Origin: Elusimicrobiota bacterium
GTDB taxonomy: Bacteria; Elusimicrobiota; Elusimicrobia; UBA1565; UBA9628
Length of the DNA stretch: 64,000 nucleotides
NCBI GenBank assembly: GCA_023213235.1
Contig: CP096137.1
Span: 135,587-199,586 of the forward strand
Reading direction: 5' to 3'
The notes under the pieces are model-generated. The model was not told the DNA's origin and searched no databases. It saw only the letters and a program-made list of their open reading frames with translations. The translations under genes were made by a program, and so were the position numbers. Each line of letters opens with the position of its first letter. The stretch's first letter is position 1. Positions 1-64,000 of this stretch are shown here, in pieces.

Positions 1-242
1 TGCTCAACATGCTGTCCTGGCCGATGATGTTCCTTTCCGGCGTCTGGTTCTCGCTCGAGGGCGCGCCCCGGGCGCTGAAGCTGTTCGCCAACGCGATGCC
101 TCTGACCCACACGATCGACGCGGCGCGCGCCGTCATGACCGAGGGCGCCACGCTCGCGCAGGTTTCCGGCCACCTCTGGATCCTGGGCGGCATGACGGTC
201 GTCTTCCTCGTCGTCGGCTCCCTGACCTTCAAGTGGGACTAG
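1..242 (+). CDS. ABC-2 type transporter permease, C-terminal end (partial)
   Basis: Only the last 79 codons or so are present, read in the frame beginning at base 3; the gene starts left of the window. The visible part has a membrane segment with the motif MMFLSGVWFSLE, a short loop containing PLTHTIDAARAVM, and a final hydrophobic helix ending in FKWD. This pattern is typical of the last two helices of ABC-2 membrane subunits (YadH/NodJ type), which form the export channel in the inner membrane and pair with an ATPase usually encoded just upstream. Substrate cannot be inferred. The gene ends directly before a large palindrome. Confidence 0.8.
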   Translation, partial: LNMLSWPMMFLSGVWFSLEGAPRALKLFANAMPLTHTIDAARAVMTEGATLAQVSGHLWILGGMTVVFLVVGSLTFKWD

Positions 243-245
243 GAC

Positions 246-307
246 AAGGGGTCAGACCTTACACGTTTCACTTTTCGAAAAGTGAAACGTGTAAGGTCTG
301 ACCCCTT
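246..307. repeat. 62-bp perfect palindrome, GGGGTCAGACC variant
   Basis: Bases 246-307 form a perfect inverted repeat without a loop, centred between 276 and 277. The outer end reads AAGGGGTCAGACC and the inner part is a variable word (ACACGTTTCACTTTTC on the left arm). It fills the gap between two convergent genes, stop at 242 and stop at 318. It belongs to the same family as the repeats at 6458, 24310, 28559 and 62702, and could fold into a bidirectional terminator hairpin. Confidence 0.9.
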
Positions 308-317
308 TTCAACCTTT

Positions 318-1208
318 TCAATGCTTTCTTAGGCCGGTCGCGCGGCGCGCGGCCTGTTTGGGAGCGCCGTGGCGGCCCTCGGCCTCGGCGTAGGCGCGCG
401 TGAGCTCCGCGCCGAACAGCACGATCTGCGCCGAGTAGTACACCCAGACGAGCAGGACGACCAGTGAGCCGACCGCGCCGTAGGCGGAGCCCACGCTCGC
501 GCGGCCGAGGTAGAGGCCGATGCCGAGCTTGCCGAAGGTGAACAGCGCGCTCGTCCACAGGCCGCCGCGCAGCGCGTCCCGCCAAGGCAGGCGCGCGTCG
601 GGCAGGACCTTGAAGATCAGGCCGAAGAGCCCCGAGATCACGGCGAAGGACGCGGCGCTGTTGACGATCTGCCAGGCGGTCTCGCCTCCGGGCAGCGAGT
701 CCGCGGCGTAGCGTCCGGCCGCCGCGAGCGCGGCGGTCACGATCAGGGACGCGAGCAGGATGAAAGCGATGACGCCGACCATGCCGAAGGAGGTCAGGCG
801 GCGCCGCAAGGTGACGTGCCAGTCCGCGTTCTCCGCGAGGCGGACGCCCCAGATCACGTTGAGGGACTCCTGGAGCTGGCCGAACACGCCGGAGGCGCCC
901 ACGAGCAAGGTCACGACGCCGATGACGGTCGTGAAGAGTCCCGCGCGCGGCCGGGCCGCGGCGCCCTCGACGAGGGACGTGATCGCGGCGGCCGCGTTGT
1001 CGCCGGCGACGCCCGACAGCGCGGCGAGGAGCTCCTCGCTTCCGCGCGCGCCGAAGAAGACCCCGGCCAGGCCCATCGAGATGACGAGCAGCGGCGCGAT
1101 CGAGAAGACCGTGTAGTAGGCCAGAGCCGCGCCCATCATCGGAACGCGGTCTCGCGCGCTCGCCTTCAAGGCCGCGCGCACGACGGGAATCGCCGAGGGC
1201 AGGCTCAT
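318..1208 (-). CDS. YihY/virulence factor BrkB family membrane protein
   Basis: A 296-residue polytopic inner-membrane protein. It opens with an amphipathic stretch, then the family signature MMGAALAYYTVFSIAPLLVISMG (first helix, residues about 24-46), followed by about five more helices and a final helix containing LVVLLVWVYYSAQIVLFGAELT near residue 255. This is the YihY/BrkB fold, usual length 280-420 residues; its transport role is not settled, and the old name RNase BN is wrong. The ATG at 1208 has a TACACT -10 box six bases upstream and no leader. The C-terminus is a basic tail. Confident on family, not on function. Confidence 0.9.
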   Translation of the reverse strand: MSLPSAIPVVRAALKASARDRVPMMGAALAYYTVFSIAPLLVISMGLAGVFFGARGSEELLAALSGVAGDNAAAAITSLVEGAAARPRAGLFTTVIGVVTLLVGASGVFGQLQESLNVIWGVRLAENADWHVTLRRRLTSFGMVGVIAFILLASLIVTAALAAAGRYAADSLPGGETAWQIVNSAASFAVISGLFGLIFKVLPDARLPWRDALRGGLWTSALFTFGKLGIGLYLGRASVGSAYGAVGSLVVLLVWVYYSAQIVLFGAELTRAYAEAEGRHGAPKQAARRATGLRKH

Positions 1209-1214
1209 GGCCCC

Positions 1215-1220
1215 AGTGTA
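1215..1220 (-). promoter_or_regulatory. -10 box TACACT of the BrkB-family gene
   Basis: On the minus strand GGCTACACT precedes the ATG at 1208 with only six bases between the hexamer and the start codon, which predicts a leaderless transcript. The GC before the hexamer is an extended -10. Confidence 0.55.
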
Positions 1221-1275
1221 GCCTGGGGGAGGGCCCCGCCCATCTCGGACGGGTAACGCCCGCGTGCCGGCGGCG

Positions 1276-1977
1276 CTAGGCCTTGGGGGCGTTCTCGCCG
1301 AGGATGGCGATCTTCTGCCAGATCTTGCGCGAGAGGCCGGTGAAGAGATCCTCGGCCCCGTCGATGGCCTCGAGGACGACGGCGTCCTGCAGCCGGCGGC
1401 CGTAGATCGCGCCGATCTTGCCGAGCAGGGACAGCATCTCGCTCGAGTAGTCGAGGTAGCGGCCGAGCTCCCAGCGCGTCATCGAGCGCTTCGGCGACGA
1501 CTCGGTGCGCGGGGCCTCGCCGGAGACGGTCTCGGGGTCCTTGGTGAGCTGGTGCATGTCGATGACGTGCGCGAGCTCCTTGAGCTCGTGCACGAGGGCC
1601 AGCGCCTTGCGGCGGCGGATCGAGTCCTCGAGACGGGAGAGGGACAGGACGCCCGCGCCGAGCAGAAGGACGATGTTGGCCGCGGCGTCGACGCCTTGAA
1701 GGAGATCGGCGAGGCTCGCGAAGCCGGGCGCGGCGCTCACGCCGTGAAACGTCGCGGCCAGGCCCGCGAGCAGCGCGCCGGTCAGCAGCCAGACGGCGCC
1801 GCGAAGCGGCAGATGCGGGCGGGCGATCTCGCGGCCGCGCGCGTCGGCGCCCTCGGCGAGGACGACCAACGACGCGGCGATCTTCTCGAGGCCGGAGGCC
1901 GGGAAGCGCTCGCCGACGCGCCGGCGCAGGCGGGCGGCGGTGTCGACGACGTGGCGCGGCTCGAGGGGGACGTTCAT
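1276..1977 (-). CDS. Conserved two-helix membrane protein of unknown function
   Basis: A 233-residue protein I do not recognise. Residues 1-55 are soluble; residues about 57-80 and 92-115 are hydrophobic helices, and the remainder is a mostly helical, charged cytoplasmic domain with the stretch RRRKALALVHELKELAHVID. It looks like a cytoplasmic domain anchored by a helical hairpin. It lies alone between the BrkB gene and the nuclease-like gene on the same strand. A TAGCCT hexamer lies seven bases before the ATG at 1977, so it probably has its own leaderless promoter. Confidence 0.6.
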   Translation of the reverse strand: MNVPLEPRHVVDTAARLRRRVGERFPASGLEKIAASLVVLAEGADARGREIARPHLPLRGAVWLLTGALLAGLAATFHGVSAAPGFASLADLLQGVDAAANIVLLLGAGVLSLSRLEDSIRRRKALALVHELKELAHVIDMHQLTKDPETVSGEAPRTESSPKRSMTRWELGRYLDYSSEMLSLLGKIGAIYGRRLQDAVVLEAIDGAEDLFTGLSRKIWQKIAILGENAPKA

Positions 1978-1996
1978 CGCGGGAAGGCTAGCACTT

Positions 1997-2953
1997 TCAT
2001 TCCCACGCGGGAACCGCGGGCTTGGCGGCCCGGGCGAGCGCCGTGCGGGCGCGTTCCGCGTCGGCGGCCAGGCGCGACGCCTCGGCGCGGGCGCGGCGCG
2101 CCGCCCAGGCCCCGCGCCATGGCAGCCAGCCGGAGGCGCGGGAACGCGCGTCGGCGTCGGCGCGCGCCGCGTCGAGATAGTCGGCCGCGGCCGCGAGCGC
2201 CTCGAGCCGTCCGTCGGGCTCGGCGGCCGGCCGCGAGGAGAGCCACCGGGGCTCGAGGCGCGCCGCGAGCCCGAAGTGCGCCGATAGGGGAGGGGCGTCG
2301 TCGTCCTCGGCGCGGGCGCCCGTGAAGACGGCGCGCGCGGTCTCGGCGGGCGGGCGCGAGGAGTAGGGGATCAGCGCGTAGTCGACGCGCCGGTCCTCGA
2401 GCGTGCGCCCGCACATCTCGTCTCCGTGCGAGACGCACAGGTCGCGCGCGCCGAGCAGGTCGAGGAACAGCTCCGCCTCTTTGCCGTCGGACGCCGCCGC
2501 GAGGTCGCCGAGCAGGACGAACGCGCGGTCCTTCGACTGCGCGCGCACGAAGTCCGCCAGCGCGAGTAGCTGGCCCACGCGGCGCGGCGCGTCGGAGGGA
2601 TCGAGGCGGGCGGAGTACACGTCGGCGGCGCGGCCTCCGCCGGCGTCGAGGCCCGCGCGCAGGGCGCCGAAGCCGCCGCCGAGGTCGAGCGTCGCGCGGT
2701 CGAGGAGCGGAAGGCGGCTCGTCACGGCGAGGCCCAGAGAAGGCTCGTGCGCGCGCGCGGGGTGGCCGGCGGCGGCGCCGAGCGCCTCGGCGTCCTCGGG
2801 GCGCCACACCTCCTGAAACGCCGCGGCGCCGGGGTTCTCGGCCTTTATGCTCGCGGCGAGCGCCTCGCGGCGCGTCTGCCACCCCTGGTGCACGCGCCGC
2901 GGGCCGGCGACATTGAGCGTCAAGACCGAGAGGACGAACGCCGCCGCCTTCAT
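1997..2953 (-). CDS. Endonuclease/exonuclease/phosphatase-like secreted protein
   Basis: A 318-residue protein with an N-terminal hydrophobic segment (AAFVLSVLTLNVAG), so probably exported. The EEP fold is suggested by LTLNVAG near the start, FQEVW (catalytic Glu) near residue 48, VLLGDL (where the family has GDxN) near residue 153, and RRVDYALI plus SAHFGL near residues 200 and 230 (the family's D-H pair). The GDLAA in place of GDFN means the metal-binding Asn is missing, so activity is uncertain. About 85 Ala/Arg-rich residues follow the domain. The ATG at 2953 overlaps the anmK stop as ATGA, making it the third gene of an operon with the TIGR01777 protein and anmK. Confidence 0.65.
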   Translation of the reverse strand: MKAAAFVLSVLTLNVAGPRRVHQGWQTRREALAASIKAENPGAAAFQEVWRPEDAEALGAAAGHPARAHEPSLGLAVTSRLPLLDRATLDLGGGFGALRAGLDAGGGRAADVYSARLDPSDAPRRVGQLLALADFVRAQSKDRAFVLLGDLAAASDGKEAELFLDLLGARDLCVSHGDEMCGRTLEDRRVDYALIPYSSRPPAETARAVFTGARAEDDDAPPLSAHFGLAARLEPRWLSSRPAAEPDGRLEALAAAADYLDAARADADARSRASGWLPWRGAWAARRARAEASRLAADAERARTALARAAKPAVPAWE

Positions 2954-4029
2954 GCGGGGACGATTTTCCCGAGGATCCTGGGGCCGCGCGAGCCCGTCGC
3001 CGACGGCGCGTTGTTGGGCAGGCCGTCGAGCGCGCGCGCCGCGAGCCAGGCGAAGCACGCGGCCTCCTTGGCCATCGCGGGAATCTCCGTCAGCCGCACG
3101 GAGACCGGCGCGAACAGCCCGCGCAGGCTGCGCATCAGACGCGCGTTGCGCGCGCCGCCGCCCGAGACGACGACCTCGGCGAGCGGCCCCGGCGAGTTCT
3201 CGAGGATTCCGAGCCACAGCGAGCGCGCCGTCAGCTCCGAGAGCGTCGCCAACACGTCCGGCAGGTTCCGGCGCGTGACGCGCGGCAGGCGCGCGCCGAG
3301 GAAGTCGGGGCCGAACGTCGAGCGGTCGAGGGACTTGGGCGCGGGGCGCAGGAAATACGGGTGCGCGAGCAGGCGCGCGAGCAGGCGCTCGTCGGCGCGG
3401 CCGGCCGCGGCCAGGCGCCCTCCGTCGTCGAAGTCGCGCCGCCCGCCGGTGGCGCGGCGCACGGCCTCGTCCATGAGCGCGTTCCCCGGTCCGGTGTCGA
3501 GCGCCGCGCGGATCTTTCCGCCGCCGAGGATCGTCGCGTTCGAGATGCCGCCGATGTTGACCACGGCGCGAAGCGGGCCGCGCCCGTAGAGGAACAGGTC
3601 GAAGGCCGGGACGAGCGGCGCGCCCTGCCCGCCGGCGGCGATGTCGCGCGGGCGGAAGTCGGCGACGGTCGTGATCCCGGCGCGCTCGGCGATGACGGCG
3701 GGCTCGGCGATCTGCAGGGTGTTGCGCGGGGAGGCGTCGGGTCCGTGCCAGACGGTCTGTCCGTGGGAGCCGATCACCGTGGGCCGCGTCCCGCGGGCGA
3801 TCGCGACGGCCGCGGCCGCGAAGGACTCGCCGAGCTCCATGTTCAGGCGCGAGAGCTCCGCGACGGAAAGGCCGGGCGCGCCGAGCACGCGCTTCTTGAG
3901 CGCCGGGGCGTAAGGGTACGTGCGGTGGCGCAGGACCTCGGCGCCGGAGGCCGTCAGACGCACGAGCGCCGCGGTCACGCCGTCGGCGGAGGTGCCCGAC
4001 ATGAGCCCGACGGCCAGGCGGCTCTTCAT
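2950..4029 (-). CDS. anmK: Anhydro-N-acetylmuramic acid kinase
   Basis: A 359-residue enzyme matching AnmK throughout. AnmK opens the 1,6-anhydro ring of anhydro-N-acetylmuramic acid and phosphorylates it, recycling cell-wall sugars in the cytoplasm. The N-terminal phosphate-binding signature GLMSGTSADGV (family: GTSxDGxD) is at residues 8-18, GSHGQTVWH near residue 90, the ADFRPRDIAAGGQGAPLVP block near residue 125, and VNIGGISN near residue 160. The Asp that follows DGV in the family is Thr here (DGVTAAL), which deserves a check. Both neighbours overlap by four bases (ATGA), so it is translationally coupled in the operon TIGR01777-anmK-EEP. Confidence 0.93.
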   Translation of the reverse strand: MKSRLAVGLMSGTSADGVTAALVRLTASGAEVLRHRTYPYAPALKKRVLGAPGLSVAELSRLNMELGESFAAAAVAIARGTRPTVIGSHGQTVWHGPDASPRNTLQIAEPAVIAERAGITTVADFRPRDIAAGGQGAPLVPAFDLFLYGRGPLRAVVNIGGISNATILGGGKIRAALDTGPGNALMDEAVRRATGGRRDFDDGGRLAAAGRADERLLARLLAHPYFLRPAPKSLDRSTFGPDFLGARLPRVTRRNLPDVLATLSELTARSLWLGILENSPGPLAEVVVSGGGARNARLMRSLRGLFAPVSVRLTEIPAMAKEAACFAWLAARALDGLPNNAPSATGSRGPRILGKIVPA

Positions 4030-4935
4030 GCGACGAGGTCGGCCAGCGCGGCGTCGAGCGCCGGGTGGCGGAACTTGAAGCCCGCGTCGAGGAGCTTGCG
4101 CGGCACCGCGCGCTGGCCGTCGAGCAGCAAGGTCGACATCTCGCCGAGCGCCAGGCGCAGCGCGAAACCCGGCGCGGGGATCAGCGCGGGGCGGTGCAGC
4201 GCGCGGCCGAGCGCGCGCGCGAACTCCTTGCTCGTCGCGGCGCCGGGAGAGACGGCGTTGACGGGCCCCGAGATCGCGGAGTCGTCGATCGCGAACAGGA
4301 CCGCGCCGACGGCGTCGTCGCGGTGGATCCAGGGCATCGGCTGGCGGCCGGAGCCGAGCGGGCCGCCGAGGCCGAGCTTGAACGGCGTCAGCATCTTCGC
4401 GAGCGCCCCCCTCGCGCCCCAGCACGACGCCGAAGCGCAGCAGCACGGCGCGCACCTCGAGCTTTTCCGCGGCCCAGGCCTCGCGCTCCCACTGCCCGCA
4501 CAAGGCGGCCAGGAAGTCGGATCCCTGCGACGCGTCCTCAGCGCACTCGCCGTCGGGGTCGGCACCGTAGTAGCCGACGGCCGAGGCGTTGACGAGCGCC
4601 ATCGGCTTCTCCGCCGCGGCCCCGATCGCCTTGACGAGCGCGCGCGTGGGATCGACGCGGCTGCGGATGAGGGCGAGCTTGCGCTCCGGCGTCCACCGCC
4701 CGCCCGCGACGCTCTCGCCGGCGAGGTTGACGACGGCGTCGGCGCCGTCGACGGCCTGGACCCAGGGGCCGGGATCGCGCCCGTTCCACAGCCGGGCCTC
4801 GACGCGCCCGTCCCAGCGGCGCTGGACCTCGGCGGGCGCGCGCGTGAGCACGATCGCCTTGTCGCCGCGCTTGAGCAAAGCGTCGACGAGCGCCGTCCCG
4901 ACGAAGCCCGAGCCTCCCGCGATGACGACCTTCAT
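4026..4935 (-). CDS. TIGR01777 family NAD(P)-dependent oxidoreductase (one-base frameshift)
   Basis: An extended short-chain dehydrogenase/epimerase-like protein of about 302 residues. Residues 1-13 carry the nucleotide-binding Rossmann motif GGSGFVG; NASAVGYYG near residue 105 holds the family's Tyr; the C-terminal DUF1731 part ends with LLDAGFKFRHPALDAALADL. The reading frame breaks in a run of six C at 4406-4411: codons upstream read VVLGREGG, codons downstream resume as ALAKMLTPFKLGLGG in another frame. Removing one base restores the exact family sequence. It is the first gene of an operon with anmK; a CATAAT box lies six bases before its ATG. A paralogue lies at 34837-36179. The substrate of this family is unknown. 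Confidence 0.88.
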
Positions 4936-4941
4936 GGGGAG

Positions 4942-4947
4942 ATTATG
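4942..4947 (-). promoter_or_regulatory. -10 box CATAAT of the TIGR01777-anmK operon
   Basis: CATAAT on the minus strand ends six bases before the ATG at 4935; a leaderless start is predicted for this operon. Confidence 0.5.
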
Positions 4948-4952
4948 TCTTT

Positions 4953-6608
4953 TTAGGGGATCGTGTTCGCGGGCTGGCTCGCGCGCCAGGGGCGCCCGGC
5001 GATGGCGGCGCGCAGGGACGGGCGCAGGCGCGGGCGGCCGAGCCACGGCACGCCGGCCAGGCGGGGCGAGCGCATCAGGTGGTCGCTGCCCGCGATCACG
5101 TGCACGGAGGCGCCCGCGTCGGCGTCGCCGGCGGCGCGCGCGACGGCGTCGTCGAGGTCCTTGTTGCGCGCCTCGATGGCGATCTTCCACAGGTCGAGCC
5201 AGCCCTTGAAGGCGGTCCAGCCTGCGGCGGCCATCTTGCGGTAGTAGCTCCAGCCCCGCTCGTCCGAGTGCGCGAGGCGGTTGAGCTCGAGAAGGTCCAT
5301 GTGATGCTGCAGCAGAGGATGCTTCGACGCGTCGTAGTTGTAGGCGGTGTCCCAGCCGCGGACCTCGACGTCCTGGCCGTGGATGCCCTTGGCCTTGAGC
5401 GCCTCGGGATCGAGGCCGCGGTCGGCCAGGTACTCGAGGGCCTCCCAGCCGCGCATGCTCCAGCCGGTGTAGCCCTCGACGAGCACGATCATCGGCTTGC
5501 CGGGCTCGGCGTCTTCGACGATGCGGCGCATGTTCTCCTTGATCAGGCCGCCGTCGGTGTGGCGCTCCCCGTAGAGGAAGATCTTCGCGTCCGCGCGCTC
5601 CGCGGAGCCGGGCAGGACGAAGCCCTCCGCATAGGGGCTCTTCTTCTCGGCGCCGAGCGCGCGGCGGATCAGCGCGTCGAGAAGCGGGAGGCCGTGGCCC
5701 GGCGAGTCCTCGATCGGCTTCCAGCCGAACACCGAGCCGGGCTCGGTGCGCTGGACGTAGCCCTCGGGATCTTCGGGAGTCTCGTTCGGCGTGATCGCGG
5801 GGCGCTCCTCGGCGGGTTTCGCGGGCTCGACGGATTGCTCGACCTGCGAGGCGAAGAGGCGCGCGTCGAGGACGACCTCGTCGAGGCCTCCCTTCTCCGC
5901 GGCGAGCGCCATCTCCTGGTCGAACACCTGCCACACCGCGAGCGCGCGCGGCAGGTTCGGCTTGAGCGGCTCGTCCTTGGGAAGCAGGGCGCGCATGACG
6001 CGCGTGATCGCCAGGCCGACCTCGCGCGCGGCGGCGGTCGCGGCCGGCGTCGGGCCTTCGGGCGCGGTCTTCGCGGCGTCCTCGAGCAGGCCGGTGAAGT
6101 CGCCGCCCGTCATCGAACCGGCCTTGAGGCCTTTCGCCGAGCCGAGGTCGTCGGCGCGCGCCGCGAGCGAGCGCGCCGCGTCGAGCGCGAAGGAAATCGC
6201 GGGATCGGCAGGCTCGGCGGCGGAGGCCGCGGGAAGCGCGCCGGTGAGCAGCGCCTCGACGTCGCGGCCGGCGGAGGCCACGTCGCCGGACGTGGAATTC
6301 TTCTCGCCGATCGAGGCGGCGGCCTTCGCGACGCCGGCCGCCAGCGCGGCGACGCGCTCGGGGGCGGACGGGGCCGCTTTGACGACGGCGGGCGCGGGAA
6401 CGAGGGCGGGGGCCGGCGTGAGGAGCGGGACGACCGCCGACGGCGCGAGAACGAGGGCCGGTGTCAGGCGTTCCAAGGTTGCAAGGTTCTGCAGCTGTGG
6501 GACGCCTGACACCGGAGCCATCGACGCCGACGGGAGGGCCGCGGGTTTGACCGCGCGCTGCGCGGAGGCGGGCAGGGCCAGCCAGGCGGCGAGGACGAGG
6601 AGCCTCAT
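4953..6608 (-). CDS. Secreted protein with Pro/Ala linker and TraB/ChaN-like domain
   Basis: A 551-residue exported protein. Residues 1-17 are a signal peptide ending ALPASA-Q. Residues 18-110 are a Pro/Ala/Val-rich linker; part of it (PVSGVPQLQNLATLERLTP) is encoded by a palindromic repeat at 6458-6515. The C-terminal half contains FLYGERHTDGG near residue 345, IVLVEGYTGW about 30 residues later and VHVIAGSDHLM near residue 515. The spaced GERH, E and DH motifs recall the TraB/ChaN/Tiki superfamily of haem-binding or metalloprotease-like domains, but I cannot assign it firmly. A TACTTT box and the Shine-Dalgarno GAGGAG precede the ATG at 6608. The upstream gene on the same strand is also a secreted protein. 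Confidence 0.6.
   Translation of the reverse strand: MRLLVLAAWLALPASAQRAVKPAALPSASMAPVSGVPQLQNLATLERLTPALVLAPSAVVPLLTPAPALVPAPAVVKAAPSAPERVAALAAGVAKAAASIGEKNSTSGDVASAGRDVEALLTGALPAASAAEPADPAISFALDAARSLAARADDLGSAKGLKAGSMTGGDFTGLLEDAAKTAPEGPTPAATAAAREVGLAITRVMRALLPKDEPLKPNLPRALAVWQVFDQEMALAAEKGGLDEVVLDARLFASQVEQSVEPAKPAEERPAITPNETPEDPEGYVQRTEPGSVFGWKPIEDSPGHGLPLLDALIRRALGAEKKSPYAEGFVLPGSAERADAKIFLYGERHTDGGLIKENMRRIVEDAEPGKPMIVLVEGYTGWSMRGWEALEYLADRGLDPEALKAKGIHGQDVEVRGWDTAYNYDASKHPLLQHHMDLLELNRLAHSDERGWSYYRKMAAAGWTAFKGWLDLWKIAIEARNKDLDDAVARAAGDADAGASVHVIAGSDHLMRSPRLAGVPWLGRPRLRPSLRAAIAGRPWRASQPANTIP
6458..6515. repeat. GGTGTCAGGCG palindromic repeat inside a coding region
   Basis: CCGGTGTCAGGCGT at 6458-6471 is the exact inverse complement of ACGCCTGACACCGG at 6502-6515; pairing resumes with CCA/TGG inside. 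The interior contains the doubled word CAAGGTTGCAAGGTT. The outer 11 bases match the repeats at 24330 and 62703. It lies in frame in the linker of the secreted protein and introduces no stop. Confidence 0.88.
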
Positions 6609-6672
6609 CTCCTCATAAAGTAGCCCCGCCGCGCTCCGTCCGCCTGGGCCGTTCGGCCGCGGTCCGTGGGCC

Positions 6673-7334
6673 CTAGCGGGAGACGGAGACGAGGACCGAG
6701 CCGCCGTCGACGGGCTGGGGGCGCGCCAGGAGGCGAAGCGAAAGCCGGAGCACCCGGACTTGGAAGCCTCCGCGATCCAGACCATGCGCCCGTCGCCCCG
6801 GGCGATCGCGTCGAGCGTCCCCCGCGCGGTCGCGCCCTGATGCAGGATGACCTCGACGTTCAGGTAGCGCGCGTCCTCGCGCTCGCCGCCGAGCGAGGCC
6901 AGGCCCGCGTCGGCGGCCTTGGTCCAGCCCGCGGCGCGCAGAGCGAGCCAAGCGGCCACCCGCGCGGTACGGATCGGCAAGCGCGCCTTCGGCATCTTCT
7001 TGGCGAGCGTTCCGGCGCAGGCGCCCGGCGCGCGGATCGACAGGACGCCCTCTCGCATCTCGGCCAGGTGGCCCGGGTTGGCGGCGAGCACGCGGTCGAG
7101 CAGGTCGCCGACCGTGCGCCCGGCGACAGGCCCCTCGGGGGCGGACAGCGTCGAGCCCGGAGCGAGCACCGCGCCGCAGGGCAGGCGCGCCAGGCGGCAC
7201 AGCTCGAAGAGGTCGATCGCGGCGGTCTCGCGCGCGTCGTAGACGGGCCAGGTCCGGATCTTGTCGAGAGTCGCGTCGGAGGAGGCCCCGGCCGCCGGAG
7301 CGGCGAGGAGGACGGCGAGCGCCGCCGCGGTCAT
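6673..7334 (-). CDS. Secreted STN-like domain protein (one-base frameshift near the end)
   Basis: About 220 residues after correction. The signal peptide is MTAAALAVLLAAPAAGASS. Residues 35-95 (AIDLFELCRLARLPCGAVL, then AGRTVGDLLDRVLAANPGHLAEMREGVLSI) resemble a secretin/TonB short N-terminal (STN) fold, the small beta-alpha-beta module found in secretins and TonB receptors. Two conserved-looking Cys pairs may form disulfides. The frame breaks near 6729-6735: FRF is followed, in another frame, by LLARPQPVDGGSVLVSVSR and a stop at 6673; one added base gives 221 codons. Its ATG overlaps the stop of the upstream gene (7331) as ATGA, so the two are co-translated. Confidence 0.55.
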
Positions 7335-9136
7335 CCGCCGCGGTCGCGGCGCGCGGCGGCCCGCGTCCAGCGCAGCGCGAAGCGCGCGGCCAGCATGTTG
7401 ATCGGATGGAAGTCGAGCGCGACCAGGTGGCGCATGATGAAGGCCCCGCCCAGCACCTCGCGCGCGAGCGCCGAGGCGGTGATCCGGCGCGCCTTCTTGT
7501 CGCCGCCGTACAGCGCCTCGCCGGCCAGCTCCTGCGCGTCGAAGTCGCCGAGCACGGAGCGCACCGAGAGCAGCGAGGCCTTGAGCTTCGGGTCCTGAAT
7601 CTCGGCGAGAAGCGCCGACGTGGGCACCTCGGAGGCCTCGACGTCGCGCGCGGCCTGGATCGCGGCGAACATGGTGTCGGTCAGCAGCGGGATCGCGCGC
7701 GAGGTCTGGTCGAAGGCGGGGGCGACGGTCTCGAGGCCGAGGGCGTACTGCAAGCGGCCCTTCTCGAAGACTTCCTTGACGATGGGCCGGTCCTTCGGCG
7801 GCGTGCGCAGGTACAGGCGCCGCGCGTAGGCCTCGATGTTGTCCTCGTTCCAGCCGACGCGCGTCAGCACGAACGGGCGGCCGAGGCCGATCGCGGCGCT
7901 CATCGCCCCGTCGCCCGCCACGACGGGCGGCGGCCGCGACAGCGCCATCAGGCTCACGAAGGCCGGGTGCGGAAGCGTTCCCGTCTTGAGCACGTAGATC
8001 TTTCCCTTCTCCGCTTTCTCCGGGAGGACGGGATCACCTTCGATCACCTGAATCCGTCCGCGCAGGAAGACGTCCTTGACGTCCGAGACCTTGAACGCGG
8101 AGGGGGTCACGATCACGTAGCTGCCCTTGGTCTTGTCGAGGCGCGCGGCCAGGCCGGAGAGGTACTGCTCGAACTGCGGCTTGACCTCCTTCATGCTGAT
8201 CCCGTACGCGAGGCCGATCTCGGCGCCGGCCAGCACCTCGCCGCGCACGACGGCGCCGGCCGCGGCGGAGCCGGGCACGTCGGCCTCCTCGAGGCGGTCG
8301 AGCGCGAATTGCTTCCTCTGCTCCGGGGTCATGCGGCGCAGCGCGCGCGCGACGGGATCGGCGTAGACGCCGGCGTCGGCGGTGGCCAGGCCCGCGTTGC
8401 TGAGCTCGAGGCGCCGGCCGTTGATCATCATCGTCGCGGGGCCCTTGGCCTCCGACTCGGTGTTGCCGAAGACGGTCTGCGTCAGGATCACGGTGTTCTT
8501 GGCCAGCCTCAGGCCGTACTTCTCGTCGCCGGGCAGCGGGCGCTTGTACTCGCCGTCCGGCGCGGCCAGGTTCATCAGCACGTCGGGCTCCGGCTCGGAC
8601 TTCGGCAGGCCGTGGGCGTACACCTTGACCTGCCCGTCGAAGAGGTCGTCGCCGCTGCGCACGGTCCGGCCGGTGAGGCGCGAGAGAATCTTGCGCTCGG
8701 CGTCGCCGGCGATGAAGGTGATCGACGGGGTGATCGCGTCGCTTCGTCCGGCCGTACGGTCGAGGAGGTCGTAGGCCGTCAGGTACGCGGCGGCGACGTC
8801 TCCGTGGCCGCCGCGGCTGCCGCGCACGTCGAAGACGATGCGGCGCGTCTCGGGCGGGAGCGCCTTCGCGGCGGCGGGCTGGGCCGCGGCCTTGGCGGCG
8901 ACGGCGGCCGCTTGGACGGGGGCGGGCGCGGGCCCGGCCGACGGGGAGGGCATCGCGGCGAGCGCGGGCGAGAGGACGGGGACGGGAGTTCCGCCGAGGG
9001 GCGAGACCGAACCCGACGCCCCGGCGGCGGAGTTGCCCGCCGGCTTGACCTCGAAGGTCTCCGGGACGGAGGTCACGCCGGCCGCGGCGGGCGCCGCGGC
9101 GAGCAGCCATATGAGGAAGAGGGGAAGGCGGCCCAT
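7331..9136 (-). CDS. Large secreted protein, possibly glycosyltransferase-like (unknown)
   Basis: A 601-residue exported protein. The signal peptide MGRLPLFLIWLLAAAPAAAG is followed by a Pro/Ala/Ser-rich linker to about residue 95, the same plan as the neighbour at 4953. A globular region starts RRIVFDVRGSRGGHGDVAAAYLTAYDLL, a nucleotide-sugar-enzyme-like beginning, and later has GDGAMSAAIGLGRPFVLTRV near residue 415, which resembles the donor-site loop of GT-B glycosyltransferases. This is weak similarity by eye only. The ATG at 9136 lies seven bases after a TATACT box; a GTG three bases further upstream is the alternative. It heads an operon with the STN-like gene. Confidence 0.5.
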   Translation of the reverse strand: MGRLPLFLIWLLAAAPAAAGVTSVPETFEVKPAGNSAAGASGSVSPLGGTPVPVLSPALAAMPSPSAGPAPAPVQAAAVAAKAAAQPAAAKALPPETRRIVFDVRGSRGGHGDVAAAYLTAYDLLDRTAGRSDAITPSITFIAGDAERKILSRLTGRTVRSGDDLFDGQVKVYAHGLPKSEPEPDVLMNLAAPDGEYKRPLPGDEKYGLRLAKNTVILTQTVFGNTESEAKGPATMMINGRRLELSNAGLATADAGVYADPVARALRRMTPEQRKQFALDRLEEADVPGSAAAGAVVRGEVLAGAEIGLAYGISMKEVKPQFEQYLSGLAARLDKTKGSYVIVTPSAFKVSDVKDVFLRGRIQVIEGDPVLPEKAEKGKIYVLKTGTLPHPAFVSLMALSRPPPVVAGDGAMSAAIGLGRPFVLTRVGWNEDNIEAYARRLYLRTPPKDRPIVKEVFEKGRLQYALGLETVAPAFDQTSRAIPLLTDTMFAAIQAARDVEASEVPTSALLAEIQDPKLKASLLSVRSVLGDFDAQELAGEALYGGDKKARRITASALAREVLGGAFIMRHLVALDFHPINMLAARFALRWTRAAARRDRGG

Positions 9137-9137
9137 C

Positions 9138-9156
9138 ACCCGGAGTATAGCCCCGG
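9138..9156 (-). promoter_or_regulatory. 19-bp promoter element, copy 1
   Basis: On the minus strand the sequence is CCGGGGCTATACTCCGGGT, with TATACT seven bases before the ATG at 9136. The identical 19 bases occur at 9803-9821 before the next gene upstream. The CCGG ends make it a short imperfect dyad around the -10 box. Confidence 0.6.
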
Positions 9157-9169
9157 CTCCGCGCGGGCG

Positions 9170-9802
9170 CTAGGGTGCGCGGCGAAGAACCGGCTCGGCG
9201 GCGGCGGGCGAGGGGGCGCGCTTGATCGGGACGGCCGGCGTCAGCGCGAACCACGCCCACGACATGCGCTCGATCCAGTGGCCGCCGCACGGCTCGCAGC
9301 GCGCGAACACGGGCTGCAGGCGCTCGAGCGTGCCGAGCTCAAGGGGTACGGCGCAGCGCGGGCACAGCATCGGGCGCTCGAGCGGGCGGCCCTCGACGGC
9401 AAGCCAGGTCGCCTGCGAAGTTCCGTACGGGGCGATCCAGGCGACGAAATCCTTCGTCGCAACCCAGCTGCCGTCGCAGCGCGGGCAGGCCTCGCCCGAG
9501 ATGGGCCGCTCGGCGGTCGCGACGAGGGCGCCGTGGCACTCGGGGCAATAGGAGCTCCCGCGCCGGCGCGCGACCGTCCGCCACGCGATGCGCCCGCGCC
9601 CGACGGCCTGATCGAGCGCCCACGAGAGCTGGGGGCCGAACAGCCACATGGCGACCGGGATCGCGGCGAGCGATCCCGCGAGCTTGTGCCAGCCGGAGAT
9701 CCACAGGCAGCCGACGGCGAACGTCGCCGCGAAGAGACCGAAGACGTGGATCTTCTTCTCAAGGACGTCGGGGTTGTTGCAGTTTCCGCCGGGGCAACTC
9801 AT
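9170..9802 (-). CDS. Membrane-anchored double zinc-ribbon protein
   Basis: A 210-residue protein. Residues 17-65 carry two hydrophobic helices. A first zinc ribbon spans residues 86-114 (CPECHGALVA, then CPRCDGSWVA) and a second residues 147-175 (CPRCAVPLELG, then CEPCGGHWIE). Each ribbon has the CxxC...CxxCxGxW form of zf-TFIIB proteins, so each should bind one zinc. The N-terminus MSCPGGNCNN adds two Cys. Proteins of this type are common but uncharacterised. It has a leaderless promoter identical to that of the gene at 7331-9136, which suggests co-regulation. Confidence 0.65.
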   Translation of the reverse strand: MSCPGGNCNNPDVLEKKIHVFGLFAATFAVGCLWISGWHKLAGSLAAIPVAMWLFGPQLSWALDQAVGRGRIAWRTVARRRGSSYCPECHGALVATAERPISGEACPRCDGSWVATKDFVAWIAPYGTSQATWLAVEGRPLERPMLCPRCAVPLELGTLERLQPVFARCEPCGGHWIERMSWAWFALTPAVPIKRAPSPAAAEPVLRRAP

Positions 9803-9821
9803 ACCCGGAGTATAGCCCCGG
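9803..9821 (-). promoter_or_regulatory. 19-bp promoter element, copy 2
   Basis: Identical to 9138-9156. The TATACT box (9809-9814) ends six bases before the ATG at 9802. Confidence 0.6.
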
Positions 9822-9845
9822 TTCTCGACGGAAACAAGGCTCGAA

Positions 9846-10186
9846 TTAACGCGGAGGCGCCTGAATCGTCCGTTGCAGAACGGCTCCGTCCGCGCCGAGC
9901 GCTGTCATCGTCCGCTGCTCTCGGGTGCCGGTTATCTCGATGCGGACGACGGGCGTCCAAGTTCCATCGAGGTCGACCCAGGCGATGCCGACCGGAACCT
10001 CCGAGGCGCTCTTCGTCCAGACTCGCCCGTCGACCTTGTCGTCGTGGACGATTTTTCCGGGATGCCTGTCGCCGGCGGGGAGACTGCGCCGCCGACGGAG
10101 GGCTTTTCCGCCGGGGCCGGTTCGGAGTTCTGCCCGTTCCGGCAGCTTGTCATGACGAGAGCGACCAGCAGGATCAAAATCCGCAT
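9846..10186 (-). CDS. Small lipoprotein of unknown function (one-base frameshift)
   Basis: About 113 residues after correction. The N-terminus RILILLVALVMTSC is a lipoprotein signal with the lipidated Cys at residue 15, so it should be anchored in a membrane facing the periplasm. A short Pro/Ala-rich spacer leads to a compact domain with GKIVHDDKVDGRVWTKS and VGIAWVDLDGTWTPVVRIEI. The frame breaks at a run of five T (10052-10056, A on the coding strand); one more base joins IPEK to IVHDDK and gives exactly 114 codons. A TATACT box lies eight bases before the ATG. Confidence 0.55.
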
Positions 10187-10256
10187 CCGCTCGCAGTATA
10201 TCTGCGGCTTGCGGAACACGCAAGGAACAATTCGGGGGTCTCGATCGTCTGGTAGT

Positions 10257-11882
10257 ATGGAGATCGGGAGACGTCCGTTGTTCTGGGCGGTGGTGGCCGG
10301 CGCGGCGCTGGCGTGGGCGCTGCGGCGGGAGCCCCCGCGCGACCCGGGCTGGCGGGCCGCGTCGTTCGCGGGTCCCGAGGTCGTCCGGGGCCGCCTCGAC
10401 GGGCCGGCGCGGCGCACGCGGCGCGGGTGGCGCACGCGCCTGCTCTTCGACGCGCCGACCGGCGCGCAGCGCGCGCTCGTCTGGCTGCCGCGCGGCCGCG
10501 CCGTCGTCGATCTCGAGCCGGGGCGCGAGGCCGTCGTGAGCGGGCTCTTGCGCGCTCCGCGGCCCGCGCGCGATCCCGGGGATTTCGACGAGGCCGCCGC
10601 GGTCGCGGCGTCCGGCTGCGGCTGGGTGCTGCACGCGCGCGACGTCTCGGTCTCGACGCCGCCTGCGTCGGGGCGGTGGCGTCCGCTCGCCTGGGCGCAG
10701 CGCGCGCGGCTCGCCGCAGAGGACGCGTACGCGCGCCGCCTGCCGCCGGAGCCCGCGGCGCTGCTCGCGGGCATCGCGCTCGGCGACGCGGGCGGCCTCT
10801 CCGACGGGCTCGCGCGCGCGGTGCGCGACGCGGGCGCCACACACCTGCTCGTCGCGTCGGGCTCGAACGTGGGGTTCGCGGCGGCCGCGGCGGCTCTCGC
10901 GGGGCTCGCGCTCGGCCTGAGGCCGGGGCCTCGCGCCGCGCTCGCGCTCGGGGCCGGCGGGTTCTACACCTTGGCGGCCGGCGCCGATCCCCGTGCGTGC
11001 GCGCGCTCGCGATGCTCGCGGCCGCGCTCGCCTCGCGCGCGCTCGGGCGGGAGACGACGGGCTCGGCGATGCTGACCTTCGCCGCGGCGGCCCTGCTCGT
11101 GTTCGACCTGGCGGCGGCGCTCTCGCCGAGCGCCTTGATGAGCGTCGGCGCGTGCGCGGCGATGCTGTGGGCCGGAGGCCGCGCGGAGCGGGCCGCTCCG
11201 GAGTCGTGGCCGCGCCCGGCGCGCGCGGCCGTGGTGATACTTCTGTGCAGCCTCGCCGTCGCGGTCGCGCTGCTGCCGCTGTGGCTCGCCGTGTTCGGGC
11301 GCGTCTCGCTCGTCGGTCCGCTGGCGAACCTGATCCTGATCCCGCTGTCGGCGCCGCTGCTCGCGGGGGTTTCTCCTCTGGGCGGCGGACGGCCTCGTCC
11401 CGCCCGCGGCGCCGCTCGTCGCGCGGGCCGTCGGCTGGGGCTTGGCCGCGTTCGCGCGGACGTGCGAGCGCGCGGCCGCCGCGCCGTGGGCGGCCGTCGA
11501 GCTGCGCCCGTGGACGGGGCTCGAGATATCGGCGTGGCTGCTGCTGCTCGGCGCGCTGGCGGCCTGGCCGCGCCGGCGGGCGGCCGCGGGGCTCGCGGCG
11601 GGGGCGCTCGCGCTGTGGGGCGGGTCCCGGCTCGTTTCACATGCGCCCATCTCGGCCATTCTTCTTACAGACGGCTCGGCGCTCGTCCGTTTCAACGGCG
11701 GCCCGGCGATCGCCGTCGGGCGAAAGCCCTCGCGCGGGCGCGGCGGGCGGCCCGCGTTCTCGGCGCCGGGGACCTCCGCCGCCGGGGGGCGGCGCCTGGC
11801 GAGTGCGGCTCGGACGCGAGGAACTGTCCGTCGGAGCGGACGGGGTCGCCGCCCTCCGGAGCGGCGGGGGCCTTTGCTATAA
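10257..11882 (+). CDS. comEC: ComEC/Rec2-type DNA-uptake channel protein without a lactamase domain (frameshifted)
   Basis: About 541 residues. ComEC forms the inner-membrane channel for single-stranded DNA in natural transformation. Residues 1-150 match the soluble N-terminal DUF4131 region (GPEVVRGRLDG, DPGDFDEAAAVAASG); residues about 170-230 hold the Competence-domain signature LPPEPAALLAGIALGDAGGLS and GATHLLVASGSNVGF; several helices follow (PLWLAVFGRVSLVGPLANLILIPLSAP). Two indels, a short C run at 10989-10992 and a long G run at 11365-11369, cancel out. The C-terminal metallo-beta-lactamase domain usual in ComEC is absent; coding character beyond 11700 is unclear and one or two further indels are possible there. 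Transformation is plausible given the pilus genes in the window. Confidence 0.82.
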
Positions 11883-11883
11883 T
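11876..11883 (+). promoter_or_regulatory. Extended -10 GCTATAAT upstream of nadK
   Basis: GCTATAAT is a perfect -10 with the upstream GC seen at other starts in the window. It lies 28 bases before the nadK GTG, leaving a short leader of about 20 bases, and would start a nadK-recN-gltX transcript independently of comEC. Confidence 0.5.
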
Positions 11884-11911
11884 CGGGCCTCCTCGGGCGC
11901 GCGCGCTCGAG

Positions 11912-12805
11912 GTGCTCATCGATGGCCACTCGCACCTCCTCCAAGACCCCTCCGGCCGGGCGTTCGGCTCGGTCCTCATTTTCCCGAACGAGGCCAAGCC
12001 CGACTCGTCGCGGACGCTCGCGCTCGTGCGCGCCCTGCTCAAGGCGCGCGGAGTCCGCGCCGTCGCCGCGCACCGGCGCCCCACGGCGGCGTCCCTGCGC
12101 GACGCCGACCTGGCCATCGCGCTCGGCGGCGACGGCACGATGCTGCGCGTGGCCCGCGACGTGGCGCCGCGCGGCATCCCGCTGCTCGGCGTCAACATCG
12201 GCACGCTCGGCTTCCTGTCGGCGACCGAGGCCTCGGAGCTGCGCCGCTGCGTCGACGCGGTGCTCGCGGGCCGCTTCGCCGTCGAGGAGCGCTCCATGCT
12301 CTCGGCCGAGGTGCTGCGCGGCGGCAGGCGCATCTTCGGGCCGGACCTCGCGCTCAACGAGGTCGTCATCCGCTGCGGCGAGCAGGCGCGCGCGATCACC
12401 TTGTCGACGCGCTCCGGAGAGCGCTTCGTCGCGGACTACTTCGGCGACGGCCTCATCATCGCGACGCCGACGGGCTCGACGGCGTACTCGCTCGCGGCCT
12501 CGGGCCCGATCATCGACCCGTCGCTCGACGTCACCTTGATCGCGCCGATCTGCCCGCACACGCTGACGCAGCGCCCGCTGATCGTCCCGGCGCACCTGCC
12601 GCTGACGATCCGCCTCGGCAAGCGCCGCGCCGACGAGGTGCCCGCCGTGCTCGCCTCGCTCGACGGCCGCTCCGGCTGCGAGCTCAAGGTCGGCGACGAG
12701 GTGCGTATCCGCAGGGCCGAGACGCCTCTGCGCCTGCTGCTGCCGCCCGGCCGCTCGTTCTTCGACGTGCTGCGCCGCAAGCTGAAGTGGGGGCATAGGC
12801 AGTGA
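11912..12805 (+). CDS. nadK: NAD kinase
   Basis: A 297-residue cytoplasmic enzyme that phosphorylates NAD to NADP, the only known route to NADP. The family marks are IALGGDGTMLRVAR (GGDG motif, near residue 70), LGVNIGTLGFL near residue 90, LNEVVI near residue 149, and DGLIIATPTGSTAYSLAASGP near residue 180. I chose the GTG at 11912 because it is the only start codon shortly before FGSVLIFPNEAKP, the usual N-terminal strand. The stop overlaps the recN start as GTGA; nadK next to recN is a conserved order. Confidence 0.95.
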   Translation: MLIDGHSHLLQDPSGRAFGSVLIFPNEAKPDSSRTLALVRALLKARGVRAVAAHRRPTAASLRDADLAIALGGDGTMLRVARDVAPRGIPLLGVNIGTLGFLSATEASELRRCVDAVLAGRFAVEERSMLSAEVLRGGRRIFGPDLALNEVVIRCGEQARAITLSTRSGERFVADYFGDGLIIATPTGSTAYSLAASGPIIDPSLDVTLIAPICPHTLTQRPLIVPAHLPLTIRLGKRRADEVPAVLASLDGRSGCELKVGDEVRIRRAETPLRLLLPPGRSFFDVLRRKLKWGHRQ

Positions 12806-14457
12806 TCCGACGACTGAAGGTCCTCAACTTCGCGGTCGCCGAAAAGGTGGAACTCGAGCTCGGCCCGGGCTTCACGGCCCTCACCGGCGAGACGGGCGCG
12901 GGCAAGTCCATCCTGCTCGAGGCCCTCGGCTTCCTCCTCGGCGGGCGCGGCTCCGCGTCCTGGCTGCGCGCCGGCGCCGAGCGGCTCGAGGTCGAAGGGG
13001 TCCTCGACTCGGCGGACGTCCCGGCCGACCTGCGCCGCGAGCTCGGCCTGACGGGCAAGACTGTCGACGTGCGCCGCGAGCTCGACGCGACGGGCCGCAC
13101 GCGCGCGACGATCGCGGGCCGGCCCGCGCCGATCGCCGCGCTCGCCCGCATCGGGGAGAGCTTCGCCGACTTCCACGGCCAGCACGAGAGCCGCACGCTC
13201 CTGCGCGCGGCCTCCCAGCTCGAGCTGCTCGACCGCTTCGGGGGACTCGACGCCGAGCGCGAGGCCCTCGACTCGGCGTACGGCGCGTGGTCCGGCCTGA
13301 AGGCCAAGCTCGAGGCGTCGTCGCTGTCGGAGGCGGAGCGCGAGCGCCGCGCCGACATGCTGCGCTTCCACCTCGAGGAGATCGACGCGCTGAAGCTGCG
13401 CGTCGGCGAGGACGAGGAGCTCGACGAGAAGCTGCCGCGCCTCAAGAACGCCGAGCGCCTGCGCGCTTTGGCGGACGCCGCGTACGGCCTGCTGTACGCC
13501 GAGGAAGAGGCCGCGGTCGCGCGCCTGCTCAAGGCCTCGCGCGCCGTGGCGGAGCTCGCGAAGCTCGATCCGGCCGCCGGGAGCCTGCACACCGAGCTCG
13601 AGGGCGCCCACGTCGCCGCCGGCTCCGTCGCCCGCGAGCTGGCCGCCTACCGCGACTCGGTTTCCGCCGACCCCGCGGCGCTCGACGCGCTGATCTCTCG
13701 CCAGGACGCGATCGCGCGCGCCAAGAAGAAGCACGGCGTCACCGTCGCCGACGTGCTCGCCGCGCGCGAGCGCATGGCCGCCGAGCTCGACGGCCTCGAG
13801 AACGCCGACGCCCACCTCGAGCGCACGAAGAAGGAGCTCGCCCAGGCGGAGAAGTCTCTGGCCGCGCTGTGCGACGAGGTCCACGACAAGCGCGTCAAGG
13901 CCGCGAAGAAGCTCGATGCCGCCGCGCTCAAGGACCTGCGCGCGCTCGGCCTGCCGCACGCGCGCTTCACCTGCTCCGTCGAGATGGAGGAAGGGAATTT
14001 CTCGCGCACCGGCGCCGACGCGGCCGAGTTCCTGCTCGCGCCGAACCCCGGCGAGCCGCCGCGCCCGGTGAAGACCGCGGCCTCGGGCGGCGAGCTCTCG
14101 CGCGTGATGCTCGCGCTCAAGACCGCCTTCGCGAAGGCCGACCGCACCGCGCTCCTCGTCTTCGACGAGGTCGACGCCGGCATCGGCGGCGAGGTCGCGC
14201 ACGCCGTCGGCGAGCGCCTGGCCGCGCTGGCCAAGGGCCGCCAGGTGCTGTGCATCACCCATCTGCCGCAGGTCGCCTGCTTTGCGCAGAATCACTTTCA
14301 CGCCGTCAAGGACGTCGCCGCGGGCCGCACGCGCCTGCGCGTCGACCGGCTCGACGGAGACGGCCGTCTCGAGGCCGTCGCAACGATGCTCGGCGGCAAG
14401 CCCACGGGCGCGTCGCGCAAGCACGCGCAGGAATTACTGGAGAGTTCGACCTCATGA
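12802..14457 (+). CDS. recN: DNA repair protein RecN
   Basis: A 551-residue SMC-like ATPase acting in double-strand break repair. The Walker A motif GETGAGKS lies near residue 32, a central coiled coil (residues about 160-350) is rich in Glu/Lys/Arg, the ABC signature ASGGELSRVMLALK is near residue 430 and Walker B LLVFDEVDAGIGGE near residue 450, followed by ITHLPQVAC. Length matches the family (550-560). The start is the GTG overlapping the nadK stop; the stop overlaps the gltX ATG as ATGA. Confidence 0.96.
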   Translation: MIRRLKVLNFAVAEKVELELGPGFTALTGETGAGKSILLEALGFLLGGRGSASWLRAGAERLEVEGVLDSADVPADLRRELGLTGKTVDVRRELDATGRTRATIAGRPAPIAALARIGESFADFHGQHESRTLLRAASQLELLDRFGGLDAEREALDSAYGAWSGLKAKLEASSLSEAERERRADMLRFHLEEIDALKLRVGEDEELDEKLPRLKNAERLRALADAAYGLLYAEEEAAVARLLKASRAVAELAKLDPAAGSLHTELEGAHVAAGSVARELAAYRDSVSADPAALDALISRQDAIARAKKKHGVTVADVLAARERMAAELDGLENADAHLERTKKELAQAEKSLAALCDEVHDKRVKAAKKLDAAALKDLRALGLPHARFTCSVEMEEGNFSRTGADAAEFLLAPNPGEPPRPVKTAASGGELSRVMLALKTAFAKADRTALLVFDEVDAGIGGEVAHAVGERLAALAKGRQVLCITHLPQVACFAQNHFHAVKDVAAGRTRLRVDRLDGDGRLEAVATMLGGKPTGASRKHAQELLESSTS

Positions 14458-15908
14458 GCCAAAAGATCCGCACGCGCTTCGCGCCGTCGCCCACGGGCTT
14501 CCTGCACATCGGAGGCGCGCGCACGACCTTGTACAACTGGCTCTACGCGCGCCGCCACAAGGGCGATTTTATTCTGCGGATCGAAGATACCGATGAAGTC
14601 CGCTCGACCGACGACTCGGTGACCGCGATCCTCGACTCGGTCACTTGGCTCGGCCTGAACTGGGACGAGGGTCCCAAGGACGGGAAAACCGACACCGGCC
14701 CCTACTCGCCGTACTTCCAGATGCAGCGCGTCCACATCTACCGCAAGTACCTCGACCAGCTCGTCGACGGCGGCAAGGCGTACCGCTGCTACTGCACGAA
14801 GGAGGAGCTCGACGAGATGCGGCGCATCGCGCAGCTCGAGAAGCGCCCGCCGAAGTACGACGGCCGCTGCCGCAACCTGACCCCCGACCAGCGCAAGGCG
14901 CAGGAGGCGGCCGGCAAGAAGTTCTCGATCCGTTTCAAGATGCCGACGGAGGGCGCGACGGTCGTCGACGACGCGATCCGCGGCCAGGTCAGCTTCGAGA
15001 ACGTCCTCCAGCAGGACCTCGTCATCTGGAAGACCACCGACGGCCCCACGTACAACTTCTGCTGCGTCATCGACGACCACCTCATGGAGATGACCCACGT
15101 CGTGCGCGGCGACGAGCACCTGTCGAACACCCCGTCGCAGATCCAGATCTACTACGCGCTCGGCTGGCAGCCGCCGAAGTTCGCGCACCTGTCGATGATC
15201 CTCGGCCCCGACGGCTCCAAGCTCTCGAAGCGCCACGGCGCGACGTCCGTGCTCGAGTACCGCGACCAGGGCTACCTGCCGCACACGATGCGCAACTACC
15301 TGGCCCTGCTCGGGTGGTCGACGACGGAGTCCCAGCAGCTCTTTACGGACGAGGACCTCATCTCGAAGTTCGACCTCGAGGGCTGCCAGAAGAGCCCGGC
15401 GACGTTCGACACGGTCAAGCTCAACTGGATGAACGGCGAGTACATACGCCAGACGCCGATCGACGAGCTCATCAAGCTCGCCATGCCGTTCATCGAGAAG
15501 GCCGGCCTGAACGTCTCGTCGGGCCCCGACCTCAAGCGCGTGATCGCGCTCGAGCACGAGAAGTTCAAGCTGCTCTCCGAGATCCCGCGCCTCATCGAGT
15601 TCTTCTACAAGCCCGTCGAGTTCGACCCGAAGGCTTTCGAGAAGGTGCTCAAGGCGCCCGGCGCCAAGGACGTGCTGCTGGGCCTCGCCGAGGATCTCGC
15701 CCAGGCCCCGTCCTGGACCGAGAAGCCGCTCGAGGAGCGCATCCGCGCCTTCGTGGCGGCCAAGGCCCTCAAGAACGGGCAGGTGTTCCACCCGATCCGC
15801 GTCGCGATCAGCGGCCGGACCGAGGGGCCGACCTTGTTCCTCATGATGGAAGTCATGGGCAAGGACATGGTCCTCTCCCGCCTCAAAGAAGCCGCCGCGA
15901 AAATCTGA
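14454..15908 (+). CDS. gltX: Glutamyl-tRNA synthetase
   Basis: A 484-residue class I aminoacyl-tRNA synthetase that charges tRNA-Glu (or also tRNA-Gln if the organism uses GatCAB). The HIGH-type motif is TGFLHIGGARTTLYNW at residues 14-29, the KMSKS-type motif is GSKLSKRHGA near residue 250, and ILRIEDTD near residue 40 is the family block. The insert CYCTKEELDEMR...CRNL near residues 105-140 has cysteines as in zinc-containing GluRS. The C-terminal anticodon-binding domain ends with the conserved PIRVAISGRTEGPTLFLMME region. Third gene of the nadK-recN-gltX run. Confidence 0.97.
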   Translation: MSQKIRTRFAPSPTGFLHIGGARTTLYNWLYARRHKGDFILRIEDTDEVRSTDDSVTAILDSVTWLGLNWDEGPKDGKTDTGPYSPYFQMQRVHIYRKYLDQLVDGGKAYRCYCTKEELDEMRRIAQLEKRPPKYDGRCRNLTPDQRKAQEAAGKKFSIRFKMPTEGATVVDDAIRGQVSFENVLQQDLVIWKTTDGPTYNFCCVIDDHLMEMTHVVRGDEHLSNTPSQIQIYYALGWQPPKFAHLSMILGPDGSKLSKRHGATSVLEYRDQGYLPHTMRNYLALLGWSTTESQQLFTDEDLISKFDLEGCQKSPATFDTVKLNWMNGEYIRQTPIDELIKLAMPFIEKAGLNVSSGPDLKRVIALEHEKFKLLSEIPRLIEFFYKPVEFDPKAFEKVLKAPGAKDVLLGLAEDLAQAPSWTEKPLEERIRAFVAAKALKNGQVFHPIRVAISGRTEGPTLFLMMEVMGKDMVLSRLKEAAAKI

Positions 15909-15910
15909 CG

Positions 15911-15940
15911 CCTTGGGCCTTGCGCCCGAAGGGGTTTCTC
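15911..15940 (+). terminator. Possible weak terminator after gltX
   Basis: CCTTGGGC and GCCCGAAGG can pair across a five-base loop with one bulged G, followed by GTTTCT. The T tract is poor, so this is tentative. Confidence 0.3.
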
Positions 15941-15941
15941 A

Positions 15942-15974
15942 TATACTATGCCGCCCCATCTTTCCGGAGGCGTT
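15942..15974 (+). promoter_or_regulatory. Promoter and Shine-Dalgarno of the DksA-like gene
   Basis: TATACT at 15942-15947 is followed by about 20 bases of leader with GGAGG at 15966-15970, four bases before the ATG at 15975. The SD decides for this start over the in-frame ATG at 15948, which abuts the -10 box. This is one of the few leadered promoters in the window. Confidence 0.6.
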
Positions 15975-16457
15975 ATGACGAAAAAAGTCGCGGCTAAAAA
16001 ATCCAAGCCGGCGAAGGCCAAGGCCTCGAATCCGGCCAAAGAGCTCGCCTGGCTGACCCCCGCCAAGCTCAAGTCGATCCGCGCCGAGCTCGTCGTGATG
16101 CGCGACGACATCCTGCGCAACGTGCGGCGCCAGACCGTGGCCGAGGTCGACAACGGCGATTCCGTGGACCAGGCGAGCCAGTCGATCGAGAAGGAGCTGA
16201 TGTTCGAGCTCTCCGACAACGAGCGCACGACGCTCGACATGATCGAGGCCGCGATCCGCAAGATCGACAGCGGCACCTACGGCCTGTGCGAGGCCACGCA
16301 GAAGGCGATCACCAAGGCCCGCCTCGAGGCGATCCCCTACGCGCGCTACTCGATCGCCTACCAGAACCAGCTCGAGCAGAAGGTCACCGAGGCGCAGGAG
16401 CCCGGGCTCGACTTCTCCGTCATCGGCGAGGGCGAGCGCGGCGGCGGCGACAGCTAG
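15975..16457 (+). CDS. DksA/TraR-family regulator with degenerate zinc finger
   Basis: A 160-residue protein. A Lys/Ala-rich tail (residues 1-28) precedes a helical pair typical of DksA (LKSIRAELVVMRDDILRNVR, then ELSDNERTTLDMIEAAIRKI) and the GTYGLCEATQKAITKARLEAIPYARY motif near residue 105. DksA-type proteins enter the secondary channel of RNA polymerase and act with ppGpp. The C4 zinc finger (C-x2-C-x17-C-x2-C) is reduced to one Cys: the others are Thr, Ser/Ile and Tyr. The protein therefore probably folds without zinc. The acidic residues between the two helices (DNGDSVDQAS) fit the coiled-coil tip. Confidence 0.85.
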   Translation: MTKKVAAKKSKPAKAKASNPAKELAWLTPAKLKSIRAELVVMRDDILRNVRRQTVAEVDNGDSVDQASQSIEKELMFELSDNERTTLDMIEAAIRKIDSGTYGLCEATQKAITKARLEAIPYARYSIAYQNQLEQKVTEAQEPGLDFSVIGEGERGGGDS

Positions 16458-16478
16458 ACTCCCGCCGTTCGAGCCGAC

Positions 16479-16516
16479 TTATCCCCACACTGGTTGCGCA
16501 ACCAGTGTGGGGATAA
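16479..16516. repeat. 38-bp perfect palindrome between convergent genes
   Basis: Bases 16479-16516 are a loop-free perfect palindrome, TTATCCCCACACTGGTTG on the left arm, centred between 16497 and 16498. It fills the gap between the DksA-like stop (16457) and the dioxygenase-gene stop (16520), with AAGT/CTTTT flanks. It lacks the GGTGTCAGG end of the other family but occupies the same type of site, so a bidirectional terminator or a second palindrome family is likely. Confidence 0.85.
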
Positions 16517-16519
16517 CTT

Positions 16520-17908
16520 TTAGGGCTTGGCTTCGGGGAGCGCTTCTTCGCGCCAGGCGGCCATGCCGCCGATGACGTCGGAGACGTCGGCGCGGCCGGC
16601 GCCGCGGAGTAGACTCGCGGCGATCGAGGAGCGGTAGCCGCCGCCGCACACGACCGCGACCGGGCCGGGGGGACGTCGGCGAGCGCCGCGGGCCATTTCG
16701 ACAGCGGCAGGAACACGCTGCCCGTGATGAAGCCCGTCTCGCGTTCGGCGGGCGTGCGCACGTCCACGACGAGGGTGCGGCGCCGGCGGCGAGCTTCTCG
16801 GAGAGAGTGCGCGCGGTCAGCCGCGGCGTGCGCTCGACGAGATCGGGCCGCTTGGCGAGCGCGGCCATGCCTTTGTCGAGGACGCCCGCGATCCGGTCGA
16901 AGCCGACGCGCGCCAGGCGCGTGACGGTCTCGGCCTCGCGGCCGGGATCGGCGACGACGACGATCGGGCGCTCCTTGTCGAGGACCGAGCCGGCCCAGTT
17001 CGCGAACTTGCCGTCGATGCCGACGTTGAGGGCGCCGCGCCAGTGCGCGCCGGCGAACTCGCCGGGGTCGCGCGCGTCGAGGATCTGCGCCCCGGCCTTC
17101 ACGGCGGCCTCGGCGCCGGCGGCGTCGAGGCGCTTGAGCGTCTTGAGCGACGCGTCGAGCGTCCCGCGCTCGCGGCGGTTCATGTCGGCGTCGTGGGCGA
17201 AGTAGGCCGGCGCCTCGGCCTGGTCGGCGGTGACCGCGGCGACGAACTCGGCGCGCGTGCGCGCCTTCAAGGCGTAGTTGTACTTTTTCTGATCGCCTAT
17301 AGTGGATACGCGCTCGTCGGACATGTTCTTGCCGCAGGCCGAGCCGGCGCCGTGCGCGGGGTAGACGAGCGTCTCGTCCGGCAAAGTCATCAGCTTCTTC
17401 GTCAGCGACTCGTGGAGCATGCCGGCCAGGTCGGCCGCCTTCCAGCCGACCGAGGCCATCAGGTCGGGGCGGCCCACGTCGCCGATGAAGAGCGTGTCGC
17501 CGGTCAGCACGGCCTTCGGCTTCTCGCGCGAGACGGCGTTGTCGAAGACGGTCAGGCACACGCCCTCGGGGTGTGGCCCGGCGTCTCGAGGACGCCGATG
17601 CCGAGGGTTCCGAAGTCGAGGCGGTCGCCGTCGGCGAGCTTGGAGAAGTTGTAGTCGGCCTCGGCCTTGGCCCCGAGGTGGATGCGCGCGCCGCAGCGGT
17701 CGCGCAGCTCGAGATGGCCGGCGACGAAGTCGGCGTGAAAGTGGGTCAGCATGACGTGCTTGATCGTCAGCCCGAGCTTCGCGGCCTCGTCGACGTAGAG
17801 GTCGACGTCGCGCTGGGGGTCGACGACGACGGCGGTCTTCGTCTCCTCGTCGCCGAGGAGGTAGGAGCCGTGGGCCAGGCAGGAGAGATAGAAGGGGCGG
17901 ATCAGCAC
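16520..17908 (-). CDS. Persulfide dioxygenase-rhodanese fusion, CstB-like (three frameshifts)
   Basis: About 463 residues after restoring three bases. Residues 1-240 are a metallo-beta-lactamase fold with THFHADFVAGH (metal-binding HxHxDH), LETPGHTPEG and VLTGDTLFIGDVGRPDL, as in ETHE1-type persulfide dioxygenases that oxidise glutathione or CoA persulfide to sulfite. A first rhodanese domain (ILDARDPGEFAGAHWRGALNV) has VVVADPGRE where the active Cys would be, so it is inactive. A second one (TLVVDVRTPAERETGFITGS) has VAVVCGGGYRSS with the Cys. This order equals staphylococcal CstB. Breaks: G run 17568-17571, near 16776-16790, and G run 16667-16672. GTG start with TAAAAT six bases upstream. 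Confidence 0.88.
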
Positions 17909-17914
17909 GACGTC

Positions 17915-17920
17915 ATTTTA
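17915..17920 (-). promoter_or_regulatory. -10 box TAAAAT of the dioxygenase-rhodanese gene
   Basis: TAAAAT on the minus strand ends six bases before the GTG at 17908. The plus-strand pilus-cluster gene starts 60 bases away with TATCCT at 17957-17962, so both promoters share this gap. Confidence 0.5.
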
Positions 17921-17970
17921 CCCATATTCCGCCTTGAATTCGTAACACCCGGAGGGTATCCTGGCGTTGC

Positions 17971-20088
17971 GTGAAGTATTGGGTCTATAAGGAGTCGCAG
18001 ATCCTCGGCCCCTTCGACAAGGAGGGGGTCGGGGGTCTTCCCGGCGTCGACGAGGGCACCCTCGTCTGCGAGGGGGACCCCTCGGGCGGCTCGTGGGTCC
18101 CGGCCGGGTCGGTCGGCCTCGCGGCGCCCGGCTCCGGCACCTTGGGCTCCGACGATCTTCCCTCGGCCGCGGGCCTGCTCGACCAGCTGCAGATCGACAC
18201 CGCCGGCCTCGTCGGCGACGACGACTTCCCGGGCGCGCTGGCCCACGACCTGTTCCAGGACGCCGACTACAAGCGCAGCTTCGGCGACGTGCTCGCCGAC
18301 CGCGGCCCGGCGAGCGAGGCGGAGGCGGCGCGCTCGCGCGACAAGATCTCGGAACTGACGGTCCAGCTCGAGCACCTGTACCGGCACATCGCCCAGCTCG
18401 AGGCCGGCCACACCGACCTTTCGCGCCGCCTCGCCGAGAAGGAGATGGAGCTGCGCTCGCGCGGCGCGGCGCCGCTGCTGCCGGAGACCGCCGCTTCCGC
18501 GGCGCCGCCCCCGAGGCGGCTCCCGCCCGGACCTTCTTGTCGCCGGTTCCGCCCGCCCCGCCGGCCTCCGCGCCGCCGGCGGACGCGACGCCCTCGGCGC
18601 CGAGCGACTGGGGCCAGACGGCGGGCGCGGGCGCCCCGTTGCCCGCGATCTTCGGCGACGCGAAGCCGCCGACGAAGCTCGTGGTCCCCGGAGTGCCGGG
18701 GCTCTCCGACGTTCCGCCCGCGCCTCCGTCGCCGTCGTTCGCGGCTGCCCCGGCGCTTCCCGCCGACGCCGCCGTCCCGGCGCCCCTCCGCTTCCCGAAA
18801 TCCCGGCGCCCGCGCCCAAGACCCAGGGCTTCGGCAAGCCGAAGTCGTTCAAGGTCGTTCCGACGGCGAAGTCCTTCAAGGTCGTCGGCCCCGGCGACGC
18901 GCCGCCGCCGGCCTCCGCGCTGCCGGCGCCCGAGTTCAGCGCCCCGCCGGAACCGGTCGCGGCCGCCGCCCCGCCGCCGGCCCCCGTCCTGCCGCCGGCG
19001 CCGCTGCCCGTCATCGAGCCGGTCGCGCCGCCGCCCGCCCCCGTGGTGATCGCTCCCGTCGCGCCGCCGCCGCCTCCTCCTCCGCCGCCGATGCCGACGC
19101 CGGCCCCGATCGATTTCGCCCCGCCGGCGGCGAGCCCCTTCGCCCCGCCGGAGCCGGCCGCGCCCACGCCCGCGCCTCCTCCGCCGAACACGCTGAGCCG
19201 CTCGCAGCCCGTGCCCGACCTCGGCGCGACCGAGGCCGTTCCCTCGTTCGCGGACTCCTCCGCGCCGCCCATGACGATGGCCCGCCGCGGCGGGGCCGCG
19301 GCGGAGCCGCCCGCCGACGCGCCCGCCGAGGACGGCGCCGCCGCGCGGTTCGCCAAGCCGGCGCCGCCCGAGACGGCCCAGCCCAAGCCGGCGCGCAGCA
19401 ACAAGAAGTTCCTCATCGCGGGCGGCGTGCTGCTGACCCTGCTGCTCGGCGTGACCGTCCTGTTCATGCGCCAGCCGAAGGACGACCTCAAGCAGATGGC
19501 CTCCCTCGACGACGGCAAGCCGCCCGTCGGCCTCGGCGCCGAGGACCAGTCGCCCGCGCCGATCGTCAAGCCGCGCATCGCCGAGCCCGAGCCCGCCCCG
19601 GCGCCCGTCCCGGCCGGCCCGTCGGCCGAGCAGGAGGCCGCGATCGCCGCGGTCAAGGACTTCCCGCTCGACGGCGGCCGCGGAACCGTCGGCCGCTGGC
19701 TGCAGTACTCCTATACGGCGAGCCCCGGCGCGGGAACCGAGGAGTGGAACGCGAGCGCGACCGCGGAAAATACGACGCTCGTCGAGTACCGCTTCGTGCC
19801 GGCCCCCGGCGGCTCCGGCAAGGGCGCGCTGTATCTCTTCGAGCTCGACGGCATCGGCCTCGTGATGGGCAAGAACCTCGAGGCGCGGCAGATGCTCGCC
19901 GGCGCGCCGCCCGCCGAGGCGGCGCCCGTCAAGAAGGCGAAAGCGCCGAAGAAGAAGCCCGTCAAGCGCCGGCCCGTCTACGAGGAGCCCAAGGAACTGC
20001 CGCAGCTGCCGCTGCCGGACTCCGGCGAGCTGCGCCCCCGGCCGAGGACGACGGCAGCTTCGGCTCCGACACCGTCAACGGCATATAA
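17971..20088 (+). CDS. Pro/Ala-rich single-pass protein with N-terminal GYF-like domain (three frameshifts)
   Basis: About 706 residues after correction; first gene of the pilus cluster. Residues 1-50 (KYWVYKESQILGPFDKEGV) look like the GYF_2 domain seen in bacterial membrane proteins. A helical stretch (residues about 110-160, SRDKISELTVQLEHLYRHIAQLE) is a short coiled coil. A very long Pro/Ala-rich linker follows, then a membrane helix (FLIAGGVLLTLLLGVTVLF) and an extracytoplasmic domain with VGRWLQYSYTASPG. The C-terminus ends PAEDDGSFGSDTVNGI. Breaks are one missing C in each of the runs 18508-18512, 18783-18786 and 20035-20039. Start is GTG with TATCCT eight bases upstream. Function unknown; probably an accessory of the pilus machine. 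Confidence 0.65.
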   Translation: MKYWVYKESQILGPFDKEGVGGLPGVDEGTLVCEGDPSGGSWVPAGSVGLAAPGSGTLGSDDLPSAAGLLDQLQIDTAGLVGDDDFPGALAHDLFQDADYKRSFGDVLADRGPASEAEAARSRDKISELTVQLEHLYRHIAQLEAGHTDLSRRLAEKEMELRSRGAAPLLPETAASAAPPPRRLPPGPSCRRFRPPRRPPRRRRTRRPRRRATGARRRARAPRCPRSSATRSRRRSSWSPECRGSPTFRPRLRRRRSRLPRRFPPTPPSRRPSASRNPGARAQDPGLRQAEVVQGRSDGEVLQGRRPRRRAAAGLRAAGARVQRPAGTGRGRRPAAGPRPAAGAAARHRAGRAAARPRGDRSRRAAAASSSAADADAGPDRFRPAGGEPLRPAGAGRAHARASSAEHAEPLAARARPRRDRGRSLVRGLLRAAHDDGPPRRGRGGAARRRARRGRRRRAVRQAGAARDGPAQAGAQQQEVPHRGRRAADPAARRDRPVHAPAEGRPQADGLPRRRQAARRPRRRGPVARADRQAAHRRARARPGARPGRPVGRAGGRDRRGQGLPARRRPRNRRPLAAVLLYGEPRRGNRGVERERDRGKYDARRVPLRAGPRRLRQGRAVSLRARRHRPRDGQEPRGAADARRRAARRGGARQEGESAEEEARQAPARLRGAQGTAAAAAAGLRRAAPPAEDDGSFGSDTVNGI

Positions 20089-20136
20089 GGCCCCGGGGTT
20101 CACTTCTTATTAATATGCCCGCGCTAGCGCCCGGCC

Positions 20137-20165
20137 TTGACAAGAATCAGCCCGGACCCTAACCT
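20137..20165 (+). promoter_or_regulatory. Possible pilB promoter
   Basis: TTGACA at 20137-20142 and TAACCT at 20160-20165 are 17 bases apart, the standard spacing, nine bases before the pilB ATG. An overlapping TATAAG at 20165-20170 is the other -10 candidate. Confidence 0.4.
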
Positions 20166-20174
20166 ATAAGGGAA

Positions 20175-21947
<1,773 letters not shown>

Positions 21948-21964
21948 GCGGCTTAGGAGACTTC

Positions 21965-23045
21965 ATGGTTTCGATGGGCGAGTTGTTCCTCTTGATGCAC
22001 GAGCGCGGGGCCTCCGACCTCCACCTGACCGTGGGCGCCCCTCCGATCCTGCGCATCGACGGCGCGCTGCTGCCGACGCCCTTCGAGAAGCTGAACTCCG
22101 AGACGGCCCAGACGCTCATCTACTCGCTGCTCAACGACCAGCAGCGCCAGCGCTATGAGGCCAGCAACGAGCTCGACGTCGCGTTCAACCTGCGCGGCAT
22201 CGGGCGCGTGCGCATGAACGTCTTCCGCCAGACGGGCTCCGTCGGCGCCGCGATCCGCGCGATCCCGAACTCCTTCAAGACATTCGAGGAGATCGGCCTG
22301 CCGCGCGCGATCCTCGACATCATGAAGCTGCCGAAGGGCCTGATCCTCGTCACGGGCCCGACGGGCTCCGGCAAGTCGACGACGCTCGCCTCGATGATCG
22401 ATTTCATCAATGAGACGCGCTCCTCGCACATCGTCACGATCGAGGACCCCATCGAGTTCGTGCACGCGCACAAGAAGTCGATCATCAACCAGCGCGAGGT
22501 CGGCCAGGACACGGTCACCTTCGGCGCCGCCCTGCGCCACATCCTGCGCCAGGACCCCAACGTCATCCTCATCGGCGAGCTGCGCGACCTCGAGACGATC
22601 CAGGCGGCGCTCAACATCGCGGAAACCGGGCACATGGTCCTGGCGACTCTGCACACTGACGGACTGCGCGCAGACGATCAACCGCATCATCGACGTCTTC
22701 CCGCAGCACCAGCTCGAGCAGGTGCGCGTGCAGCTCTCCTTCGTGCTGCAGGCCGTCCTGTGCCAGCAGCTGCTGAGCCACGCGACGGGCGCCGGGCGCG
22801 TGCTGGCCTGCGAGACGCTCATCGTCAGCTCCGCGATCCGCAACCTGATCCGCGAGGCGAAGGTCGAGCAGATCCAGGTCGCCATCCAGACCGGCGGCAA
22901 GATCGGGATGCAGACGATGAACCAGTCCCTGGCCGAGCTCTATTTCAAGCAGAAGATCACCTTTCAGGAGGCGATGTCCCACTCGCTCGACCCCGAGGAC
23001 CTTCGCCGCCTCATGCAGAGACAGATGTCGCCGGCCCAGTCTTAG
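21965..23045 (+). CDS. pilT: Pilus retraction ATPase PilT (one-base frameshift)
   Basis: About 359 residues after removal of one base. PilT depolymerises pili, giving twitching motility and DNA uptake. Residues 1-15 (MGELFLLMHERGASDLHL) are the usual N-terminus; Walker A GPTGSGKSTTLA near residue 130; Walker B NVILIGELRDLET near 205; His box TGHMVLATLHT near 225; the family motif QTINRIIDVFP follows. The frame breaks at about 22662, where GACGGACTGC should read as HTDDCAQTINR; downstream residues through SHSLDPEDLRRLM are intact in the other frame. The SD AGGAG sits before the ATG. It is 17 bases behind pilB. Confidence 0.93.
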
Positions 23046-23065
23046 GAGTAGAATAGGACCACACT

Positions 23066-24301
23066 ATGCCCACGTTCACCTATAAGGCGAAGACGGCGGC
23101 CGGTCTCGTGATGGCGGGAGACATCGACGCCGAGGAGCAGCGCGCCGCGGTCGAGAAGCTGCGCGGGCAGAAGATGGTCGTGCTCGAGATCGCCGAGAAG
23201 AGCCAGTCGCTCGAGGAGAAATTCCGGGCGCTGACGGGCTGGAAGAAGGAGAAGAAGGAGGTTCCGTCGAAGGACCTCTCGCTGTTCTCGCGCCAGCTCT
23301 CCACGCTGGTCGGCGCCGGCGTGCCGATCGTGCAGAGCCTCGGCATCCTCGAGAGCCAGGCCGAGAACCCCACATTCAAGGAGGTCCTCGGCGCCGTCAA
23401 GTCCGACATCGAGGCCGGCCTTTCGATCTCGGACGCGCTCAAGAAGCATCCGAACGCCTTCCCGGACCTTTACTGCTCGATGGTCAAGGCCGGCGAGCTC
23501 GGCGGCATCCTCGACACCATCCTCGAGCGCCTGACCGCTTACCTCGAGTCCTCCGAGGCCCTCAAGGCCAAGGTGAAGTCGGCGATGATGTATCCCGCGA
23601 TCGTACTGTCGATCTGCTCGATCGTCACCGTCTTCCTGATGATCTTCGTCATCCCCACCTTCAAGAACATCTTCGCGAGCTTCGGCGCCGAGCTGCCGCT
23701 GCCCACCCAGATCCTCATCGACCTCTCGGACGCGATGAAGGCCCGCTGGTACCTGATCGTCGGCTTCCCGTTCGTCGCGTGGAAGGCCTTCAATAAGTTC
23801 TACGCCACGCCGTTCGGGCACAAGTGGGTGGACACCAAGTCCCTGCAGGCGCCCATCTTCGGGCCGATCCTCAAGAAGGTCGCCGTGGCGCGCTTCACGC
23901 GCACGCTCGGCACCCTGATCAAGTCCGGCGTGCCGATCATGCAGGCGCTCGACACCGTCGCGGCGACGGCCGGCAACGTCCTCATCTCCGAGGCCGTCCT
24001 GCTCACGCGCGAGTCGATCCGCGAGGGCGGCCACCTCTCCGACCCGCTCAAGAAGTCGGGCATCTTCCCGAACATGGTCACCTCGATGATCTCCGTCGGC
24101 GAGGAGACGGGCGCGCTCGACATCATGCTCACCAAGATCGCCGACTTCTACGACCAGGAGGTCGACACGGCCGTCAAAGGCCTCACCTCGCTGATCGAGC
24201 CCATCGTCATCGTCGTCATGGGCGTCGTCATCGGAACGATCGTCATCGCGATGTTCATGCCGATGTTCGGCCTCGGCGAGCTGGCCGGCAAGCAAGGCTA
24301 G
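23066..24301 (+). CDS. pilC: Type IV pilus inner-membrane platform protein PilC
   Basis: A 411-residue polytopic protein with two T2SSF repeats. It begins PTFTYKAKTAAGLVMAGDI, the usual N-terminal beta domain, has a first repeat (LSLFSRQLSTLVGAGVPIVQ, near residue 72) and a second (ARFTRTLGTLIKSGVPIMQ, near residue 275), with membrane helices at about 175-200, 215-240 and 380-405. PilC sits under the pilus and couples PilB and PilT to pilin entry or removal. Last gene of the cluster; the gene ends next to a large palindromic repeat. No pilin gene is in the window. Confidence 0.95.
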   Translation: MPTFTYKAKTAAGLVMAGDIDAEEQRAAVEKLRGQKMVVLEIAEKSQSLEEKFRALTGWKKEKKEVPSKDLSLFSRQLSTLVGAGVPIVQSLGILESQAENPTFKEVLGAVKSDIEAGLSISDALKKHPNAFPDLYCSMVKAGELGGILDTILERLTAYLESSEALKAKVKSAMMYPAIVLSICSIVTVFLMIFVIPTFKNIFASFGAELPLPTQILIDLSDAMKARWYLIVGFPFVAWKAFNKFYATPFGHKWVDTKSLQAPIFGPILKKVAVARFTRTLGTLIKSGVPIMQALDTVAATAGNVLISEAVLLTRESIREGGHLSDPLKKSGIFPNMVTSMISVGEETGALDIMLTKIADFYDQEVDTAVKGLTSLIEPIVIVVMGVVIGTIVIAMFMPMFGLGELAGKQG

Positions 24302-24309
24302 AACGGACG

Positions 24310-24407
24310 GGTGTCAGGCCTTCGTTAGAGGGTGTCAGGCCTAACGATTAACGATTCTCCACGGGCGCGTGCCTAGGGAGAATCGTTAATCGTTAGGCCT
24401 GACACCC
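24310..24407. repeat. GGTGTCAGGCC palindromic repeat with an extra partial copy
   Basis: Arms 24330-24360 and 24377-24407 are 31-base perfect inverse complements around a 16-base loop. After the conserved GGTGTCAGGCC each arm holds the doubled word TAACGATTAACGAT. A further partial left end (GGTGTCAGGCCTTCGTTAG) lies at 24310-24328. The element fills the gap between the convergent pilC and uvrC stops, ending five bases before the uvrC stop. Confidence 0.92.
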
Positions 24408-24411
24408 AACC

Positions 24412-25714
24412 CTACTCCTCGAATAGGTTCTTGTCGCGGAGCAGGCGGTGGTAGGCCACGCCGAAGCGGTGGGCCTCGTCGCGCAGCTGCTGGAGCAGGC
24501 GCAGCGCGGGGTCCTCGAAGCCGAGGACGATCGACTCGGGGCGGCCGGGGAGGAAGACCTCCTCGATGCGCTTGGCCAGCGAGGCCATCGGGACCTTGAG
24601 CAGCTTGAGGTCCTTCATCGCCTCCTGGGCGGCGCTCAGCTGGCCCTTGCCGCCGTCGATGAGGATGAGGTCGGGCAGCGCGGCCTTGTCGTCGCGCAGA
24701 CGCTTGTAGCGCCGGAACACGGTCTCGCGCATCGACTTGAAGTCGTCGATGCCGGCGACGTCACGGATCTTGAACTTCCGGTAGTGGTCGCGGTTCGGCT
24801 TGCCGCCGACGAAGCAGACCATCGAGCCGACGGTCTGGTGGCCCTGGAAGTGCGAGATGTCGAAGCACTCGACGTGGACGGGCGGCTTCGGCAGCGACAG
24901 CGCCTTCTGCAGCGCGGTCACCATCTGGGTGCGCGCGACGTGTCCGCCGACGTTCTCGGCCTCGACGGCGCGCACGCGCACGCGCTCGCCCATCTGCGAA
25001 AGGGCCCGGGCGTTGTCGCGCATGTGTCCCGCCGTCTCGTAGTCGAGGGCGGCCGAGGCCTCCTTCATCTTCGTCTCGAACTCGGCCTGCAGGTCGCGGT
25101 AGCGCCCCTCGAAGAACTTGACCGCGCGCTCGACGATCGGCGCGTAGTCCTCCTTCGTGATCCTCTGGGCGCACGGCGCCGGGCACTCCTTGGTGTGATA
25201 GTAGAGGCAGGACTGGATCTTGCGCTTGTCGAGCGGCTTGGTCTCGGAGAAGTCCCAGCGGCAGGGGCGCAGGGGAAGAGCTTCAGGCGCCACAGGTAGC
25301 GCAGCAGGCCGCGCAGGGGCTCACCTTCGGGAAAGGACCGAAGTAGGTGCCGCCGTCGCGGACCTTGCGGCGCGTCGTGAACATCCGGGGAAAGTCCTCG
25401 CCCGTCGTGATCTTCAGGTACGGGTAGCTCTTGTTGTCCTTCCACACGACGTTGAAGAAGGGTTGGTTCTCGTTGATGAGCCGGCGCTCGAGGAGCAGGG
25501 ACTCGCGCTCCGACTCGCAGAGGATGTAGTCGATCGTCCGGATGAGCGGAACCAAGGTCCGGTCCATCACGTCGGCCTTGTTCGGGTTGAAGTAATTGGA
25601 GACGCGCTTGGCCAGGTCGATCGCCTTGCCGATGTAGAGGATCTCCCCGGCGGCGTCGCGCATGACGTAGACGCCCGTCGCGTGGGGGATGTGCTTGCGA
25701 TCCAATGGCTCCAT
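24412..25714 (-). CDS. uvrC: Excinuclease ABC subunit C lacking the HhH domain (two frameshifts)
   Basis: About 434 residues after restoring two bases. UvrC makes the 3' and 5' incisions in nucleotide excision repair. Residues 1-90 are the GIY-YIG nuclease (TGVYVMRDAAGEILYIGKAIDL); CxCxxC-like cysteines follow (LRPCRWDFS...CLYYHTKECPAPC); a UVR motif near 200 (ETKMKEASAALDYETAGHMRD); and the RNase H-like nuclease (FDISHFQGHQTVGSMVCF, DLILIDGGKGQLSAA, and DEAHRFGVAYHR). It stops at RDKNLFEE, where other UvrC proteins run on about 100 residues through a double helix-hairpin-helix. Breaks are at 25272-25275 and about 25321. ATG at 25714 with TATACT six bases upstream. Confidence 0.92.
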
Positions 25715-25720
25715 TCCTTT

Positions 25721-25730
25721 AGTATACAAT
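25721..25730. promoter_or_regulatory. Overlapping divergent -10 boxes, uvrC and FecR gene
   Basis: The 22-base gap between the uvrC ATG and the FecR-gene ATG holds TATACT on the minus strand (25726 to 25721) and TACAAT on the plus strand (25725-25730). Each hexamer ends exactly six bases before its start codon. RNA polymerase cannot occupy both at once, so the genes should compete. Confidence 0.6.
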
Positions 25731-25736
25731 CAGAGG

Positions 25737-26414
25737 ATGAAATACGCCCTCCCTCTCCTCGCCGCGCTGCTCGCCGCTCCCGCTTCCGCCGCCGACCTCT
25801 CCGCGGGGGCGTCGCTGGCCGCGGTGTCGGGCGACGTGACGATCCAGTCGAAGGGCGGCGGCCGCCTCGGCAAGAAGGGCGATCTCATCCCCGCGGACGC
25901 CTCCGTCGCGACGGCCGAGGGGGCGACGGCCGTCATCGCCCTTCCCGACGGCTCGCGCCTGAAGCTGCGGGAGTCGAGCCGCGCCGGCGTCGCCCTGCCG
26001 ACGAAGGCGTCCCCGTTCACCGAAGTCCTGCTTTCGATCGGATCGGTCTTCGCGAAGGTCGCCAAGCAGGCCGAGGGGCGCGAGTTCCGCGTGCGGACCG
26101 CGAGCGCGGTCGCCGCCGTGCGCGGCACGGAGTTCTTCACGGCCTTCGGGCGCGCCCGCGGCAAGCGGCAGGACCTCTGGATCTGCGTCAACGAGGGCGC
26201 CGTCGACGTGACGACCGACAAGGCCAACAAGCCCCTGCGCGTGCCCGCGGGCAAGGGCATCCTGATCAAGTCCGGCCTGGATACGACCAAGCCGCAGGCC
26301 TATGATTGGACGAAGACGCTCAACTGGAAAATGGACGGCGAGGCGGCCGAGCTCGAGGACAAGACCGTTCTCGACGGCGCCTACTCGGACCTGCTTGACC
26401 AGGACTACCGCTAG
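25737..26414 (+). CDS. Secreted FecR-domain protein
   Basis: A 225-residue exported protein. The signal peptide is MKYALPLLAALLAAPASAA. Residues 25-165 form a FecR-type beta domain: GASLAAVSGDVTIQSKGG, then ADASVATAEGATAVIALPDGSRLKL and FRVRTASAVAAVRGTEF, the last being the hallmark of FecR proteins. Here it is periplasmic without a membrane anchor, unlike the sigma regulator FecR, so it more likely acts as a structural or ligand-binding domain. It overlaps the next gene, and TACAAT precedes the ATG by six bases with an AGAGG in between. Confidence 0.85.
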   Translation: MKYALPLLAALLAAPASAADLSAGASLAAVSGDVTIQSKGGGRLGKKGDLIPADASVATAEGATAVIALPDGSRLKLRESSRAGVALPTKASPFTEVLLSIGSVFAKVAKQAEGREFRVRTASAVAAVRGTEFFTAFGRARGKRQDLWICVNEGAVDVTTDKANKPLRVPAGKGILIKSGLDTTKPQAYDWTKTLNWKMDGEAAELEDKTVLDGAYSDLLDQDYR

Positions 26415-27156
26415 CCTCTCCGCGCTGCTGGCGTTGGCGCCGCTCGCGGCCGCGGCCGCGCCCATCCCGAGCGTCCCGCGCGGCCGCGTCGCGGAGTATG
26501 AGGCGGCCGCGCGCGTGTTCGCGCGCGCCGGACGCCTCGAGCCGCTCGTCGAGCTGCATGAGCGCTGGCAGTTCGAGGCCCTGCGGCCGTATCAGTCGAT
26601 GACGCTCGGCTCCTACGGGCGCGCGCACCGCAACCTCAAGCTCGGCGCGTTCTACCGCGTCCAGAAAGGCGCCCGCCACGACGACGACTGGACCAACGAC
26701 GCCGCCGGACGCTGGGATTGGCGCGCCACCGGCAACCGCCCCGAGAGCATGCTGATCGTCGACGCGACGCCGCGCGCCGCGCTCGGCAAATCCCTCGTCG
26801 CGGCCCTGAAGGTCCGCTACGAGCACAACTTCTTCAACGGCCAGCGCGCGGTGCGCCTGGAGCCGGAATTGGCCTGGTTCTGGCTCGACGGGCTGACGCC
26901 CCGCGCGACGGTGGCCGTGCGCCACGGCGCGTATCTGCCGCTCAATTTCGGCCAGACGTTCTACTACGAGCGCTCCTGGTATCTCGCCGGGCTCTGGCAC
27001 GCGGGCTCGAGCGTCTCCGTCGGGCCGACCGTGGCCCTGCGCGACGCGGTCTGGAGCACGTCGTCCGCCTGGCGTGCGGCGTCGGCCGGCGACTCCTACC
27101 GGACGCTGCGGCGCTCCGTCGTGTGGGGCCTCCACGCGGTGATCCGCGCCAAGTGA
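26395..27156 (+). CDS. Outer-membrane beta-barrel protein, DUF2490-like
   Basis: A 253-residue exported protein. I chose the TTG at 26395, inside the end of the FecR gene, because it yields a clear signal peptide (TRTTASLSALLALAPLAAAAA). The rest alternates hydrophobic and polar residues with many aromatics (ERWQFEALRPYQSMTLGSYG, LVAALKVRYEHNFFNGQ, SWYLAGLWHAGSSVSVGPTV), as in small outer-membrane barrels; the order matches DUF2490. It ends in a GLHAVIRAK tail. Partner of the FecR-domain protein and the polytopic protein downstream by overlap. Confidence 0.6.
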   Translation: MTRTTASLSALLALAPLAAAAAPIPSVPRGRVAEYEAAARVFARAGRLEPLVELHERWQFEALRPYQSMTLGSYGRAHRNLKLGAFYRVQKGARHDDDWTNDAAGRWDWRATGNRPESMLIVDATPRAALGKSLVAALKVRYEHNFFNGQRAVRLEPELAWFWLDGLTPRATVAVRHGAYLPLNFGQTFYYERSWYLAGLWHAGSSVSVGPTVALRDAVWSTSSAWRAASAGDSYRTLRRSVVWGLHAVIRAK

Positions 27157-28166
27157 CGGCGGCGCCCCGGGCCCTATCCCTCCCGGTATTCGACGCTCTC
27201 GCCGCGGGAGGCGCGTCCCTGGCGGCGTTCGCCGCGTTCTCCCTCGTCGGCGCGGAGGAGGCCGGGCCGCTCATGCTCACGTGGTTCGTGCCGCTGAGTC
27301 TCGCCTTGAACTGGCCGCACTTCATGGCCTCTTATCACGTGCTGTACACGACGCCGGGAGCCGTGCGCCGCTACCCGGCGGCCGCCGTCGTCGTGCCGAT
27401 CCTGCTCGCCGCCTACGCGCTCGCGGCAGCGGCTTTCGAGACGCGGTGGCCGTGGATGCTGCGCGCTTTCCACGCGGCCGCGGGCGTCTATCTCGCCTGG
27501 CACTACGCGGGGCAGACCTGGGGGACGATGGCCGCGTTCGCGCACGTCGAAGGGATCCGCGTCGAGAAGGCCGCTCGCGGCCTGATCCGCGCCAATCTCA
27601 GCGTCCTCCTCGCGTGGCACGCTCTGTGGGCCGCGCGCGCGGCGTCGCCGCTCGTCGCCGGCTTCGACGCCGCCTATCAGGCCCTCAGCGCGGCCGCCCT
27701 TCTGTCCGCCGCGCTCGGAGCCGCGGGCCTGTTCCTGCTCGCGCGGGCGGCCGGGCGTCTGCCGGCGCGCGTCGTCCTGCCCTGGCTCGCGCTGCACGTC
27801 GGCTACGCCTTCCTGTACCGGTTCCCCGGACAGGGCTATTGGATGCAGATCGTCCAGCTGTCCCACGCGCTTCAATACCTGTCCTTTCCGCTGCGCGTCC
27901 AGACCAACCGGGACGCCCAGGCGGGGCTTCGGCCGGCGCCCTGGAGGCCGGCGGCCTACTACCTGGCCCTCGCGGCGGGAGGCCTGGGGGCCTTCTACGC
28001 CCTGCCCCGGGCCGCGGACGGACTCTTCGGGACGGGGACGGGCCAGGCGGGCATGGCGGTCCTCGACGCGCTGGTCATCCACCATTATTTCGTCGACGGG
28101 GTGATCTGGCGTCTGGGGGATCCCGACGTCCGCAGGGATCTGTTCGCCCATCTGGGCCCTCATTGA
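27153..28166 (+). CDS. Polytopic membrane protein with conserved-looking histidine motifs
   Basis: A 337-residue inner-membrane protein with about eight or nine helices, family not recognised. Histidines sit near helix ends: NWPHFMASYH (residues about 50-60), AWHYAGQTWG (about 114), LALHVGYAF (about 215), QLSHALQYLSF (about 236) and IHHYFVDGVIWR (about 313). This arrangement suggests a membrane metal site, as in desaturases or hydroxylases, but their HxxxH/HxxHH boxes are absent. The GTG start overlaps the barrel-gene stop as GTGA, so the FecR, barrel and polytopic genes form one translation unit. Confidence 0.6.
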   Translation: MTAAPRALSLPVFDALAAGGASLAAFAAFSLVGAEEAGPLMLTWFVPLSLALNWPHFMASYHVLYTTPGAVRRYPAAAVVVPILLAAYALAAAAFETRWPWMLRAFHAAAGVYLAWHYAGQTWGTMAAFAHVEGIRVEKAARGLIRANLSVLLAWHALWAARAASPLVAGFDAAYQALSAAALLSAALGAAGLFLLARAAGRLPARVVLPWLALHVGYAFLYRFPGQGYWMQIVQLSHALQYLSFPLRVQTNRDAQAGLRPAPWRPAAYYLALAAGGLGAFYALPRAADGLFGTGTGQAGMAVLDALVIHHYFVDGVIWRLGDPDVRRDLFAHLGPH

Positions 28167-28188
28167 CGGCCCCGTCGTGAAAAAGCCA

Positions 28189-28194
28189 TAATCT
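28189..28194 (+). promoter_or_regulatory. -10 box TAATCT of rpsT
   Basis: TAATCT ends six bases before the rpsT ATG; the shifted reading CATAAT at 28187-28192 leaves eight bases. Either gives a leaderless or nearly leaderless rpsT mRNA. Confidence 0.45.
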
Positions 28195-28200
28195 GCCTCT

Positions 28201-28491
28201 ATGGCCAAGAAGAAGCAGATGCGTCACAAGTCGGGACTCAAGGCTCACCGCCAGTCCCTCAAGCACGCGGTTCACAACGCGTCGCTCAAGAAGTCGGTCC
28301 GCCTCGCCGTCCGCGCCGTCGTGGACGCCGCGAAGAGCAAGGACATCAAGGCTCTCGGAGATCTGACGGGCAAGGCCTCGGCCGCGCTCGACAAGGCCGC
28401 CAAGGCCGGCACGATCCACTGGAAGGCCGCGGCGCGCAAGAAGTCCCGCCTGGCCGCCCAGGTCCAGAAGCTCACCGCGACCGCGAAGTAA
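28201..28491 (+). CDS. rpsT: Ribosomal protein bS20
   Basis: A 96-residue basic, three-helix protein of the small ribosomal subunit that binds 16S rRNA. The N-terminus AKKKQMRHKSGLKAHRQSLKH resembles the MANHKSAKKRIRQ start of S20, and the C-terminal KAGTIHWKAAARKKSRLAAQ matches the family's most conserved block (GxIHxNxAxRKKSRL). Length fits (86-100). A strong terminator follows. Confidence 0.95.
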   Translation: MAKKKQMRHKSGLKAHRQSLKHAVHNASLKKSVRLAVRAVVDAAKSKDIKALGDLTGKASAALDKAAKAGTIHWKAAARKKSRLAAQVQKLTATAK

Positions 28492-28508
28492 GCGGTTCCG
28501 GAAAACAG

Positions 28509-28544
28509 AGCGCCCGCTCCCGAAAGGGGGCGGGCGCTTCGTTT
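28509..28544 (+). terminator. Rho-independent terminator of rpsT
   Basis: A 12-13-bp G+C-rich stem (AGCGCCCGCTCCC with GGGGGCGGGCGCT) closed by a GAAA tetraloop and followed by TCGTTTT. The stop of rpsT is 17 bases upstream. Confidence 0.88.
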
Positions 28545-28558
28545 TCTGAGAACCCTAC

Positions 28559-28635
28559 GGTGTCAGGTTGTGCAATTGTGCAATTCTCTCCGGATCAGAC
28601 CACTGGAGAATTGCACAATTGCACAACCTGACACC
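28559..28635. repeat. GGTGTCAGGTT palindromic repeat
   Basis: Arms 28559-28588 and 28606-28635 are 30-base perfect inverse complements around a 17-base loop. The conserved end GGTGTCAGG is followed by the doubled word TTGTGCAATTGTGCAATT. It lies between the rpsT terminator and the holA stop, again a convergent junction. Confidence 0.92.
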
Positions 28636-28644
28636 TATCGCACC

Positions 28645-29664
28645 TTACCGGGCGGTCGGCGTGCAGAGCTCGACGACGAGGGACGTGAGCTCGATCTTGG
28701 GGTCGAGCCAGGACTTGGACTTGAGCGAGGTCTCGACCTCGAGGAGCCGGCGCAGGTCGCGGCGCAGGCGGTCTTCGGTGACGCGGCCGGCGCGCTGGAA
28801 GAAGGTGTTGTCGTAGAAGATGCGCAGCTTCTTCTCGATGAGGAACTGCGCCTCGCCCGCTTTGAGCATGCGCTTGGCCTTCAGCTGCTTGAGGTAAGCG
28901 GCGCGCGCCTGGGCCAGGGCGCGGAAGACGACCTCCTCGGGCTTGGAGTCGGCGCGCGCCTCGTCGAGGTAGCCGAGGCAGGCCTTGAGGTCGCGCGAGG
29001 AGATCAGGCGCTCGAACGCCCACGGGTCGGTCGCCCCGCCGCGCTTGCCGGAGGAGGCGGAGACGGCCTCCAAGCCGATGGCGGCTTCCTTGCCCGCGAA
29101 CAAGATCGCCTTCTCGAGCTCGCCGGATAAAATGCCCCAGTCGGTGCCGGCCTCCTCGACGACGGCGGCGGCGGCCTCGGGGGCCATCGTCTTGCCGGCC
29201 TTCTTGGCCTCGGCGATCAGGCGCTCGACGGCCTCGTCCTCCGTGAGCGGTGAGAACACGCAGACGCCGGCGTGGGGCGAAGAGAGCGCGGCCGAGGCCA
29301 GCGCGTCCTTCTTGTCGGGCCGCCGGTCCTCGCTGAGCAGGACCAAGGTCGTCGACTTCGAGGGCTCCGACAGGTACTCGGCGAAGGCGGCGCGCGCCTC
29401 GGCGGGAATCTTGGGGTTGCGCGCGATCACGAGGCGGCGGTCGGCGAACACGGGCAAGGTCAGGGCCTCGGCGAGGACGGCCGCGTGGTCGAAGGAGGCG
29501 TCGACGCCGAAGTCGGCGAGGTTGAAGTCGTCGGGCTTGAACAGCTCCTTCAGCTTGAGGACCGCGTCGGATTTCGACGCCGACTCCTCGCCGAACAGGT
29601 AGTAGACGGGCCGGAACTTCCCGGCCTTCCACTCCGCGGCGAGATCGGCGGGCCGGAGCTCCAT
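28645..29664 (-). CDS. holA: DNA polymerase III subunit delta
   Basis: A 339-residue clamp-loader subunit. The N-terminal AAA-like domain begins with FRPVYYLFGEESASKSDAVLKL near residue 16, a family block (YLlyGeE...); PVFADRRLVIARNP near residue 75 and SSPHAGVCVFSPL near 125 follow; the C-terminal helical collar has FRALAQARAAYLKQL and VVELCTP. Divergent at sequence level like all HolA, but position just downstream of leuS and lptE confirms it. Last gene of the leuS-lptE-holA operon; it starts five bases after the lptE stop. Confidence 0.88.
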   Translation of the reverse strand: MELRPADLAAEWKAGKFRPVYYLFGEESASKSDAVLKLKELFKPDDFNLADFGVDASFDHAAVLAEALTLPVFADRRLVIARNPKIPAEARAAFAEYLSEPSKSTTLVLLSEDRRPDKKDALASAALSSPHAGVCVFSPLTEDEAVERLIAEAKKAGKTMAPEAAAAVVEEAGTDWGILSGELEKAILFAGKEAAIGLEAVSASSGKRGGATDPWAFERLISSRDLKACLGYLDEARADSKPEEVVFRALAQARAAYLKQLKAKRMLKAGEAQFLIEKKLRIFYDNTFFQRAGRVTEDRLRRDLRRLLEVETSLKSKSWLDPKIELTSLVVELCTPTAR

Positions 29665-29668
29665 CGGC

Positions 29669-30281
29669 TCAGTACGCGTTCGGGATGACGGGCTTGAGCG
29701 GTTCCTCCGGCTTGGCGACGGGGGCCGTCGAGGGGCGGAGCCCGTGATGCGGCGCTCGGACGTGCCGGTGATCGAGCCGAAGCCGTAGACGACGCGGCGC
29801 ACGATGTTGCGCGAGAGGATGTCCCAGATCTGTTCGCGCGCCTGCTCCTCGGTCAGCCCGCCGCGCAGCGTCTGAGCCGGGAACGAGAGGATGCCCTCGA
29901 GGTTCTTCTCCTCCCACAGGATCTGGTTCGAGCTCTTGTCGAGGAACTGGACGTCGACGAGGATGCGCAGCTTGAAGGCGGTGGCGGCCTGCGTCGCGTC
30001 GTACTGGACCGCGGTCAGGATGTAGCGCGAGATCGTGATCATCACCGTGCCCTGGGACTCCGCCTCGGGCACGAGCGGGTAGCGACCGTCGCGCAGGAAC
30101 TCGTCGCGCACGCGCAGCAGCAGCTTGTCCTCGAGGCCGAACTGCTGGGTCTTGTTGACGATCGTGCGCAGGGCCAGGCGCTGGACGTGCTGCGGCAGGA
30201 GCTGGGGCGTGGGCTTGTAGGCGACGTCCGTGCCGCACGCGGCGGCGAGGACGGCGAGGACGAGGGGAGAAGTTTTCTCAT
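29669..30281 (-). CDS. lptE: LPS-assembly lipoprotein LptE (two frameshifts)
   Basis: About 204 residues after restoring two bases. LptE plugs the LptD barrel and helps insert lipopolysaccharide into the outer membrane. The corrected N-terminus reads [16 protein letters not shown], a lipoprotein signal with the lipidated Cys at 16. The core has [19 protein letters not shown] and [23 protein letters not shown], typical of the LptE fold (basic helix, then strands), and a Pro-rich tail ends [10 protein letters not shown]. One base is missing in each of the runs 30264-30267 and 29741-29743. The ATG overlaps the leuS stop as ATGA. Confidence 0.85.
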
Positions 30282-32785
30282 TTGACCACCAGGTTTACGA
30301 GCTTTTTGGGGATGAGGATGACCTTGACGACGGTTTGGGCGCCCACTGCGGATTTGACCTTGGCGAGGTTGACGGCCGTTTCCTTGACGAGCTCGTCGGT
30401 GGCGTCGGCCGCGATCTTGAACGTGTCGCGCAGCTTCCCGTTGACCTGCACCGGGTACTCGAGGGTGGACTCGACGAGGTGCTTGGCGTCCCAGGCGGGC
30501 CACGGCTGACGGCAAAGGAGGTCCTTGTGGCCGAGCTTTTCCCAGAGCTCCTCGGTCAGGTGGGGAGCGAACGGATTGAGGAGCGTGAGAAACGTCTCCA
30601 CGTCGACGCGCGCGGGCGCCTTCTCGTCCTGCAGGGCGTTCAGATAGATCATCATGGCCGAGATCGCGGTGTTGAATCCGAAGGCCTCGACGTCTTCCCC
30701 GACTTTCTTGATCGTGCGGTGGCGCAACGCGACGAGCCCCTCGCCGGCGGCCGGCGGGGCCTCGAGGCCGTCGATGAGGACATAGGCGCGCTTGAGGAAG
30801 CGGTACACGCCCTCGATCGAGCGCATGTCCCAGGGCTTGGCCTGCTCGAAGGGGCCCATGAACATCTCATAGAGGCGGAACGCGTCGGCGCCGTACTTCT
30901 TGAGCACGACGTCCGGGTTGACGACGTTCTTCTTGGACTTGGACATCTTCTCGACCTGGGAGGCGAGAACCTCGCCGGTGGCGGCGAGCTTGGCCTGGCC
31001 CTTGTCGTCGTATTCGACGTCCTCGTAGGGGTGGTAGTTCCCTTTCGCGTCGCGGTTCGAGTACGACAGAATCATGCCCTGGTGCCTGAGTTTCTGGAAG
31101 GGCTCTTTCGTGGAGACGAAGCCGAGGTCGAAGAGGACCTTGTGCCAGAAGCGCGAGTAGAGCAGGTGGAGCACCGCGTGCTCGGCGCCGCCGACGTAGC
31201 AGTCGACGGGTCCCCAGGCCTTTTCGAGGTCCTTGTCCCAGCCGGCGGCGGCGTTCTTCGGGTCGATGTAGCGCAGGTAGTACCAGCAGGAGCCGGCCCA
31301 CTGCGGCATCGTGTTCGTCTCGCGCTTGGCGGGGCCCGCGCACTTGGGGCACGGCGTGTTGACCCAGTCCGGGACGTTGGCCAGCGGGGACTCGCCGGTT
31401 CCGGTCGGCTTGAAGTCGGCGACCTCGGGCAGGCGCAGCGGCAACTGGTCCTCGGGAACGGGGACGATGCCGCATTTGGCGCAGTGCACGATCGGAATCG
31501 GCTCGCCCCAGTAGCGCTGACGCGAGAACAGCCAGTCGCGCAGCTTGTAATTGACCTTGCCGGCCCCGAGCTTCTTCTCCTCGAGCCAGGCGATGATCTT
31601 CTTCTTGGCGTCCGGCGTTTTCAGGCCGTCGAGGAGCCCCGAGTTCACCGCGACGCCGTCGCCGGTGAAGGGCTTGCCCGGCTCCGCCGCGCCGGAGACG
31701 ACGGTCTTGATCTGGATCCCGTACTTCGCCGCGAACTCGTGGTCGCGCTCGTCATGGCCCGGGACGGCCATGATCGCGCCGGTGCCGTAGGACCCGAGGA
31801 CGTAGTCCGCGATCCAGACGGGGATTTTTTCCTGATTGACGGGATTGACGGCGAAGCCGCCGGTGAACACGCCCGTCTTCTCCTTCTGAAGCTCGGTGCG
31901 CTCGAGGTCGCTCTTGTTCTTGGCGGCGTCGACGTAGGCGGCGACGGCGGCCTTCTGGGCGGGGGTCGTCAGCTTGGCGACGAGCGCGTGCTCGGGCGCC
32001 AGCACCATGTAGGTCGCGCCGAAGAGGGTGTCGGGACGCGTCGTGTACACGCGCAGCTCGTCGCCGGCCTCGGTCCTGAAGGCGACCTCGGCCCCTTCGC
32101 TGCGGCCGATCCAGTGGCGCTGCATCGCGAGCGTCGAGTCGGGCCAGTCGAGGCCCTCGAGGTCGCGCTCGAGGCGGTCGGCGTAGGCCGTGATCTTGAG
32201 GACCCACTGGCGGATCGACTTGCGCTCGACCTTGGTCCCGCAGCGCTCGCAGGCGCCGTTGAAGACCTCCTCGTTGGCCAGGCCGGTCTTGCACGACGGG
32301 CAGAAATTGATCGGGGCCGTGGATTCGTAAGCGAGCCCCTTCTTATACAGCTGAAGAAAGATCCACTGAGTCCACTTGTAGTACGCCGGGTCCGTCGTGT
32401 CGACCTCGCGGTCCCAGTCGTACGAGAAGCCGAGCGACTTGATCTGGCGGCGGAAGTTGTCGACGTTGTCGCGCGTGACCTTGGCGGGATGGACGCCGGT
32501 CGCGATCGCGAAGTTCTCGGCGGGCAGGCCGAAGGCGTCCCAGCCCATCGGGTGCAGGACGTCGAAGTCCCGCATGCGCTTGTAGCGGCAGAGGATGTCG
32601 GTGGCCGTGTAGCCCTCGGGATGGCCGACGTGCAGGCCGGCGGCCGAGGGGTAGGGGAACATGTCGAGGCAGTAGAACTTGCGGCCGGGCCTAGGGGTCT
32701 TCGGCGCGCGGAACGCCCCGTCCTTCTCCCAGCGGGCCTGCCACTTGGCCTCAATCTCGGCGAAAGGAATATGCTCGGTCTTCAC
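30278..32785 (-). CDS. leuS: Leucyl-tRNA synthetase
   Basis: An 835-residue class Ia synthetase. The HIGH motif is in [20 protein letters not shown] near residue 45, the zinc-type insert CPSCKTG...CERCGTK near 155-180, the editing (CP1) domain with [19 protein letters not shown] near 250 (Thr-rich editing site and TRPDT), [27 protein letters not shown] near 330, the catalytic resumption [16 protein letters not shown] near 420 and [13 protein letters not shown] near 600. GTG start with the exact TATAAT six bases upstream, so the mRNA should be leaderless. Confidence 0.97.
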
Positions 32786-32791
32786 AAGGGA

Positions 32792-32812
32792 ATTATAGCT
32801 TTTCGCTATACT
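32792..32812. promoter_or_regulatory. Divergent promoters of leuS and the desaturase gene
   Basis: AGCTATAAT on the minus strand (hexamer 32797 to 32792) ends six bases before the leuS GTG. CGCTATACT on the plus strand (hexamer 32807-32812) ends seven bases before the desaturase ATG at 32820. Both have the extended GC. Confidence 0.65.
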
Positions 32813-32819
32813 AGACGTA

Positions 32820-33716
32820 ATGAAGACCCTTTCCCGGCCACAGATCCAAGTGCGGAAGGACGAGCGCGCCGTCGCCTGGGGCCCCAGCGTCCCCTTCTTC
32901 GCGCTCCACGCCGCCTGCCTGCCCGTGCTGTGGGTCGGCGCGGCGCCGGTGGAGCTCGCGGTCGCGGCCGGGGCGTACCTCGCCCGTATGTTCGCGATCA
33001 CGGGCGGCTATCACCGCTACTTCGCGCACGCCTCCTACCGCACGGGCCGCGCCTTCCAGTTCGCGCTCGCCTGGCTCGGGGCGGCCTCGGCCCAGAAGGG
33101 GCCGCTGTGGTGGGCCGGACACCACCGCAACCATCACCTCTACTCCGACACCGACAAGGACATCCATTCGCCCGTTCAAGACGGGTTCTGGTGGTCGCAC
33201 GTGGGCTGGATCCTGTCGGCGCGCTTCGACCGGGCGCCGCTCGAGTCGATCAAGGAGTTCGCGCGCTACCCGGAACTGCGCTTCCTCGACCGCTGGCATT
33301 GGCTCGCGCCGGTCTCGCTGGCCGCGGCGCTGTACGCCGCGGGCGCCGCGCTCGAACGGTGGGCGCCCGGGCTCGGCACGAGCGGTCCGCGCCTCCTGCT
33401 CTGGGGCTTCGCCGTCAGCACCGTCGTCCTCTATCACGCGACGTTCTCGATCAACTCGCTCGCGCACGTCTGGGGCTCCCGCCGCTTCAAGACCGCCGAC
33501 GACAGCCGCAACAACCTGTGGCTGGCGCTGATCACGCTCGGCGAGGGCTGGCACAACAACCACCACCGCGCCCAGTACTCCGAGCGGCAGGGCTTCTACT
33601 GGTGGGAGATCGACCTCACGCACTACGCGCTCAAGGCGCTGTCCTGGTTCGGGATCGTCTGGGACCTGCGGCGCCCCGACCGCTCGGTGTACGAAGCCGC
33701 GGCCGCCGGCGCCTAG
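32820..33716 (+). CDS. Acyl-CoA (delta-9 type) fatty acid desaturase
   Basis: A 298-residue membrane di-iron enzyme that introduces a cis double bond into acyl chains. The three histidine boxes are present in order: HRYFAH at residues 65-70, HRNHH near 101 and HNNHH near 245. About four helices ([30 protein letters not shown]) flank them, and the EGWHNNHH context is standard for SCD/DesC-type proteins. The product is unsaturated lipid, the substrate of the cyclopropane synthase encoded at 36739. Leaderless promoter TATACT; the next gene begins one base after the stop. Confidence 0.93.
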
Positions 33717-33717
33717 G

Positions 33718-34806
33718 TTGGAATTTTTCGCGTCCTGCGCGCCGGGCTTCGAGGAGCTGCTCTTCGGCGAGCTCTGCGACCTCGGCCTGCTCAAGCCCCG
33801 CGTGCTGGCCGGTCCTCCCGACGAGGCCGGCGGCGTCGCCTTCGCCGGCGACGAGGCCGCGCTCGCGCGCGCCTGCCGGCGCCTGACCCTGGCGGAACGA
33901 GTCTACCTCCGATACGGGCCGTTTCCGGCGGCCGATCTCCAGGCTCTCGAGCGCGCGGCCGCGAAGGTGCCCTGGCGCCGCTTCTTCCCGTTCGAGTCGA
34001 AGCTCGCCGTGCGCGCCCGCACGCGCCGCTCGCGCCTCGACCGCGACAAGACGATCGCCGAGAAGACGGCGAAGGCCGCCGGCGCGGCGCTGACCCCGTT
34101 CGACGACGCGTCGCCGGTTCCGCTCGTCCGCGTCTCGCTCGACGGGGACAAGGCCGTGTTCGACGTCGACGCCTCGGGCGCGCCGCTGCACCGGCGCGGC
34201 TGGCGCCTCGAGTCGGCCAAGGCGCCGCTGCGCGAGAGCCTCGCCGCGGGGCTGCTGCGCGCCTCGGGCTGGGACGCGCGCTCGCCGCTGATCGACCCGT
34301 TCTGCGGCGCCGGCACGATCGCCATCGAGGCCGCCCTGCGCGCCGCGGGGCTTCCGCCGTCGCCGGGGCGCTCGTTCGCCTTCGAGAAGTGGACCGGCTT
34401 CGCCGTGCCGCCGGAGCCGGCGGCGGCGGCGGGACAGGCCCCGCGCATCCTGGCCAGCGACCGCGACGAGGGAGCGGTGCGCGCCGCCAAGGCCAACGCC
34501 GAGCGAGCGGGCGTCGCCGGCCTGATCGAGTTCTCCGTGCGCGCCGTCTCCGCGCTCGACTCGCCGCCCGGACCCGGCTGGATCGTGACGAATCCGCCTT
34601 ACGGCGTGCGCGTGAGCGAGGGCAAGGAGCTGCGCGTGCTGTACTCCGCGCTCGGCGACGCGCTGCGCTCCCAATGCGGCGGCTGGCGCGCCGCTTTGCT
34701 CGCGCCTCCCGGGCCGCTCGTCTCGGCGACGGGCCTGCGCGTCAAGCCCGTGCTCGCGACGCTCAACGGGCAGCTTCCGGTGCGCGTCTGGAGCGGGCGG
34801 GTGTAA
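33718..34806 (+). CDS. THUMP-class SAM-dependent RNA methyltransferase (RlmL N-terminal type)
   Basis: A 362-residue cytoplasmic enzyme. N-terminal FFASCAPGFEELLFGEL and a THUMP region to residue about 150 (VPLVRVSLDGDKAVFDVDASG) are followed by the RlmL-like LHRRGWR block, then the Rossmann methyltransferase: LIDPFCGAGTIAIEAALRAAG near residue 200, ILASDRDEGAVRAAKANAERAG near 250, and the catalytic IVTNPPYGVRV near 290 (NPPY, N6/N2 methyltransferases). RlmL/YpsC modifies 23S rRNA guanine N2. TTG start; it is downstream of the desaturase by one base and so probably co-transcribed. Confidence 0.85.
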   Translation: MEFFASCAPGFEELLFGELCDLGLLKPRVLAGPPDEAGGVAFAGDEAALARACRRLTLAERVYLRYGPFPAADLQALERAAAKVPWRRFFPFESKLAVRARTRRSRLDRDKTIAEKTAKAAGAALTPFDDASPVPLVRVSLDGDKAVFDVDASGAPLHRRGWRLESAKAPLRESLAAGLLRASGWDARSPLIDPFCGAGTIAIEAALRAAGLPPSPGRSFAFEKWTGFAVPPEPAAAAGQAPRILASDRDEGAVRAAKANAERAGVAGLIEFSVRAVSALDSPPGPGWIVTNPPYGVRVSEGKELRVLYSALGDALRSQCGGWRAALLAPPGPLVSATGLRVKPVLATLNGQLPVRVWSGRV

Positions 34807-34836
34807 GAATCCGCCGTCCGCGGCCACGAATCATCG

Positions 34837-36179
34837 ATGGCCGATAGAGTCTTGACGCGATCGCAGTGGATCCCCCGTCCGCCCGAGGAGGTCTTCGCCT
34901 TTTTCGAGCGCCCGGAGAACCTGTCGCGTCTGACGCCCTCCGATCTCGGGTTCGAAATCCTGACGCCCGACCCGGCGATGCGACCGGGTGCGTTGATCGA
35001 CTACGTCGTCCGGCCGTTCGGGGTCCCCTGCCGCTGGCGCACGCGCATCGAGACCTACGACCCGCCGCGCGGCTTCTCCGACGTCCAGGAGCGCGGGCCT
35101 TACGCCCTCTGGCATCACACGCATGCCTTCTCCGCCGAGCGCGGAGGCACGCGCATGACCGATTCGGTGCGCTGGCGCCTTCCGCTCGAGCCGCTGGGCG
35201 CGCTCGCCGCGCCGCTCGTGAGGCGCGAGCTGGCTCGCATCTTTGATTTCCGCGCCGCGGCGATCGCCGCCATGTTTCCGGCGCGAGGGGGAACGTCCAT
35301 GAAGATCATCGTCGCGGGAGGCACGGGCTTCATCGGCCGCCGTCTCGTGAAGGCCCTGCGCGACCGGGGGACGACGTCGTCGTTCTCTCGCGCCGAGGCG
35401 GAGGCGGGGCCGTCGCCTGGGACCCGGCGCGCCCCGGCGCCTGGAGCGCCGCCCTCGAGGGCGCGGACGCCGTCGTCAACCTGTGCGGCGCCGGGGTGGC
35501 CGACCGCCCCTGGACCGCGGCGCGCCGCCGCGAGCTCGTCGACAGCCGTCTCGAACCCACGCGAGCGCTCGTCGAGGCGATCGGGCGGCTCGACCGCAAG
35601 CCGAAGGTCCTCGTCAACGCCTCGGCCGTCGGCTACTACGGGTTCTCGGGCGGACCCGCCGACGAGCGCGCGCCCGCCGGCGCCGGCTTCCTCGCGGATC
35701 TGTGCGCGCGCTGGGAGGCGGAGGCCGCGCGCGCCGAGTCGCTCGGCGTCAGAACGGTCCTCTTGCGCATCGGCGTCGTGCTCGGCGCCGAAGGCGGGGC
35801 GCTCGGCCGCATGCTGCTTCCGTTCAAGCTCGGCCTGGGCGGGCGCCTCGGCGACGGGCGCCAGCCGTTTCCGTGGATCCACGCCGACGACGTCGTCGGC
35901 CTGATCCTGGCCGGCCTGGGCGACGAGCGCTGGCGCGGCCCGGTCAACGCCGTCGCGCCGGAGCCCGCCGACAACGCGGCCTTCACGAAGGCCCTCGCCG
36001 CGGCCCTGAGACGGCCGGCGTTCCTTCCCGTCCCCGGCTTCGTCCTGCGGCTCGGGCTCGGCGACCTGGCGGGCCTGCTCCTCGACGGGCGGGCGATCGC
36101 GCCGGCCGCGGCGGCCGCCAACGGTTACCGGTTTCGGCACCCCGCCATCGGCCCCGCGCTGAGCGACCTGGCCGGCTAG
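34837..36179 (+). CDS. SRPBCC-TIGR01777 oxidoreductase fusion (one-base frameshift)
   Basis: About 447 residues after correction. Residues 1-150 are an SRPBCC (START/polyketide cyclase-like) ligand-binding domain: RSQWIPRPPEEVFAFFERPENL, FGVPCRWRTRIETYDP. Then KIIVAGGTGFIGRRLVKAL opens the nucleotide-binding epimerase-like domain, with VLVNASAVGYYG and the C-terminal DUF1731 block (GYRFRHPAIGPALSDLAG). The fusion is known from other bacteria. One G is missing in the run 35366-35370; the frame then continues as DDVVVLSR. The ATG at 35299 with GAGGGGG upstream could alternatively start a separate oxidoreductase. Paralogue of the gene at 4026. It converges with, and overlaps by four bases, the lipid-cluster end. 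Confidence 0.85.
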
Positions 36180-36742
36180 AGCCGGCGCTTGACCGCGCGA
36201 ATCCCCGCGCCGAGAACGGGAACCTTCTCGAAGAGATTGGCGCCGGAGTCCCAGTAATCCTGGTGGTAGGCCACCCGTCCGTCCTTGTCGAAGCGCAGCA
36301 AGGTGACGCCGATGGAGCTGTTCGTCTCTCCGCGCCGGAACTTCTTGAACTTGATGTGCATCCGCCAGCGAACGTACACGCCGGCGGCGGAGGGGATGAT
36401 CTCGTCGACGTCGACCTTGCAGGATTCGACCGATCGCGCGGTGTCGACGAGGTAGTGCTCGAGCGCGTCCACGCCGCGGATCGATTTCAGCGTGTCGTTG
36501 AACCAGACGTCCGCGGCATAGACGGACCGGATGTTGGCCTTGACCGAGTCTTCCTTCAGATCGCCGAAGAAGGCCTTGAAGCGCGCGACGGCCTCCTTCT
36601 GCGCCGCGGAGCCGGGCGCGGCGGCGCCGAGAGCCGCGGGTTCGGTCGCCGCGAGCGCGTCGGCGTGGAACTTCATCGGGTCGGTCACGGCCGCCTTCCC
36701 GCCGCAGCCGGCGAGCAGAAGGAGCGGCAGCAGGCGCCTCAC
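36176..36742 (-). CDS. Lipoprotein with SnoaL/NTF2-like domain
   Basis: A 188-residue protein: the signal VRRLLPLLLLAGC has the lipidated Cys at residue 13. Residues 50-180 form a cone-shaped SnoaL-like fold (FGDLKEDSVKANIRSVYAADVWFNDTL, VYVRWRMHIKFKKF, and RFDKDGRVAYHQDYWDSGANLFE). Such NTF2-like proteins are common members of cyclopropane/furan fatty-acid clusters controlled by ECF sigma factors, but the role is unknown. GTG overlaps the stop of the cyclopropane-synthase gene. Last gene of the array. Confidence 0.75.
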   Translation of the reverse strand: MRRLLPLLLLAGCGGKAAVTDPMKFHADALAATEPAALGAAAPGSAAQKEAVARFKAFFGDLKEDSVKANIRSVYAADVWFNDTLKSIRGVDALEHYLVDTARSVESCKVDVDEIIPSAAGVYVRWRMHIKFKKFRRGETNSSIGVTLLRFDKDGRVAYHQDYWDSGANLFEKVPVLGAGIRAVKRRL

Positions 36743-37989
36743 TTGACGTCTCCCGGCAGGCGCGCGTTGTTCGGACGGGTCAGCACGAGCTGGAGGTCGC
36801 CGAGCACGCGCGCGGCGAAGCCGGCCTCGCAGTAGCTGAAGTAGTACTCCCAGGTCCGCAGGAACTCGTCGTCGAAGCCGAGCGCCTTCGCGTCGGCCGA
36901 GCGCGACTGCAGGGCGTCGCGCCACTCGCGCAAAGTCCGGGCGTAGTGGATGCCGATGTTTTCCACGTTCTCGACCATGAGGTTCGAGTTGGCCGTCATC
37001 GCGTTCGACAGGGCGGTCAAAGAAGGAAGCAGCGCGCCCGGGAAAATGTGCTTCTGGATCCAGTCGCAGCCGCGGCGGTACGCCTCGTAGCGCTGGTCGG
37101 GGATCGTGATCGCCTGGATCACGACGAGCCCGTCGGGTTTGAGCAGGCGGTCGCACGTCGCGAAAAACGTGCCCAGGAACTCGTGGCCGACGGCCTCGAT
37201 CATCTCGATGGAGACGATCTTGTCGTAACGTCCGACGGCCCTGCGGTAGTCGCAGAACAGGACCTTCACCTTGTGCTCGAGGCCCTCGCGCTTGATCCGC
37301 GCCTTGACGAACTCGAACTGGCGCTCGGAGATCGTCAGCGTCGTGACGGTCGCGCCGCGGCGCGCCGCCTCGATCGCGCAGGTGCCCCAGCCGGAGCCGA
37401 TCTCGAGCACGGAGTCTCCCGGGACGATCCGGGCCTTGTCGAGGATCGCGTCGACCTTGCGGCGCTGGGCCGCCTCGAGCGTGTCTCCGTTCTCGAAGCG
37501 GGCGCACGAGTACATGAGCGTCGGGTCGAGGAACAGCTTGAAGAAGTCGTTGCCCAGGTCGTAGTGGGCGTAGATATTGCGCCGGCTCCCGGCGACCGTG
37601 TTCGCGTTGAAGAGGTGGCGCAGGCGGTTGCGGATCTTGCCCCACAGCGCGAAGCGCGTGTGCTCGACCTCCATCGCCTCGCCGTTGTCGATGAAGAGGC
37701 GGATCAGCGCCGTCAGGTCGTCGGTCTCGAAATCGCCCGCCGTGTAGGCCTCGCCGAAGCCGACGTCGCCCCAGAGCAGGACGCGCCGGAAGAAGTCCAT
37801 GCGCCGGACCGCGACGTTCGCGCGCAGCGGCGAACGCGGGTCGCCGAACACGCGGACGGTCCCGTCGGGCAGGGCCATCGTCAGGCGGCCGTGGCGGATC
37901 TTCTCCATCGCGGCGAGGACGACGGACATGCCGGCGCGCTCGAAAAAGCCGGTATCGGACGACGGGCGGGCGGCGGTGAGGGTGCTCAT
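36739..37989 (-). CDS. Cyclopropane-fatty-acyl-phospholipid synthase
   Basis: A 416-residue SAM-dependent enzyme that adds a methylene group across cis double bonds of membrane lipids. The N-terminal domain begins GRLTMALPDGTVRVFG near residue 34; AHYDLGNDFFKLFLDPTLMYS near residue 140 is the family signature; VLEIGSGWGTCAIEAA near 195 is the SAM site; YDKIVSIEMIEAVGHEF and GCDWIQKHIFPGALLPS near residue 305 hold catalytic residues (Glu, bicarbonate ligands). Length fits CFA synthases. It may alternatively be the methylase of the furan-fatty-acid route. Starts at the ATG overlapping the FAD gene. Confidence 0.9.
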   Translation of the reverse strand: MSTLTAARPSSDTGFFERAGMSVVLAAMEKIRHGRLTMALPDGTVRVFGDPRSPLRANVAVRRMDFFRRVLLWGDVGFGEAYTAGDFETDDLTALIRLFIDNGEAMEVEHTRFALWGKIRNRLRHLFNANTVAGSRRNIYAHYDLGNDFFKLFLDPTLMYSCARFENGDTLEAAQRRKVDAILDKARIVPGDSVLEIGSGWGTCAIEAARRGATVTTLTISERQFEFVKARIKREGLEHKVKVLFCDYRRAVGRYDKIVSIEMIEAVGHEFLGTFFATCDRLLKPDGLVVIQAITIPDQRYEAYRRGCDWIQKHIFPGALLPSLTALSNAMTANSNLMVENVENIGIHYARTLREWRDALQSRSADAKALGFDDEFLRTWEYYFSYCEAGFAARVLGDLQLVLTRPNNARLPGDVK

Positions 37990-39259
37990 GAGACCTCCGA
38001 AGGAGTTTGCGCGAAATCACGGGCGACGGCGAGAGCCGACGTCACGGCGTCCTCGTGGAAGCCGTAGCCGAAGTACGAGCCGCAGAACCAGGTCGAGCGG
38101 CGGCCGTTAAGCGAGGGCAGCCGGGCCTGCGCGGCGATGGACGCGAACGTGTACACGGGGTGGAAGTAGGTCAATTCCCGGGCGACCGCGGCCGGCGAAG
38201 GCTCGCGGCGCGGATTGAGCGTCACGAGCCAGCGCTTCTCGCAGCGCAGGCCCTGCAGGCGGGTCATGTCGTAGGTCAGCGAGGCCGGGCCTCCGCCGTC
38301 CTCGCCGGCGATGCGCCGGTAGTTCCACGAGGCCCAGGCGCGCCGGTTGCCGGGCAGCAGGGAGACGTCGTGGTGCAGGACGGTCCGGTTGCGCGAGTAC
38401 GACCACGCGCCCAGGAGAGCGCGCTCGTCGTCGGAGGGGTCGGCCAGCAGGGCGAGGGCCTCGTCGGCGTGGGTCGCGACCACCGCGCGGTCGAAGGTCC
38501 GGGGCTCCACGCCGCGCGCGCGCACCTCCACGCCGCCGCCGGGAAGCCGCCGCAGCGACTCGACCGGCGCGTTCGAGGCGATCGAGCCGCTGAACTTGGC
38601 CCGGAAGGCCTTCACGTAGGAGTGGCTCCCGCCGACGACGGTCTGCCAGCGGGCGCGGTCGGTGATCGACAGCAGACCGTGGTTCTTGAAGAAGCGCACG
38701 AAGGTCTCCGCCGGGAAGTCGAGCATGCCGCCGAGGCCGGTCGACCAGATCGCCGCGCCGATCGGCAGGACGTAGTGATCGCGAAACCCCGCGCCGAAGC
38801 CGCGCCGGGCGAGGTAGTCGCCCATCGTCAGGCCGCGCAGGGCCCCGCTCTCGAGATCGGCCAGCGCCGGGGCGTTGAAGCGGACGATCCCCGCGACCAG
38901 GCGCCAGAAGGAGGGCGACACGAGGTTGGCGCGCTGGGCGAAGAGGCCGTCGAGCGTGGTCCCGGCGTATTGGAGACCGGAGTTCTCGTCGTGATAGCCG
39001 AAGGACATGTCGCTCCAGCGCCAGGAAACGCCGAGCTCGGCCAGGAAGCGGTGAAAATTCGGATAAGTCTTGTCGTTGCAGACGATGAAGCCCGTGTCGA
39101 CCGGCGTGCCCGCGTCGGGGCCGTCCTCGACGACGACCGTGGGGTGTGGCCGCCGATGCGGCCGTCCTTTTCATACAGGGTGACGTCCCAGCCGGATTTG
39201 GAGAGCTCCCAGGCGGAAACGATGCCCGCGACGCCGGAGCCGATGACGGCGGCTTTCAT
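37986..39259 (-). CDS. FAD-dependent amine-oxidase-like oxidoreductase (one-base frameshift)
   Basis: About 424 residues after correction. The N-terminal FAD-binding motif is KAAVIGSGVAGIVSAWELSK (GxGxxG), then YEKDGRIGGHT, the NAD(P)-FAD "GG" motif. The body has RDHYVLPIGAAIWSTGLGGMLDFP near residue 175 and LQGLRCEKRWLVTLNP near 345; the C-terminal FCGSYFGYGFHEDAVTSAL completes the FAD site. Such genes regularly sit beside DUF1365 and cyclopropane synthases and are candidates for lipid desaturation. One base is missing in the run 39141-39144, after which TVVVEDGPD resumes. Start is the ATG overlapping DUF2878. Confidence 0.88.
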
Positions 39260-39750
39260 GAGATTCTCCTGTAAACGAAGAACGAACCCGGCAGGGCGAC
39301 CGCCCACAAGACGGCGAGCAGCGCCGAGGCCTGCGCCGGGTCGCCGAGATAGGCGCCGGCGTTGAGGCCGACGCCGGCGCGAAACGAGACCGGACCGGCG
39401 ACCGCGCCGAGCGCGGCGGCCAGCCAGGGGCGCCCGGCGAGCCACGCCATCGACGAACCGACGGTCGCGGCGAAAAGCAGCCAGAGCGCGGCCACCCACA
39501 GGGGCAGAAACCCGCCCGCGTACGCGTGGAGGCCGGCGGAAAGCGCGGCGCACTCCAAGGCGAGGCCGAAGGCCGCCACCGCCAGAATCCGCCCCACCTC
39601 GACCCTGGGCGCGACGGCGGCGGCGGCGTGCGCCGTCAGGAGCCCTCCGGCGACGAGGACCCCGAGGTGGAAGTAGCCCCGGCCCGCGCCGGCGACGCAC
39701 GCGAACCAGCCGAGCTGAAAGCCGAGCCAATTGACCAAGGAGCTCCTCAT
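39256..39750 (-). CDS. DUF2878 family membrane protein
   Basis: A 164-residue protein with about four or five helices: NWLGFQLGWFACVAGAGRGY at residues 7-26, then GGLLTAHAAAAVAP, LALECAALSAGLHAYAGG and FLPLWVAALWLLFAATVGSSMAWL, ending FVYRRIS. The NWLGFQLGWFACV start and the small size match DUF2878, known only from the same type of lipid-operon as here. Coupled on both sides by ATGA overlaps. Confidence 0.8.
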   Translation of the reverse strand: MRSSLVNWLGFQLGWFACVAGAGRGYFHLGVLVAGGLLTAHAAAAVAPRVEVGRILAVAAFGLALECAALSAGLHAYAGGFLPLWVAALWLLFAATVGSSMAWLAGRPWLAAALGAVAGPVSFRAGVGLNAGAYLGDPAQASALLAVLWAVALPGSFFVYRRIS

Positions 39751-40511
39751 CGCGCCGCCTCCCTGTAGCGGGGATGGGTGTAGACCGGCACCTTCTTGAG
39801 CCACAGGCGCAGCGCCTGCCAGTGGATGCCGAGGACGACGTGCAAGGTCATGAACGGCCAGCGCGCCAAGGCCAACGCCAGCGACGCGCCCGTGATCTCG
39901 ACTCGCCGCAGCGGCATCGTCGCGTCGAAGAGCAGAGCTCCCTTCTCGAAGCTCTCCATGTGGACGGTGAGGGCCGCTCCGGGATCGCGGAAGAACCACG
40001 CGTACTCCTGGTCCATGTCCATGAAGGGGGAGACGTGGAACTCCTTCTTGCGGCGAAAGGCCATCGTCTCCGACCCCGGCGCGCACTCGCGGCGGTCGAG
40101 CACGTACATGTGCCGCTCGAGCCAGGGCGTATTGGCGACCTCGGCGACGACGGTCTCGACGGAGGTCCCGGAGGAATCGAAGCAATAGTAGAAGCTGACG
40201 GGATTGAAGCACCAGCCCCAATAAGCGAGGTTCGTCAGCAGGCGAATTGGACCGGCCGGACGGCGGCCGGTCTTCTCCTCGACGAGGGCGCGGATGGATT
40301 CATGGAGAGGCGTCGCGGGGTCGCCGTAGTGGTCCTGACGGCGATAGCGCGCCGGCGAGGGCCCGGAGGCGCTCCAAAGCAAGCGCCCGCGAAAGACCTC
40401 GTCGATCTCGGCCAGGTCGAGATAGACCATGAACATCGAGTAGGTGAACGAGTGTTCCGCCGGCGCGAAGCGCCGGTGGCGGACCGTTCCCTGATAAAGC
40501 GCGCTGTTCAG
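39747..40511 (-). CDS. DUF1365 family protein (CTG start)
   Basis: A 254-residue protein. The N-terminus NSALYQGTVRHRRFAPAEHSF and the later YYCFDSSG, RRKKEFHVSPFMDMDQEYAW and PVYTHPRY blocks define DUF1365, which is found with FAD oxidoreductases and cyclopropane synthases in ECF/ChrR-type lipid clusters; enzymatic role unknown. No ATG, GTG or TTG lies near; homologues begin MNSALY, and here that Met is CTG at 40511, whose last bases form the stop of the upstream gene (CTGA). A single-base error of ATG to CTG is the alternative. The stop overlaps the DUF2878 start. Confidence 0.82.
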   Translation of the reverse strand: MNSALYQGTVRHRRFAPAEHSFTYSMFMVYLDLAEIDEVFRGRLLWSASGPSPARYRRQDHYGDPATPLHESIRALVEEKTGRRPAGPIRLLTNLAYWGWCFNPVSFYYCFDSSGTSVETVVAEVANTPWLERHMYVLDRRECAPGSETMAFRRKKEFHVSPFMDMDQEYAWFFRDPGAALTVHMESFEKGALLFDATMPLRRVEITGASLALALARWPFMTLHVVLGIHWQALRLWLKKVPVYTHPRYREAAR

Positions 40512-41524
40512 TCGCGCCTCCGGAACAGGTAGTGCGCGACGCGCCACTGCGAGCCGCCCTCGTACCCGAACAGCTCCGCGCAGGCCATGTAGAAGACGCG
40601 CCAGCGCCGCAGCCACAGCGCCGCGTCGCTCCCGTACACGGGCTTCAGGGTCTCGAGAGCCTCGGCGCGCCGCGCGTCGAGGCGGGCGAGCCAGTCGTTG
40701 GCCGTGCGCTCGTAATGCCGCCCGTCGACGACCCACATCTTCTCGTGGACGAGCCGCTCCTGGAACGAGAGCAGCAAGGCCTCCGACGGCATCTGCCCGC
40801 CGGAGAAGAAGTGCCGGGCCATCCAGTCGTCGTCCGCCTCATCGACGAACGGATAGGCCCACGCCTTGTGGCAGAACACGTGGACGAACAGCTTGCCTCC
40901 CGGCGCGAGCCAGGAGGCGACGCGACGCATCAGCTCCGGGTAGTTGCGCATGTGCTCGAACATCTCGACGGAGACGACGCGGTCGAACCGCGCGGGAGTG
41001 TCGAACGAGTTCATGTCGCGCGTGAGCACCTCGACGTTCGTCAGGCCGCGCTCCCGCGCCCGCGCGAGAATGTGCTCGCGCTGGGGCGCGGAGTTCGACA
41101 CCGCGGTGATCGAAGCGCCCGGGTACTTCTGCGCCATCCACAGCGTCAGCGAGCCCCAGCCGCAGCCGAGCTCGAGGATGCGCTGCCCGTCGGCGAGTTC
41201 GGCCCGCTCGCACGTCAACGCGAGCATCGCCTCCTCTGCCTCCGCGAGCGTTTCGCGGCCGGTCGGGTAGTAGCAGGAGGAGTACTTCATCCGCGGGCCG
41301 AGCGCCAGAGCCATGAATTCAGGCGGAAGTTCGTAATGCTGCTCGTTGGCTTTCTCCGGGAGCGGGGCGACGGGCCCGCTCGACAGCGATTCGAGGAAGG
41401 CCTTCTGCCGCGCGGCCCCGGCTCGCTCCTCGTCGACCAGGCGCTTGGCGCACAGGCGGCGGATGCCGGCGCGCGTCAGCACGTCGGGCACGAGCCCTTT
41501 TTCGACGAGAGCGATCGCGTTCAC
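40508..41524 (-). CDS. Second cyclopropane-synthase-like SAM methyltransferase
   Basis: A 338-residue protein. It shares EQHYELPPEFMALALGPRMKYSSCYYP near residue 85 with CFA synthases, the SAM motif ILELGCGWGSLTLWMAQKYPG near 135, and VVSVEMFEHMRNYPELM near 200; it then has a C-terminal WRVFYMACAELFGYEGG region. It lacks the N-terminal domain of the 416-residue paralogue. Members of this short class accompany DUF1365 and may methylate chains instead of cyclising them. GTG start overlaps the DUF1295 stop. Confidence 0.85.
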   Translation of the reverse strand: MNAIALVEKGLVPDVLTRAGIRRLCAKRLVDEERAGAARQKAFLESLSSGPVAPLPEKANEQHYELPPEFMALALGPRMKYSSCYYPTGRETLAEAEEAMLALTCERAELADGQRILELGCGWGSLTLWMAQKYPGASITAVSNSAPQREHILARARERGLTNVEVLTRDMNSFDTPARFDRVVSVEMFEHMRNYPELMRRVASWLAPGGKLFVHVFCHKAWAYPFVDEADDDWMARHFFSGGQMPSEALLLSFQERLVHEKMWVVDGRHYERTANDWLARLDARRAEALETLKPVYGSDAALWLRRWRVFYMACAELFGYEGGSQWRVAHYLFRRRD

Positions 41525-42294
41525 GCGGACCTCCGGGGCGGCAGGGGTATCAACATCGAGACTTCTTCTTGATAGCGCCGGTACGCGTCGCCTCGGCTTC
41601 GCAGAGCCTGCGCCTCCGTGGCCGGGATGCCGGTCACGCGCAGCAGGAAATAAAGCATCAGCGGCGGCGCGATCCAGGCGCGCCAATCGCCCGGGGCCAG
41701 CGCCGCGAACGAGAGCCAGACGAGCCACTCGAAGAAATAATTGGGGTGGCGGCTCCACGCCCACAGCCCCTCGCGGCAGACCTTTCCTTTATTGGAGGGC
41801 TCGGCGCGAAACTTGGCGAGCGCGCGGTCCGCGGAGGATTCTCCGGCCAGGGCGACCATCCAGAGGATCGCGCCGAGCGCGTCGAGCGCATCAAGCGGTC
41901 CGGACCGCGCGCAGGCCGCGAAGTAGGACGACGCGAGCAGCAGGTCGAGAAGGCCTTGGATCTGGAAGAAGAAAAAGAAATTCCGGTCGGCCTTCGCGCC
42001 CCACTGGGCGCGCAGCGTCGCGTAACGCCCGTCCTCCGACTTGCCCCGCACGCGGTCGGTGTAAAGGTGCCAGGCCAGGCGCAAGGACCACGCGGCGGCC
42101 ATCGTTCCCGCCAGCGCGCGCCGGGCGGGCTCACCGGGGCCGGTCAAGGACGCCGCGACGCCGAGGAAGCCGAGGCCGAGCGCCCAGCCGACGTCGACGT
42201 GGCTGGCGTCGCGCGAGCGGACCGCGGCGAGCCAAAGGAGCAGGAAGAAGGTCGAAAGAACGGCGGCGAGACCGAGCAGGAGCCCGGGGGTCAC
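41521..42294 (-). CDS. DUF1295/steroid 5-alpha-reductase-like membrane protein
   Basis: A 257-residue protein with about six helices. The first is PGLLLGLAAVLSTFFLLLWLAAV. SHVDVGWALGLG near residue 33 and the C-terminal REGLWAWSRHPNYFFEWLVWLSFAAL (near residue 190), with SRHPNYF, are typical of DUF1295 and the isoprenylcysteine-methyltransferase-type membrane enzymes. It may reduce or modify lipid double bonds; evidence is by family only. GTG start overlaps the anti-sigma stop, and its own stop overlaps the methyltransferase start. Confidence 0.85.
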   Translation of the reverse strand: MTPGLLLGLAAVLSTFFLLLWLAAVRSRDASHVDVGWALGLGFLGVAASLTGPGEPARRALAGTMAAAWSLRLAWHLYTDRVRGKSEDGRYATLRAQWGAKADRNFFFFFQIQGLLDLLLASSYFAACARSGPLDALDALGAILWMVALAGESSADRALAKFRAEPSNKGKVCREGLWAWSRHPNYFFEWLVWLSFAALAPGDWRAWIAPPLMLYFLLRVTGIPATEAQALRSRGDAYRRYQEEVSMLIPLPPRRSA

Positions 42295-42530
42295 GATTTC
42301 AAGCGCCCGATGAGGCGGCGCTTGAAATCCTCGTCGGCCGGCACGGCGACGGGCGCCCACAGCGCCCGGCCGGCACGGTCGATCCACCGGATCTGTGCCG
42401 TATAGCGGCGGCACACCCAGCAGGCGATCATGTGAAGACGCAGACGCGCGCGGTCCCAGGCCGGCCCCTCATCGTAGGAGCCGTCGGAGACGGAGCGCGC
42501 CAGGTCGTCGCAGGACGGGATCAGCTTCAT
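42291..42530 (-). CDS. Small zinc-finger anti-sigma factor
   Basis: A 79-residue protein. RARLRLHMIACWVCRRY holds the H-x3-C-x2-C zinc signature (residues 33-40) of ZAS anti-sigma domains; HisCys together bind zinc and the protein would cage the ECF sigma factor. It has no membrane helix, so it is a soluble, perhaps redox- or metal-sensing type. The ATG overlaps the sigma stop as ATGA, the classic ECF/anti-sigma arrangement. Confidence 0.8.
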   Translation of the reverse strand: MKLIPSCDDLARSVSDGSYDEGPAWDRARLRLHMIACWVCRRYTAQIRWIDRAGRALWAPVAVPADEDFKRRLIGRLKS

Positions 42531-43099
42531 CGCTTCATCCACTTCTTTTCGAGGCACTCCCGGAGCTTGTTGCGGCCCCGGAACAAGAGCACCCCGAAAT
42601 TCGTGGCGGAGACCCCCAACATCTTACAGGCGTCTTCCGTCGCGATTCCCTCGACGACCTTCAGCTGGAACGCGGCCCGCTGGTCCGGGCTCAGGCCCCT
42701 GGCGCACTGCGCGAGCCATTCCTTCAACTCGTCGTTGACGGCTTCCTCCTCGGGACCGCGGGGCAGCGAGTTCCAGACGCCGAGATAGCCGAAGCGGCCC
42801 TCGAATGCCGCCTCGATGTCCTCGGTCGCCTCCTCCCGGCGCGACTTGCGGCGCCGCTCGGAGCACTTGTTGAAGAGGACCCCGAAGAGGAAGGTTTTCA
42901 GCGCCGAGCGGCCTTCGAACCGGTCGAGCGCGGCGAGGAAGTCGAGGTAGGCGTCCTGGACGGCCTCCTCCGCGTCGGCGCGCGGAAGGCCCCACGCCAT
43001 CGCGCTGGCAAGCATGTGCGGCGTGTACTCTTCGACGAGCGCCTCGACGGCTCCCGGTGCGCGGGTCTTGAGGAGTTTAAGCCGTTCGGAGTCCGTCAT
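42527..43099 (-). CDS. ECF-type RNA polymerase sigma factor
   Basis: A 190-residue sigma-70 family protein. Region 2 spans residues 18-80 (EALVEEYTPHMLASAMAWG, ADAEEAVQDAYLDFLAALDRFEGRSALKTFLFGVLFNKCSERRRK, the DAEEAVQD and SALKTF blocks being typical), and region 4 spans 130-185 (LSPDQRAAFQLKVVEGIATEDACKMLGVSATNFGVLLFRGRNKLRECL). The ATG at 43099, overlapping the DoxX-gene stop, gives the proper N-terminus. It most likely directs its own operon and the lipid genes downstream; the ECF promoter should lie inside the upstream genes. Confidence 0.92.
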   Translation of the reverse strand: MTDSERLKLLKTRAPGAVEALVEEYTPHMLASAMAWGLPRADAEEAVQDAYLDFLAALDRFEGRSALKTFLFGVLFNKCSERRRKSRREEATEDIEAAFEGRFGYLGVWNSLPRGPEEEAVNDELKEWLAQCARGLSPDQRAAFQLKVVEGIATEDACKMLGVSATNFGVLLFRGRNKLRECLEKKWMKR

Positions 43100-43473
43100 G
43101 CGGGAGTCCTGCGGGTATAGCGATAGATCCACGCGATCAGAAGCCCCTGCAGGGGCAGGCGGACCGCGGCCCAGAAGGGCGAGAGCGAAGGAAGCACGGC
43201 GTCGGGCGTGCCGGCCGTCCGGTACATATGCAGGTTCGCCGGGAAAATCGCGACCAAGGTCGCGATGAGGCCCCAGGCGGCCCAGCGCTCGTGCCTCGGC
43301 GACATGAACAGCAAGGCCAAGACGATCTCCACGGCGCCGCTGATGAGGACGAGCTCCCGGTGAAGCGGAAGCTCCGGCGGCATCATGCGCAGATAGGTGC
43401 CGGTGTAGAGAAAATGCCCCAGTCCGCTGGCGAGGAAGAGAAGGGCGACGGGCAGCTTGAGCAAGGCCGCCAT
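43096..43473 (-). CDS. DoxX-like small membrane protein
   Basis: A 125-residue protein with four helices (LLKLPVALLFLASGLGHFL, ELVLISGAVEIVLALLF, AAWGLIATLVAIFPANLHMY, AVRLPLQGLLIAWIY). The LLFLASGLGHF start and FPANLHMY are DoxX-family marks. Such proteins often sit in redox or stress operons. It follows the M23 peptidase gene by one base and overlaps the sigma gene by four bases, so it joins the housekeeping genes to the stress module. Confidence 0.8.
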   Translation of the reverse strand: MAALLKLPVALLFLASGLGHFLYTGTYLRMMPPELPLHRELVLISGAVEIVLALLFMSPRHERWAAWGLIATLVAIFPANLHMYRTAGTPDAVLPSLSPFWAAVRLPLQGLLIAWIYRYTRRTPA

Positions 43474-43474
43474 A

Positions 43475-44874
43475 TCAGGGAGCCGCCGGAGCGGTCGAAA
43501 CGACGACCGCCGCGGGAGGGATCGGAAGGCGCCCGCGCCAGACGCCGGAGCGCGCCGCCGTCGACGGATAAAGGAAGGCGGTGTCGTAGGACAGGGCGTA
43601 GGACGTCGTCTCCGTCGCCAGCAGGGGGCCGTCGGCGGAGGAGGCCTGCTCGAAGCACAAGGTCGCGCCGCGCGGGATCTTCACCTGCTCGGTCAGCGGC
43701 CCGCTCACCGCGCGCGAGGACGGCAGCGCCTCGAACGGCCGCGGCGGCTCGCCGACGCCGAGCACGAGCGGGCGCAGCGCGCCGTCGCGCACGAAGTCGA
43801 CGAACGCGGGCTTGCGCGCGTCGTTGCGCAGCTCGACGACGAGGACGACGGGTTCGCCGGGCGCGTAGACGGCCTTGGCGGCGCGGGCGCGGGCGCGCAG
43901 GCCGCCGGCGGCCTTGCCCCAGCGCGGCGCGGGGCCGGTCGCGCTCTCGCCGTGCAGATCGCACAGCGGCGAGCGGGAAAGCGGGTTCTCCATCCTCGCT
44001 CGCAGCTTGGCGTCGAGATCGAGCCAGGTCAGCGAATAGGGGTCGATGCGGGCCGACCGGAGCTTCAGCGCCCAGTGCAGGTGCGGCCCGGTCACGCGGC
44101 CCGTCGCGCCGACCTTGCCGATGACCTGGCCCTTCTTGACGGAGTCGCCGGCTTTCACGAGGAACTTGGAGAGGTGCGCGTACTGCGTCGTGATGCCGAG
44201 GCCGTGGTCGATGATGACCGTCTTGCCCGCGTAGAACAGCGCATCGGCGAGCAGGACGCGGCCCGCCGCGGGCGCGCGCACGGGCTTGCCCGAGGCGGCC
44301 TTGAGGTCCATGCCGGAGTGCGGCGCGCGCGGCTGGCCGTTGAACACGCGGCGCTCGCCGAAGCGCGCGGTCGCCGCGCCGGGGATCGGGGACTCGAAGC
44401 GCCCCTCGAAGAGCCGCTTCTCCTCGGTCTTCGAGAACAGCTTGTGCAGGCGCGCGGACTCCGCCTCGGCGCGCTCCGCGTCGCTGCGGTCGGGCGTGAC
44501 GAACTTCTGCTCGACCTTGAGCTCGACGACCGGATACGTCGCGGCCAGGATCTCGAAGGTCTCAGTCCGCCGCGCGGGCTTGCCGCCGGGAGCGCGAAGG
44601 GACGCCTCGAGCGTCGCCGCGCCCGTCGACGTCTCGAGGTCGAGGCCGATGAAGGCGAGCCACGTCCCCGTGGAGACGCCGGGGAAGAACGCGAGCGGCT
44701 GGCCGCGCCATGACGCCTCGGGGGCGGCCTTCGCGTCGTGTCCTGTGACCGTCGCGAGCAGCAGCTCGCCGGGACGAATCGCGCGGCCTTCGACCGTCAG
44801 CGACGGGTCCGGACGCGGCGCGGGGAGGCGGCCGCGGCGGACGCGAGGAAGACGGCGAGGGCGGCGGCTCTCAT
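43475..44874 (-). CDS. Secreted M23-family peptidase (one-base frameshift)
   Basis: About 466 residues after correction. A signal peptide MRAAALAVFLASAAAASPAP leads into an Ig-like or linker region (LTVEGRAIRPGELLLATVTG), a charged helix (SDAERAEAESARLHKLFSKTEEKRLFEG), then the LytM domain: FNGQPRAPHSGMDLKAASG (HxxxD zinc ligands) near residue 178 and VTGPHLHWAL (HLH) near 263, so a complete Zn-dependent glycyl-peptide endopeptidase. A C-terminal Ala/Arg-rich domain of 190 residues follows. One base is missing at 44822-44825. It should act on peptidoglycan in the periplasm. Start overlaps the ybeY stop. Confidence 0.88.
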
Positions 44875-45293
44875 GCGCGCAGAGAGGCGACGACGCGGTC
44901 CTGCACGGCGAACATGCGCCGCTTGGCCGCCGGCGCGTGGTCGTCGTGGCCGAGCAGGTGAAGGGCGCCGTGGACGGCCAGGGTCGCGGCCTCCGCGGAG
45001 GCGGAGTGGCCGAGCTCCTTCGCCTGGCGGCGCGTCATCCACGCGGAGATGAAGATGTCCCCGAGCGGGACGACCTTTTCGCGCACGCCGGGCGGAAGCT
45101 CGTGCGGGAAGCTGATCACGTCGGTGTCGTAGTCGTGGCCGAGGTAGTGCCGGTTCATGCGCCGCATCGCGGCGCGTTCGAGGAAAACGACGTTGACCTC
45201 GCCGTTCCTGGGCCGGCGGGCGGTCGCGAAGGCCGCGGCGACGGCGCGGCGGTACAGCGCGGCGCGCCGCGCCGAGGCGGGCAGGGACGCCAT
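44871..45293 (-). CDS. ybeY: Endoribonuclease YbeY
   Basis: A 140-residue zinc-dependent RNase needed for 16S rRNA 3'-end maturation and ribosome quality control. VHGALHLLGHDDH near residue 107 is the HGxLHLxGxDH metal motif; the N-terminal part has the VVFLERAAMRRMNRHYLGHDYDTDVISFP signature of the family. I used the ATG at 45293; seven more residues (LTVVVAG), resembling family N-termini, lie upstream after a CTG at 45314 that overlaps the phoH stop, so the true start may be there. The stop overlaps the M23 start as ATGA. Confidence 0.92.
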   Translation of the reverse strand: MASLPASARRAALYRRAVAAAFATARRPRNGEVNVVFLERAAMRRMNRHYLGHDYDTDVISFPHELPPGVREKVVPLGDIFISAWMTRRQAKELGHSASAEAATLAVHGALHLLGHDDHAPAAKRRMFAVQDRVVASLRA

Positions 45294-45310
45294 TCCGGCG
45301 ACGACGACGG

Positions 45311-46266
45311 TCAGCCTCCTTTTCGTCCCATTTGTCGTACGCGCGGATGATGCGCTTGACGATCGGGTGGCGGGAGACGTCGGCCTCGGCCATGCGCACG
45401 ACGGCCGAGCCTTCGACGCCCTTGAGGATCTCGAGCACGCGCACGAGCCCCGACGTCGCGTGCGAGCCGAGGTCGTTCTGCGTCGTGTCGCCGGTGACGA
45501 CGGCCTTCGAGCCGGTCCCCATGCGCGTGAGGAACATCTTCATCTGCTCGGGCGTCGTGTTCTGCGCCTCGTCGAGGATCATGAAGGAGTCCTCGAAGGT
45601 GCGGCCGCGCATGTAGGCCAACGGCACGATCTCGATGACGTCGTTGTCGCGCCACGTGCGGAAGCGCTCCCCGCCGAGCATCGCGATGAACCCGTCGTAG
45701 AGCGGGCGCAGATACGGGTTGACCTTCTCCATGAGGTCGCCGGGCAGGAACCCGAGCTTCTCGCCGGCCTCGACGACCGGCCGCGAGAGGACGATGCGGC
45801 TGACCTGGCGCGACTCGAGCGCGCGAAGCGCGCAGGCCACCGCGAGAAAGGTCTTGCCGGTGCCGGCCGGCCCGATGCCGAACGTCAGGTCGTGCTCGGC
45901 GATCGTGTCGCAGTACTTCTGCTGGTTCGGCGTGCGCGCGCGCAGCACCTTGCCGTTGTGCGCCCGGTAGAGGCCGTCCTCCGGCAGGGACGGGGCGTCG
46001 AGGTTCAGAGGCTCGAAGCCGCGCGGATCCACCGGGGCGGCCCGGCGTCTCAGAGCGTCGATCTCGGCGCGCAGGCGGCGCGCGGCTTTCTCGGCGCGGT
46101 TGGCGCTGCCCTTGATCGTCAGGGTGAGTTCGCCGCTGTCGGCGTCCTGGCGCAGAAATATTTCGACGCCGAAATCCCGCTCCAGCTCGCGCAGGCGCGC
46201 GTCCTGCTGGCCGAGGAGACGCAGGGTCTCGTCGCGGTCCTGCAGGCGGATCTGCTTCGTGGTCAT
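45311..46266 (-). CDS. phoH: PhoH-family ATPase (one-base frameshift at the end)
   Basis: About 318 residues after adding one base. The N-terminal part is a KH-like domain (RELERDFGVEIFLRQD, LTLTIKGSANRAEKAARRL); Walker A is GIGPAGTGKTFLAV near residue 125; LSRPVVEAGEKLGFLPGDL and Walker B DSFMILDEAQNTTPEQMKMFLTRMG near residue 225 follow. The frame at the end needs one base in the T run 45320-45323 to stop as DEKGG at 45311, which gives the family length of about 320; otherwise it runs on into ybeY. phoH followed by ybeY is a conserved pair. SD GGAGGAGG precedes the ATG. Confidence 0.9.
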
Positions 46267-48561
46267 CGGACCTCCTCCTGATTCTCGGCCAGGCCGAGGC
46301 GCGCCCCGACGGCGCGGCAGGCGTCGAGCGCCGCCGACGGCCCCATCCCCTCGAGGGCGGCGGCCCAGCGGCGTTGGGCGTCGCGCAGGCGCCAGGTCCC
46401 GCACAGCAGGCCCGCCTCCCACAGGGCGTCGAGCCAGCGCAGCGCGGCCGAGATCTTGGCGGAGTCCTCGGGCGCGAGCACGACGGCCTCCATGCGCGCG
46501 TGCAGGCGCTCCTCGAGCTCGTCGGCCCACGGCAGGTCTCCGGCGGCGAAGGTCTTGGCGGGCGACTCGAGGAGCAGCTGCACGACCGCGTCGTCGGCGG
46601 TGCCGCCGGCGCGCAGGGCGGCCAGGCACTCCGTCCAGCGCGCGAGGTACGACGCGCGCGAGGCGCCGAGGCCCCGCCGGCGGCCAGCGACTTCACGACC
46701 TCGGACCTTTCGTCCGCGAGCACGGCGTCGAGACCGTAGGGCGCGGCGCCGAAGCGCGCGTCGAGCTCGGCGCGGAAGTCCTGCTCGGAGAGCGCGAGGA
46801 AGCGGGCGCCGAGCGCCGCGGGGTCGACGGAGTCCCGCCGAGGCGCGAGCCAGACGCGGAAGTCCAGGCGGTCGGCGCGGTGGACGAGCACCCGGAACTC
46901 CGCGCTCTCCCGGGTCTCCGGGCGCGTGACCGCGACGTCGCGCAGCGAGAACGAGAAGTCGCGCCCGGCCAGCCCCGCCTTGTCGGCGCGGAAGGCCGGG
47001 CCGCACGTCCAGCGCAGCAGGCGGGGCTCGGGAGCGGGCAGGCGCAGGTGGTCGAGCGTGCCGACGTGGGCGGCCGCGCGGGCGAGGCCGACGCGCGAGC
47101 CGGCGACGAGCGTGCGCCATACCTTCGCGGCGTCGCCGAAGCGGGGGAGGTTCGAGCGGCAGGCGCCGAGCCTCTCGACGAAGCCGTCCTCGGCGTCCTC
47201 GCCGAGCAGCTTCGCCAGATCGAGGGCGCGCGCCGCGCGCTGCAGGATCAGGACGGCCTCGACGCCCGAGACGTCGTCGAAGAACCAGCCGCAGCTCGTG
47301 AACATCGCGAGGCGCTCGCGCTGCATCGCGAGCAGCTCAAGCGCGCGGCGCTCCTCCTCGGCGAGCAGCGGCCGCTTCGCGTGCGCGCGCAGGAAGGCGG
47401 CGGCGTTCTCCTCGCGGGCGTCGAGCCACAGGACGACGGACTCGTCGCGGACCTTCCAGGGATCCTCGAAGAAGCGCGAGGCGTCGTCCTCGTAGAACGC
47501 GTCCAGGCGGTGGGCGAGCTTGACGAGCGCGTCGCGCAGCGGCGCGCGCCAAGCTTGGCTCCAATCAGGCAGATGAGCGGAGCGGCAGCCGCAGTCCGTG
47601 AGCCAGCGGCCGAGTCCGTGCTCGCAGCTCCACGCGGTGTTCTCCCGGATACGCACCTCGTGCGGCGGGGGAACAGCGCGAGGAAGCGGGACGGATCGAT
47701 CGGCGGGATGCCGTCGGCCTCGAGCAGGTCGAGAGCCGACGCGAGCACGCGTTCGGCGCCGGGGTGGTGATGTCCGTAGAACTCCCCGTCCGAGGCGATG
47801 TGGGCGAGCTGGGCGGCGTCGTTGGGCATGAGCCGCGCGCGCACGGCGTCGGCGAAATGCTCGGCGCTCGAGGTCGTGTCTCCGCTGACGACCCCCTGGG
47901 AGATGCGCCGATGGTAGAAGAAGATCGTCAGGCGCTTCGACGGATCGGTCGGCGAGGTCCAGGAGTACGGCGTCTTCGGGTCGACGTGGTCGGCGTCGAG
48001 CGGGGTCCAGGCCGACGCGCCGGCGTCGCGCACGGCCTCTCCCTGCTTCGGGTCGAGGATCGTGAACTCGAGGCCCTCCGACGCGAGGACCTCGAGCGTC
48101 TCGACGTCGACGGCGGTTTCCGGCAGCCAGAAGCCTTTCGGCTCCCGGCCGAAGCGCCGCTTGAACTCGGCCACGCCCCAGCGCACGAGCGTCTCCTTGT
48201 CGCGGCGCGACTCGAGCGGCAGGATATTGTGGAAGTAGGGGTGCGCGATCGCGGTCCTGGTCGCGGCGTCGGCGTCGAGGACCCGGCGCAGCAGGGAGGG
48301 GCGCTCGCGCTCCATCCAGGACAGCAAGGTCGGGCCGAAATCGTAGGAGAGGCGCTTGAGCGTCTCATCGTAGGCGATCACGCGTCCGTCCGAGCCGGCG
48401 CGCACGCCGAGCGTGATGGGACCGTAGCATTCCTCCGCGATCCGGGCGTTCCAGTCGTGGAAGGGGGCCGCGGAGGCCTCGCGGTCGATCGAGCCCGTCC
48501 ACGGGTTTTCCCGGGGCGGCTGGTAGAAATGGCCGTGGACGCAGACGTGCCTGTGGCTCAC
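46263..48561 (-). CDS. GH57-family glycosidase with DUF3536 (two frameshifts)
   Basis: About 766 residues after correction. The start CVHGHFYQPPRENPWTG is the GH57 (alpha-amylase/4-alpha-glucanotransferase-like) beginning; GFWLPETAVDVETLEVLASEG near residue 128 carries the GFWLPE signature; ASDGEFYGHHHPG near residue 245 has the catalytic-region Asp. The C-terminal half (ENTAWSCEHGLGRW onward) is DUF3536. Enzymes of this subclass act on glycogen-like glucans; glgC is close by (49270). One base is missing in each of the runs 47668-47672 and 46672-46675. GTG start with TACAAT six bases upstream. Confidence 0.85.
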
Positions 48562-48567
48562 GGATTG

Positions 48568-48573
48568 ATTGTA
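48568..48573 (-). promoter_or_regulatory. -10 box TACAAT heading the 14-gene minus-strand array
   Basis: TACAAT on the minus strand ends six bases before the GTG at 48561. No gap over about 20 bases follows until 36176, so this may drive the array from the GH57 gene to the SnoaL lipoprotein. Confidence 0.5.
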
Positions 48574-48586
48574 GTCTTTGGAGGGG

Positions 48587-49273
48587 CTAGTCGGCCAGGA
48601 CGGTCTTGACCTTGACCTTCGCCAGGTACGTCGAGAGCGCGTCGAGCGCCGCGGCCGCGGCCTTCGCGTCGGCGGCCTTGGCGGCATTCTCGGCGGCGCG
48701 CGCCTGCTCGCTCAGGGGCTTGAAGCCGAGGCTCGCCCCGGAGCCGACGAGCTTGTGCGCCGTCTCGCCGAAGGCCCCGATGTCGCCGCGGGCGAGCGCC
48801 TCGCGCATGCGGCCGACGTCGGCGCGGACCTCCGCCAGGTACCCCGGGACGAGGACGGCGATCTCCGGATCGACGGCGACCTCGATGGCTCCGGCGGCGG
48901 TTCCGAGCGCGATCGAGAGAGCCGCGAGGAGCTCTTCGCGCGAGAACGGCTTGCGCACCGTCGCGGTGAAGCCGCCTTCGAGGCAGCGGCGCAGGTCGGC
49001 GGCGTCCGTGTTGGCCGTGAGGGCCAGGATCGGCGCCGGGGCGCGCCCCAGGGCCTTCTCGTGCGCGCGCATGCGCTCAGCGGCGCCGAACCCGTCGAGC
49101 ACCGGCATCTGGAGGTCCATGACGACCGCGTCGAAAGCGCCGCGCTCGAAGGCCTCGGCGGCCTCCCCGCCGTGCTCGGCCAAGGTCACGTCGTAGCCGG
49201 CGCGCTTGAGGACGGCCTCGAGCAGGGCCCGCAGCGAGGGAGTGTCCTCGACGGCGAGGACGCGCGGCGTCAC
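48587..49273 (-). CDS. Response regulator receiver-HPt protein
   Basis: A 228-residue protein. Residues 4-120 are a REC domain: VLAVEDTPSLRALL, the phospho-acceptor Asp in AVVMDLQMPVLDG near residue 51, Thr/Ala LALTANTDA near 84 and VRKPFS (Lys) near 105. Residues 130-225 form an HPt module with ETAHKLVGSGASLGF, whose His accepts phosphate. Such hybrid proteins form the late steps of phosphorelays. No kinase is adjacent; the nearest are elsewhere in the genome or the kinase at 60053. GTG start overlaps the glgC stop. Confidence 0.88.
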   Translation of the reverse strand: MTPRVLAVEDTPSLRALLEAVLKRAGYDVTLAEHGGEAAEAFERGAFDAVVMDLQMPVLDGFGAAERMRAHEKALGRAPAPILALTANTDAADLRRCLEGGFTATVRKPFSREELLAALSIALGTAAGAIEVAVDPEIAVLVPGYLAEVRADVGRMREALARGDIGAFGETAHKLVGSGASLGFKPLSEQARAAENAAKAADAKAAAAALDALSTYLAKVKVKTVLAD

Positions 49274-50514
49274 CGTTGGGCGGTCTCGCCGCGCGGGACG
49301 ACGACGATCCCGCTCGGATCGACGAACCAGCGCTTCGCGTCCTCCTCGGCGTCGAAGCCGATCCGCACCTTGGAGGGGATCTCGTTGAAGCGGTCGACGA
49401 TCGCGCGCCGGATGTGGGACTCGGAGCGGATCTTGCAGAAGTCCATGATGATCGAATCCTCGATCACGGCGCCGTCGTGGATGTGCACGCCGCGGCCGAT
49501 GATCGAGTTCTTGATCGTCGCGTTGCGCACGAAGCAGCCGTCGCTGATGATGCAGTTCGTCAGCTTGCCGTCGAGCACCTTCGCGGGCGGGCCGTCGAAG
49601 CGGCCGGAGTGGATGAACCAGCGGCGGTTGTTGAGGTTGAGCCTGGGCCGGGCGCCGAGAATATCCATGTTGGACTGGTAGAACGCTCCGAGCGTGCCGA
49701 CGTCCCGCCAGTAGCCGTTCTCCTCATAAGTCTTGAGACCCGGGAGAACGTTCGTCGAGAAATCATACGAGTACAGTTTGTGCGTCTTGAGCATCGCGGG
49801 CAGGACGTTCTTGCCGAAATCGAGGTCGCTCTCGTCCTTGTGCCGGTTCTTGAGCAGGTCGACGAGCACGTCCTTGGTGAACACGTAGTTGCCCATCGAG
49901 GCCAGCGCGTGCGTGGAGCTGCCCGGCATCGGGTCGGCGTGCGGGGGCTTCTCGATGAACTCCTGAACCCGTCCGCTCTTGTCCGTGGAGACGATGCCGA
50001 ACGACGGCACCGCCTTCAGCGGCACCGGGATCGTCGACACCGTCACGTCGGCGCCCTTCTCGACGTGATACTGCACCATCTGCCCGACGTCCATGCGGTA
50101 GATGTGGTCGGCGCCGAAGACGACGACGAGGTCGGGGTCGAAGTCGTGGATCAGGTTGAGGTTCTGTCGCACCGCGTCGGCCGTGCCGCGGTACCACATC
50201 GTGCCGAGGCGCATCTGCGGAGGCACGACGGTGATGAAGTGCTCGCGCGTGAGGCCGGCCGTGCGCCAGTTCGAGCGCAGATGGTCGATCAAGCTCTGCG
50301 ACATGTACTGCACGAGCACGTAGATCGAGAGGATGTTCGAGTTGACGAGATTCGACAGCACGAAGTCCACGATGCGGTACTTGCCGCCGAACGGGACGGC
50401 GGGCTTGCTGCGCTCGTGCGTCAGAGGGTGAAGGCGCTCGCCCTTCCCTCCGGCCAGCACGATCGCGAGCACGCGCCGCGTGGGCGCGATGGCGTGCCTA
50501 CTGGGGCTCGGCAT
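49270..50514 (-). CDS. glgC: Glucose-1-phosphate adenylyltransferase
   Basis: A 414-residue enzyme that makes ADP-glucose, the committed step to glycogen. LAIVLAGGKGERLHPLTHERSKPAVPFGGKYRIVDF near residue 16 holds the nucleotide-binding and catalytic region; LGTMWYRGTADAVRQN near 103, FGADHIYRMD (catalytic Asp) near 131, and a left-handed beta-helix C-terminus (NCIISDGCFVRNATIKNSIIGRG) are all present. It fits the GH57 enzyme at 46263 as a glycogen-metabolism neighbour. Its ATG lies within the last 17 bases of the upstream adaptor gene. Confidence 0.95.
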   Translation of the reverse strand: MPSPSRHAIAPTRRVLAIVLAGGKGERLHPLTHERSKPAVPFGGKYRIVDFVLSNLVNSNILSIYVLVQYMSQSLIDHLRSNWRTAGLTREHFITVVPPQMRLGTMWYRGTADAVRQNLNLIHDFDPDLVVVFGADHIYRMDVGQMVQYHVEKGADVTVSTIPVPLKAVPSFGIVSTDKSGRVQEFIEKPPHADPMPGSSTHALASMGNYVFTKDVLVDLLKNRHKDESDLDFGKNVLPAMLKTHKLYSYDFSTNVLPGLKTYEENGYWRDVGTLGAFYQSNMDILGARPRLNLNNRRWFIHSGRFDGPPAKVLDGKLTNCIISDGCFVRNATIKNSIIGRGVHIHDGAVIEDSIIMDFCKIRSESHIRRAIVDRFNEIPSKVRIGFDAEEDAKRWFVDPSGIVVVPRGETAQR

Positions 50515-51526
50515 AGGGGTCCTCTCCGTAGTCGGTGTCGTCTTCGATCACGACGGCGTGCTTGCCCTTCTTTTTGCCGCTCTCGGGGACGGGGCCGAGC
50601 TCGGGCTCGGTGAAGTCGGCCTCGCCGGCCTGACGGCGCGCCATGCGGCGCAGCGCCGCGGCGTCGGCCTCCTGCTTGTGGCGCGCGGCGCCGCGCAGCT
50701 GCGCGTCGTCGAGGACGAGGATCTCCTTGTGCTGCTCGGCGCCGGCGGTGATCTGCGTCAGGCCCTCGGTCGTGATGCCCGTCGAGACGCGCACGGGCAG
50801 GTACACGCCGCCCTCCGGGCCGCGCACGAGCGCCGACGTCGGCACGTAGAGCACGTCCTTCTTCGAGAGCGGGACGATCTCGCCCTCCCACTCGGTTCCG
50901 GGGTCGAAGTAGCGCAGCGGCGACATCAGCAAGGTGAACGTCCCGCCGGGTTCGACCTTCTCGCCCTGGATGTCGAGGATGTAGCGCGTCACGCGGCCCT
51001 TGAGCACGCGCTTGGGGTCGTTGACGGGCCAGAAGCGCAGTTCCTGGCCGTCCTTGATCCACGGCGCGTCCTCGGGCCGCACGCGCCCGACGAGCTTGAG
51101 GGTGGCCGCGGCCTCGAACATCACGGACTCCGGCTTGACCCACGCCTTCGGCTTCAGAAAATTCTTCAGGATGTAGCACGTGTCGGGGCAGCGCGCGGCC
51201 GTCGGGCGGTAGACGCGCTGCCAGCGGTCCTCGAGGATGTCGACTTGCTGCGTGCCCTTGGAGTCGAGCATCGCCGCGAGTTCTTTATGCGCCAGGAACG
51301 CGAGCGGCTGGTCGGCGCCGCGCCAGACGAAGGTCGAGGTCAGCACGCTCTCGACGCGTCCTTCGATCGTGGCCTTGATGCGAAAGATGTCGTCGGGAAT
51401 GACGGTTCCGGTGACCTTGACCCGGATCTCGAGGTCGCCGCGCTTGACCTTGTGCGCGGTCGCGGCGCGGCTCGCCGCCGCGCTGATAAGAAGGAGGGCC
51501 GCCGCCAGGAGTGGTCTCACGGTCAT
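50498..51526 (-). CDS. Efflux RND/HlyD-type periplasmic adaptor-like protein
   Basis: A 342-residue protein. MTVRPLLAAALLLISAAASRA is a signal peptide; HKVKRGDLEIRVKVTGTVIPDDIFRIKATIEGRVESVL near residues 26-65 is the barrel-sandwich hybrid start typical of adaptor proteins; VLYVPTSALVRGPEGGVYLPVRV near 228 and VLVDDAQ-type beta regions follow. The long coiled-coil hairpin of usual adaptors is short or missing, and no RND pump or outer-membrane partner is adjacent. The Lys/Glu-rich tail is odd. A GTG at 51520 is the alternative start. Confidence 0.7.
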   Translation of the reverse strand: MTVRPLLAAALLLISAAASRAATAHKVKRGDLEIRVKVTGTVIPDDIFRIKATIEGRVESVLTSTFVWRGADQPLAFLAHKELAAMLDSKGTQQVDILEDRWQRVYRPTAARCPDTCYILKNFLKPKAWVKPESVMFEAAATLKLVGRVRPEDAPWIKDGQELRFWPVNDPKRVLKGRVTRYILDIQGEKVEPGGTFTLLMSPLRYFDPGTEWEGEIVPLSKKDVLYVPTSALVRGPEGGVYLPVRVSTGITTEGLTQITAGAEQHKEILVLDDAQLRGAARHKQEADAAALRRMARRQAGEADFTEPELGPVPESGKKKGKHAVVIEDDTDYGEDPYAEPQ

Positions 51527-51650
51527 CGAGGTTAGCAAATTGGGTATCCGCGCCCGTGTCGGCGCCATGACGCGGTTATTGTGGAATTGTAAGGGGATTT
51601 CACGAACCGCGCAAGGCGGGTGTCGGGCATGCCGTTCGTCGCGGAAACAG

Positions 51651-52112
51651 TCAGCGCCGGGGCAGCAGGAGGCTGCCGAGCACCATCGCCACGCACGCCG
51701 ACAGGTTCAGGCTGCGCGCGCGGGGATCGATCTCGAGCTTGCGCTCTCGGCCCGCGAACTTGGCATGAACTTCGGCCGGCAGGCCGTTGGTCTCCGAGCC
51801 GAACACCAAAGTCGCTCCGGCGGGAACCTCGGACGGATCCCAAACTTTCTCGGCCTTGGTCGAGAGCAGGAACACCGACGGGGACGGCTCGAGCGTCGCC
51901 ATCCACTCTTTCACGCCGCGATGCTCGACCTTGTCGAGCATCGGCCAGTAGTCGAGCCCCGCGCGCTTGAGGTTCGCGTCGGTGATCTGGTAGCCGAGCG
52001 GGTGCACGAGGTGCAGGCGGCAGCCGAGCGCCATGCAGGAGCGCCCGATCTGGCCCGTGTTGCCCGGGATGTCCGGGCGCACGAGCACCACCTCGTACTT
52101 CGGAGCGGCCAC
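51651..52112 (-). CDS. trmL: tRNA (cytidine/uridine-34 2'-O)-methyltransferase TrmL
   Basis: A 153-residue SPOUT methyltransferase that modifies the wobble base of certain tRNAs. VVLVRPDIPGNTGQIGRSCMALGCRLHLVHPLGY near residue 9 is the N-terminal block with PxIPxNTG; LVFGSETNGLPAEV near 100 and LNLSACVAMVLG near 135 form the SAM-binding trefoil knot. Length matches TrmL (155). GTG start; it starts three bases after the thyX stop. The 124-base gap downstream of it (51527-51650) shows nothing I can name. Confidence 0.95.
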   Translation of the reverse strand: MAAPKYEVVLVRPDIPGNTGQIGRSCMALGCRLHLVHPLGYQITDANLKRAGLDYWPMLDKVEHRGVKEWMATLEPSPSVFLLSTKAEKVWDPSEVPAGATLVFGSETNGLPAEVHAKFAGRERKLEIDPRARSLNLSACVAMVLGSLLLPRR

Positions 52113-52115
52113 GGC

Positions 52116-52853
52116 CTACTTCGCGGCGGTCTGCAGCGCCGGCAGCGCGGCCTTCTCGGCGGCGATGGTCGGGTTCTCGCCCTTCCAGCCGTCGCGCAGG
52201 AACGCCTCGTAGGTCCAGGGCATCAGGTCCTTGAACTGCTTGGCGAGCGCCTCGCCGTAAGCCTGGATCTCGAGCTGGGCGTGCGTGTCGGCGCGCAGGG
52301 CGACGAAGTTCATCAATGAGCGCGCGTTCACGGTCCAGTAGAACTCGGTGTAGAGGTTGACGGGAAGGACCATGCGCGCCATCTCGCGGGCCACGCCCAT
52401 CTCGATCATTTTCTTGTAGGTCGCGAGGGCCTCGTCGACCTGCTTGGTGAACATCGCGTGGAGAGCCGGCTGATCCAGCTCGATGGCGGTGTTGGACGCC
52501 TGCTTGTTCTTCTTGTCCTGCCCGCGCCACTTCTCAGGCATGTAGAAATAGTCTTTGACTTCCGTGTAGCGGAAGGAGACCTCGTTGTAGGCGGCGAAGC
52601 GGTGGCGGAACCACTGGCGCGCGACGAAGATCGGGGCGGAGACGTGGAACTTGAAGACCGAGTGCTCGAAAGGGGTCATGTGCGAGTGCTTGAGCAGGTA
52701 GCCGATCAGCTTCTTGTCGGCCTCGGCGCCCTTGCTGACGCCGCCGTAGGACACGCGCGCCGCGTCGACGACGCCTTGGTCGCCGCCCATGAAGTCCACC
52801 AGCCTGACGAACCCCTTGTCCAGGACCTTCACCGGCTCTTTGCTCGCGTTCAT
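52116..52853 (-). CDS. thyX: Flavin-dependent thymidylate synthase ThyX
   Basis: A 245-residue FAD-dependent enzyme that makes dTMP from dUMP, with methylene-THF and NADPH. The ThyX motif RHRxxxxNExSxR is seen in RHRFAAYNEVSFR near residue 82; SHMTPFEHSVFKFHV near 57, MARMVLPVNLYTEFYWTVNARSLMNFVALR near 160 and the ALRADTHAQLEI block complete it. The organism may therefore lack ThyA. SD AGGAGG seven bases before the ATG. Followed by trmL. Confidence 0.96.
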   Translation of the reverse strand: MNASKEPVKVLDKGFVRLVDFMGGDQGVVDAARVSYGGVSKGAEADKKLIGYLLKHSHMTPFEHSVFKFHVSAPIFVARQWFRHRFAAYNEVSFRYTEVKDYFYMPEKWRGQDKKNKQASNTAIELDQPALHAMFTKQVDEALATYKKMIEMGVAREMARMVLPVNLYTEFYWTVNARSLMNFVALRADTHAQLEIQAYGEALAKQFKDLMPWTYEAFLRDGWKGENPTIAAEKAALPALQTAAK

Positions 52854-52864
52854 GCGGAATCCTC

Positions 52865-53817
52865 CTAATCTCTGTATTGCCGCGCGTCGGGCAGAGCCGA
52901 CGCGGCCTTGGAAATCGCTCCGACCCAGTCGACGAGCCGCGCGTCGCCGATCACGCCCTTGCCGTTCCAGCGGTAGCCGGCCGTGCCGAGCTGGCGCTGC
53001 AGCAGCTGGCCGACGAGCCGGCCGTCGGCGGCGAGCGGCACGGCGACGACGGCGCCCTGGGTGGTCAGCGCGCGCAAAGTCGCCTTGTTGTCGGCGCGGT
53101 CCTTGTCCTGCTGGGGGCGCGCACGCCGTCGCGCACCCAGATCACGGCGGCCTCGCGGAAGCCGCCCTTGACGCGCACCGTCTCGGCGATCGCGCCCGCC
53201 GCGGTCTTCCACTCCTCGAGCGCCTTGTCGGAGCGCGGGGCGCGTCCGACGAGGACGACGGCTTCCTTGGCGGGCTTGCGCGCGAGCGCCTGCGCGCGCT
53301 CGGCCAGGATGTCGGCCAATGCCGCGGACTTGTCGATCGTGGCGGTCAGGACGAGCTCGCCGTCGTACTTGAGGCGCTTGCCGGCGCGCGAGGAGCCGGG
53401 GAGCACCATCGTGCTCTGCGTCTTCGGCTTGATCGCGGCGGGCGCGCCCGGGGCGTTCGTGTCGGGGCGGTCTTCGGTCGGCTCGGCGCGGATGCCGAAG
53501 AGCCAGCGAAGCTGGTCCATCGAGGGGGATTCGCTGATCAGCTCGAGCGGCACGGCGACGACCTTCGAGACGTGCTGCCCTTTGAGCCGGTCGAGCCCCT
53601 TCTGAATCGAGCGCGCGTCGATCCCGTTCTCGACGCTCTCGATCGCGATTCCCGGCAGCTGCGCGCGCAGGGCGGGCAGCTCCTTGCGCCAGCCTGCGCC
53701 CGCCTCGCCGGCGATGAGCAGGACGCCGTAGTCCTTCTTGCCCATCGACGAGTCGCCGAAGCCCGCGGCGGCCGCGGAGACGGCCGCGACGAGCGGAAGG
53801 AGCGGCGCGAGCCTCAC
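52865..53817 (-). CDS. Secreted CbiX-like (chelatase-fold) protein (one-base frameshift)
   Basis: About 317 residues after correction. The signal peptide is MRLAPLLPLVAAVSAAAAG. Two half-domains look like CbiX/sirohydrochlorin-chelatase repeats: VLLIAGEAGAGWRKELPALRAQLPG...GLDRLKGQHVSKVVAVPLELISES near residues 30-105, and EAVVLVGRAPRSDKALEEWKTAAGA...VAVPLAADGRLVGQLLQRQLG near 185-300. The metal-binding His (HGSR in chelatases) is replaced by GEAG or GRAP, so chelation is unlikely; export also argues for another use. One base is missing in the run 53113-53117. GTG start overlaps the response-regulator stop. Confidence 0.5.
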
Positions 53818-54206
53818 GCTTTACCTTTGCGCAGCAGAACGGCCTCGAGACGTTCGCGCAGCTCCTGGATGCTCACGGGCTTGGGGACGAACTCGTCGCC
53901 GCCGGAGAGCGCGGCGCTCGTCTTGTCGTGCGTGGAGTCGCGCGCGGTGAGGAAGAGCACCGGGGTGCGCTTGGCTCCCGCCTTCTTCTCGAGCGCGCGC
54001 AGGCGCTGGCAGGTGGCCAGGCCGTCGAGGCGGGGCATCATGAGGTCGAGCAGGATGGCATCGGGCGTCGAGGTCTTGAGCATCTCGAGGGCTTCGAGGC
54101 CGTCGGCCGCCGCGGTGACCTCGTAGCCGAGGCGCGCGAGCTGGATGGAGAGAATCTCGCGGATCGACGGGTCGTCGTCGACGACGAGGATCTTGCGGCC
54201 GCTCAT
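53814..54206 (-). CDS. Single-domain response regulator
   Basis: A 130-residue REC protein. ILVVDDDPSIREILSIQL (acidic pair DD), AILLDLMMPRLDG (phospho-acceptor Asp near residue 53), VLFLTARDSTHDK (Thr) and FVPKPVSIQELRERL (Lys near 112) are all present. It has no output domain, so it acts through protein contact. The neighbouring VCBS and CbiX-like genes are unrelated in type, yet the overlaps suggest co-expression. Confidence 0.93.
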   Translation of the reverse strand: MSGRKILVVDDDPSIREILSIQLARLGYEVTAAADGLEALEMLKTSTPDAILLDLMMPRLDGLATCQRLRALEKKAGAKRTPVLFLTARDSTHDKTSAALSGGDEFVPKPVSIQELRERLEAVLLRKGKA

Positions 54207-54215
54207 GATTCGCCT

Positions 54216-55605
54216 CTAGGGATCGAAGGTCCAGACGGCGGACTTGCCGGTCGAGCCGGCGACGGCGACGACGAGCTCCTTGCGGCCGGGCTCGGCCTCG
54301 ACGAGCGCGAAGCCGGGCGAGGAGCCGCCGAGCTCGGCCTTCCACGCGGTCTCGAAGGCGACGCCGGTCCACGTCTTGGCGTGGATCTCGCCGCCGTTGA
54401 ACAATCCGAACGGGTTGGCCAGGCCGCCGAGCATCGCGAGGTTGCGCACGATGTAGAGGTTGGCGAAGCCCTTCTCGCCGTACGTCGCGAGCATGGGGGG
54501 TGGAACTCGAGCATCTTGTCGTGCCAGCGCACGCGGTTCGGGCTCTGCCCGAAGCCCTCGGCGGAGCGCCAGTGACCGTTGGCGAACTGCACGCGCAGGC
54601 TGTTGACGCTCGTGAGGTAGAGAGCCGCGGGCTCGCCGGCCTCGTCGACCTGGGCATAGGAAAAGCCGTAGATCCAGTCGGCGCGCTTCGGATTGAGCTT
54701 CGGGCGCCCCTGCTGATACTTGCCGTCCTTCCAGACGAGCGGGTACACCGCGCCGAACGGGAAGGTCTTGTCGTCCTGGATCTGCTGGGACGCGACGACG
54801 CGGGCCCCCTTGCCGTCCTGGTGCGCGCGCACGAGAAACGGCAGGTCCGCGGACTTCGTCCACTGCGCGCCGTCGAGCTTGTAGACGTAGGTCTCGAGGC
54901 GGCGAAACTGCTCGTTGAAGACGGAGACGAACAGCTCGTCGCGGCCGTCGCCGTCGAGATTCGCGGCCTCGAGGGACATGATCTTGACGCCCGTGCCCTG
55001 GACCTTGGCGTGAGCGAGGGGCTTGTGCTCGGCGGCGGGATAGGGATAGAGGTAGAAGGAGTTCTCCTCGGAGACGACGACCTGCCGGCCGGAGCCGTCG
55101 AAGTTGCCGACGACGAGTCCCGTCGCGACGAAGGGGAGGGCGGCGCCGCGCGTGCGGGGGCGCGCCGCTGGTCGTCGCCGGGACGGACGACCTGCGCCGG
55201 CTGCGGATTGCCCGTCGGCGGGATGTAGGACGGGGCGATCGCGTTCGCCGGGATCGACGCCTGCGGCGGCGGGGGAGGCGTGAAGGCGAGCAGCCGCGCG
55301 CGGGAGCCGACCGTCACCTGCGGAAGCGGGGCCGGGAAGGAGCCGACCGACATCTTCTCCATCACGGAATCGATCTTGCCCTCGGCGACGACGCTCTCGG
55401 ACTTGCCGAGCTCCTCGCCGGTGATCGGATGCTTGATGCTCTCGCCCTCGCTGTAGACCTGAAAGCCCCGGCCGGGAGCGGCCCCGTCGGCTGAGCCGTA
55501 ATCGAGCCAGACCTGGGAGCCTTGCGTCTTGACGACGTAGCCCTTGGCGGCGGGCGCGGCGGCGGCGGTCACGACGAGAAACAGGGGGAGAACGGAGGCG
55601 ATCAT
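54216..55605 (-). CDS. Secreted FlgT-like and VCBS/FG-GAP-repeat protein (two frameshifts)
   Basis: About 463 residues after correction. Signal peptide MIASVLPLFLVVTAAAAPAA. Residues 20-95 (KGYVVKTQGSQVWLDYGSADGAAPGRGFQVYSEGESIKHPITGEELG) resemble the FlgT C-terminal or curli-assembly-type domain. After a Pro-rich linker come FG-GAP-like calcium-binding repeats: LVVGNFDGSGRQVVV, AANLDGDGRDELFVSVF, and VRNLAMLGGLANPFGLFNGG. These are found in bacterial surface or periplasmic beta-propellers. One base each is missing at 55156-55160 and 54495-54500. TAGGCT lies six bases before the ATG. The unit runs toward trmL. Confidence 0.65.
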
Positions 55606-55611
55606 TTCCAG

Positions 55612-55637
55612 AGCCTATCAAATTTCTTTGCTAGAAT
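55612..55637. promoter_or_regulatory. Divergent promoters of the VCBS gene and the gene at 55645
   Basis: The 39-base gap holds TAGGCT on the minus strand (55617 to 55612, six bases before the ATG at 55605) and GCTAGAAT on the plus strand (hexamer 55632-55637, seven bases before the GTG at 55645). Confidence 0.55.
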
Positions 55638-55644
55638 CGCCGCC

Positions 55645-56908
55645 GTGGCCACCGTCTATCCGTCCGCCCGCACGGGCACCGCGCAGGACCTGATGCGCGT
55701 GGTGACGAAGGCCTATGAGAACCGCCTCGCGGCCGACGGAACCGTTCTTCCCCGCAAGACCGAGGCCCAGCGCCGCCTCCTCGAGCCCGTGACCCGCCTC
55801 GGCGGGATGATGATCGCCCTCGTCATGGAGCTCGTCCCGGCGGACTGGACCGTCGCCTTCCATAATAAGCTGTTCCTGGGGCTGGCGGGGGGCGCACCTA
55901 CCCGTTCGACGCCGAGGCCCCGGCCCTGCGCGCCGCGCGCGCGCTGGCGGAGAGGCTCGAGCGCGAGGCCGGGACCCCGCCGGCCCTGCTCGCCGCGATC
56001 TCGCACCCGCCCGTCATGGGGGACCTCGCGCACCTGAACTTCGAGCTCGTCCGCCACTCGACCTTGGCCCTGCGCGCGGTGCGCGGGCGCCCGTGCCGTC
56101 CGCGCCTCGTCGTGGCGATCGACCCCTTCGCGCTCGACACGATCACCGTCGCCGAGGAAGGCGTCTACGCCGGCTACATGGGGAATTTCCACCTCGGCAT
56201 CGACCGCCTGGCGCTCGGCCGCGGGCACCCCGGCCCCGCGATGTCCCCGCACACGCGCTGGGACCGCATGCCGCTGCGGCTGTTCCGCTGGCTCGGCGAA
56301 GGCCGCGAGGTGGGCATGGTGCTGTCCGGAGGCGTGCCCGCCACGGGCCGCGTGCTCTACGGCGTGCGCGAGTGGGCGCGACGCGCGCGGTCGCAAAGCC
56401 CTCTGCGCGCCCGGCCCGCCGAGGCGCTCGCGCGTCTGCGAGCCCACCCCGCGTTCCGCAAGTTCGAGTCCGCGGCGGCCGCGCACGTGCCGCTGCCGCG
56501 CGGCCCTGGCGCCTGCTCGAGGCCTGGCTGATGACGGCCTCCGCCTGCCTCCTGCCCGGCGAGACGGCCGAGACCGCCGCGCGCGTCGAGCTCGAGTGCC
56601 TCGACGTGCCGGCCGCCGCGCGCGAGTCCCTGCTCGCCGAGCTGCATCGCGACACGACGCGCGAGACGCCGTCTCGCCGGCGCCTGTTCCGCCTGCTCGT
56701 CGGACGCGCCGCGCGCCGCCGGCCGCTCCTCCTGCTGCCCATCGTCCACTCGTCCTCGCCGCTCGGCGTGACCGAGCGCGAGGCCTGGGGGATCGTGCGC
56801 GTCGGCCCCGGCCGCGTGCGCGTCGTGCGGGCCTCGGCGCCGGAGCGGGCCGAGGAGATGAGCTCCGACGAGCTCGCGGAGACCTTCGTCGAGGAGCACT
56901 TCGCGTGA
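55645..56908 (+). CDS. Unknown cytoplasmic protein (two frameshifts)
   Basis: About 421 residues after correction; I do not recognise the family. The N-terminal part is helical (TAQDLMRVVTKAYENRLAADG, LGGMMIALVMELVPADW); the centre has a strand-rich piece LVVAIDPFALDTITVAEEGVYAGYMGNFHLGIDRLALGRGHPGPAMSPH; the C-terminal half is VVHSSSPLGVTEREAWGIVRVGPG-type. One base is missing in each of the runs 55887-55892 and 56504-56506. GTG start, TAGAAT seven bases upstream. The stop overlaps the next start as GTGA, so it is expressed with the DDAH-like hydrolase. Confidence 0.6.
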
Positions 56909-57807
56909 GCGCCAACTTATACCGCACGATCTCCGACCTCAAGGGCTTCTCGCTGCGCAACTGCCCGCCGATGCCCGAGCCGTCGGGCGTGCTCATGTGC
57001 CCGCCGGACCACTTCCAGGTCTTGGCCGTCAAGAATCCCTACATGAGCCGGCACGTCGGCGCCGTCGACGTCGAGAAGGCGCGCCGGCAGTGGGACGAGC
57101 TCGTCGCCGCGTTCGAGAAGGCCGGCTGCCCCGTGCGCCTGGTCGAGGCCACGCCCGGGCTCGAGGACATGGTCTTCACCGCGAACTCCTCGCTCGCGGG
57201 CACGCGCCCCGACGGAGAGAAGGTCGCGCTGATTTCCTCGATGCGCCACGCCTCGCGCCGCCGCGAGACCGAGGCGTTCGAGGCCTGGTACGAGCGCAAC
57301 GGCTACCGCGTCGCGCGCCTGAAGTCCGGCGGCCACGAGACCTTCGAGGGCTCCGGCGACGCCGTGTGGCACCCGGGCAAGCGCCTGCTCTGGGGCGGCC
57401 ACGGCTTCCGCACCGATCCCGCGATGTTCGAGCAGGTCGCCGAGACGTTCAAGACCCCGGTCATCTTGCTCAAGCTCGTCAACGAGCGCTTCTACCACCT
57501 CGACACCTGCTTCTGCCCGCTGACGCCCGAGGCGGTCCTCGTCTACCCGTCGGCCTTCGACGCGGCCTCGCTCGAGCTCATCCTCAAGATCTTCCCGATC
57601 GTCGTCACCTGCTCCGAGGCCGACGCCGTCGCGCGCATGGCCTGCAACGCGGCCGTGTGGCGCTCGAAGACGGCGATCATCCAGAAGGGCGCGACCGTCG
57701 CCGTCGGCCACATGAAGGCGATGGGCCTCGACGTCGTCGAGGTCGACACCTCCGAGTTCGTGAAGTCGGGCGGCAGCGTGTACTGCATGAAGCAGTACCT
57801 CTTCTGA
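56905..57807 (+). CDS. Dimethylargininase/arginine-deiminase-family hydrolase
   Basis: A 300-residue protein of the amidinotransferase fold. The substrate-binding SSMRHASRRRETEAF near residue 113, the FEGSGDAVW (Glu/Asp) near 148, the catalytic His in FYHLDTCFCPL near 197 and the nucleophilic Cys in KSGGSVYCMKQYLF near the C-terminus form the Cys-His-Glu triad. DDAH-type proteins hydrolyse methylarginine or related guanidines; the ADI or ornithine-forming variant is possible. GTG start. Its TGA shares one base with the ATG of the following gene. Confidence 0.85.
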   Translation: MSANLYRTISDLKGFSLRNCPPMPEPSGVLMCPPDHFQVLAVKNPYMSRHVGAVDVEKARRQWDELVAAFEKAGCPVRLVEATPGLEDMVFTANSSLAGTRPDGEKVALISSMRHASRRRETEAFEAWYERNGYRVARLKSGGHETFEGSGDAVWHPGKRLLWGGHGFRTDPAMFEQVAETFKTPVILLKLVNERFYHLDTCFCPLTPEAVLVYPSAFDAASLELILKIFPIVVTCSEADAVARMACNAAVWRSKTAIIQKGATVAVGHMKAMGLDVVEVDTSEFVKSGGSVYCMKQYLF

Positions 57808-58697
57808 TGCGCCTCGCCGCGGCACTCCTGCTGGCCGCTCCGTGCGCGGCCCTGTCCCCCGAGACCGGCCTCTCGACGAAGACCGAGGCCGAGTTCGCGC
57901 GCATCGAGGCGTCCGCCTCCGCGAGCCCGACGGCGCGGCGCCTGCTCGCCGCGACGCGAGGCGTGCCGCGGCGCGAGGCGCGGCACACCGGCCTGCGCGA
58001 CCCGATCGTCGCGCGCGGCGGGGACAAGCCGGAGCTCGTCTTCGACGCGGCGCGCCTGGAGGGCGTGACGGAGATCGAGGCCGAGCTGCTCCTGATGCTC
58101 AACCTCGCCCGCGCCGAGCTGGCGTTCCCGATTCCCGTCGTCGAGGCCGAGCAGGCGGCGTGGCAGAAGGCCTTGCTCTTCGCCGCCGAGCGCGGCGCGC
58201 AGGACAAGGCGTTCGGCGAGAGGCTCGCCGAGCTCGTTCGCGTCCAGGGCGCCCGCGCGCGCTCCATCGAGCGCACGGCGCTGACGCCGAAGACGCCGTG
58301 GGAGCCGTCGGAGATTCCGGTGCTCGCGCTGCCGAACGCGTTCCTTGACCGCGCGGGCCTGCTGCTCCACGAGCTCGAGGCCGACCCGCAGCGCTTCTAC
58401 CGCACGCTCGAGACCGGCACGGCGTGGCCGCCGGGGACCGTGCGCCTCTCCGAGGTCGAGGACCTGTTCGCGCTGCGCGCCAAGGAACTCGCCGCGCTGA
58501 CGCGTCCGCCCGAGGGTCCCTACGCGACGCTCGGCGGCCGCCGCTATCCGGCGCCGCTCGTGCGCGCCGCGTTCCTGCTCAAGGGGACGGGCAAGGTCGA
58601 GTCGCTGCGGGAGTCGCTCGAGGCCTACGACACCGTCGGCCTCGCCTCCGCGCGCATCGCGATCAACCGCTGGCGCCGCGCGGTCCCGAAAAAGTGA
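57807..58697 (+). CDS. Secreted protein of unknown function
   Basis: A 296-residue protein. MRLAAALLLAAPCAALS is a signal peptide, with a possible lipobox variant (LAAPC). The rest is a helical, charged region with repeated Glu/Arg pairs (EAEFARIEASASASPTARRLLAATRG, LLLMLNLARAELAFPIPVVEAEQAAWQK). I see no known motif. It overlaps the previous gene by one base and the rlmM start by four, so the four genes from 55645 are one operon. Confidence 0.6.
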   Translation: MRLAAALLLAAPCAALSPETGLSTKTEAEFARIEASASASPTARRLLAATRGVPRREARHTGLRDPIVARGGDKPELVFDAARLEGVTEIEAELLLMLNLARAELAFPIPVVEAEQAAWQKALLFAAERGAQDKAFGERLAELVRVQGARARSIERTALTPKTPWEPSEIPVLALPNAFLDRAGLLLHELEADPQRFYRTLETGTAWPPGTVRLSEVEDLFALRAKELAALTRPPEGPYATLGGRRYPAPLVRAAFLLKGTGKVESLRESLEAYDTVGLASARIAINRWRRAVPKK

Positions 58698-59643
58698 ACC
58701 TCCACCTGTGTCAGACGGGCTACGAGGCCTTCCTCGTCAAGGAACTCGGCGCCGGCGCCAAGCGGCTCTCCGACGGGCTCGTCGAGGGCGGCGAGGCGAC
58801 GGAGACCTGCTTCGCGCATCTGACGCTCAAGGACCCCGTCCCCGCCGAGGGCAAGTCGCTCAACGCCTTGGCCGGGGCGATCGCGGACTTCTTCGGCGCG
58901 TCGGCCCGCGAGGAGCGCTTCGAGGGCCCGTGGCCGTTCTGCGTCGAGAGCGCGGCCGACCCCGGCCTCGGGCGCCGAGCGAAGACTTTGGCCGAGGAGA
59001 CGTTGGCGCGCGTGAAGTCGCGCATGGGACGCGTGGCCAAGCTGGCGGCGCCGGGGCGGCCCGGAAGCGGGCCGGCGCGCGGCCTGTTCATATACCTCGA
59101 GAGCGGCGAGCGCGCGCTCGTGACGCGCGAGGCGTTCGCCGGCGGGCAGAAGCGCATGGGCGACGACCCGCAGGCGCCGTCGCGCTCGTACCTCAAAGCG
59201 GAGGAAGCCTACGGCGTGCTGGGGCGGCAGCCGCTGGCCGGCGACACGGTCGTCGATCTCGGCGCGGCCCCCGGCGGCTGGAGCTACAGCGCGGCCAAGC
59301 GCGGCGCGGTCGTGATGGCCGTCGACAACGGCCCGCTCAAGGGCGGCGCCGTGCGCGACAACGTCCTGCACCGCGCCGAGGACGCGTTCAAGTTCGTCCC
59401 CGCGCAGCCCGTCGACTGGCTGTTCTGCGACATGGTCGAGGACCCCGACCGCATCGCGGACCTGCTCCAGGGCTGGCTCGAGCGCGGCTGGTGCCGCCGC
59501 TTCGTCGTGAACCTCAAGTTCGGGCGGCACGACCCGCTGCGCGTCCTCGATCGCGCGCGCGCCTTCGGCCCCGCTGCGCGATCCTGCGCGTGCGCCACCT
59601 CTACCACGACCGCGAGGAGCTCACCTCGTCGGAGAGGTCTTGA
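58694..59643 (+). CDS. rlmM: 23S rRNA C2498 2'-O-ribose methyltransferase RlmM (one-base frameshift)
   Basis: About 316 residues after correction. Its blocks line up with E. coli RlmM as I recall it: LHLCQTGYEAFLVKEL at the start, APSRSYLKAEEAYGVL near residue 160 (RSxxKxxEA), VVDLGAAPGGWSYSAAKRG near 190, VMAVDNGPLKGG, DWLFCDMVEDPDRIADLLQGWLERGWCRRFVVNLK near 250, and LYHDREELTS at the end. The Lys and Asp residues form the 2'-O-methyltransferase K-D-K-E set. One C is missing at 59569-59572. RlmM is best known from Gammaproteobacteria. GTG start. Confidence 0.85.
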
Positions 59644-59662
59644 AAGCGGGTCCGGGCGCGGC

Positions 59663-59668
59663 TATACT
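59663..59668 (+). promoter_or_regulatory. -10 box TATACT of the Lys-rich protein gene
   Basis: GGCTATACT ends six bases before the ATG at 59675. It is the same extended -10 as at 9144 and 9809. Confidence 0.6.
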
Positions 59669-59674
59669 AAAGCC

Positions 59675-60046
59675 ATGAGACAGCCACGATTTCTCCTCGC
59701 GTTCCTCGGCCTGCTGGGCCTCTCGATCATCCTGCCGTACGCTCCCGCCCGCGCCGACGACTCCCTCGTCCTCGAGGAGGGCGACAAGCCCGCCAAGAAG
59801 CCCGCGAAAAAGAAGAAGAAGGGCTACGACTACGACAAATCGAAGTACAAGTCGAAGATCGAGGAGCCCACGGGGTCTTACCGCTTCAACGAGAAGGGCG
59901 AGCCTCTCTACGGCGAGCCGAAGAAGAAGCCCGCCGCGAAGAAAAAGAAGAAGAGCGAGCCCCCGGAGGTCGATCCTCTCGCCCCCGAAGCCTGCGGCGG
60001 TGAGACGTCCTGCCTCGAGAAGAAGTCCGACGCCGACGCGCTGTAA
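59675..60046 (+). CDS. Small secreted Lys-rich protein
   Basis: A 123-residue protein with a signal peptide (RFLLAFLGLLGLSIILPYAPARA), then an acidic-basic mosaic with PAKKPAKKKKKGYDYDKSKYKSK and KKKPAAKKKKKSEPPEVDP tracts, and a C-terminal CGGETSCLEKK with two Cys. It is disordered-looking and cationic, so it may bind anionic surfaces such as LPS, peptidoglycan or DNA in the periplasm. No family recognised. Leaderless. Confidence 0.6.
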   Translation: MRQPRFLLAFLGLLGLSIILPYAPARADDSLVLEEGDKPAKKPAKKKKKGYDYDKSKYKSKIEEPTGSYRFNEKGEPLYGEPKKKPAAKKKKKSEPPEVDPLAPEACGGETSCLEKKSDADAL

Positions 60047-60052
60047 GGCGGC

Positions 60053-61585
60053 CTAAGCCGCCGGCGGTCCCGACTTCGGCAGACGCGCGACGAAGCGCGC
60101 CCCTTTCCCCGGCTCGCTCTCGACGCGGATCGAGCCGCCGTGCGCCTCGACGATGCCCTTGCAGATCGCCAGGCCGAGGCCCGTGCCCGGCGTCTTGCGC
60201 GTGATCGGGTCGCCCGCGCGGTAGAACTTCTCGAAGAGCCGCGCCTGGTCCTTCTTGGAGACGCCCGGCCCCTCGTCGAGGACTCCGAGCTCCACGTCGG
60301 CCCCCTGCGGGGCGGCGGCCAAGGTGACGGTCCCGCCCTCCGGCGTGTACTTGAGCGCGTTGCCGGCGAGGTTGACGAGCAGGCGATACAGCTGCTCGGG
60401 ATCGCCGCGCAGCGTCTCGGCGCCGGGGCGGACGTCGAGCGCGAAGCGGGCCTTGGACTTGTGCTCCTTGAAGAGGGCGGCGATCCGCGAGAACAGGCTC
60501 CGGACGTCGACGTCCGCGGGCTCCATGTCGATGCCGCCCGACTCGATGCGCGCGATGTCGAGGAAGTCGCCGACCATCTGCCCGAGGCGCGTCGACTCGT
60601 CGACCATGATCTGCAGGTACTCGGCCTTCTTGGCCGGGTCCAGCTCGTCGCCGAAATCGCGGATCGTCTCGGCGAAGCCTTTGATCGCGGTCAGAGGCGT
60701 GCGCAGCTCGTGGCTGACGAGCGCCGTGAACTCCGACTTCATGCGCTCGACCTCCTTGCGCCGCGTGATGTCGCGGAAGGAGCGCACGATCGCGAACGGG
60801 TGGCCGTCCTCGGCTTTGAGCAAGGTGAAGGCGCCCTCGAGCGCGATGCGGGTGCCGTCCTTGCGCAGGCGCTCGGTTTCCACCGAGAGCTTGTAGCCGC
60901 GCTGCAGCACTTCGGCGATCACGGATTTGATCTGCTCCATGCGCTCCGCGGGGATGAGGAAGTCTCCGCGCCGGCCGATCACCTCCTCGGGACGCCAGCC
61001 GAGCAAGTCGGCCGCCCCCTCGTTCCACGTCATGATCACGTGCTCGAGATCGGTCACGAAGATCGCCTCGGAGGACTGGTCGAGGACCGCGGCCGCGATC
61101 GCGCGGCGCTGGAGCGTGTCCTGGATCATGCGCGCGTTGCGCAGGTGACGCGCGATCTCGACGAGCGAGCCCTCGCGCTCGGCGTCGAGGGGCTCCGCGC
61201 TCAAGCGGCCGAAGACCACGCAGCCGGTGACGATCGCCTTTTCGGCGGTCAGGCGCATGAGAGGAGCGGCTTCCCAGCCGCGCTTGCCGTCGTCGCTGAC
61301 GACGATGCGCTTCTCCTCGAAGGCGCGCGCGAGCAGGGCCGCCTCCGCCGCGCGCGCGGAGTCGTCGCTCAGGCGCTTGTCGGCGTGGCGGTAGGCGGGG
61401 GCCGGAGCGCCGCGCTCGTCGACGATGTGCACCGCGATCGACTGCGCGCCCATCAGCGCCATCGCGGCGTGGCCGGCCTCGGCGATCGAGGCGGCGAACG
61501 GGCGGTCCCCGAACAGGGCCACCGACATCCTGTTGAGCAGCACGAGGCGCTGGTAGCGAAGCGCCATCAACGAGGAGTCGGTCAT
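60053..61585 (-). CDS. GAF-PAS sensor histidine kinase
   Basis: A 510-residue soluble-looking kinase without clear membrane helices. Residues 15-160 are a GAF-type domain; 165-280 a PAS domain (EAIFVTDLEHVIMTWNEGAADLLGW, then RSFRDITRRKEVE); HisKA with ALVSHELRTPLTAIKGF (His near 300); HATPase with NLAGNALKYTPEGGTVTL (N box), DEGPGVSKKDQARLFEKFYR (G1/F box) and GTGLGLAICKGIVEAHGG (G2 box). Starts at ATG 61585, with TAGAAT seven bases upstream. No regulator is adjacent; partners may be the regulators at 48587 or 53814. Confidence 0.93.
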   Translation of the reverse strand: MTDSSLMALRYQRLVLLNRMSVALFGDRPFAASIAEAGHAAMALMGAQSIAVHIVDERGAPAPAYRHADKRLSDDSARAAEAALLARAFEEKRIVVSDDGKRGWEAAPLMRLTAEKAIVTGCVVFGRLSAEPLDAEREGSLVEIARHLRNARMIQDTLQRRAIAAAVLDQSSEAIFVTDLEHVIMTWNEGAADLLGWRPEEVIGRRGDFLIPAERMEQIKSVIAEVLQRGYKLSVETERLRKDGTRIALEGAFTLLKAEDGHPFAIVRSFRDITRRKEVERMKSEFTALVSHELRTPLTAIKGFAETIRDFGDELDPAKKAEYLQIMVDESTRLGQMVGDFLDIARIESGGIDMEPADVDVRSLFSRIAALFKEHKSKARFALDVRPGAETLRGDPEQLYRLLVNLAGNALKYTPEGGTVTLAAAPQGADVELGVLDEGPGVSKKDQARLFEKFYRAGDPITRKTPGTGLGLAICKGIVEAHGGSIRVESEPGKGARFVARLPKSGPPAA

Positions 61586-61592
61586 CGGGCGT

Positions 61593-61604
61593 ATTCTATA
61601 TAAT
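61593..61604. promoter_or_regulatory. Overlapping divergent -10 boxes, histidine kinase and small membrane protein
   Basis: TAGAAT on the minus strand (61598 to 61593) lies seven bases before the kinase ATG at 61585. TATAAT on the plus strand (61599-61604) lies 13 bases before the ATG at 61618, which has GGGGGAA just upstream. Confidence 0.5.
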
Positions 61605-61617
61605 GCCGGGGGAACGC

Positions 61618-61851
61618 ATGAGATTCGAACGGATCCGCTGGCTGCTCTTGCCCGTCGCGGCGATCGCCGGGGCGCTCGCGTTCTACCGCGCGACGCCCGC
61701 GCGGCTGGCGACGGCCTGCGTGTGCGGCCTGGCGTGGTACGGCCTCTCGCGCGGCAAGATACACTCGCTCGACCGCGAGCGCTTCATGGGCGGCAAACTC
61801 GGCGCCGCGCTGCGCTACTGGAAGAAGAGGAGTTCGGCCGCGAACTTGTAG
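61618..61851 (+). CDS. Small membrane protein
   Basis: A 77-residue protein with two hydrophobic helices (WLLLPVAAIAGALAF, LATACVCGLAWYGLS) and a basic end. I start it at 61618 because of the SD-like GGGGGAA; the ATG at 61603 overlaps the -10. It overlaps the convergent gene end at 61815 by 37 bases, which is unusual, so the call is modest. Confidence 0.4.
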   Translation: MRFERIRWLLLPVAAIAGALAFYRATPARLATACVCGLAWYGLSRGKIHSLDRERFMGGKLGAALRYWKKRSSAANL

Positions 61852-62645
61852 TCCGGGTCGTCGAACGCGACGATCTTGGAGCCGACGATCCGCTTGCCCT
61901 GCTCGACGAGGTAGGCCGTGCGCTTGGCTAGACGCGCTTCGATGTCCTCGCGCGTCTTGGCGATGAAGCCGACGCAGCCGAGCTCGGCGCCCACGTAGAC
62001 GAGGATCCACGGCTTGGGCGTCTGCACGACCGTCACGCCGGACTTGGCGATCAGGCCCGGGTCGAGGTCGTCGCCGGGCTTGAGCACGCGCAGCTGCGTC
62101 TCCTTCTCGCGCGAGGCCTCGGGCTTGACGAGGTAGAGGATCGAGTAGGTCGGCAGCAGGTACTCGAGGTTGACGACGTTCGAGGCCACGGGCGTCAGGC
62201 CCGCCGCGCGCAGCGCGGACTGCGCGAGCGCCATGTTGGCGCGCAAGCCCGCATCGTCCTTCGGCGGGAACTGCATCGGATCGGCGCGAAAGGCGCGGAT
62301 GACGCGCCCGTCGGCGGTCTTGTACGGGAGGGTGAAGAGCTTGTCCTTCCATTCGGGAACGCCGGGCGTCACGCCCGCGGCGCGCAGCGCGGAGGACCAG
62401 CGCGCGGCGGCTTCCTCGAACTGCTCCTTCGTGTCGGCGTACCCGAACAGGACGTCCTTCCCGGCCTGCAGCAGCATGTGCCCGGATGTGATCACATCGG
62501 CCGGCACCGCCGCCGGCGCGGCGATCGCGGCGCGCTGCTCGTTCATCGCGCGCAGCTGGGCGGCGCTCGTGAACTCGAAGGCCGGAAGCCCGGTCTGGGC
62601 CGAGGCCGGAACGGCGAACAGGCACGCGAGGAGGAGGTGTCTCAT
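61815..62645 (-). CDS. Secreted protein of unknown function
   Basis: A 276-residue protein with signal peptide MRHLLLACLFAVPASAQ. The mature part starts with the helical TSAAQLRAMNEQRAAIAAP and continues with a mixed fold (LFGYADTKEQFEEAAARWSSAL, VEYLLPTYSILYLVKPEAS, and WILVYVGAELGCVGFIAKTREDIEARLAKRTAYL). No known motif. ATG at 62645 with GCTAGAAT seven bases upstream. A palindromic repeat separates it from the permease gene. Confidence 0.6.
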   Translation of the reverse strand: MRHLLLACLFAVPASAQTGLPAFEFTSAAQLRAMNEQRAAIAAPAAVPADVITSGHMLLQAGKDVLFGYADTKEQFEEAAARWSSALRAAGVTPGVPEWKDKLFTLPYKTADGRVIRAFRADPMQFPPKDDAGLRANMALAQSALRAAGLTPVASNVVNLEYLLPTYSILYLVKPEASREKETQLRVLKPGDDLDPGLIAKSGVTVVQTPKPWILVYVGAELGCVGFIAKTREDIEARLAKRTAYLVEQGKRIVGSKIVAFDDPDYKFAAELLFFQ

Positions 62646-62652
62646 ATCCGCG

Positions 62653-62658
62653 ATTCTA
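62653..62658 (-). promoter_or_regulatory. -10 box TAGAAT of the secreted-protein gene
   Basis: GCTAGAAT on the minus strand ends seven bases before the ATG at 62645. Confidence 0.55.
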
Positions 62659-62701
62659 GCATACGTATAGGCCAATGGGCCTATTGTCAGTATGGGACAT
62701 A

Positions 62702-62779
62702 TGGTGTCAGGCCTTGCACTCTTGCAAAGTCGTGCCGGCGCCCACGTCGGACTTTGCAAGAGTGCAAGGCCTGACACCA
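62702..62779. repeat. GGTGTCAGGCC palindromic repeat
   Basis: Arms 62702-62731 and 62750-62779 are 30-base perfect inverse complements around an 18-base loop. After GGTGTCAGGCC comes the near-doubled word TTGCACTCTTGCAAAG. It lies after the permease stop (62783, minus strand) and before the promoter of the next minus-strand gene, so this copy is not at a convergent junction. Confidence 0.92.
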
Positions 62780-62782
62780 ACT

Positions 62783-64000
62783 CTACTCGCGGCGCAGCGC
62801 GTCCATGACGGCGGCGCGGCGGGCGGGGGCGCCGGCCACGAGGCCGACGGCGACGGGAAGGACGGCGGCGGCGACGAACAGAGCGAGGACCTCGCGCCAG
62901 TCGGCGGCGAAGGGGACGGCCAGGCGGCGGGCCACCGCCCAGCCGAGGCCGACGGCGGCCGCGGCGGCGGACGCGCCCGCGAGCGCGCCGAGGGCGGCCA
63001 GCTCCGCGGCGTCGGCGCGCGCGGTCTCGGCGGCGGTCCAACCGAGCGCGCGCTCGAGCGCGGCGTCGGCGGCGCGCTCGTCGCGTCCGAGCGCGACGAG
63101 CCCCGCGGTGACGACGGCGCCGACGACGACGCAGAACCCGGCCAACGCGCCGATCGCGGCGAGCAGGAGGTTCAGCGTCTCGCGGGCGCGGGTCAGCAGC
63201 GCCGCGGCGTCGATCACCGAGACGTTGGGCAAAGCGCGCGCGAGGTCGGCGCGCAGGGCGGCGGCGTCCTCGGCGCCGCGCGAGCGGAAGGAGCCGATCC
63301 AGGTCTGCGGCGCGGCGGAGAGCAGGTCGGGGAGAGCGTGACGAAGAAGTTCGGGCGCATCGCCGCCCACTCGACCTCGCGCACGGAGGTCACCGCGGCC
63401 TCGACCTCGCGGCCCTGCACGTCGAAGGTCAGGCGCGAGCCGAGCTTGAGCCCGGCGCGCTCGAGAAAGCCCTTCTCGACGCTGGCCTCGGCGCGCCCGG
63501 CGCCCGGAGCCCAGAACTTCCCGGCGACGATCGTCTCCGAGGGGTTCGGCGCGTCGGCGTAGGTCAGGTTGTACTCGCGCGCGCGCAGGCGGCCGCGCTC
63601 GCGCTCGTCGGCGCCGCGCGGGGCGCCCTCGCGGCGCACGGGCCGGCCGTCGATCAAGGTCAGGCGCGCGCGCACGAGCGGGGCGAAGACCGTCTCGCCG
63701 CGGGAGCGCCGTCCGGCGAGCGCGCGGGCGCGCTCGAGCTGCGCGGATTGGACGTCGACGAGGAACAGGTCGGGCGCGTTATCGGCGCGCGAGGGAGCCA
63801 GCGAGCGCGAGAGCCCCTCGCGTGCGGTGCCCACCACTGCGAGCAGCGCGAAGCCGCCGGCGAGCGTGAAGAGCATGACGCGCGAGGAGGCGGGCCGACG
63901 CACGAGCCGCCGCAGCCCGTGCCGGACGGGAAGGCTCAGGCTCGCGGAGCGGCTCGCGAGCTTCTCGGCGCCGAGCAGGGCCGCGCGGGAGAGCAGCTCG
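62783..64000 (-). CDS. FtsX-like ABC transporter permease (partial, one-base frameshift)
   Basis: The last roughly 400 residues; the gene starts beyond 64000. The visible N-terminal part reads SLPVRHGLRRLVRRPASSRVM, then a helix (FTLAGGFALLAVVG) and a periplasmic domain (DVQGREVEAAVTSVREVEWAAMRPNFFVTLSPD), ending with three helices (LLLAAIGALAGFCVVVGAVVTAGLVALG, AALGALAGASAAAAAVGLG, LALFVAAAVLPVAVGLVAG), the MacB/FtsX plan. This permease type, close to YbbP, exports or extracts lipids or peptides with an ATPase encoded upstream. One C is missing at 63329-63332, joining LSPD to LLSAAPQ. Confidence 0.82.

Follow-up and report, generated by a model that had tools for sequence, protein, structure and literature searches.

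Palindromic elements dispersed through the genome of an Elusimicrobiota bacterium (GCA_023213235.1; 3,802,950 bases, one contig) are, on comparison of their sequences, REPIN-like derivatives of TIRYT elements, the transposons of TnpAREP subclass 2.1. Each arm joins a common outer end to a short word written twice, and the same design is found at the ends of full-length elements encoding a Y1 tyrosine transposase. We consider it probable that the palindromes are non-autonomous miniatures of this Y1 transposon family and that a helix-turn-helix (HTH) domain of the transposase reads the doubled word. The reading draws on direct observation of the ends and words, of their tie to HTH-bearing proteins, of the modelled fold of one member and of presence or absence at orthologous sites.

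Five palindromic elements in the window

The window, the whole stretch of 64,000 nucleotides that was analysed (contig CP096137.1, positions 135,587 to 199,586), had been annotated initially with five palindromes that share a common end, and an inverted-repeat search found repeats at all five sites. The features, in window coordinates, are as follows.

248..305, no strand: class F palindromic element with no loop; GGGGTCAGACC with TTACACG/TTTCACT
6460..6513, no strand: decayed element; CAAGGTT twice in one arm only
24310..24330, plus strand: solo end fragment GGTGTCAGGCCTTCGTTAGAG, immediately preceding the element at 24331..24406
24331..24406, no strand: class A palindromic element; TAACGAT at 24342-24348 and 24349-24355, and again in the other arm
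28559..28635, no strand: class B palindromic element; TTGTGCAA at 28568-28575 and 28576-28583
62703..62778, no strand: class C palindromic element; TTGCACTC at 62714-62721 and TTGCAAAG at 62722-62729

The repeats at 24330-24407, 28559-28635 and 62702-62779 are 100% complementary and that at 243-310 is 97% complementary, pairing at 28/28 positions inside GGGTCAG..CTGACCC (the copy at 246). Perfect pairing of the arms, as initially described, thus holds for four of the five copies but not for that at 6458, which pairs at 19/26 positions (repeat 6458-6515, 85% complementary over 26 nt) and sits within a minus-strand open reading frame (4953-7334). The doubled word had been reported in four copies; it is present in both arms for TAACGAT twice, TTGTGCAA twice and TTGCACTC/TTGCAAAG, but CAAGGTT is confined to a single arm. 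No Rfam family reached its gathering score within the window.

Arms recur in classes and loops vary

An exact-end pattern, GGTGTCAGG..CCTGACACC, matched 32 places in the genome (reversed control, 0) and a relaxed pattern matched 52 (reversed control, 1), giving 49 distinct palindromes once three overlapping duplicates were removed. This is a lower bound, as a DNA search recovered one more class A copy, diverged in sequence, at 2483777. Forty-seven of the 49 passed the pairing filter; the two that failed belong to class F and have a one-base indel in one arm. The parsed copies fall into arm classes as follows.

Class A: 15 copies
Class B: 7 copies
Class C: 7 copies
Class D: 4 copies
Class E: 1 copy
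Class F: 8 copies
Class G: 2 copies
Class H: 2 copies
Odd copy: 1 (window 6458)

The initial annotation had taken the interiors to be unrelated, as they are among the five copies of the window, and to be made anew at each copy. Genome-wide, the arms instead recur in eight classes that take in 46/47 parsed copies. A fixed interior across the genome was the outcome that the initial annotation had named as refuting its reading, and for the arms it rules out generation afresh per copy; only the loop differs from copy to copy. Over their first 26 nt, arms show 92–100% mean identity within the five classes that have at least four copies, and in class F, with its eight copies, all 16 arms are identical. 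The loop, defined as the remainder after 28 nt are taken off each side, measures 17–19 nt in 31/41 copies of the five larger classes, and most elements are 73–78 bp long. Loop similarity was close to that of shuffled loops in classes A (.49 vs.47 shuffled), C (.46 vs.41), D (.46 vs.48) and F (.50 vs.48), with class B as the exception (.57 vs.44). Near-identical arms around loops that, class B apart, resemble shuffled sequence indicate that the arm is fixed and the loop free. If the elements landed at target sites containing the same word, their outward flanks should resemble the arm; at p<0.05 this was so for 73% of the 30 class A flanks and for 0–12% of flanks in the other classes.

Presence and absence at orthologous sites

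Four of the window sites were read in congeners. The site at 62702 is empty in all five readable congeners (of six given) and that at 246 in the one readable congener (of two given). At 24330 the site is empty in five of the 11 congeners read, occupied in two by a shared element with another word and in the remaining four by other insertions. Of the five congeners read at 28559, one is empty, three carry an element whose interior is different in each, and one contains another palindrome. Such presence and absence at orthologous sites is as expected of mobile elements. The different classes found in one small spacer may reflect either a hotspot for insertion where two genes end or, as a bolder alternative, an exchange of the word within a resident element. 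In a copy common to congeners G189 and G181, the differences between the two species fall at like positions in the two arms, a pattern consistent with arm-to-arm correction.

Transposase genes with matching ends

The absence of a Y1 transposase gene from the window, already noted in the initial annotation, was borne out: all eight genome matches to PF01797 (Y1_Tnp) lie outside contig positions 135587-199586. Elsewhere in the genome, transposase genes of Y1/IS200 type do lie between these same ends. Six full-length transposases (L016–L021), all of them above the PF01797 cut-off, are flanked by inverted ends of palindrome-like design; a profile built from the six proteins gave nine genome matches, and the seven listed are all outside the window. 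The HUH motif, H60-F61-H62, is invariant in both alignments.

Words are exactly or nearly shared between class D and L016, A and L017 (G000 2541144-2541857), F and L018 (G000 3389630-3390370), and G and L019, and partly shared between B and L020 and between H and L021. For the window elements, this means that the class F arm at 248..305 equals the right end of the L018 element over 26 nt, that the class A word at 24331..24406 is that of L017, and that the ends closest to the class B element at 28559..28635 are those of L020, a partial match. Classes C (the element at 62703..62778) and E have no counterpart among the transposases read in this genome. Ends and words held in common make the palindromes miniature relatives of the transposase elements, and L016–L021 would be expected to mobilise them in trans. 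Together, the genome-wide palindromes and the transposase ends confirm the original picture of REP-like elements whose arms pair, share an outer end and contain a word written twice.

The ends of these six elements begin GGKGHC, and the outer motifs (GGTGTCAG, GGGGTCAG, GGTGCCAG and GGGGACG) span a wider range than the GGGG[AT][CG]A[CG] of TIRYTs. The left end lies 37–236 bp, often 60–75 bp, upstream of the transposase start codon, a position from which binding by the HTH domain could also repress the gene. Given this position, and that several words look like TTGAC(T/A), the words could be promoter elements, −35-like TTGACA repeats driving the transposase gene. We regard this as very improbable: the same doubled word stands at the right end and in palindromes that contain no gene, and TAACGAT, TCCCACT, ATTCCTA and many others are unlike a −35 box.

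The doubled word is common at the ends of related elements

A survey of the phylum (matches in 109/294 genomes), together with 80 named loci, yielded 216 parsed transposase loci. A first, gapped finder of terminal inverted repeats (TIRs) often aligned GC-rich coding DNA and was replaced by an ungapped, composition-weighted finder, which gave 161 loci with credible ends; 122 of these encode proteins of 226–400 aa, 104 are cleanly anchored at both ends (the 18 TIRs lacking a clean anchor were left out of the first word test) and 96 remained after removal of near-identical proteins. For each end, the test scored the 7-nt window that was best matched by a second copy 6–10 nt further on.

In this first set a tandem word matched at 7/7 positions in 40/96 ends and at 6/7 or more in 74/96, compared with 2.0% and 14.7% in cross-end controls and 0.8% and 10.5% in shuffles. 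The lag in the 74 ends was 8 nt (40 ends), 9 (19), 7 (12), 10 (2) or 6 (1), and was 8 nt in 29/31 of the ends that start with GGGGACG and reach 6/7. Left and right ends are 80% identical at position 24 but 28% identical at position 29, where word 2 ends, so the inverted repeat does not extend beyond that word.

A second set, not filtered for the HTH, was drawn from six genomes of named loci and from 193 genomes of the phylum of L031, a Myxococcales element. From its 77 loci, 34 lacking a TIR, eight lacking an anchor and one lacking a parsed gene were dropped; of the 34 ends left, four re-fetch first-set loci. Words reached 7/7 in 7/34 and 6/7 or more in 17/34 ends (control, 2.0% and 10.7%). 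No word of 6/7 was found in 22/96 first-set and 17/34 second-set ends. Only 3/11 first-set representatives of the named genomes reach 6/7, which indicates that the doubled word is strongest in its home phylum. The doubled word is therefore not peculiar to this genome and is common at the ends of elements encoding HTH-bearing tyrosine transposases.

Doubled words accompany a C-terminal HTH domain

A profile of the C-terminal region was used to sort the 216 loci, 156 with and 60 without a first-pass TIR. Among the 116 HTH loci with such a TIR, 47 had tandem words at both ends, one had hairpins, one had both and 67 had neither, a figure that owes partly to TIRs mis-set by the first-pass finder, so that tandem ends are probably undercounted. 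The 39 loci lacking the HTH comprised 0 with tandem words, 25 with hairpins and 14 with neither, and one weak-HTH locus had neither. The association of tandem versus hairpin ends with the HTH gave a Fisher p of 1e-18, for loci that are not independent, many of the non-HTH ones being from Flavobacterium. In this sample, doubled words accompany a C-terminal HTH, and transposases that lack it have hairpin ends or neither.

These counts bear on the suggestion that the doubled word is structural, allowing the arms, when single-stranded, to pair out of register into a bulged hairpin that the transposase recognises, with the word sequence of minor importance. The miniatures are indeed near-perfect hairpins whose arms change in concert, and PDB entry 4er8 is, by its title, a REP transposase solved with a REP hairpin bound. 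We think such a role improbable, as the arms of full elements lie a gene apart, single ends of HTH-bearing proteins score as hairpins at only 2/116 loci, and the word is conserved within a class and changes with the HTH.

In one modelled member the HTH resembles the DNA-binding domain of DnaA, the fold with which bacteria locate their replication origin. L031, whose end has the word TTACAAG twice, matches Bac_DnaA_C above the cut-off at residues 223-275. Its AlphaFold model (pLDDT 85, pTM.66, 14 sequences) retrieved with Foldseek the DnaA DNA-binding domain with box DNA (3pvp_B, TMt 0.90, rmsd 1.6; 1j1v, TMt.83), as well as the REP transposase 4er8 and IS608, which have the Y1 HUH fold. The Foldseek matches carry no query range, and the DnaA match is placed in the C-terminal part by the Bac_DnaA_C hit at 223-275. 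In this one modelled member, then, the C-terminal domain is predicted to match the fold of DnaA domain IV. HTH-family hits were obtained for four of the six proteins of our genome, all below Pfam cut-offs, and for neither L017 nor L018; the region aligns across 103 proteins.

Which domain reads the word

Across these 103 proteins the outer motif tracks the Y1 domain (partial r.35) more than the HTH (.08). The word tracks both domains (HTH given Y1,.13; Y1 given HTH,.20), so that a global Mantel test over all pairs did not single out the HTH as the correlate of the word. Among close relatives, per-focal rank correlations of the word with HTH and with Y1 were not significantly different, and the linker behaved similarly. 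These results would suit a reader within the Y1 catalytic domain or the linker, the HTH then serving elsewhere, for example in reaching the replication fork, as suggested by Quentin et al. (PMC6006769).

Comparisons at matched Y1 identity point to the HTH. In the 70 pairs whose Y1 domains are at least 75% identical, similarity of the word increased with HTH identity from.57 through.63,.76 and.89 to 1.00 (bins of n=9, 31, 14, 11 and 5; mean Y1 identity.78 to.88), while similarity of the outer motif stayed at.91–.97 throughout. In matched triples, each focal protein was set against two partners whose Y1 identities to it lay within.03 of each other and whose HTH identities were at least.25 apart. 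The partner closer in HTH was also closer in word in 60/83 cases and more distant in word in 19, with four ties; 19/24 focal proteins favoured the HTH (p=1.6e-4, a value that assumes independent focal proteins, an assumption not fully satisfied). L209 shares 86% of its Y1 domain, and a like outer motif, with L172, L213 and L223, but its HTH is only 31–50% identical to theirs and word similarity is.44, the level of unrelated pairs. Together with the 0/39 non-HTH proteins that have a tandem word, these data make a Y1 or linker reader unlikely, and the pairs and triples lend moderate support to the HTH as reader of the word. The best reading is that each word is one putative HTH site, the word most likely being the landing site of the DnaA-like domain at the tail of the transposase.

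A model for end recognition

A full element consists of the Y1 (HUH) transposase gene flanked by two inverted ends, each laid out as the outer motif (GGKGHC.., about 9 nt) followed by word and word, left–right likeness ending with the second word; a miniature copy is two such ends facing each other across a short free loop. In the mechanism that we propose, the N-terminal Y1 domain would act on the fixed outer motif and the C-terminal HTH, with its DnaA domain IV fold, would bind the word, the tandem pair presumably giving each protomer of a dimer a site of its own at a single end. The word may then act as an address by which a transposase picks its own copies among coexisting families. There is perhaps an even chance that, more broadly, this branch of HUH transposases swapped hairpin recognition for a reader of replication-initiator type, with modular ends made of a fixed nuclease part and a doubled, fast-changing word, and that it split into non-cross-reacting families in which the word diverges in step with the HTH.

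The doubled word is a concrete candidate target for the DnaA-like tail that can be read directly off an element's end, and a class of genomic palindromes is accounted for as miniature transposons. If the model is correct, the family would supply a data set for a recognition code, made of numerous naturally occurring matches between a small HTH domain and a DNA word, and would show an end-recognition system dividing a single transposon family into many non-interfering ones.

Relation to described elements

The family of which these elements are members is already described; their two-word design and the link to a DnaA-like reader appear undescribed as far as we searched, although this is not certain. 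No description of tandem words was found in the literature searched, which lay outside the Figure 9 sequences of PMC3733652 and most subscription papers, and among the matches listed for the letters of the end motif in paper texts, none was, by title, on bacterial transposons or repeats. One apparent source on RAYTs and DnaA, PMC5442856, was a false match, 'rayt' arising from an author name in its references.

The Y1 HUH fold, with H60-F61-H62 invariant in our proteins, is common to IS200/IS605 elements such as IS608 and ISDra2. To our knowledge, those elements have no C-terminal HTH. They recognise subterminal hairpins, according to PMC6006769, unlike the ends described here.

TIRYTs, or TIRtrons (Di Nocera et al. 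2013, PMC3733652), likewise have a Y1 gene between long terminal inverted repeats, the arrangement found for L016–L021. A majority of TIRYT TIRs have GGGG[AT][CG]A[CG]; some TIRs share GGGGWSAS, and dispersed copies and dimers are described for some TIR families, with no mention of a doubled word in the text consulted, the TIR sequences themselves standing in Figure 9 of that paper. TnpAREP subclass 2.1 (Quentin et al. 2018, PMC6006769) is alike in its Bac_DnaA_C/HTH_23/HTH_28-like C-terminal extension and in having TIRs in place of REPs, and it and the TIRYTs appear to be one family. PMC6006769 also records that DnaA binds 9-bp repeats and leaves recognition of the ends by the HTH domain open; the doubled word provides a candidate site linked to that domain.

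The GTAG-tagged short hairpin of REPs was not found, our ends starting GGKGHC and scoring as hairpins at the 2/116 HTH loci given above. In REPINs, as set out by Bertels and Rainey (2011, PMC3116915), each end overlaps an imperfect palindrome, the REP, whereas the single ends here are an outer motif and a tandem word that form no hairpin. REPINs otherwise resemble our palindromes in having two inverted conserved ends, an extragenic position, compensatory changes and a less conserved spacer whose length and pairing count, and the palindromes are themselves dispersed and gene-less, with two inverted ends and a variable spacer.

An element copy within an open reading frame

The window holds one copy of the REPIN-like palindromic element inside an open reading frame (ORF):

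6460-6513, element copy, within the minus-strand ORF 4953-7334

The ORF encodes 793 aa with a GC3 of.93, and in-frame reading of the element gives ..APVSGVPQLQNLATLERLTP.. within it; the element appears to have turned coding. In this it resembles the Rickettsia palindromes, for which elements becoming coding have also been noted (PMC3733652).

Flanks and orthologous sites of the elements

Beyond the common end, copies across the genome carry outward flanks that were class-specific in three arm classes, with the rough consensus CCTNTAACG in class A, CGTTCGGTGCTA in class B and CTTTTTC in class F. These flanks may belong to the element as its outermost segment, or they may represent a target that is itself palindromic.

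At sites orthologous to the class B element 28559-28635 (L268-L272), the corresponding small spacer, located behind a terminator-like hairpin, was occupied in three congeners by elements whose interiors differ. The differing interiors could reflect either an insertion hotspot or replacement of the word in place.

Two sites orthologous to the class A element at 24330 (L274 and L275) share one element, whose long loop holds a GC-rich terminator-like hairpin and whose arm differences between species fall at like places on both sides. At this site, other congeners (L276, L277 and L281) had insertions of 200–400 bp, which contain inverted repeats in their interior and have GGCCCGGCGG close to one of their ends; these may be a further kind of miniature element. 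One congener carried a toxin–antitoxin pair there:

L284, 2146-2645, Phd/YefM antitoxin and YoeB-like toxin pair

Other palindromes and transposases

Among loci L058-L099, mostly from Flavobacterium and relatives, many short Y1 transposases lacking the C-terminal HTH domain are flanked by near-perfect hairpins, for example, TCCTGCAAGGTTTTCAAAACCTTGTAGG. The window also contains a perfect palindrome:

16479-16516, 38 bp, without spacer, TTATCCCCACACTGGTTGC and its complement

Its start bears some resemblance to a DnaA box.

Follow-up and report, generated by a model that had tools for sequence, protein, structure and literature searches.

The Brp/Blh proteins (PF15461), beta-carotene 15,15'-dioxygenases, are to our knowledge known for one reaction. 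A second point of comparison is offered by the desaturases and hydroxylases of PF00487 and PF04116, membrane proteins in which several conserved histidines are thought to bind metal. According to a review, the change of His21, His78, His188 or His192 of Blh to alanine leaves less than 5% of the activity (PMC9227343). Here we describe a family of polytopic membrane proteins in which three of these four histidines lie in register, and which appears to be a remote relative of Brp/Blh.

The locus belongs to an Elusimicrobiota bacterium whose genome is a single contig of 3.8 Mb; the whole stretch analysed, 64,000 nucleotides long, is called the window. At 25737-28166 three same-strand ORFs each overlap the next by a few bases, as stated in the initial annotation. 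The first (25737..26414, +) encodes a FecR-domain protein, and this assignment was borne out by a match to PF04773 (E 7.9e-15; 55.5 bits, the cut-off being 24). The likeness to the FecR family is limited to residues 57-156, the protein having its own signal-peptide-like N terminus, and no Pfam domain other than PF04773 was found in this gene. The second ORF (26398..27156, +, TTG start) encodes an exported protein, possibly an outer-membrane barrel, with a signal-peptide-like N terminus and homologues that are 49-67% identical. Its previous description as DUF2490-like had to be abandoned, as neither the protein nor its homologues (six sequences) match DUF2490 or any other Pfam family even at E up to 10. 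A PDB profile match of the barrel was to an engineered protein. The third ORF (27153..28166, +, GTG start) encodes a polytopic membrane protein of 337 aa with ten predicted helices, for which we studied homologues, an AlphaFold model, a tree and sequence profiles. It is followed by the ORF 28201..28491 (+), which we take to be rpsT (30S ribosomal protein S20). A fatty acid desaturase gene (PF00487, E 9.7e-20) lies at 32820-33716 (+), about 4.7 kb downstream.

A scan of 84,980 species genomes yielded 55 relatives of the polytopic protein, an incomplete sample since the scan was seeded by two conserved peptides. No Pfam, NCBIfam or PHROGs match was accepted for this protein, and PDB sequence searches with the single protein and with a four-sequence profile returned nothing useful for it. 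Viral contigs contained no relatives by the single protein, the family profile or the Brp/Blh profile, plasmids and phages contained none of the polytopic protein, and our literature search found neither a description of the family nor an experiment on any member. An NCBIfam match to cydB (E 1.1e-4) in one of 45 members was taken as chance, the other members being without it, and so were the other weak NCBIfam matches, which were all poorer. Two weak matches of the phylum search (L004 and L005) were discarded because they are antisense to a ribosomal-protein gene. The family is real, unnamed and scattered over many phyla.

In the tree it falls into two branches, A and B, and the internal branch between them is long and well supported. 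Branch A, with a member in the cultured Methylophilus aquaticus, is made up of Planctomycetota, Myxococcota, Verrucomicrobiota, Pseudomonadota and others, and branch B of all other Elusimicrobiota together with Actinomycetota, Acidobacteriota, Omnitrophota and others. Branch A also includes the window protein, paired with a Myxococcales sequence (97/91) and apart from the other members of its phylum; in this tree the long-branch sequences L072 and L077 are uncertainly placed, and the letter composition of the window protein deviates. Comparison of the branch A and branch B profiles (E 6e-60; this and the other profile E-values are those of single pairwise comparisons) indicates that they form one family. 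The neighbours of branch A genes show taxon-specific synteny in Planctomycetes only and no functional theme. Directly downstream of the branch B gene, 16 loci carry a gene for a cyclophilin-type PPIase with C-terminal hydrophobic segments, and in two further loci the downstream gene matches the C-terminal part of this PPIase only. The pair spans several phyla (L052:7008-7898 and 17 other loci), and our search found no description of it. The cyclophilin is absent beside branch A genes, the window included.

The initial annotation had pointed out five His-bearing motifs in the polytopic protein and considered a new metal-dependent membrane enzyme possible. All five motifs are present, but as a metal set they are only partly conserved: H56 (in NWPHF), H117 (in WH(Y/F)), H238 (in HxLQY) and H310/H311 (in HHxFxDG) are conserved; two further histidines, H215 of the LALH motif (mostly Tyr or Phe among the members) and H62 (mostly Arg or Tyr), are not. 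In an alignment of 45 sequences, H56 is nearly invariant, and H117, H238, H310 and H311 are fully so. In a second alignment of 51 rows, H117, Q121, G124 and P82 are invariant, H238, Q241, Y242, H310, H311, F313, D315 and G316 occur in every ungapped row, and N53 is nearly always present. H56 is found in 48 of the 48 ungapped rows, its conservation and that of H310/H311 being partly a product of selection, as two signature peptides served to find the homologues; H117, Q121, G124, H238, Q241 and Y242 are unaffected by this bias. Gly217 occurs in the window protein alone, its place being occupied by Trp in 50 of the 51 rows.

AlphaFold, supplied with the 45-row alignment, predicts a ten-helix bundle (pLDDT 94.0, pTM 0.91) with long helices at residues 11-32, 34-66, 75-94, 100-132, 139-164, 171-200, 205-223, 228-256, 264-292 and 298-318. 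In this model the conserved histidines are located on helices 2, 4, 8 and 10; provided that all long helices are membrane-spanning, these four would be parallel to one another. Foldseek found no match to the model below E 0.5 (0.66 for the best PDB entry and 0.51 for the best viral models). A sequence search found no solved Brp/Blh structure, and the polytopic protein was compared with an AlphaFold model of a Brp/Blh protein (pLDDT 90). Both are polytopic all-helix bundles with the same helix order, in each the first His-bearing helix is followed by a short one, and comparison of the two AlphaFold helix lists puts the histidines on corresponding helices.

Since the order of the motifs (PH, HF, HS, H) resembles that of PF15461, the family was compared with 24 PF15461 proteins taken from other genomes. 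By hmmscan, neither the window protein nor the 45 family members match PF15461 at E up to 1. Global alignment of the whole-family profile with the PF15461 members (hhalign) gave a score of 20 over 304 columns. In a test with 500 column shuffles preserving hydrophobicity, the real score was 18.6, and the shuffles gave a mean of 2.4 (sd 2.5) and a maximum of 11.2. All four invariant histidines pair with invariant Brp/Blh histidines, and shuffles reach at most two such pairs. Polytopic controls passed through the same procedure scored 2.0 (COX15-CtaA) and 2.6 (FA_hydroxylase) against the whole family, and all remained below 6 globally. In local mode the signal is weaker, at least five of 300 shuffles exceeding the whole-family score. 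The signal in excess of the shuffles and of the unrelated polytopic controls comes from branch B, which alone reaches a score of 35.1 (pairwise E 1.4e-6, probability 81%, 301 columns; shuffles at most 18.9). The window protein's own branch, A, scores 4.2 alone and gives no alignment by itself; it reaches Brp/Blh only via branch B, so that the connection of the window protein is transitive. Taken together, the profile comparisons point, with statistical support, to a distant relationship between the polytopic family and the Brp/Blh beta-carotene 15,15'-dioxygenases.

Residue by residue, the alignment pairs H56 with H22 of the Brp/Blh protein L086, H117 with H77, H238 with H189, Y242 with H193 and H311 with H258. 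When the numbering of Blh 66A03 is mapped to L086 by motif position (H22, H77, H189, H193), three of the four histidines essential for Blh are in register (H56, H117, H238), and the fourth is replaced by the invariant Tyr242. In both families the first His helix carries PH. HF or HY follows at a distance of two long helices and H(S/A) at a further four, and the last helix again bears a His. The motifs themselves differ. N53-W-P-H56-F57 on helix 2 (codons 27309..27323, +) is aligned to the PHG motif, but Brp/Blh has PHGxxD there and the polytopic family NxPHF, lacking the aspartate. H117-Y-A-G-Q121-T-W-G124 on helix 4 (27501..27524, +) is aligned to the HF motif. H238-A-L-Q241-Y242 on helix 8 (27864..27878, +), HxLQY in the family, is aligned to HSxRH, Tyr242 standing at the second His, and H310-H311-Y-F313-V-D315-G316-V-I-W319 on helix 10 (28080..28109, +), HHxFxDGxIW in the family, is aligned to the last Brp/Blh motif, LTxPH. 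Identity over the alignment is about 9%.

These data bear on the earlier statements. The proposal of a new metal-dependent membrane enzyme agrees with the conserved histidines on different helices and with the lack of a match to a curated model. The claim that no rhodopsin-type carotenoid oxygenase is matched is partly contradicted by the profile comparison with PF15461 proteins, a distant match in which four histidines are aligned over the whole length. The exclusion of desaturases and hydroxylases agrees with our results, as the family has no Pfam match to PF00487 or PF04116 and no HxxHH or HxxxH boxes at conserved positions; the FA_hydroxylase control gave global scores of 0.9 to 2.8, PF00487 being checked by Pfam match only.

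If the fold and the three essential histidines were inherited, a metal-dependent in-membrane oxygenase is the most likely activity. We find it reasonably probable that the window carries an acquired gene for a sister of Brp/Blh which acts as a metal oxygenase within the bilayer on a substrate that is probably not beta-carotene. The product would be a ten-helix inner-membrane protein in which a catalytic metal (by analogy it would be Fe(II)) may be bound inside the bilayer via His56, His117, His238 and His310/His311, with Gln121, Gln241, Tyr242 and Asp315 assisting the metal site; a hydrophobic substrate, probably other than beta-carotene, would be oxidised. We infer the metal, the oxygenase chemistry and the substrate class, and a non-carotenoid lipid is the most likely substrate, given the carrier genomes without any squalene/phytoene synthase gene (eight of 18). 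The haem-copper oxidase gene COX1 occurs in 16 of the 18 carrier genomes (none was found in G301 and G308), which is compatible with O2-using chemistry.

Could the conserved histidines serve something other than oxygenation? A metal- or haem-binding membrane protein acting as a transporter, a metallochaperone or an assembly factor would agree with the cyclophilin partner of branch B, which would fit a role in folding or assembly, with the invariant Gln and Asp beside the histidines, which can also serve transport, and with the neighbourhoods of branch A, where no substrate pathway gene recurs. We nevertheless consider this unlikely, since the profile link leads to an enzyme family and aligns the very histidines that are required for Blh activity, and since Foldseek revealed no likeness to a known transporter fold among PDB entries and viral models.

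Returning to the oxygenase, one may suppose that it is a true carotenoid-cleaving enzyme, forming retinal or another apocarotenoid in place of a missing Brp/Blh. Apart from the remote homology to PF15461, this would be in line with the lack of PF15461 in four of the five rhodopsin-bearing carrier genomes (G301, G305, G306 and G307, carrying L027, L036, L038 and L042). However, three of these four also lack genes of the squalene/phytoene synthase family (SQS_PSY). Unlike what a Brp/Blh function would lead one to expect, carriers are often without SQS_PSY and rhodopsin: the former is absent from eight of 18 genomes and the latter from 13, the window genome included, although such absences are soft because several carrier genomes are incomplete. 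Carotenoids are therefore an unlikely substrate in general, and no carotenoid or rhodopsin families are present among the tallied neighbours. The window genome has two SQS_PSY genes in tandem, a pair which, we presume, resembles HpnC/HpnD of hopanoid squalene synthesis. Altogether, we regard carotenoid cleavage as highly improbable.

The origin of the gene is best seen from related genomes. In five other genomes (L018-L022) fecR adjoins the barrel gene. In three same-genus genomes among these (L018, L019, L020), fecR and the barrel gene are followed directly by rpsT, which is separated from the barrel stop by about 50 bases, and the polytopic gene is absent. The synteny of these empty sites is backed by holA and leuS on their flanks, with uvrC, pilC and pilB as additional support in two genomes; the rpsT copies are 84-91% identical to that of the window. 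Among 13 same-genus genomes listed by the phylum search, only that of the window has the polytopic gene. The inserted gene shares its first four bases with the end of the barrel gene. At its other end, a scan revealed a promoter-like site that precedes rpsT (TTGACG-18-CATAAT, 28163..28192, +), and the TTGACG hexamer of this site overlaps the stop codon of the polytopic gene. The same site is present in the three empty-site genomes and marks the downstream edge of the insertion. The polytopic gene is thus a lineage-specific insertion behind an older and otherwise ordinary fecR-barrel pair. Neither fecR nor the barrel gene recurs beside its relatives elsewhere. This removes the basis for the earlier view of the three genes as one unit spanning the outer and inner membranes for ligand uptake. 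An envelope-spanning uptake or enzyme module made up of the FecR protein, the barrel and the polytopic protein is scarcely credible: their genes overlap on the same strand in the window genome, where co-transcription is probable, but the pair exists elsewhere without the polytopic gene, and the relatives of the latter have other neighbours.

Horizontal acquisition of the polytopic gene is supported by the empty same-genus sites together with its place in the tree apart from other Elusimicrobiota. We infer the direction of transfer: the gene would have been acquired from outside and inserted between the conserved fecR-barrel pair and rpsT. Its GC content is close to that of the neighbours, so that the acquisition, if recent, was from a GC-rich donor, or the gene has since been ameliorated.

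Several other genes of this genome are interrupted in ways that may originate from the assembly. The uvrC gene (24412-25729, -) lies in two frames in the window; in L019 and L020 its two parts share a single frame (with starts 450 bases apart). This suggests a frameshift or base error in the single-contig assembly. A PilT-like gene (about 22119-23045, +) changes frame in its second half, passing from ORF 21602-23056 to 22410-23045, possibly by another assembly indel. The COX1 gene of the window genome (G000:C1:1720416-1721833) is read as two overlapping pieces, which is compatible with indel errors in the assembly. Finally, in the ORF 28645-30111 (-) an LptE-like N-terminal part is joined to a HolA-like part; the two occupy separate frames in L019, and the fusion may be a frameshift.

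A wider proposal, which we put forward tentatively as possible rather than probable, is that the polytopic proteins are an undescribed family of non-haem membrane metal-oxygenases, a sister to Brp/Blh acting on a non-carotenoid lipid. Transfer would have carried the family into Planctomycetota, Myxococcota, Elusimicrobiota, Verrucomicrobiota, Pseudomonadota and other phyla, and in branch B a dedicated cyclophilin anchored in the membrane would act as partner. If this is true, proteins now without annotation would obtain a named target, and the conserved cyclophilin partner would give a further testable handle on branch B. The existence of a much more divergent and widely distributed branch with the same His layout would then suggest that proteins of the Brp/Blh fold form a superfamily of oxygenases acting on different substrates.
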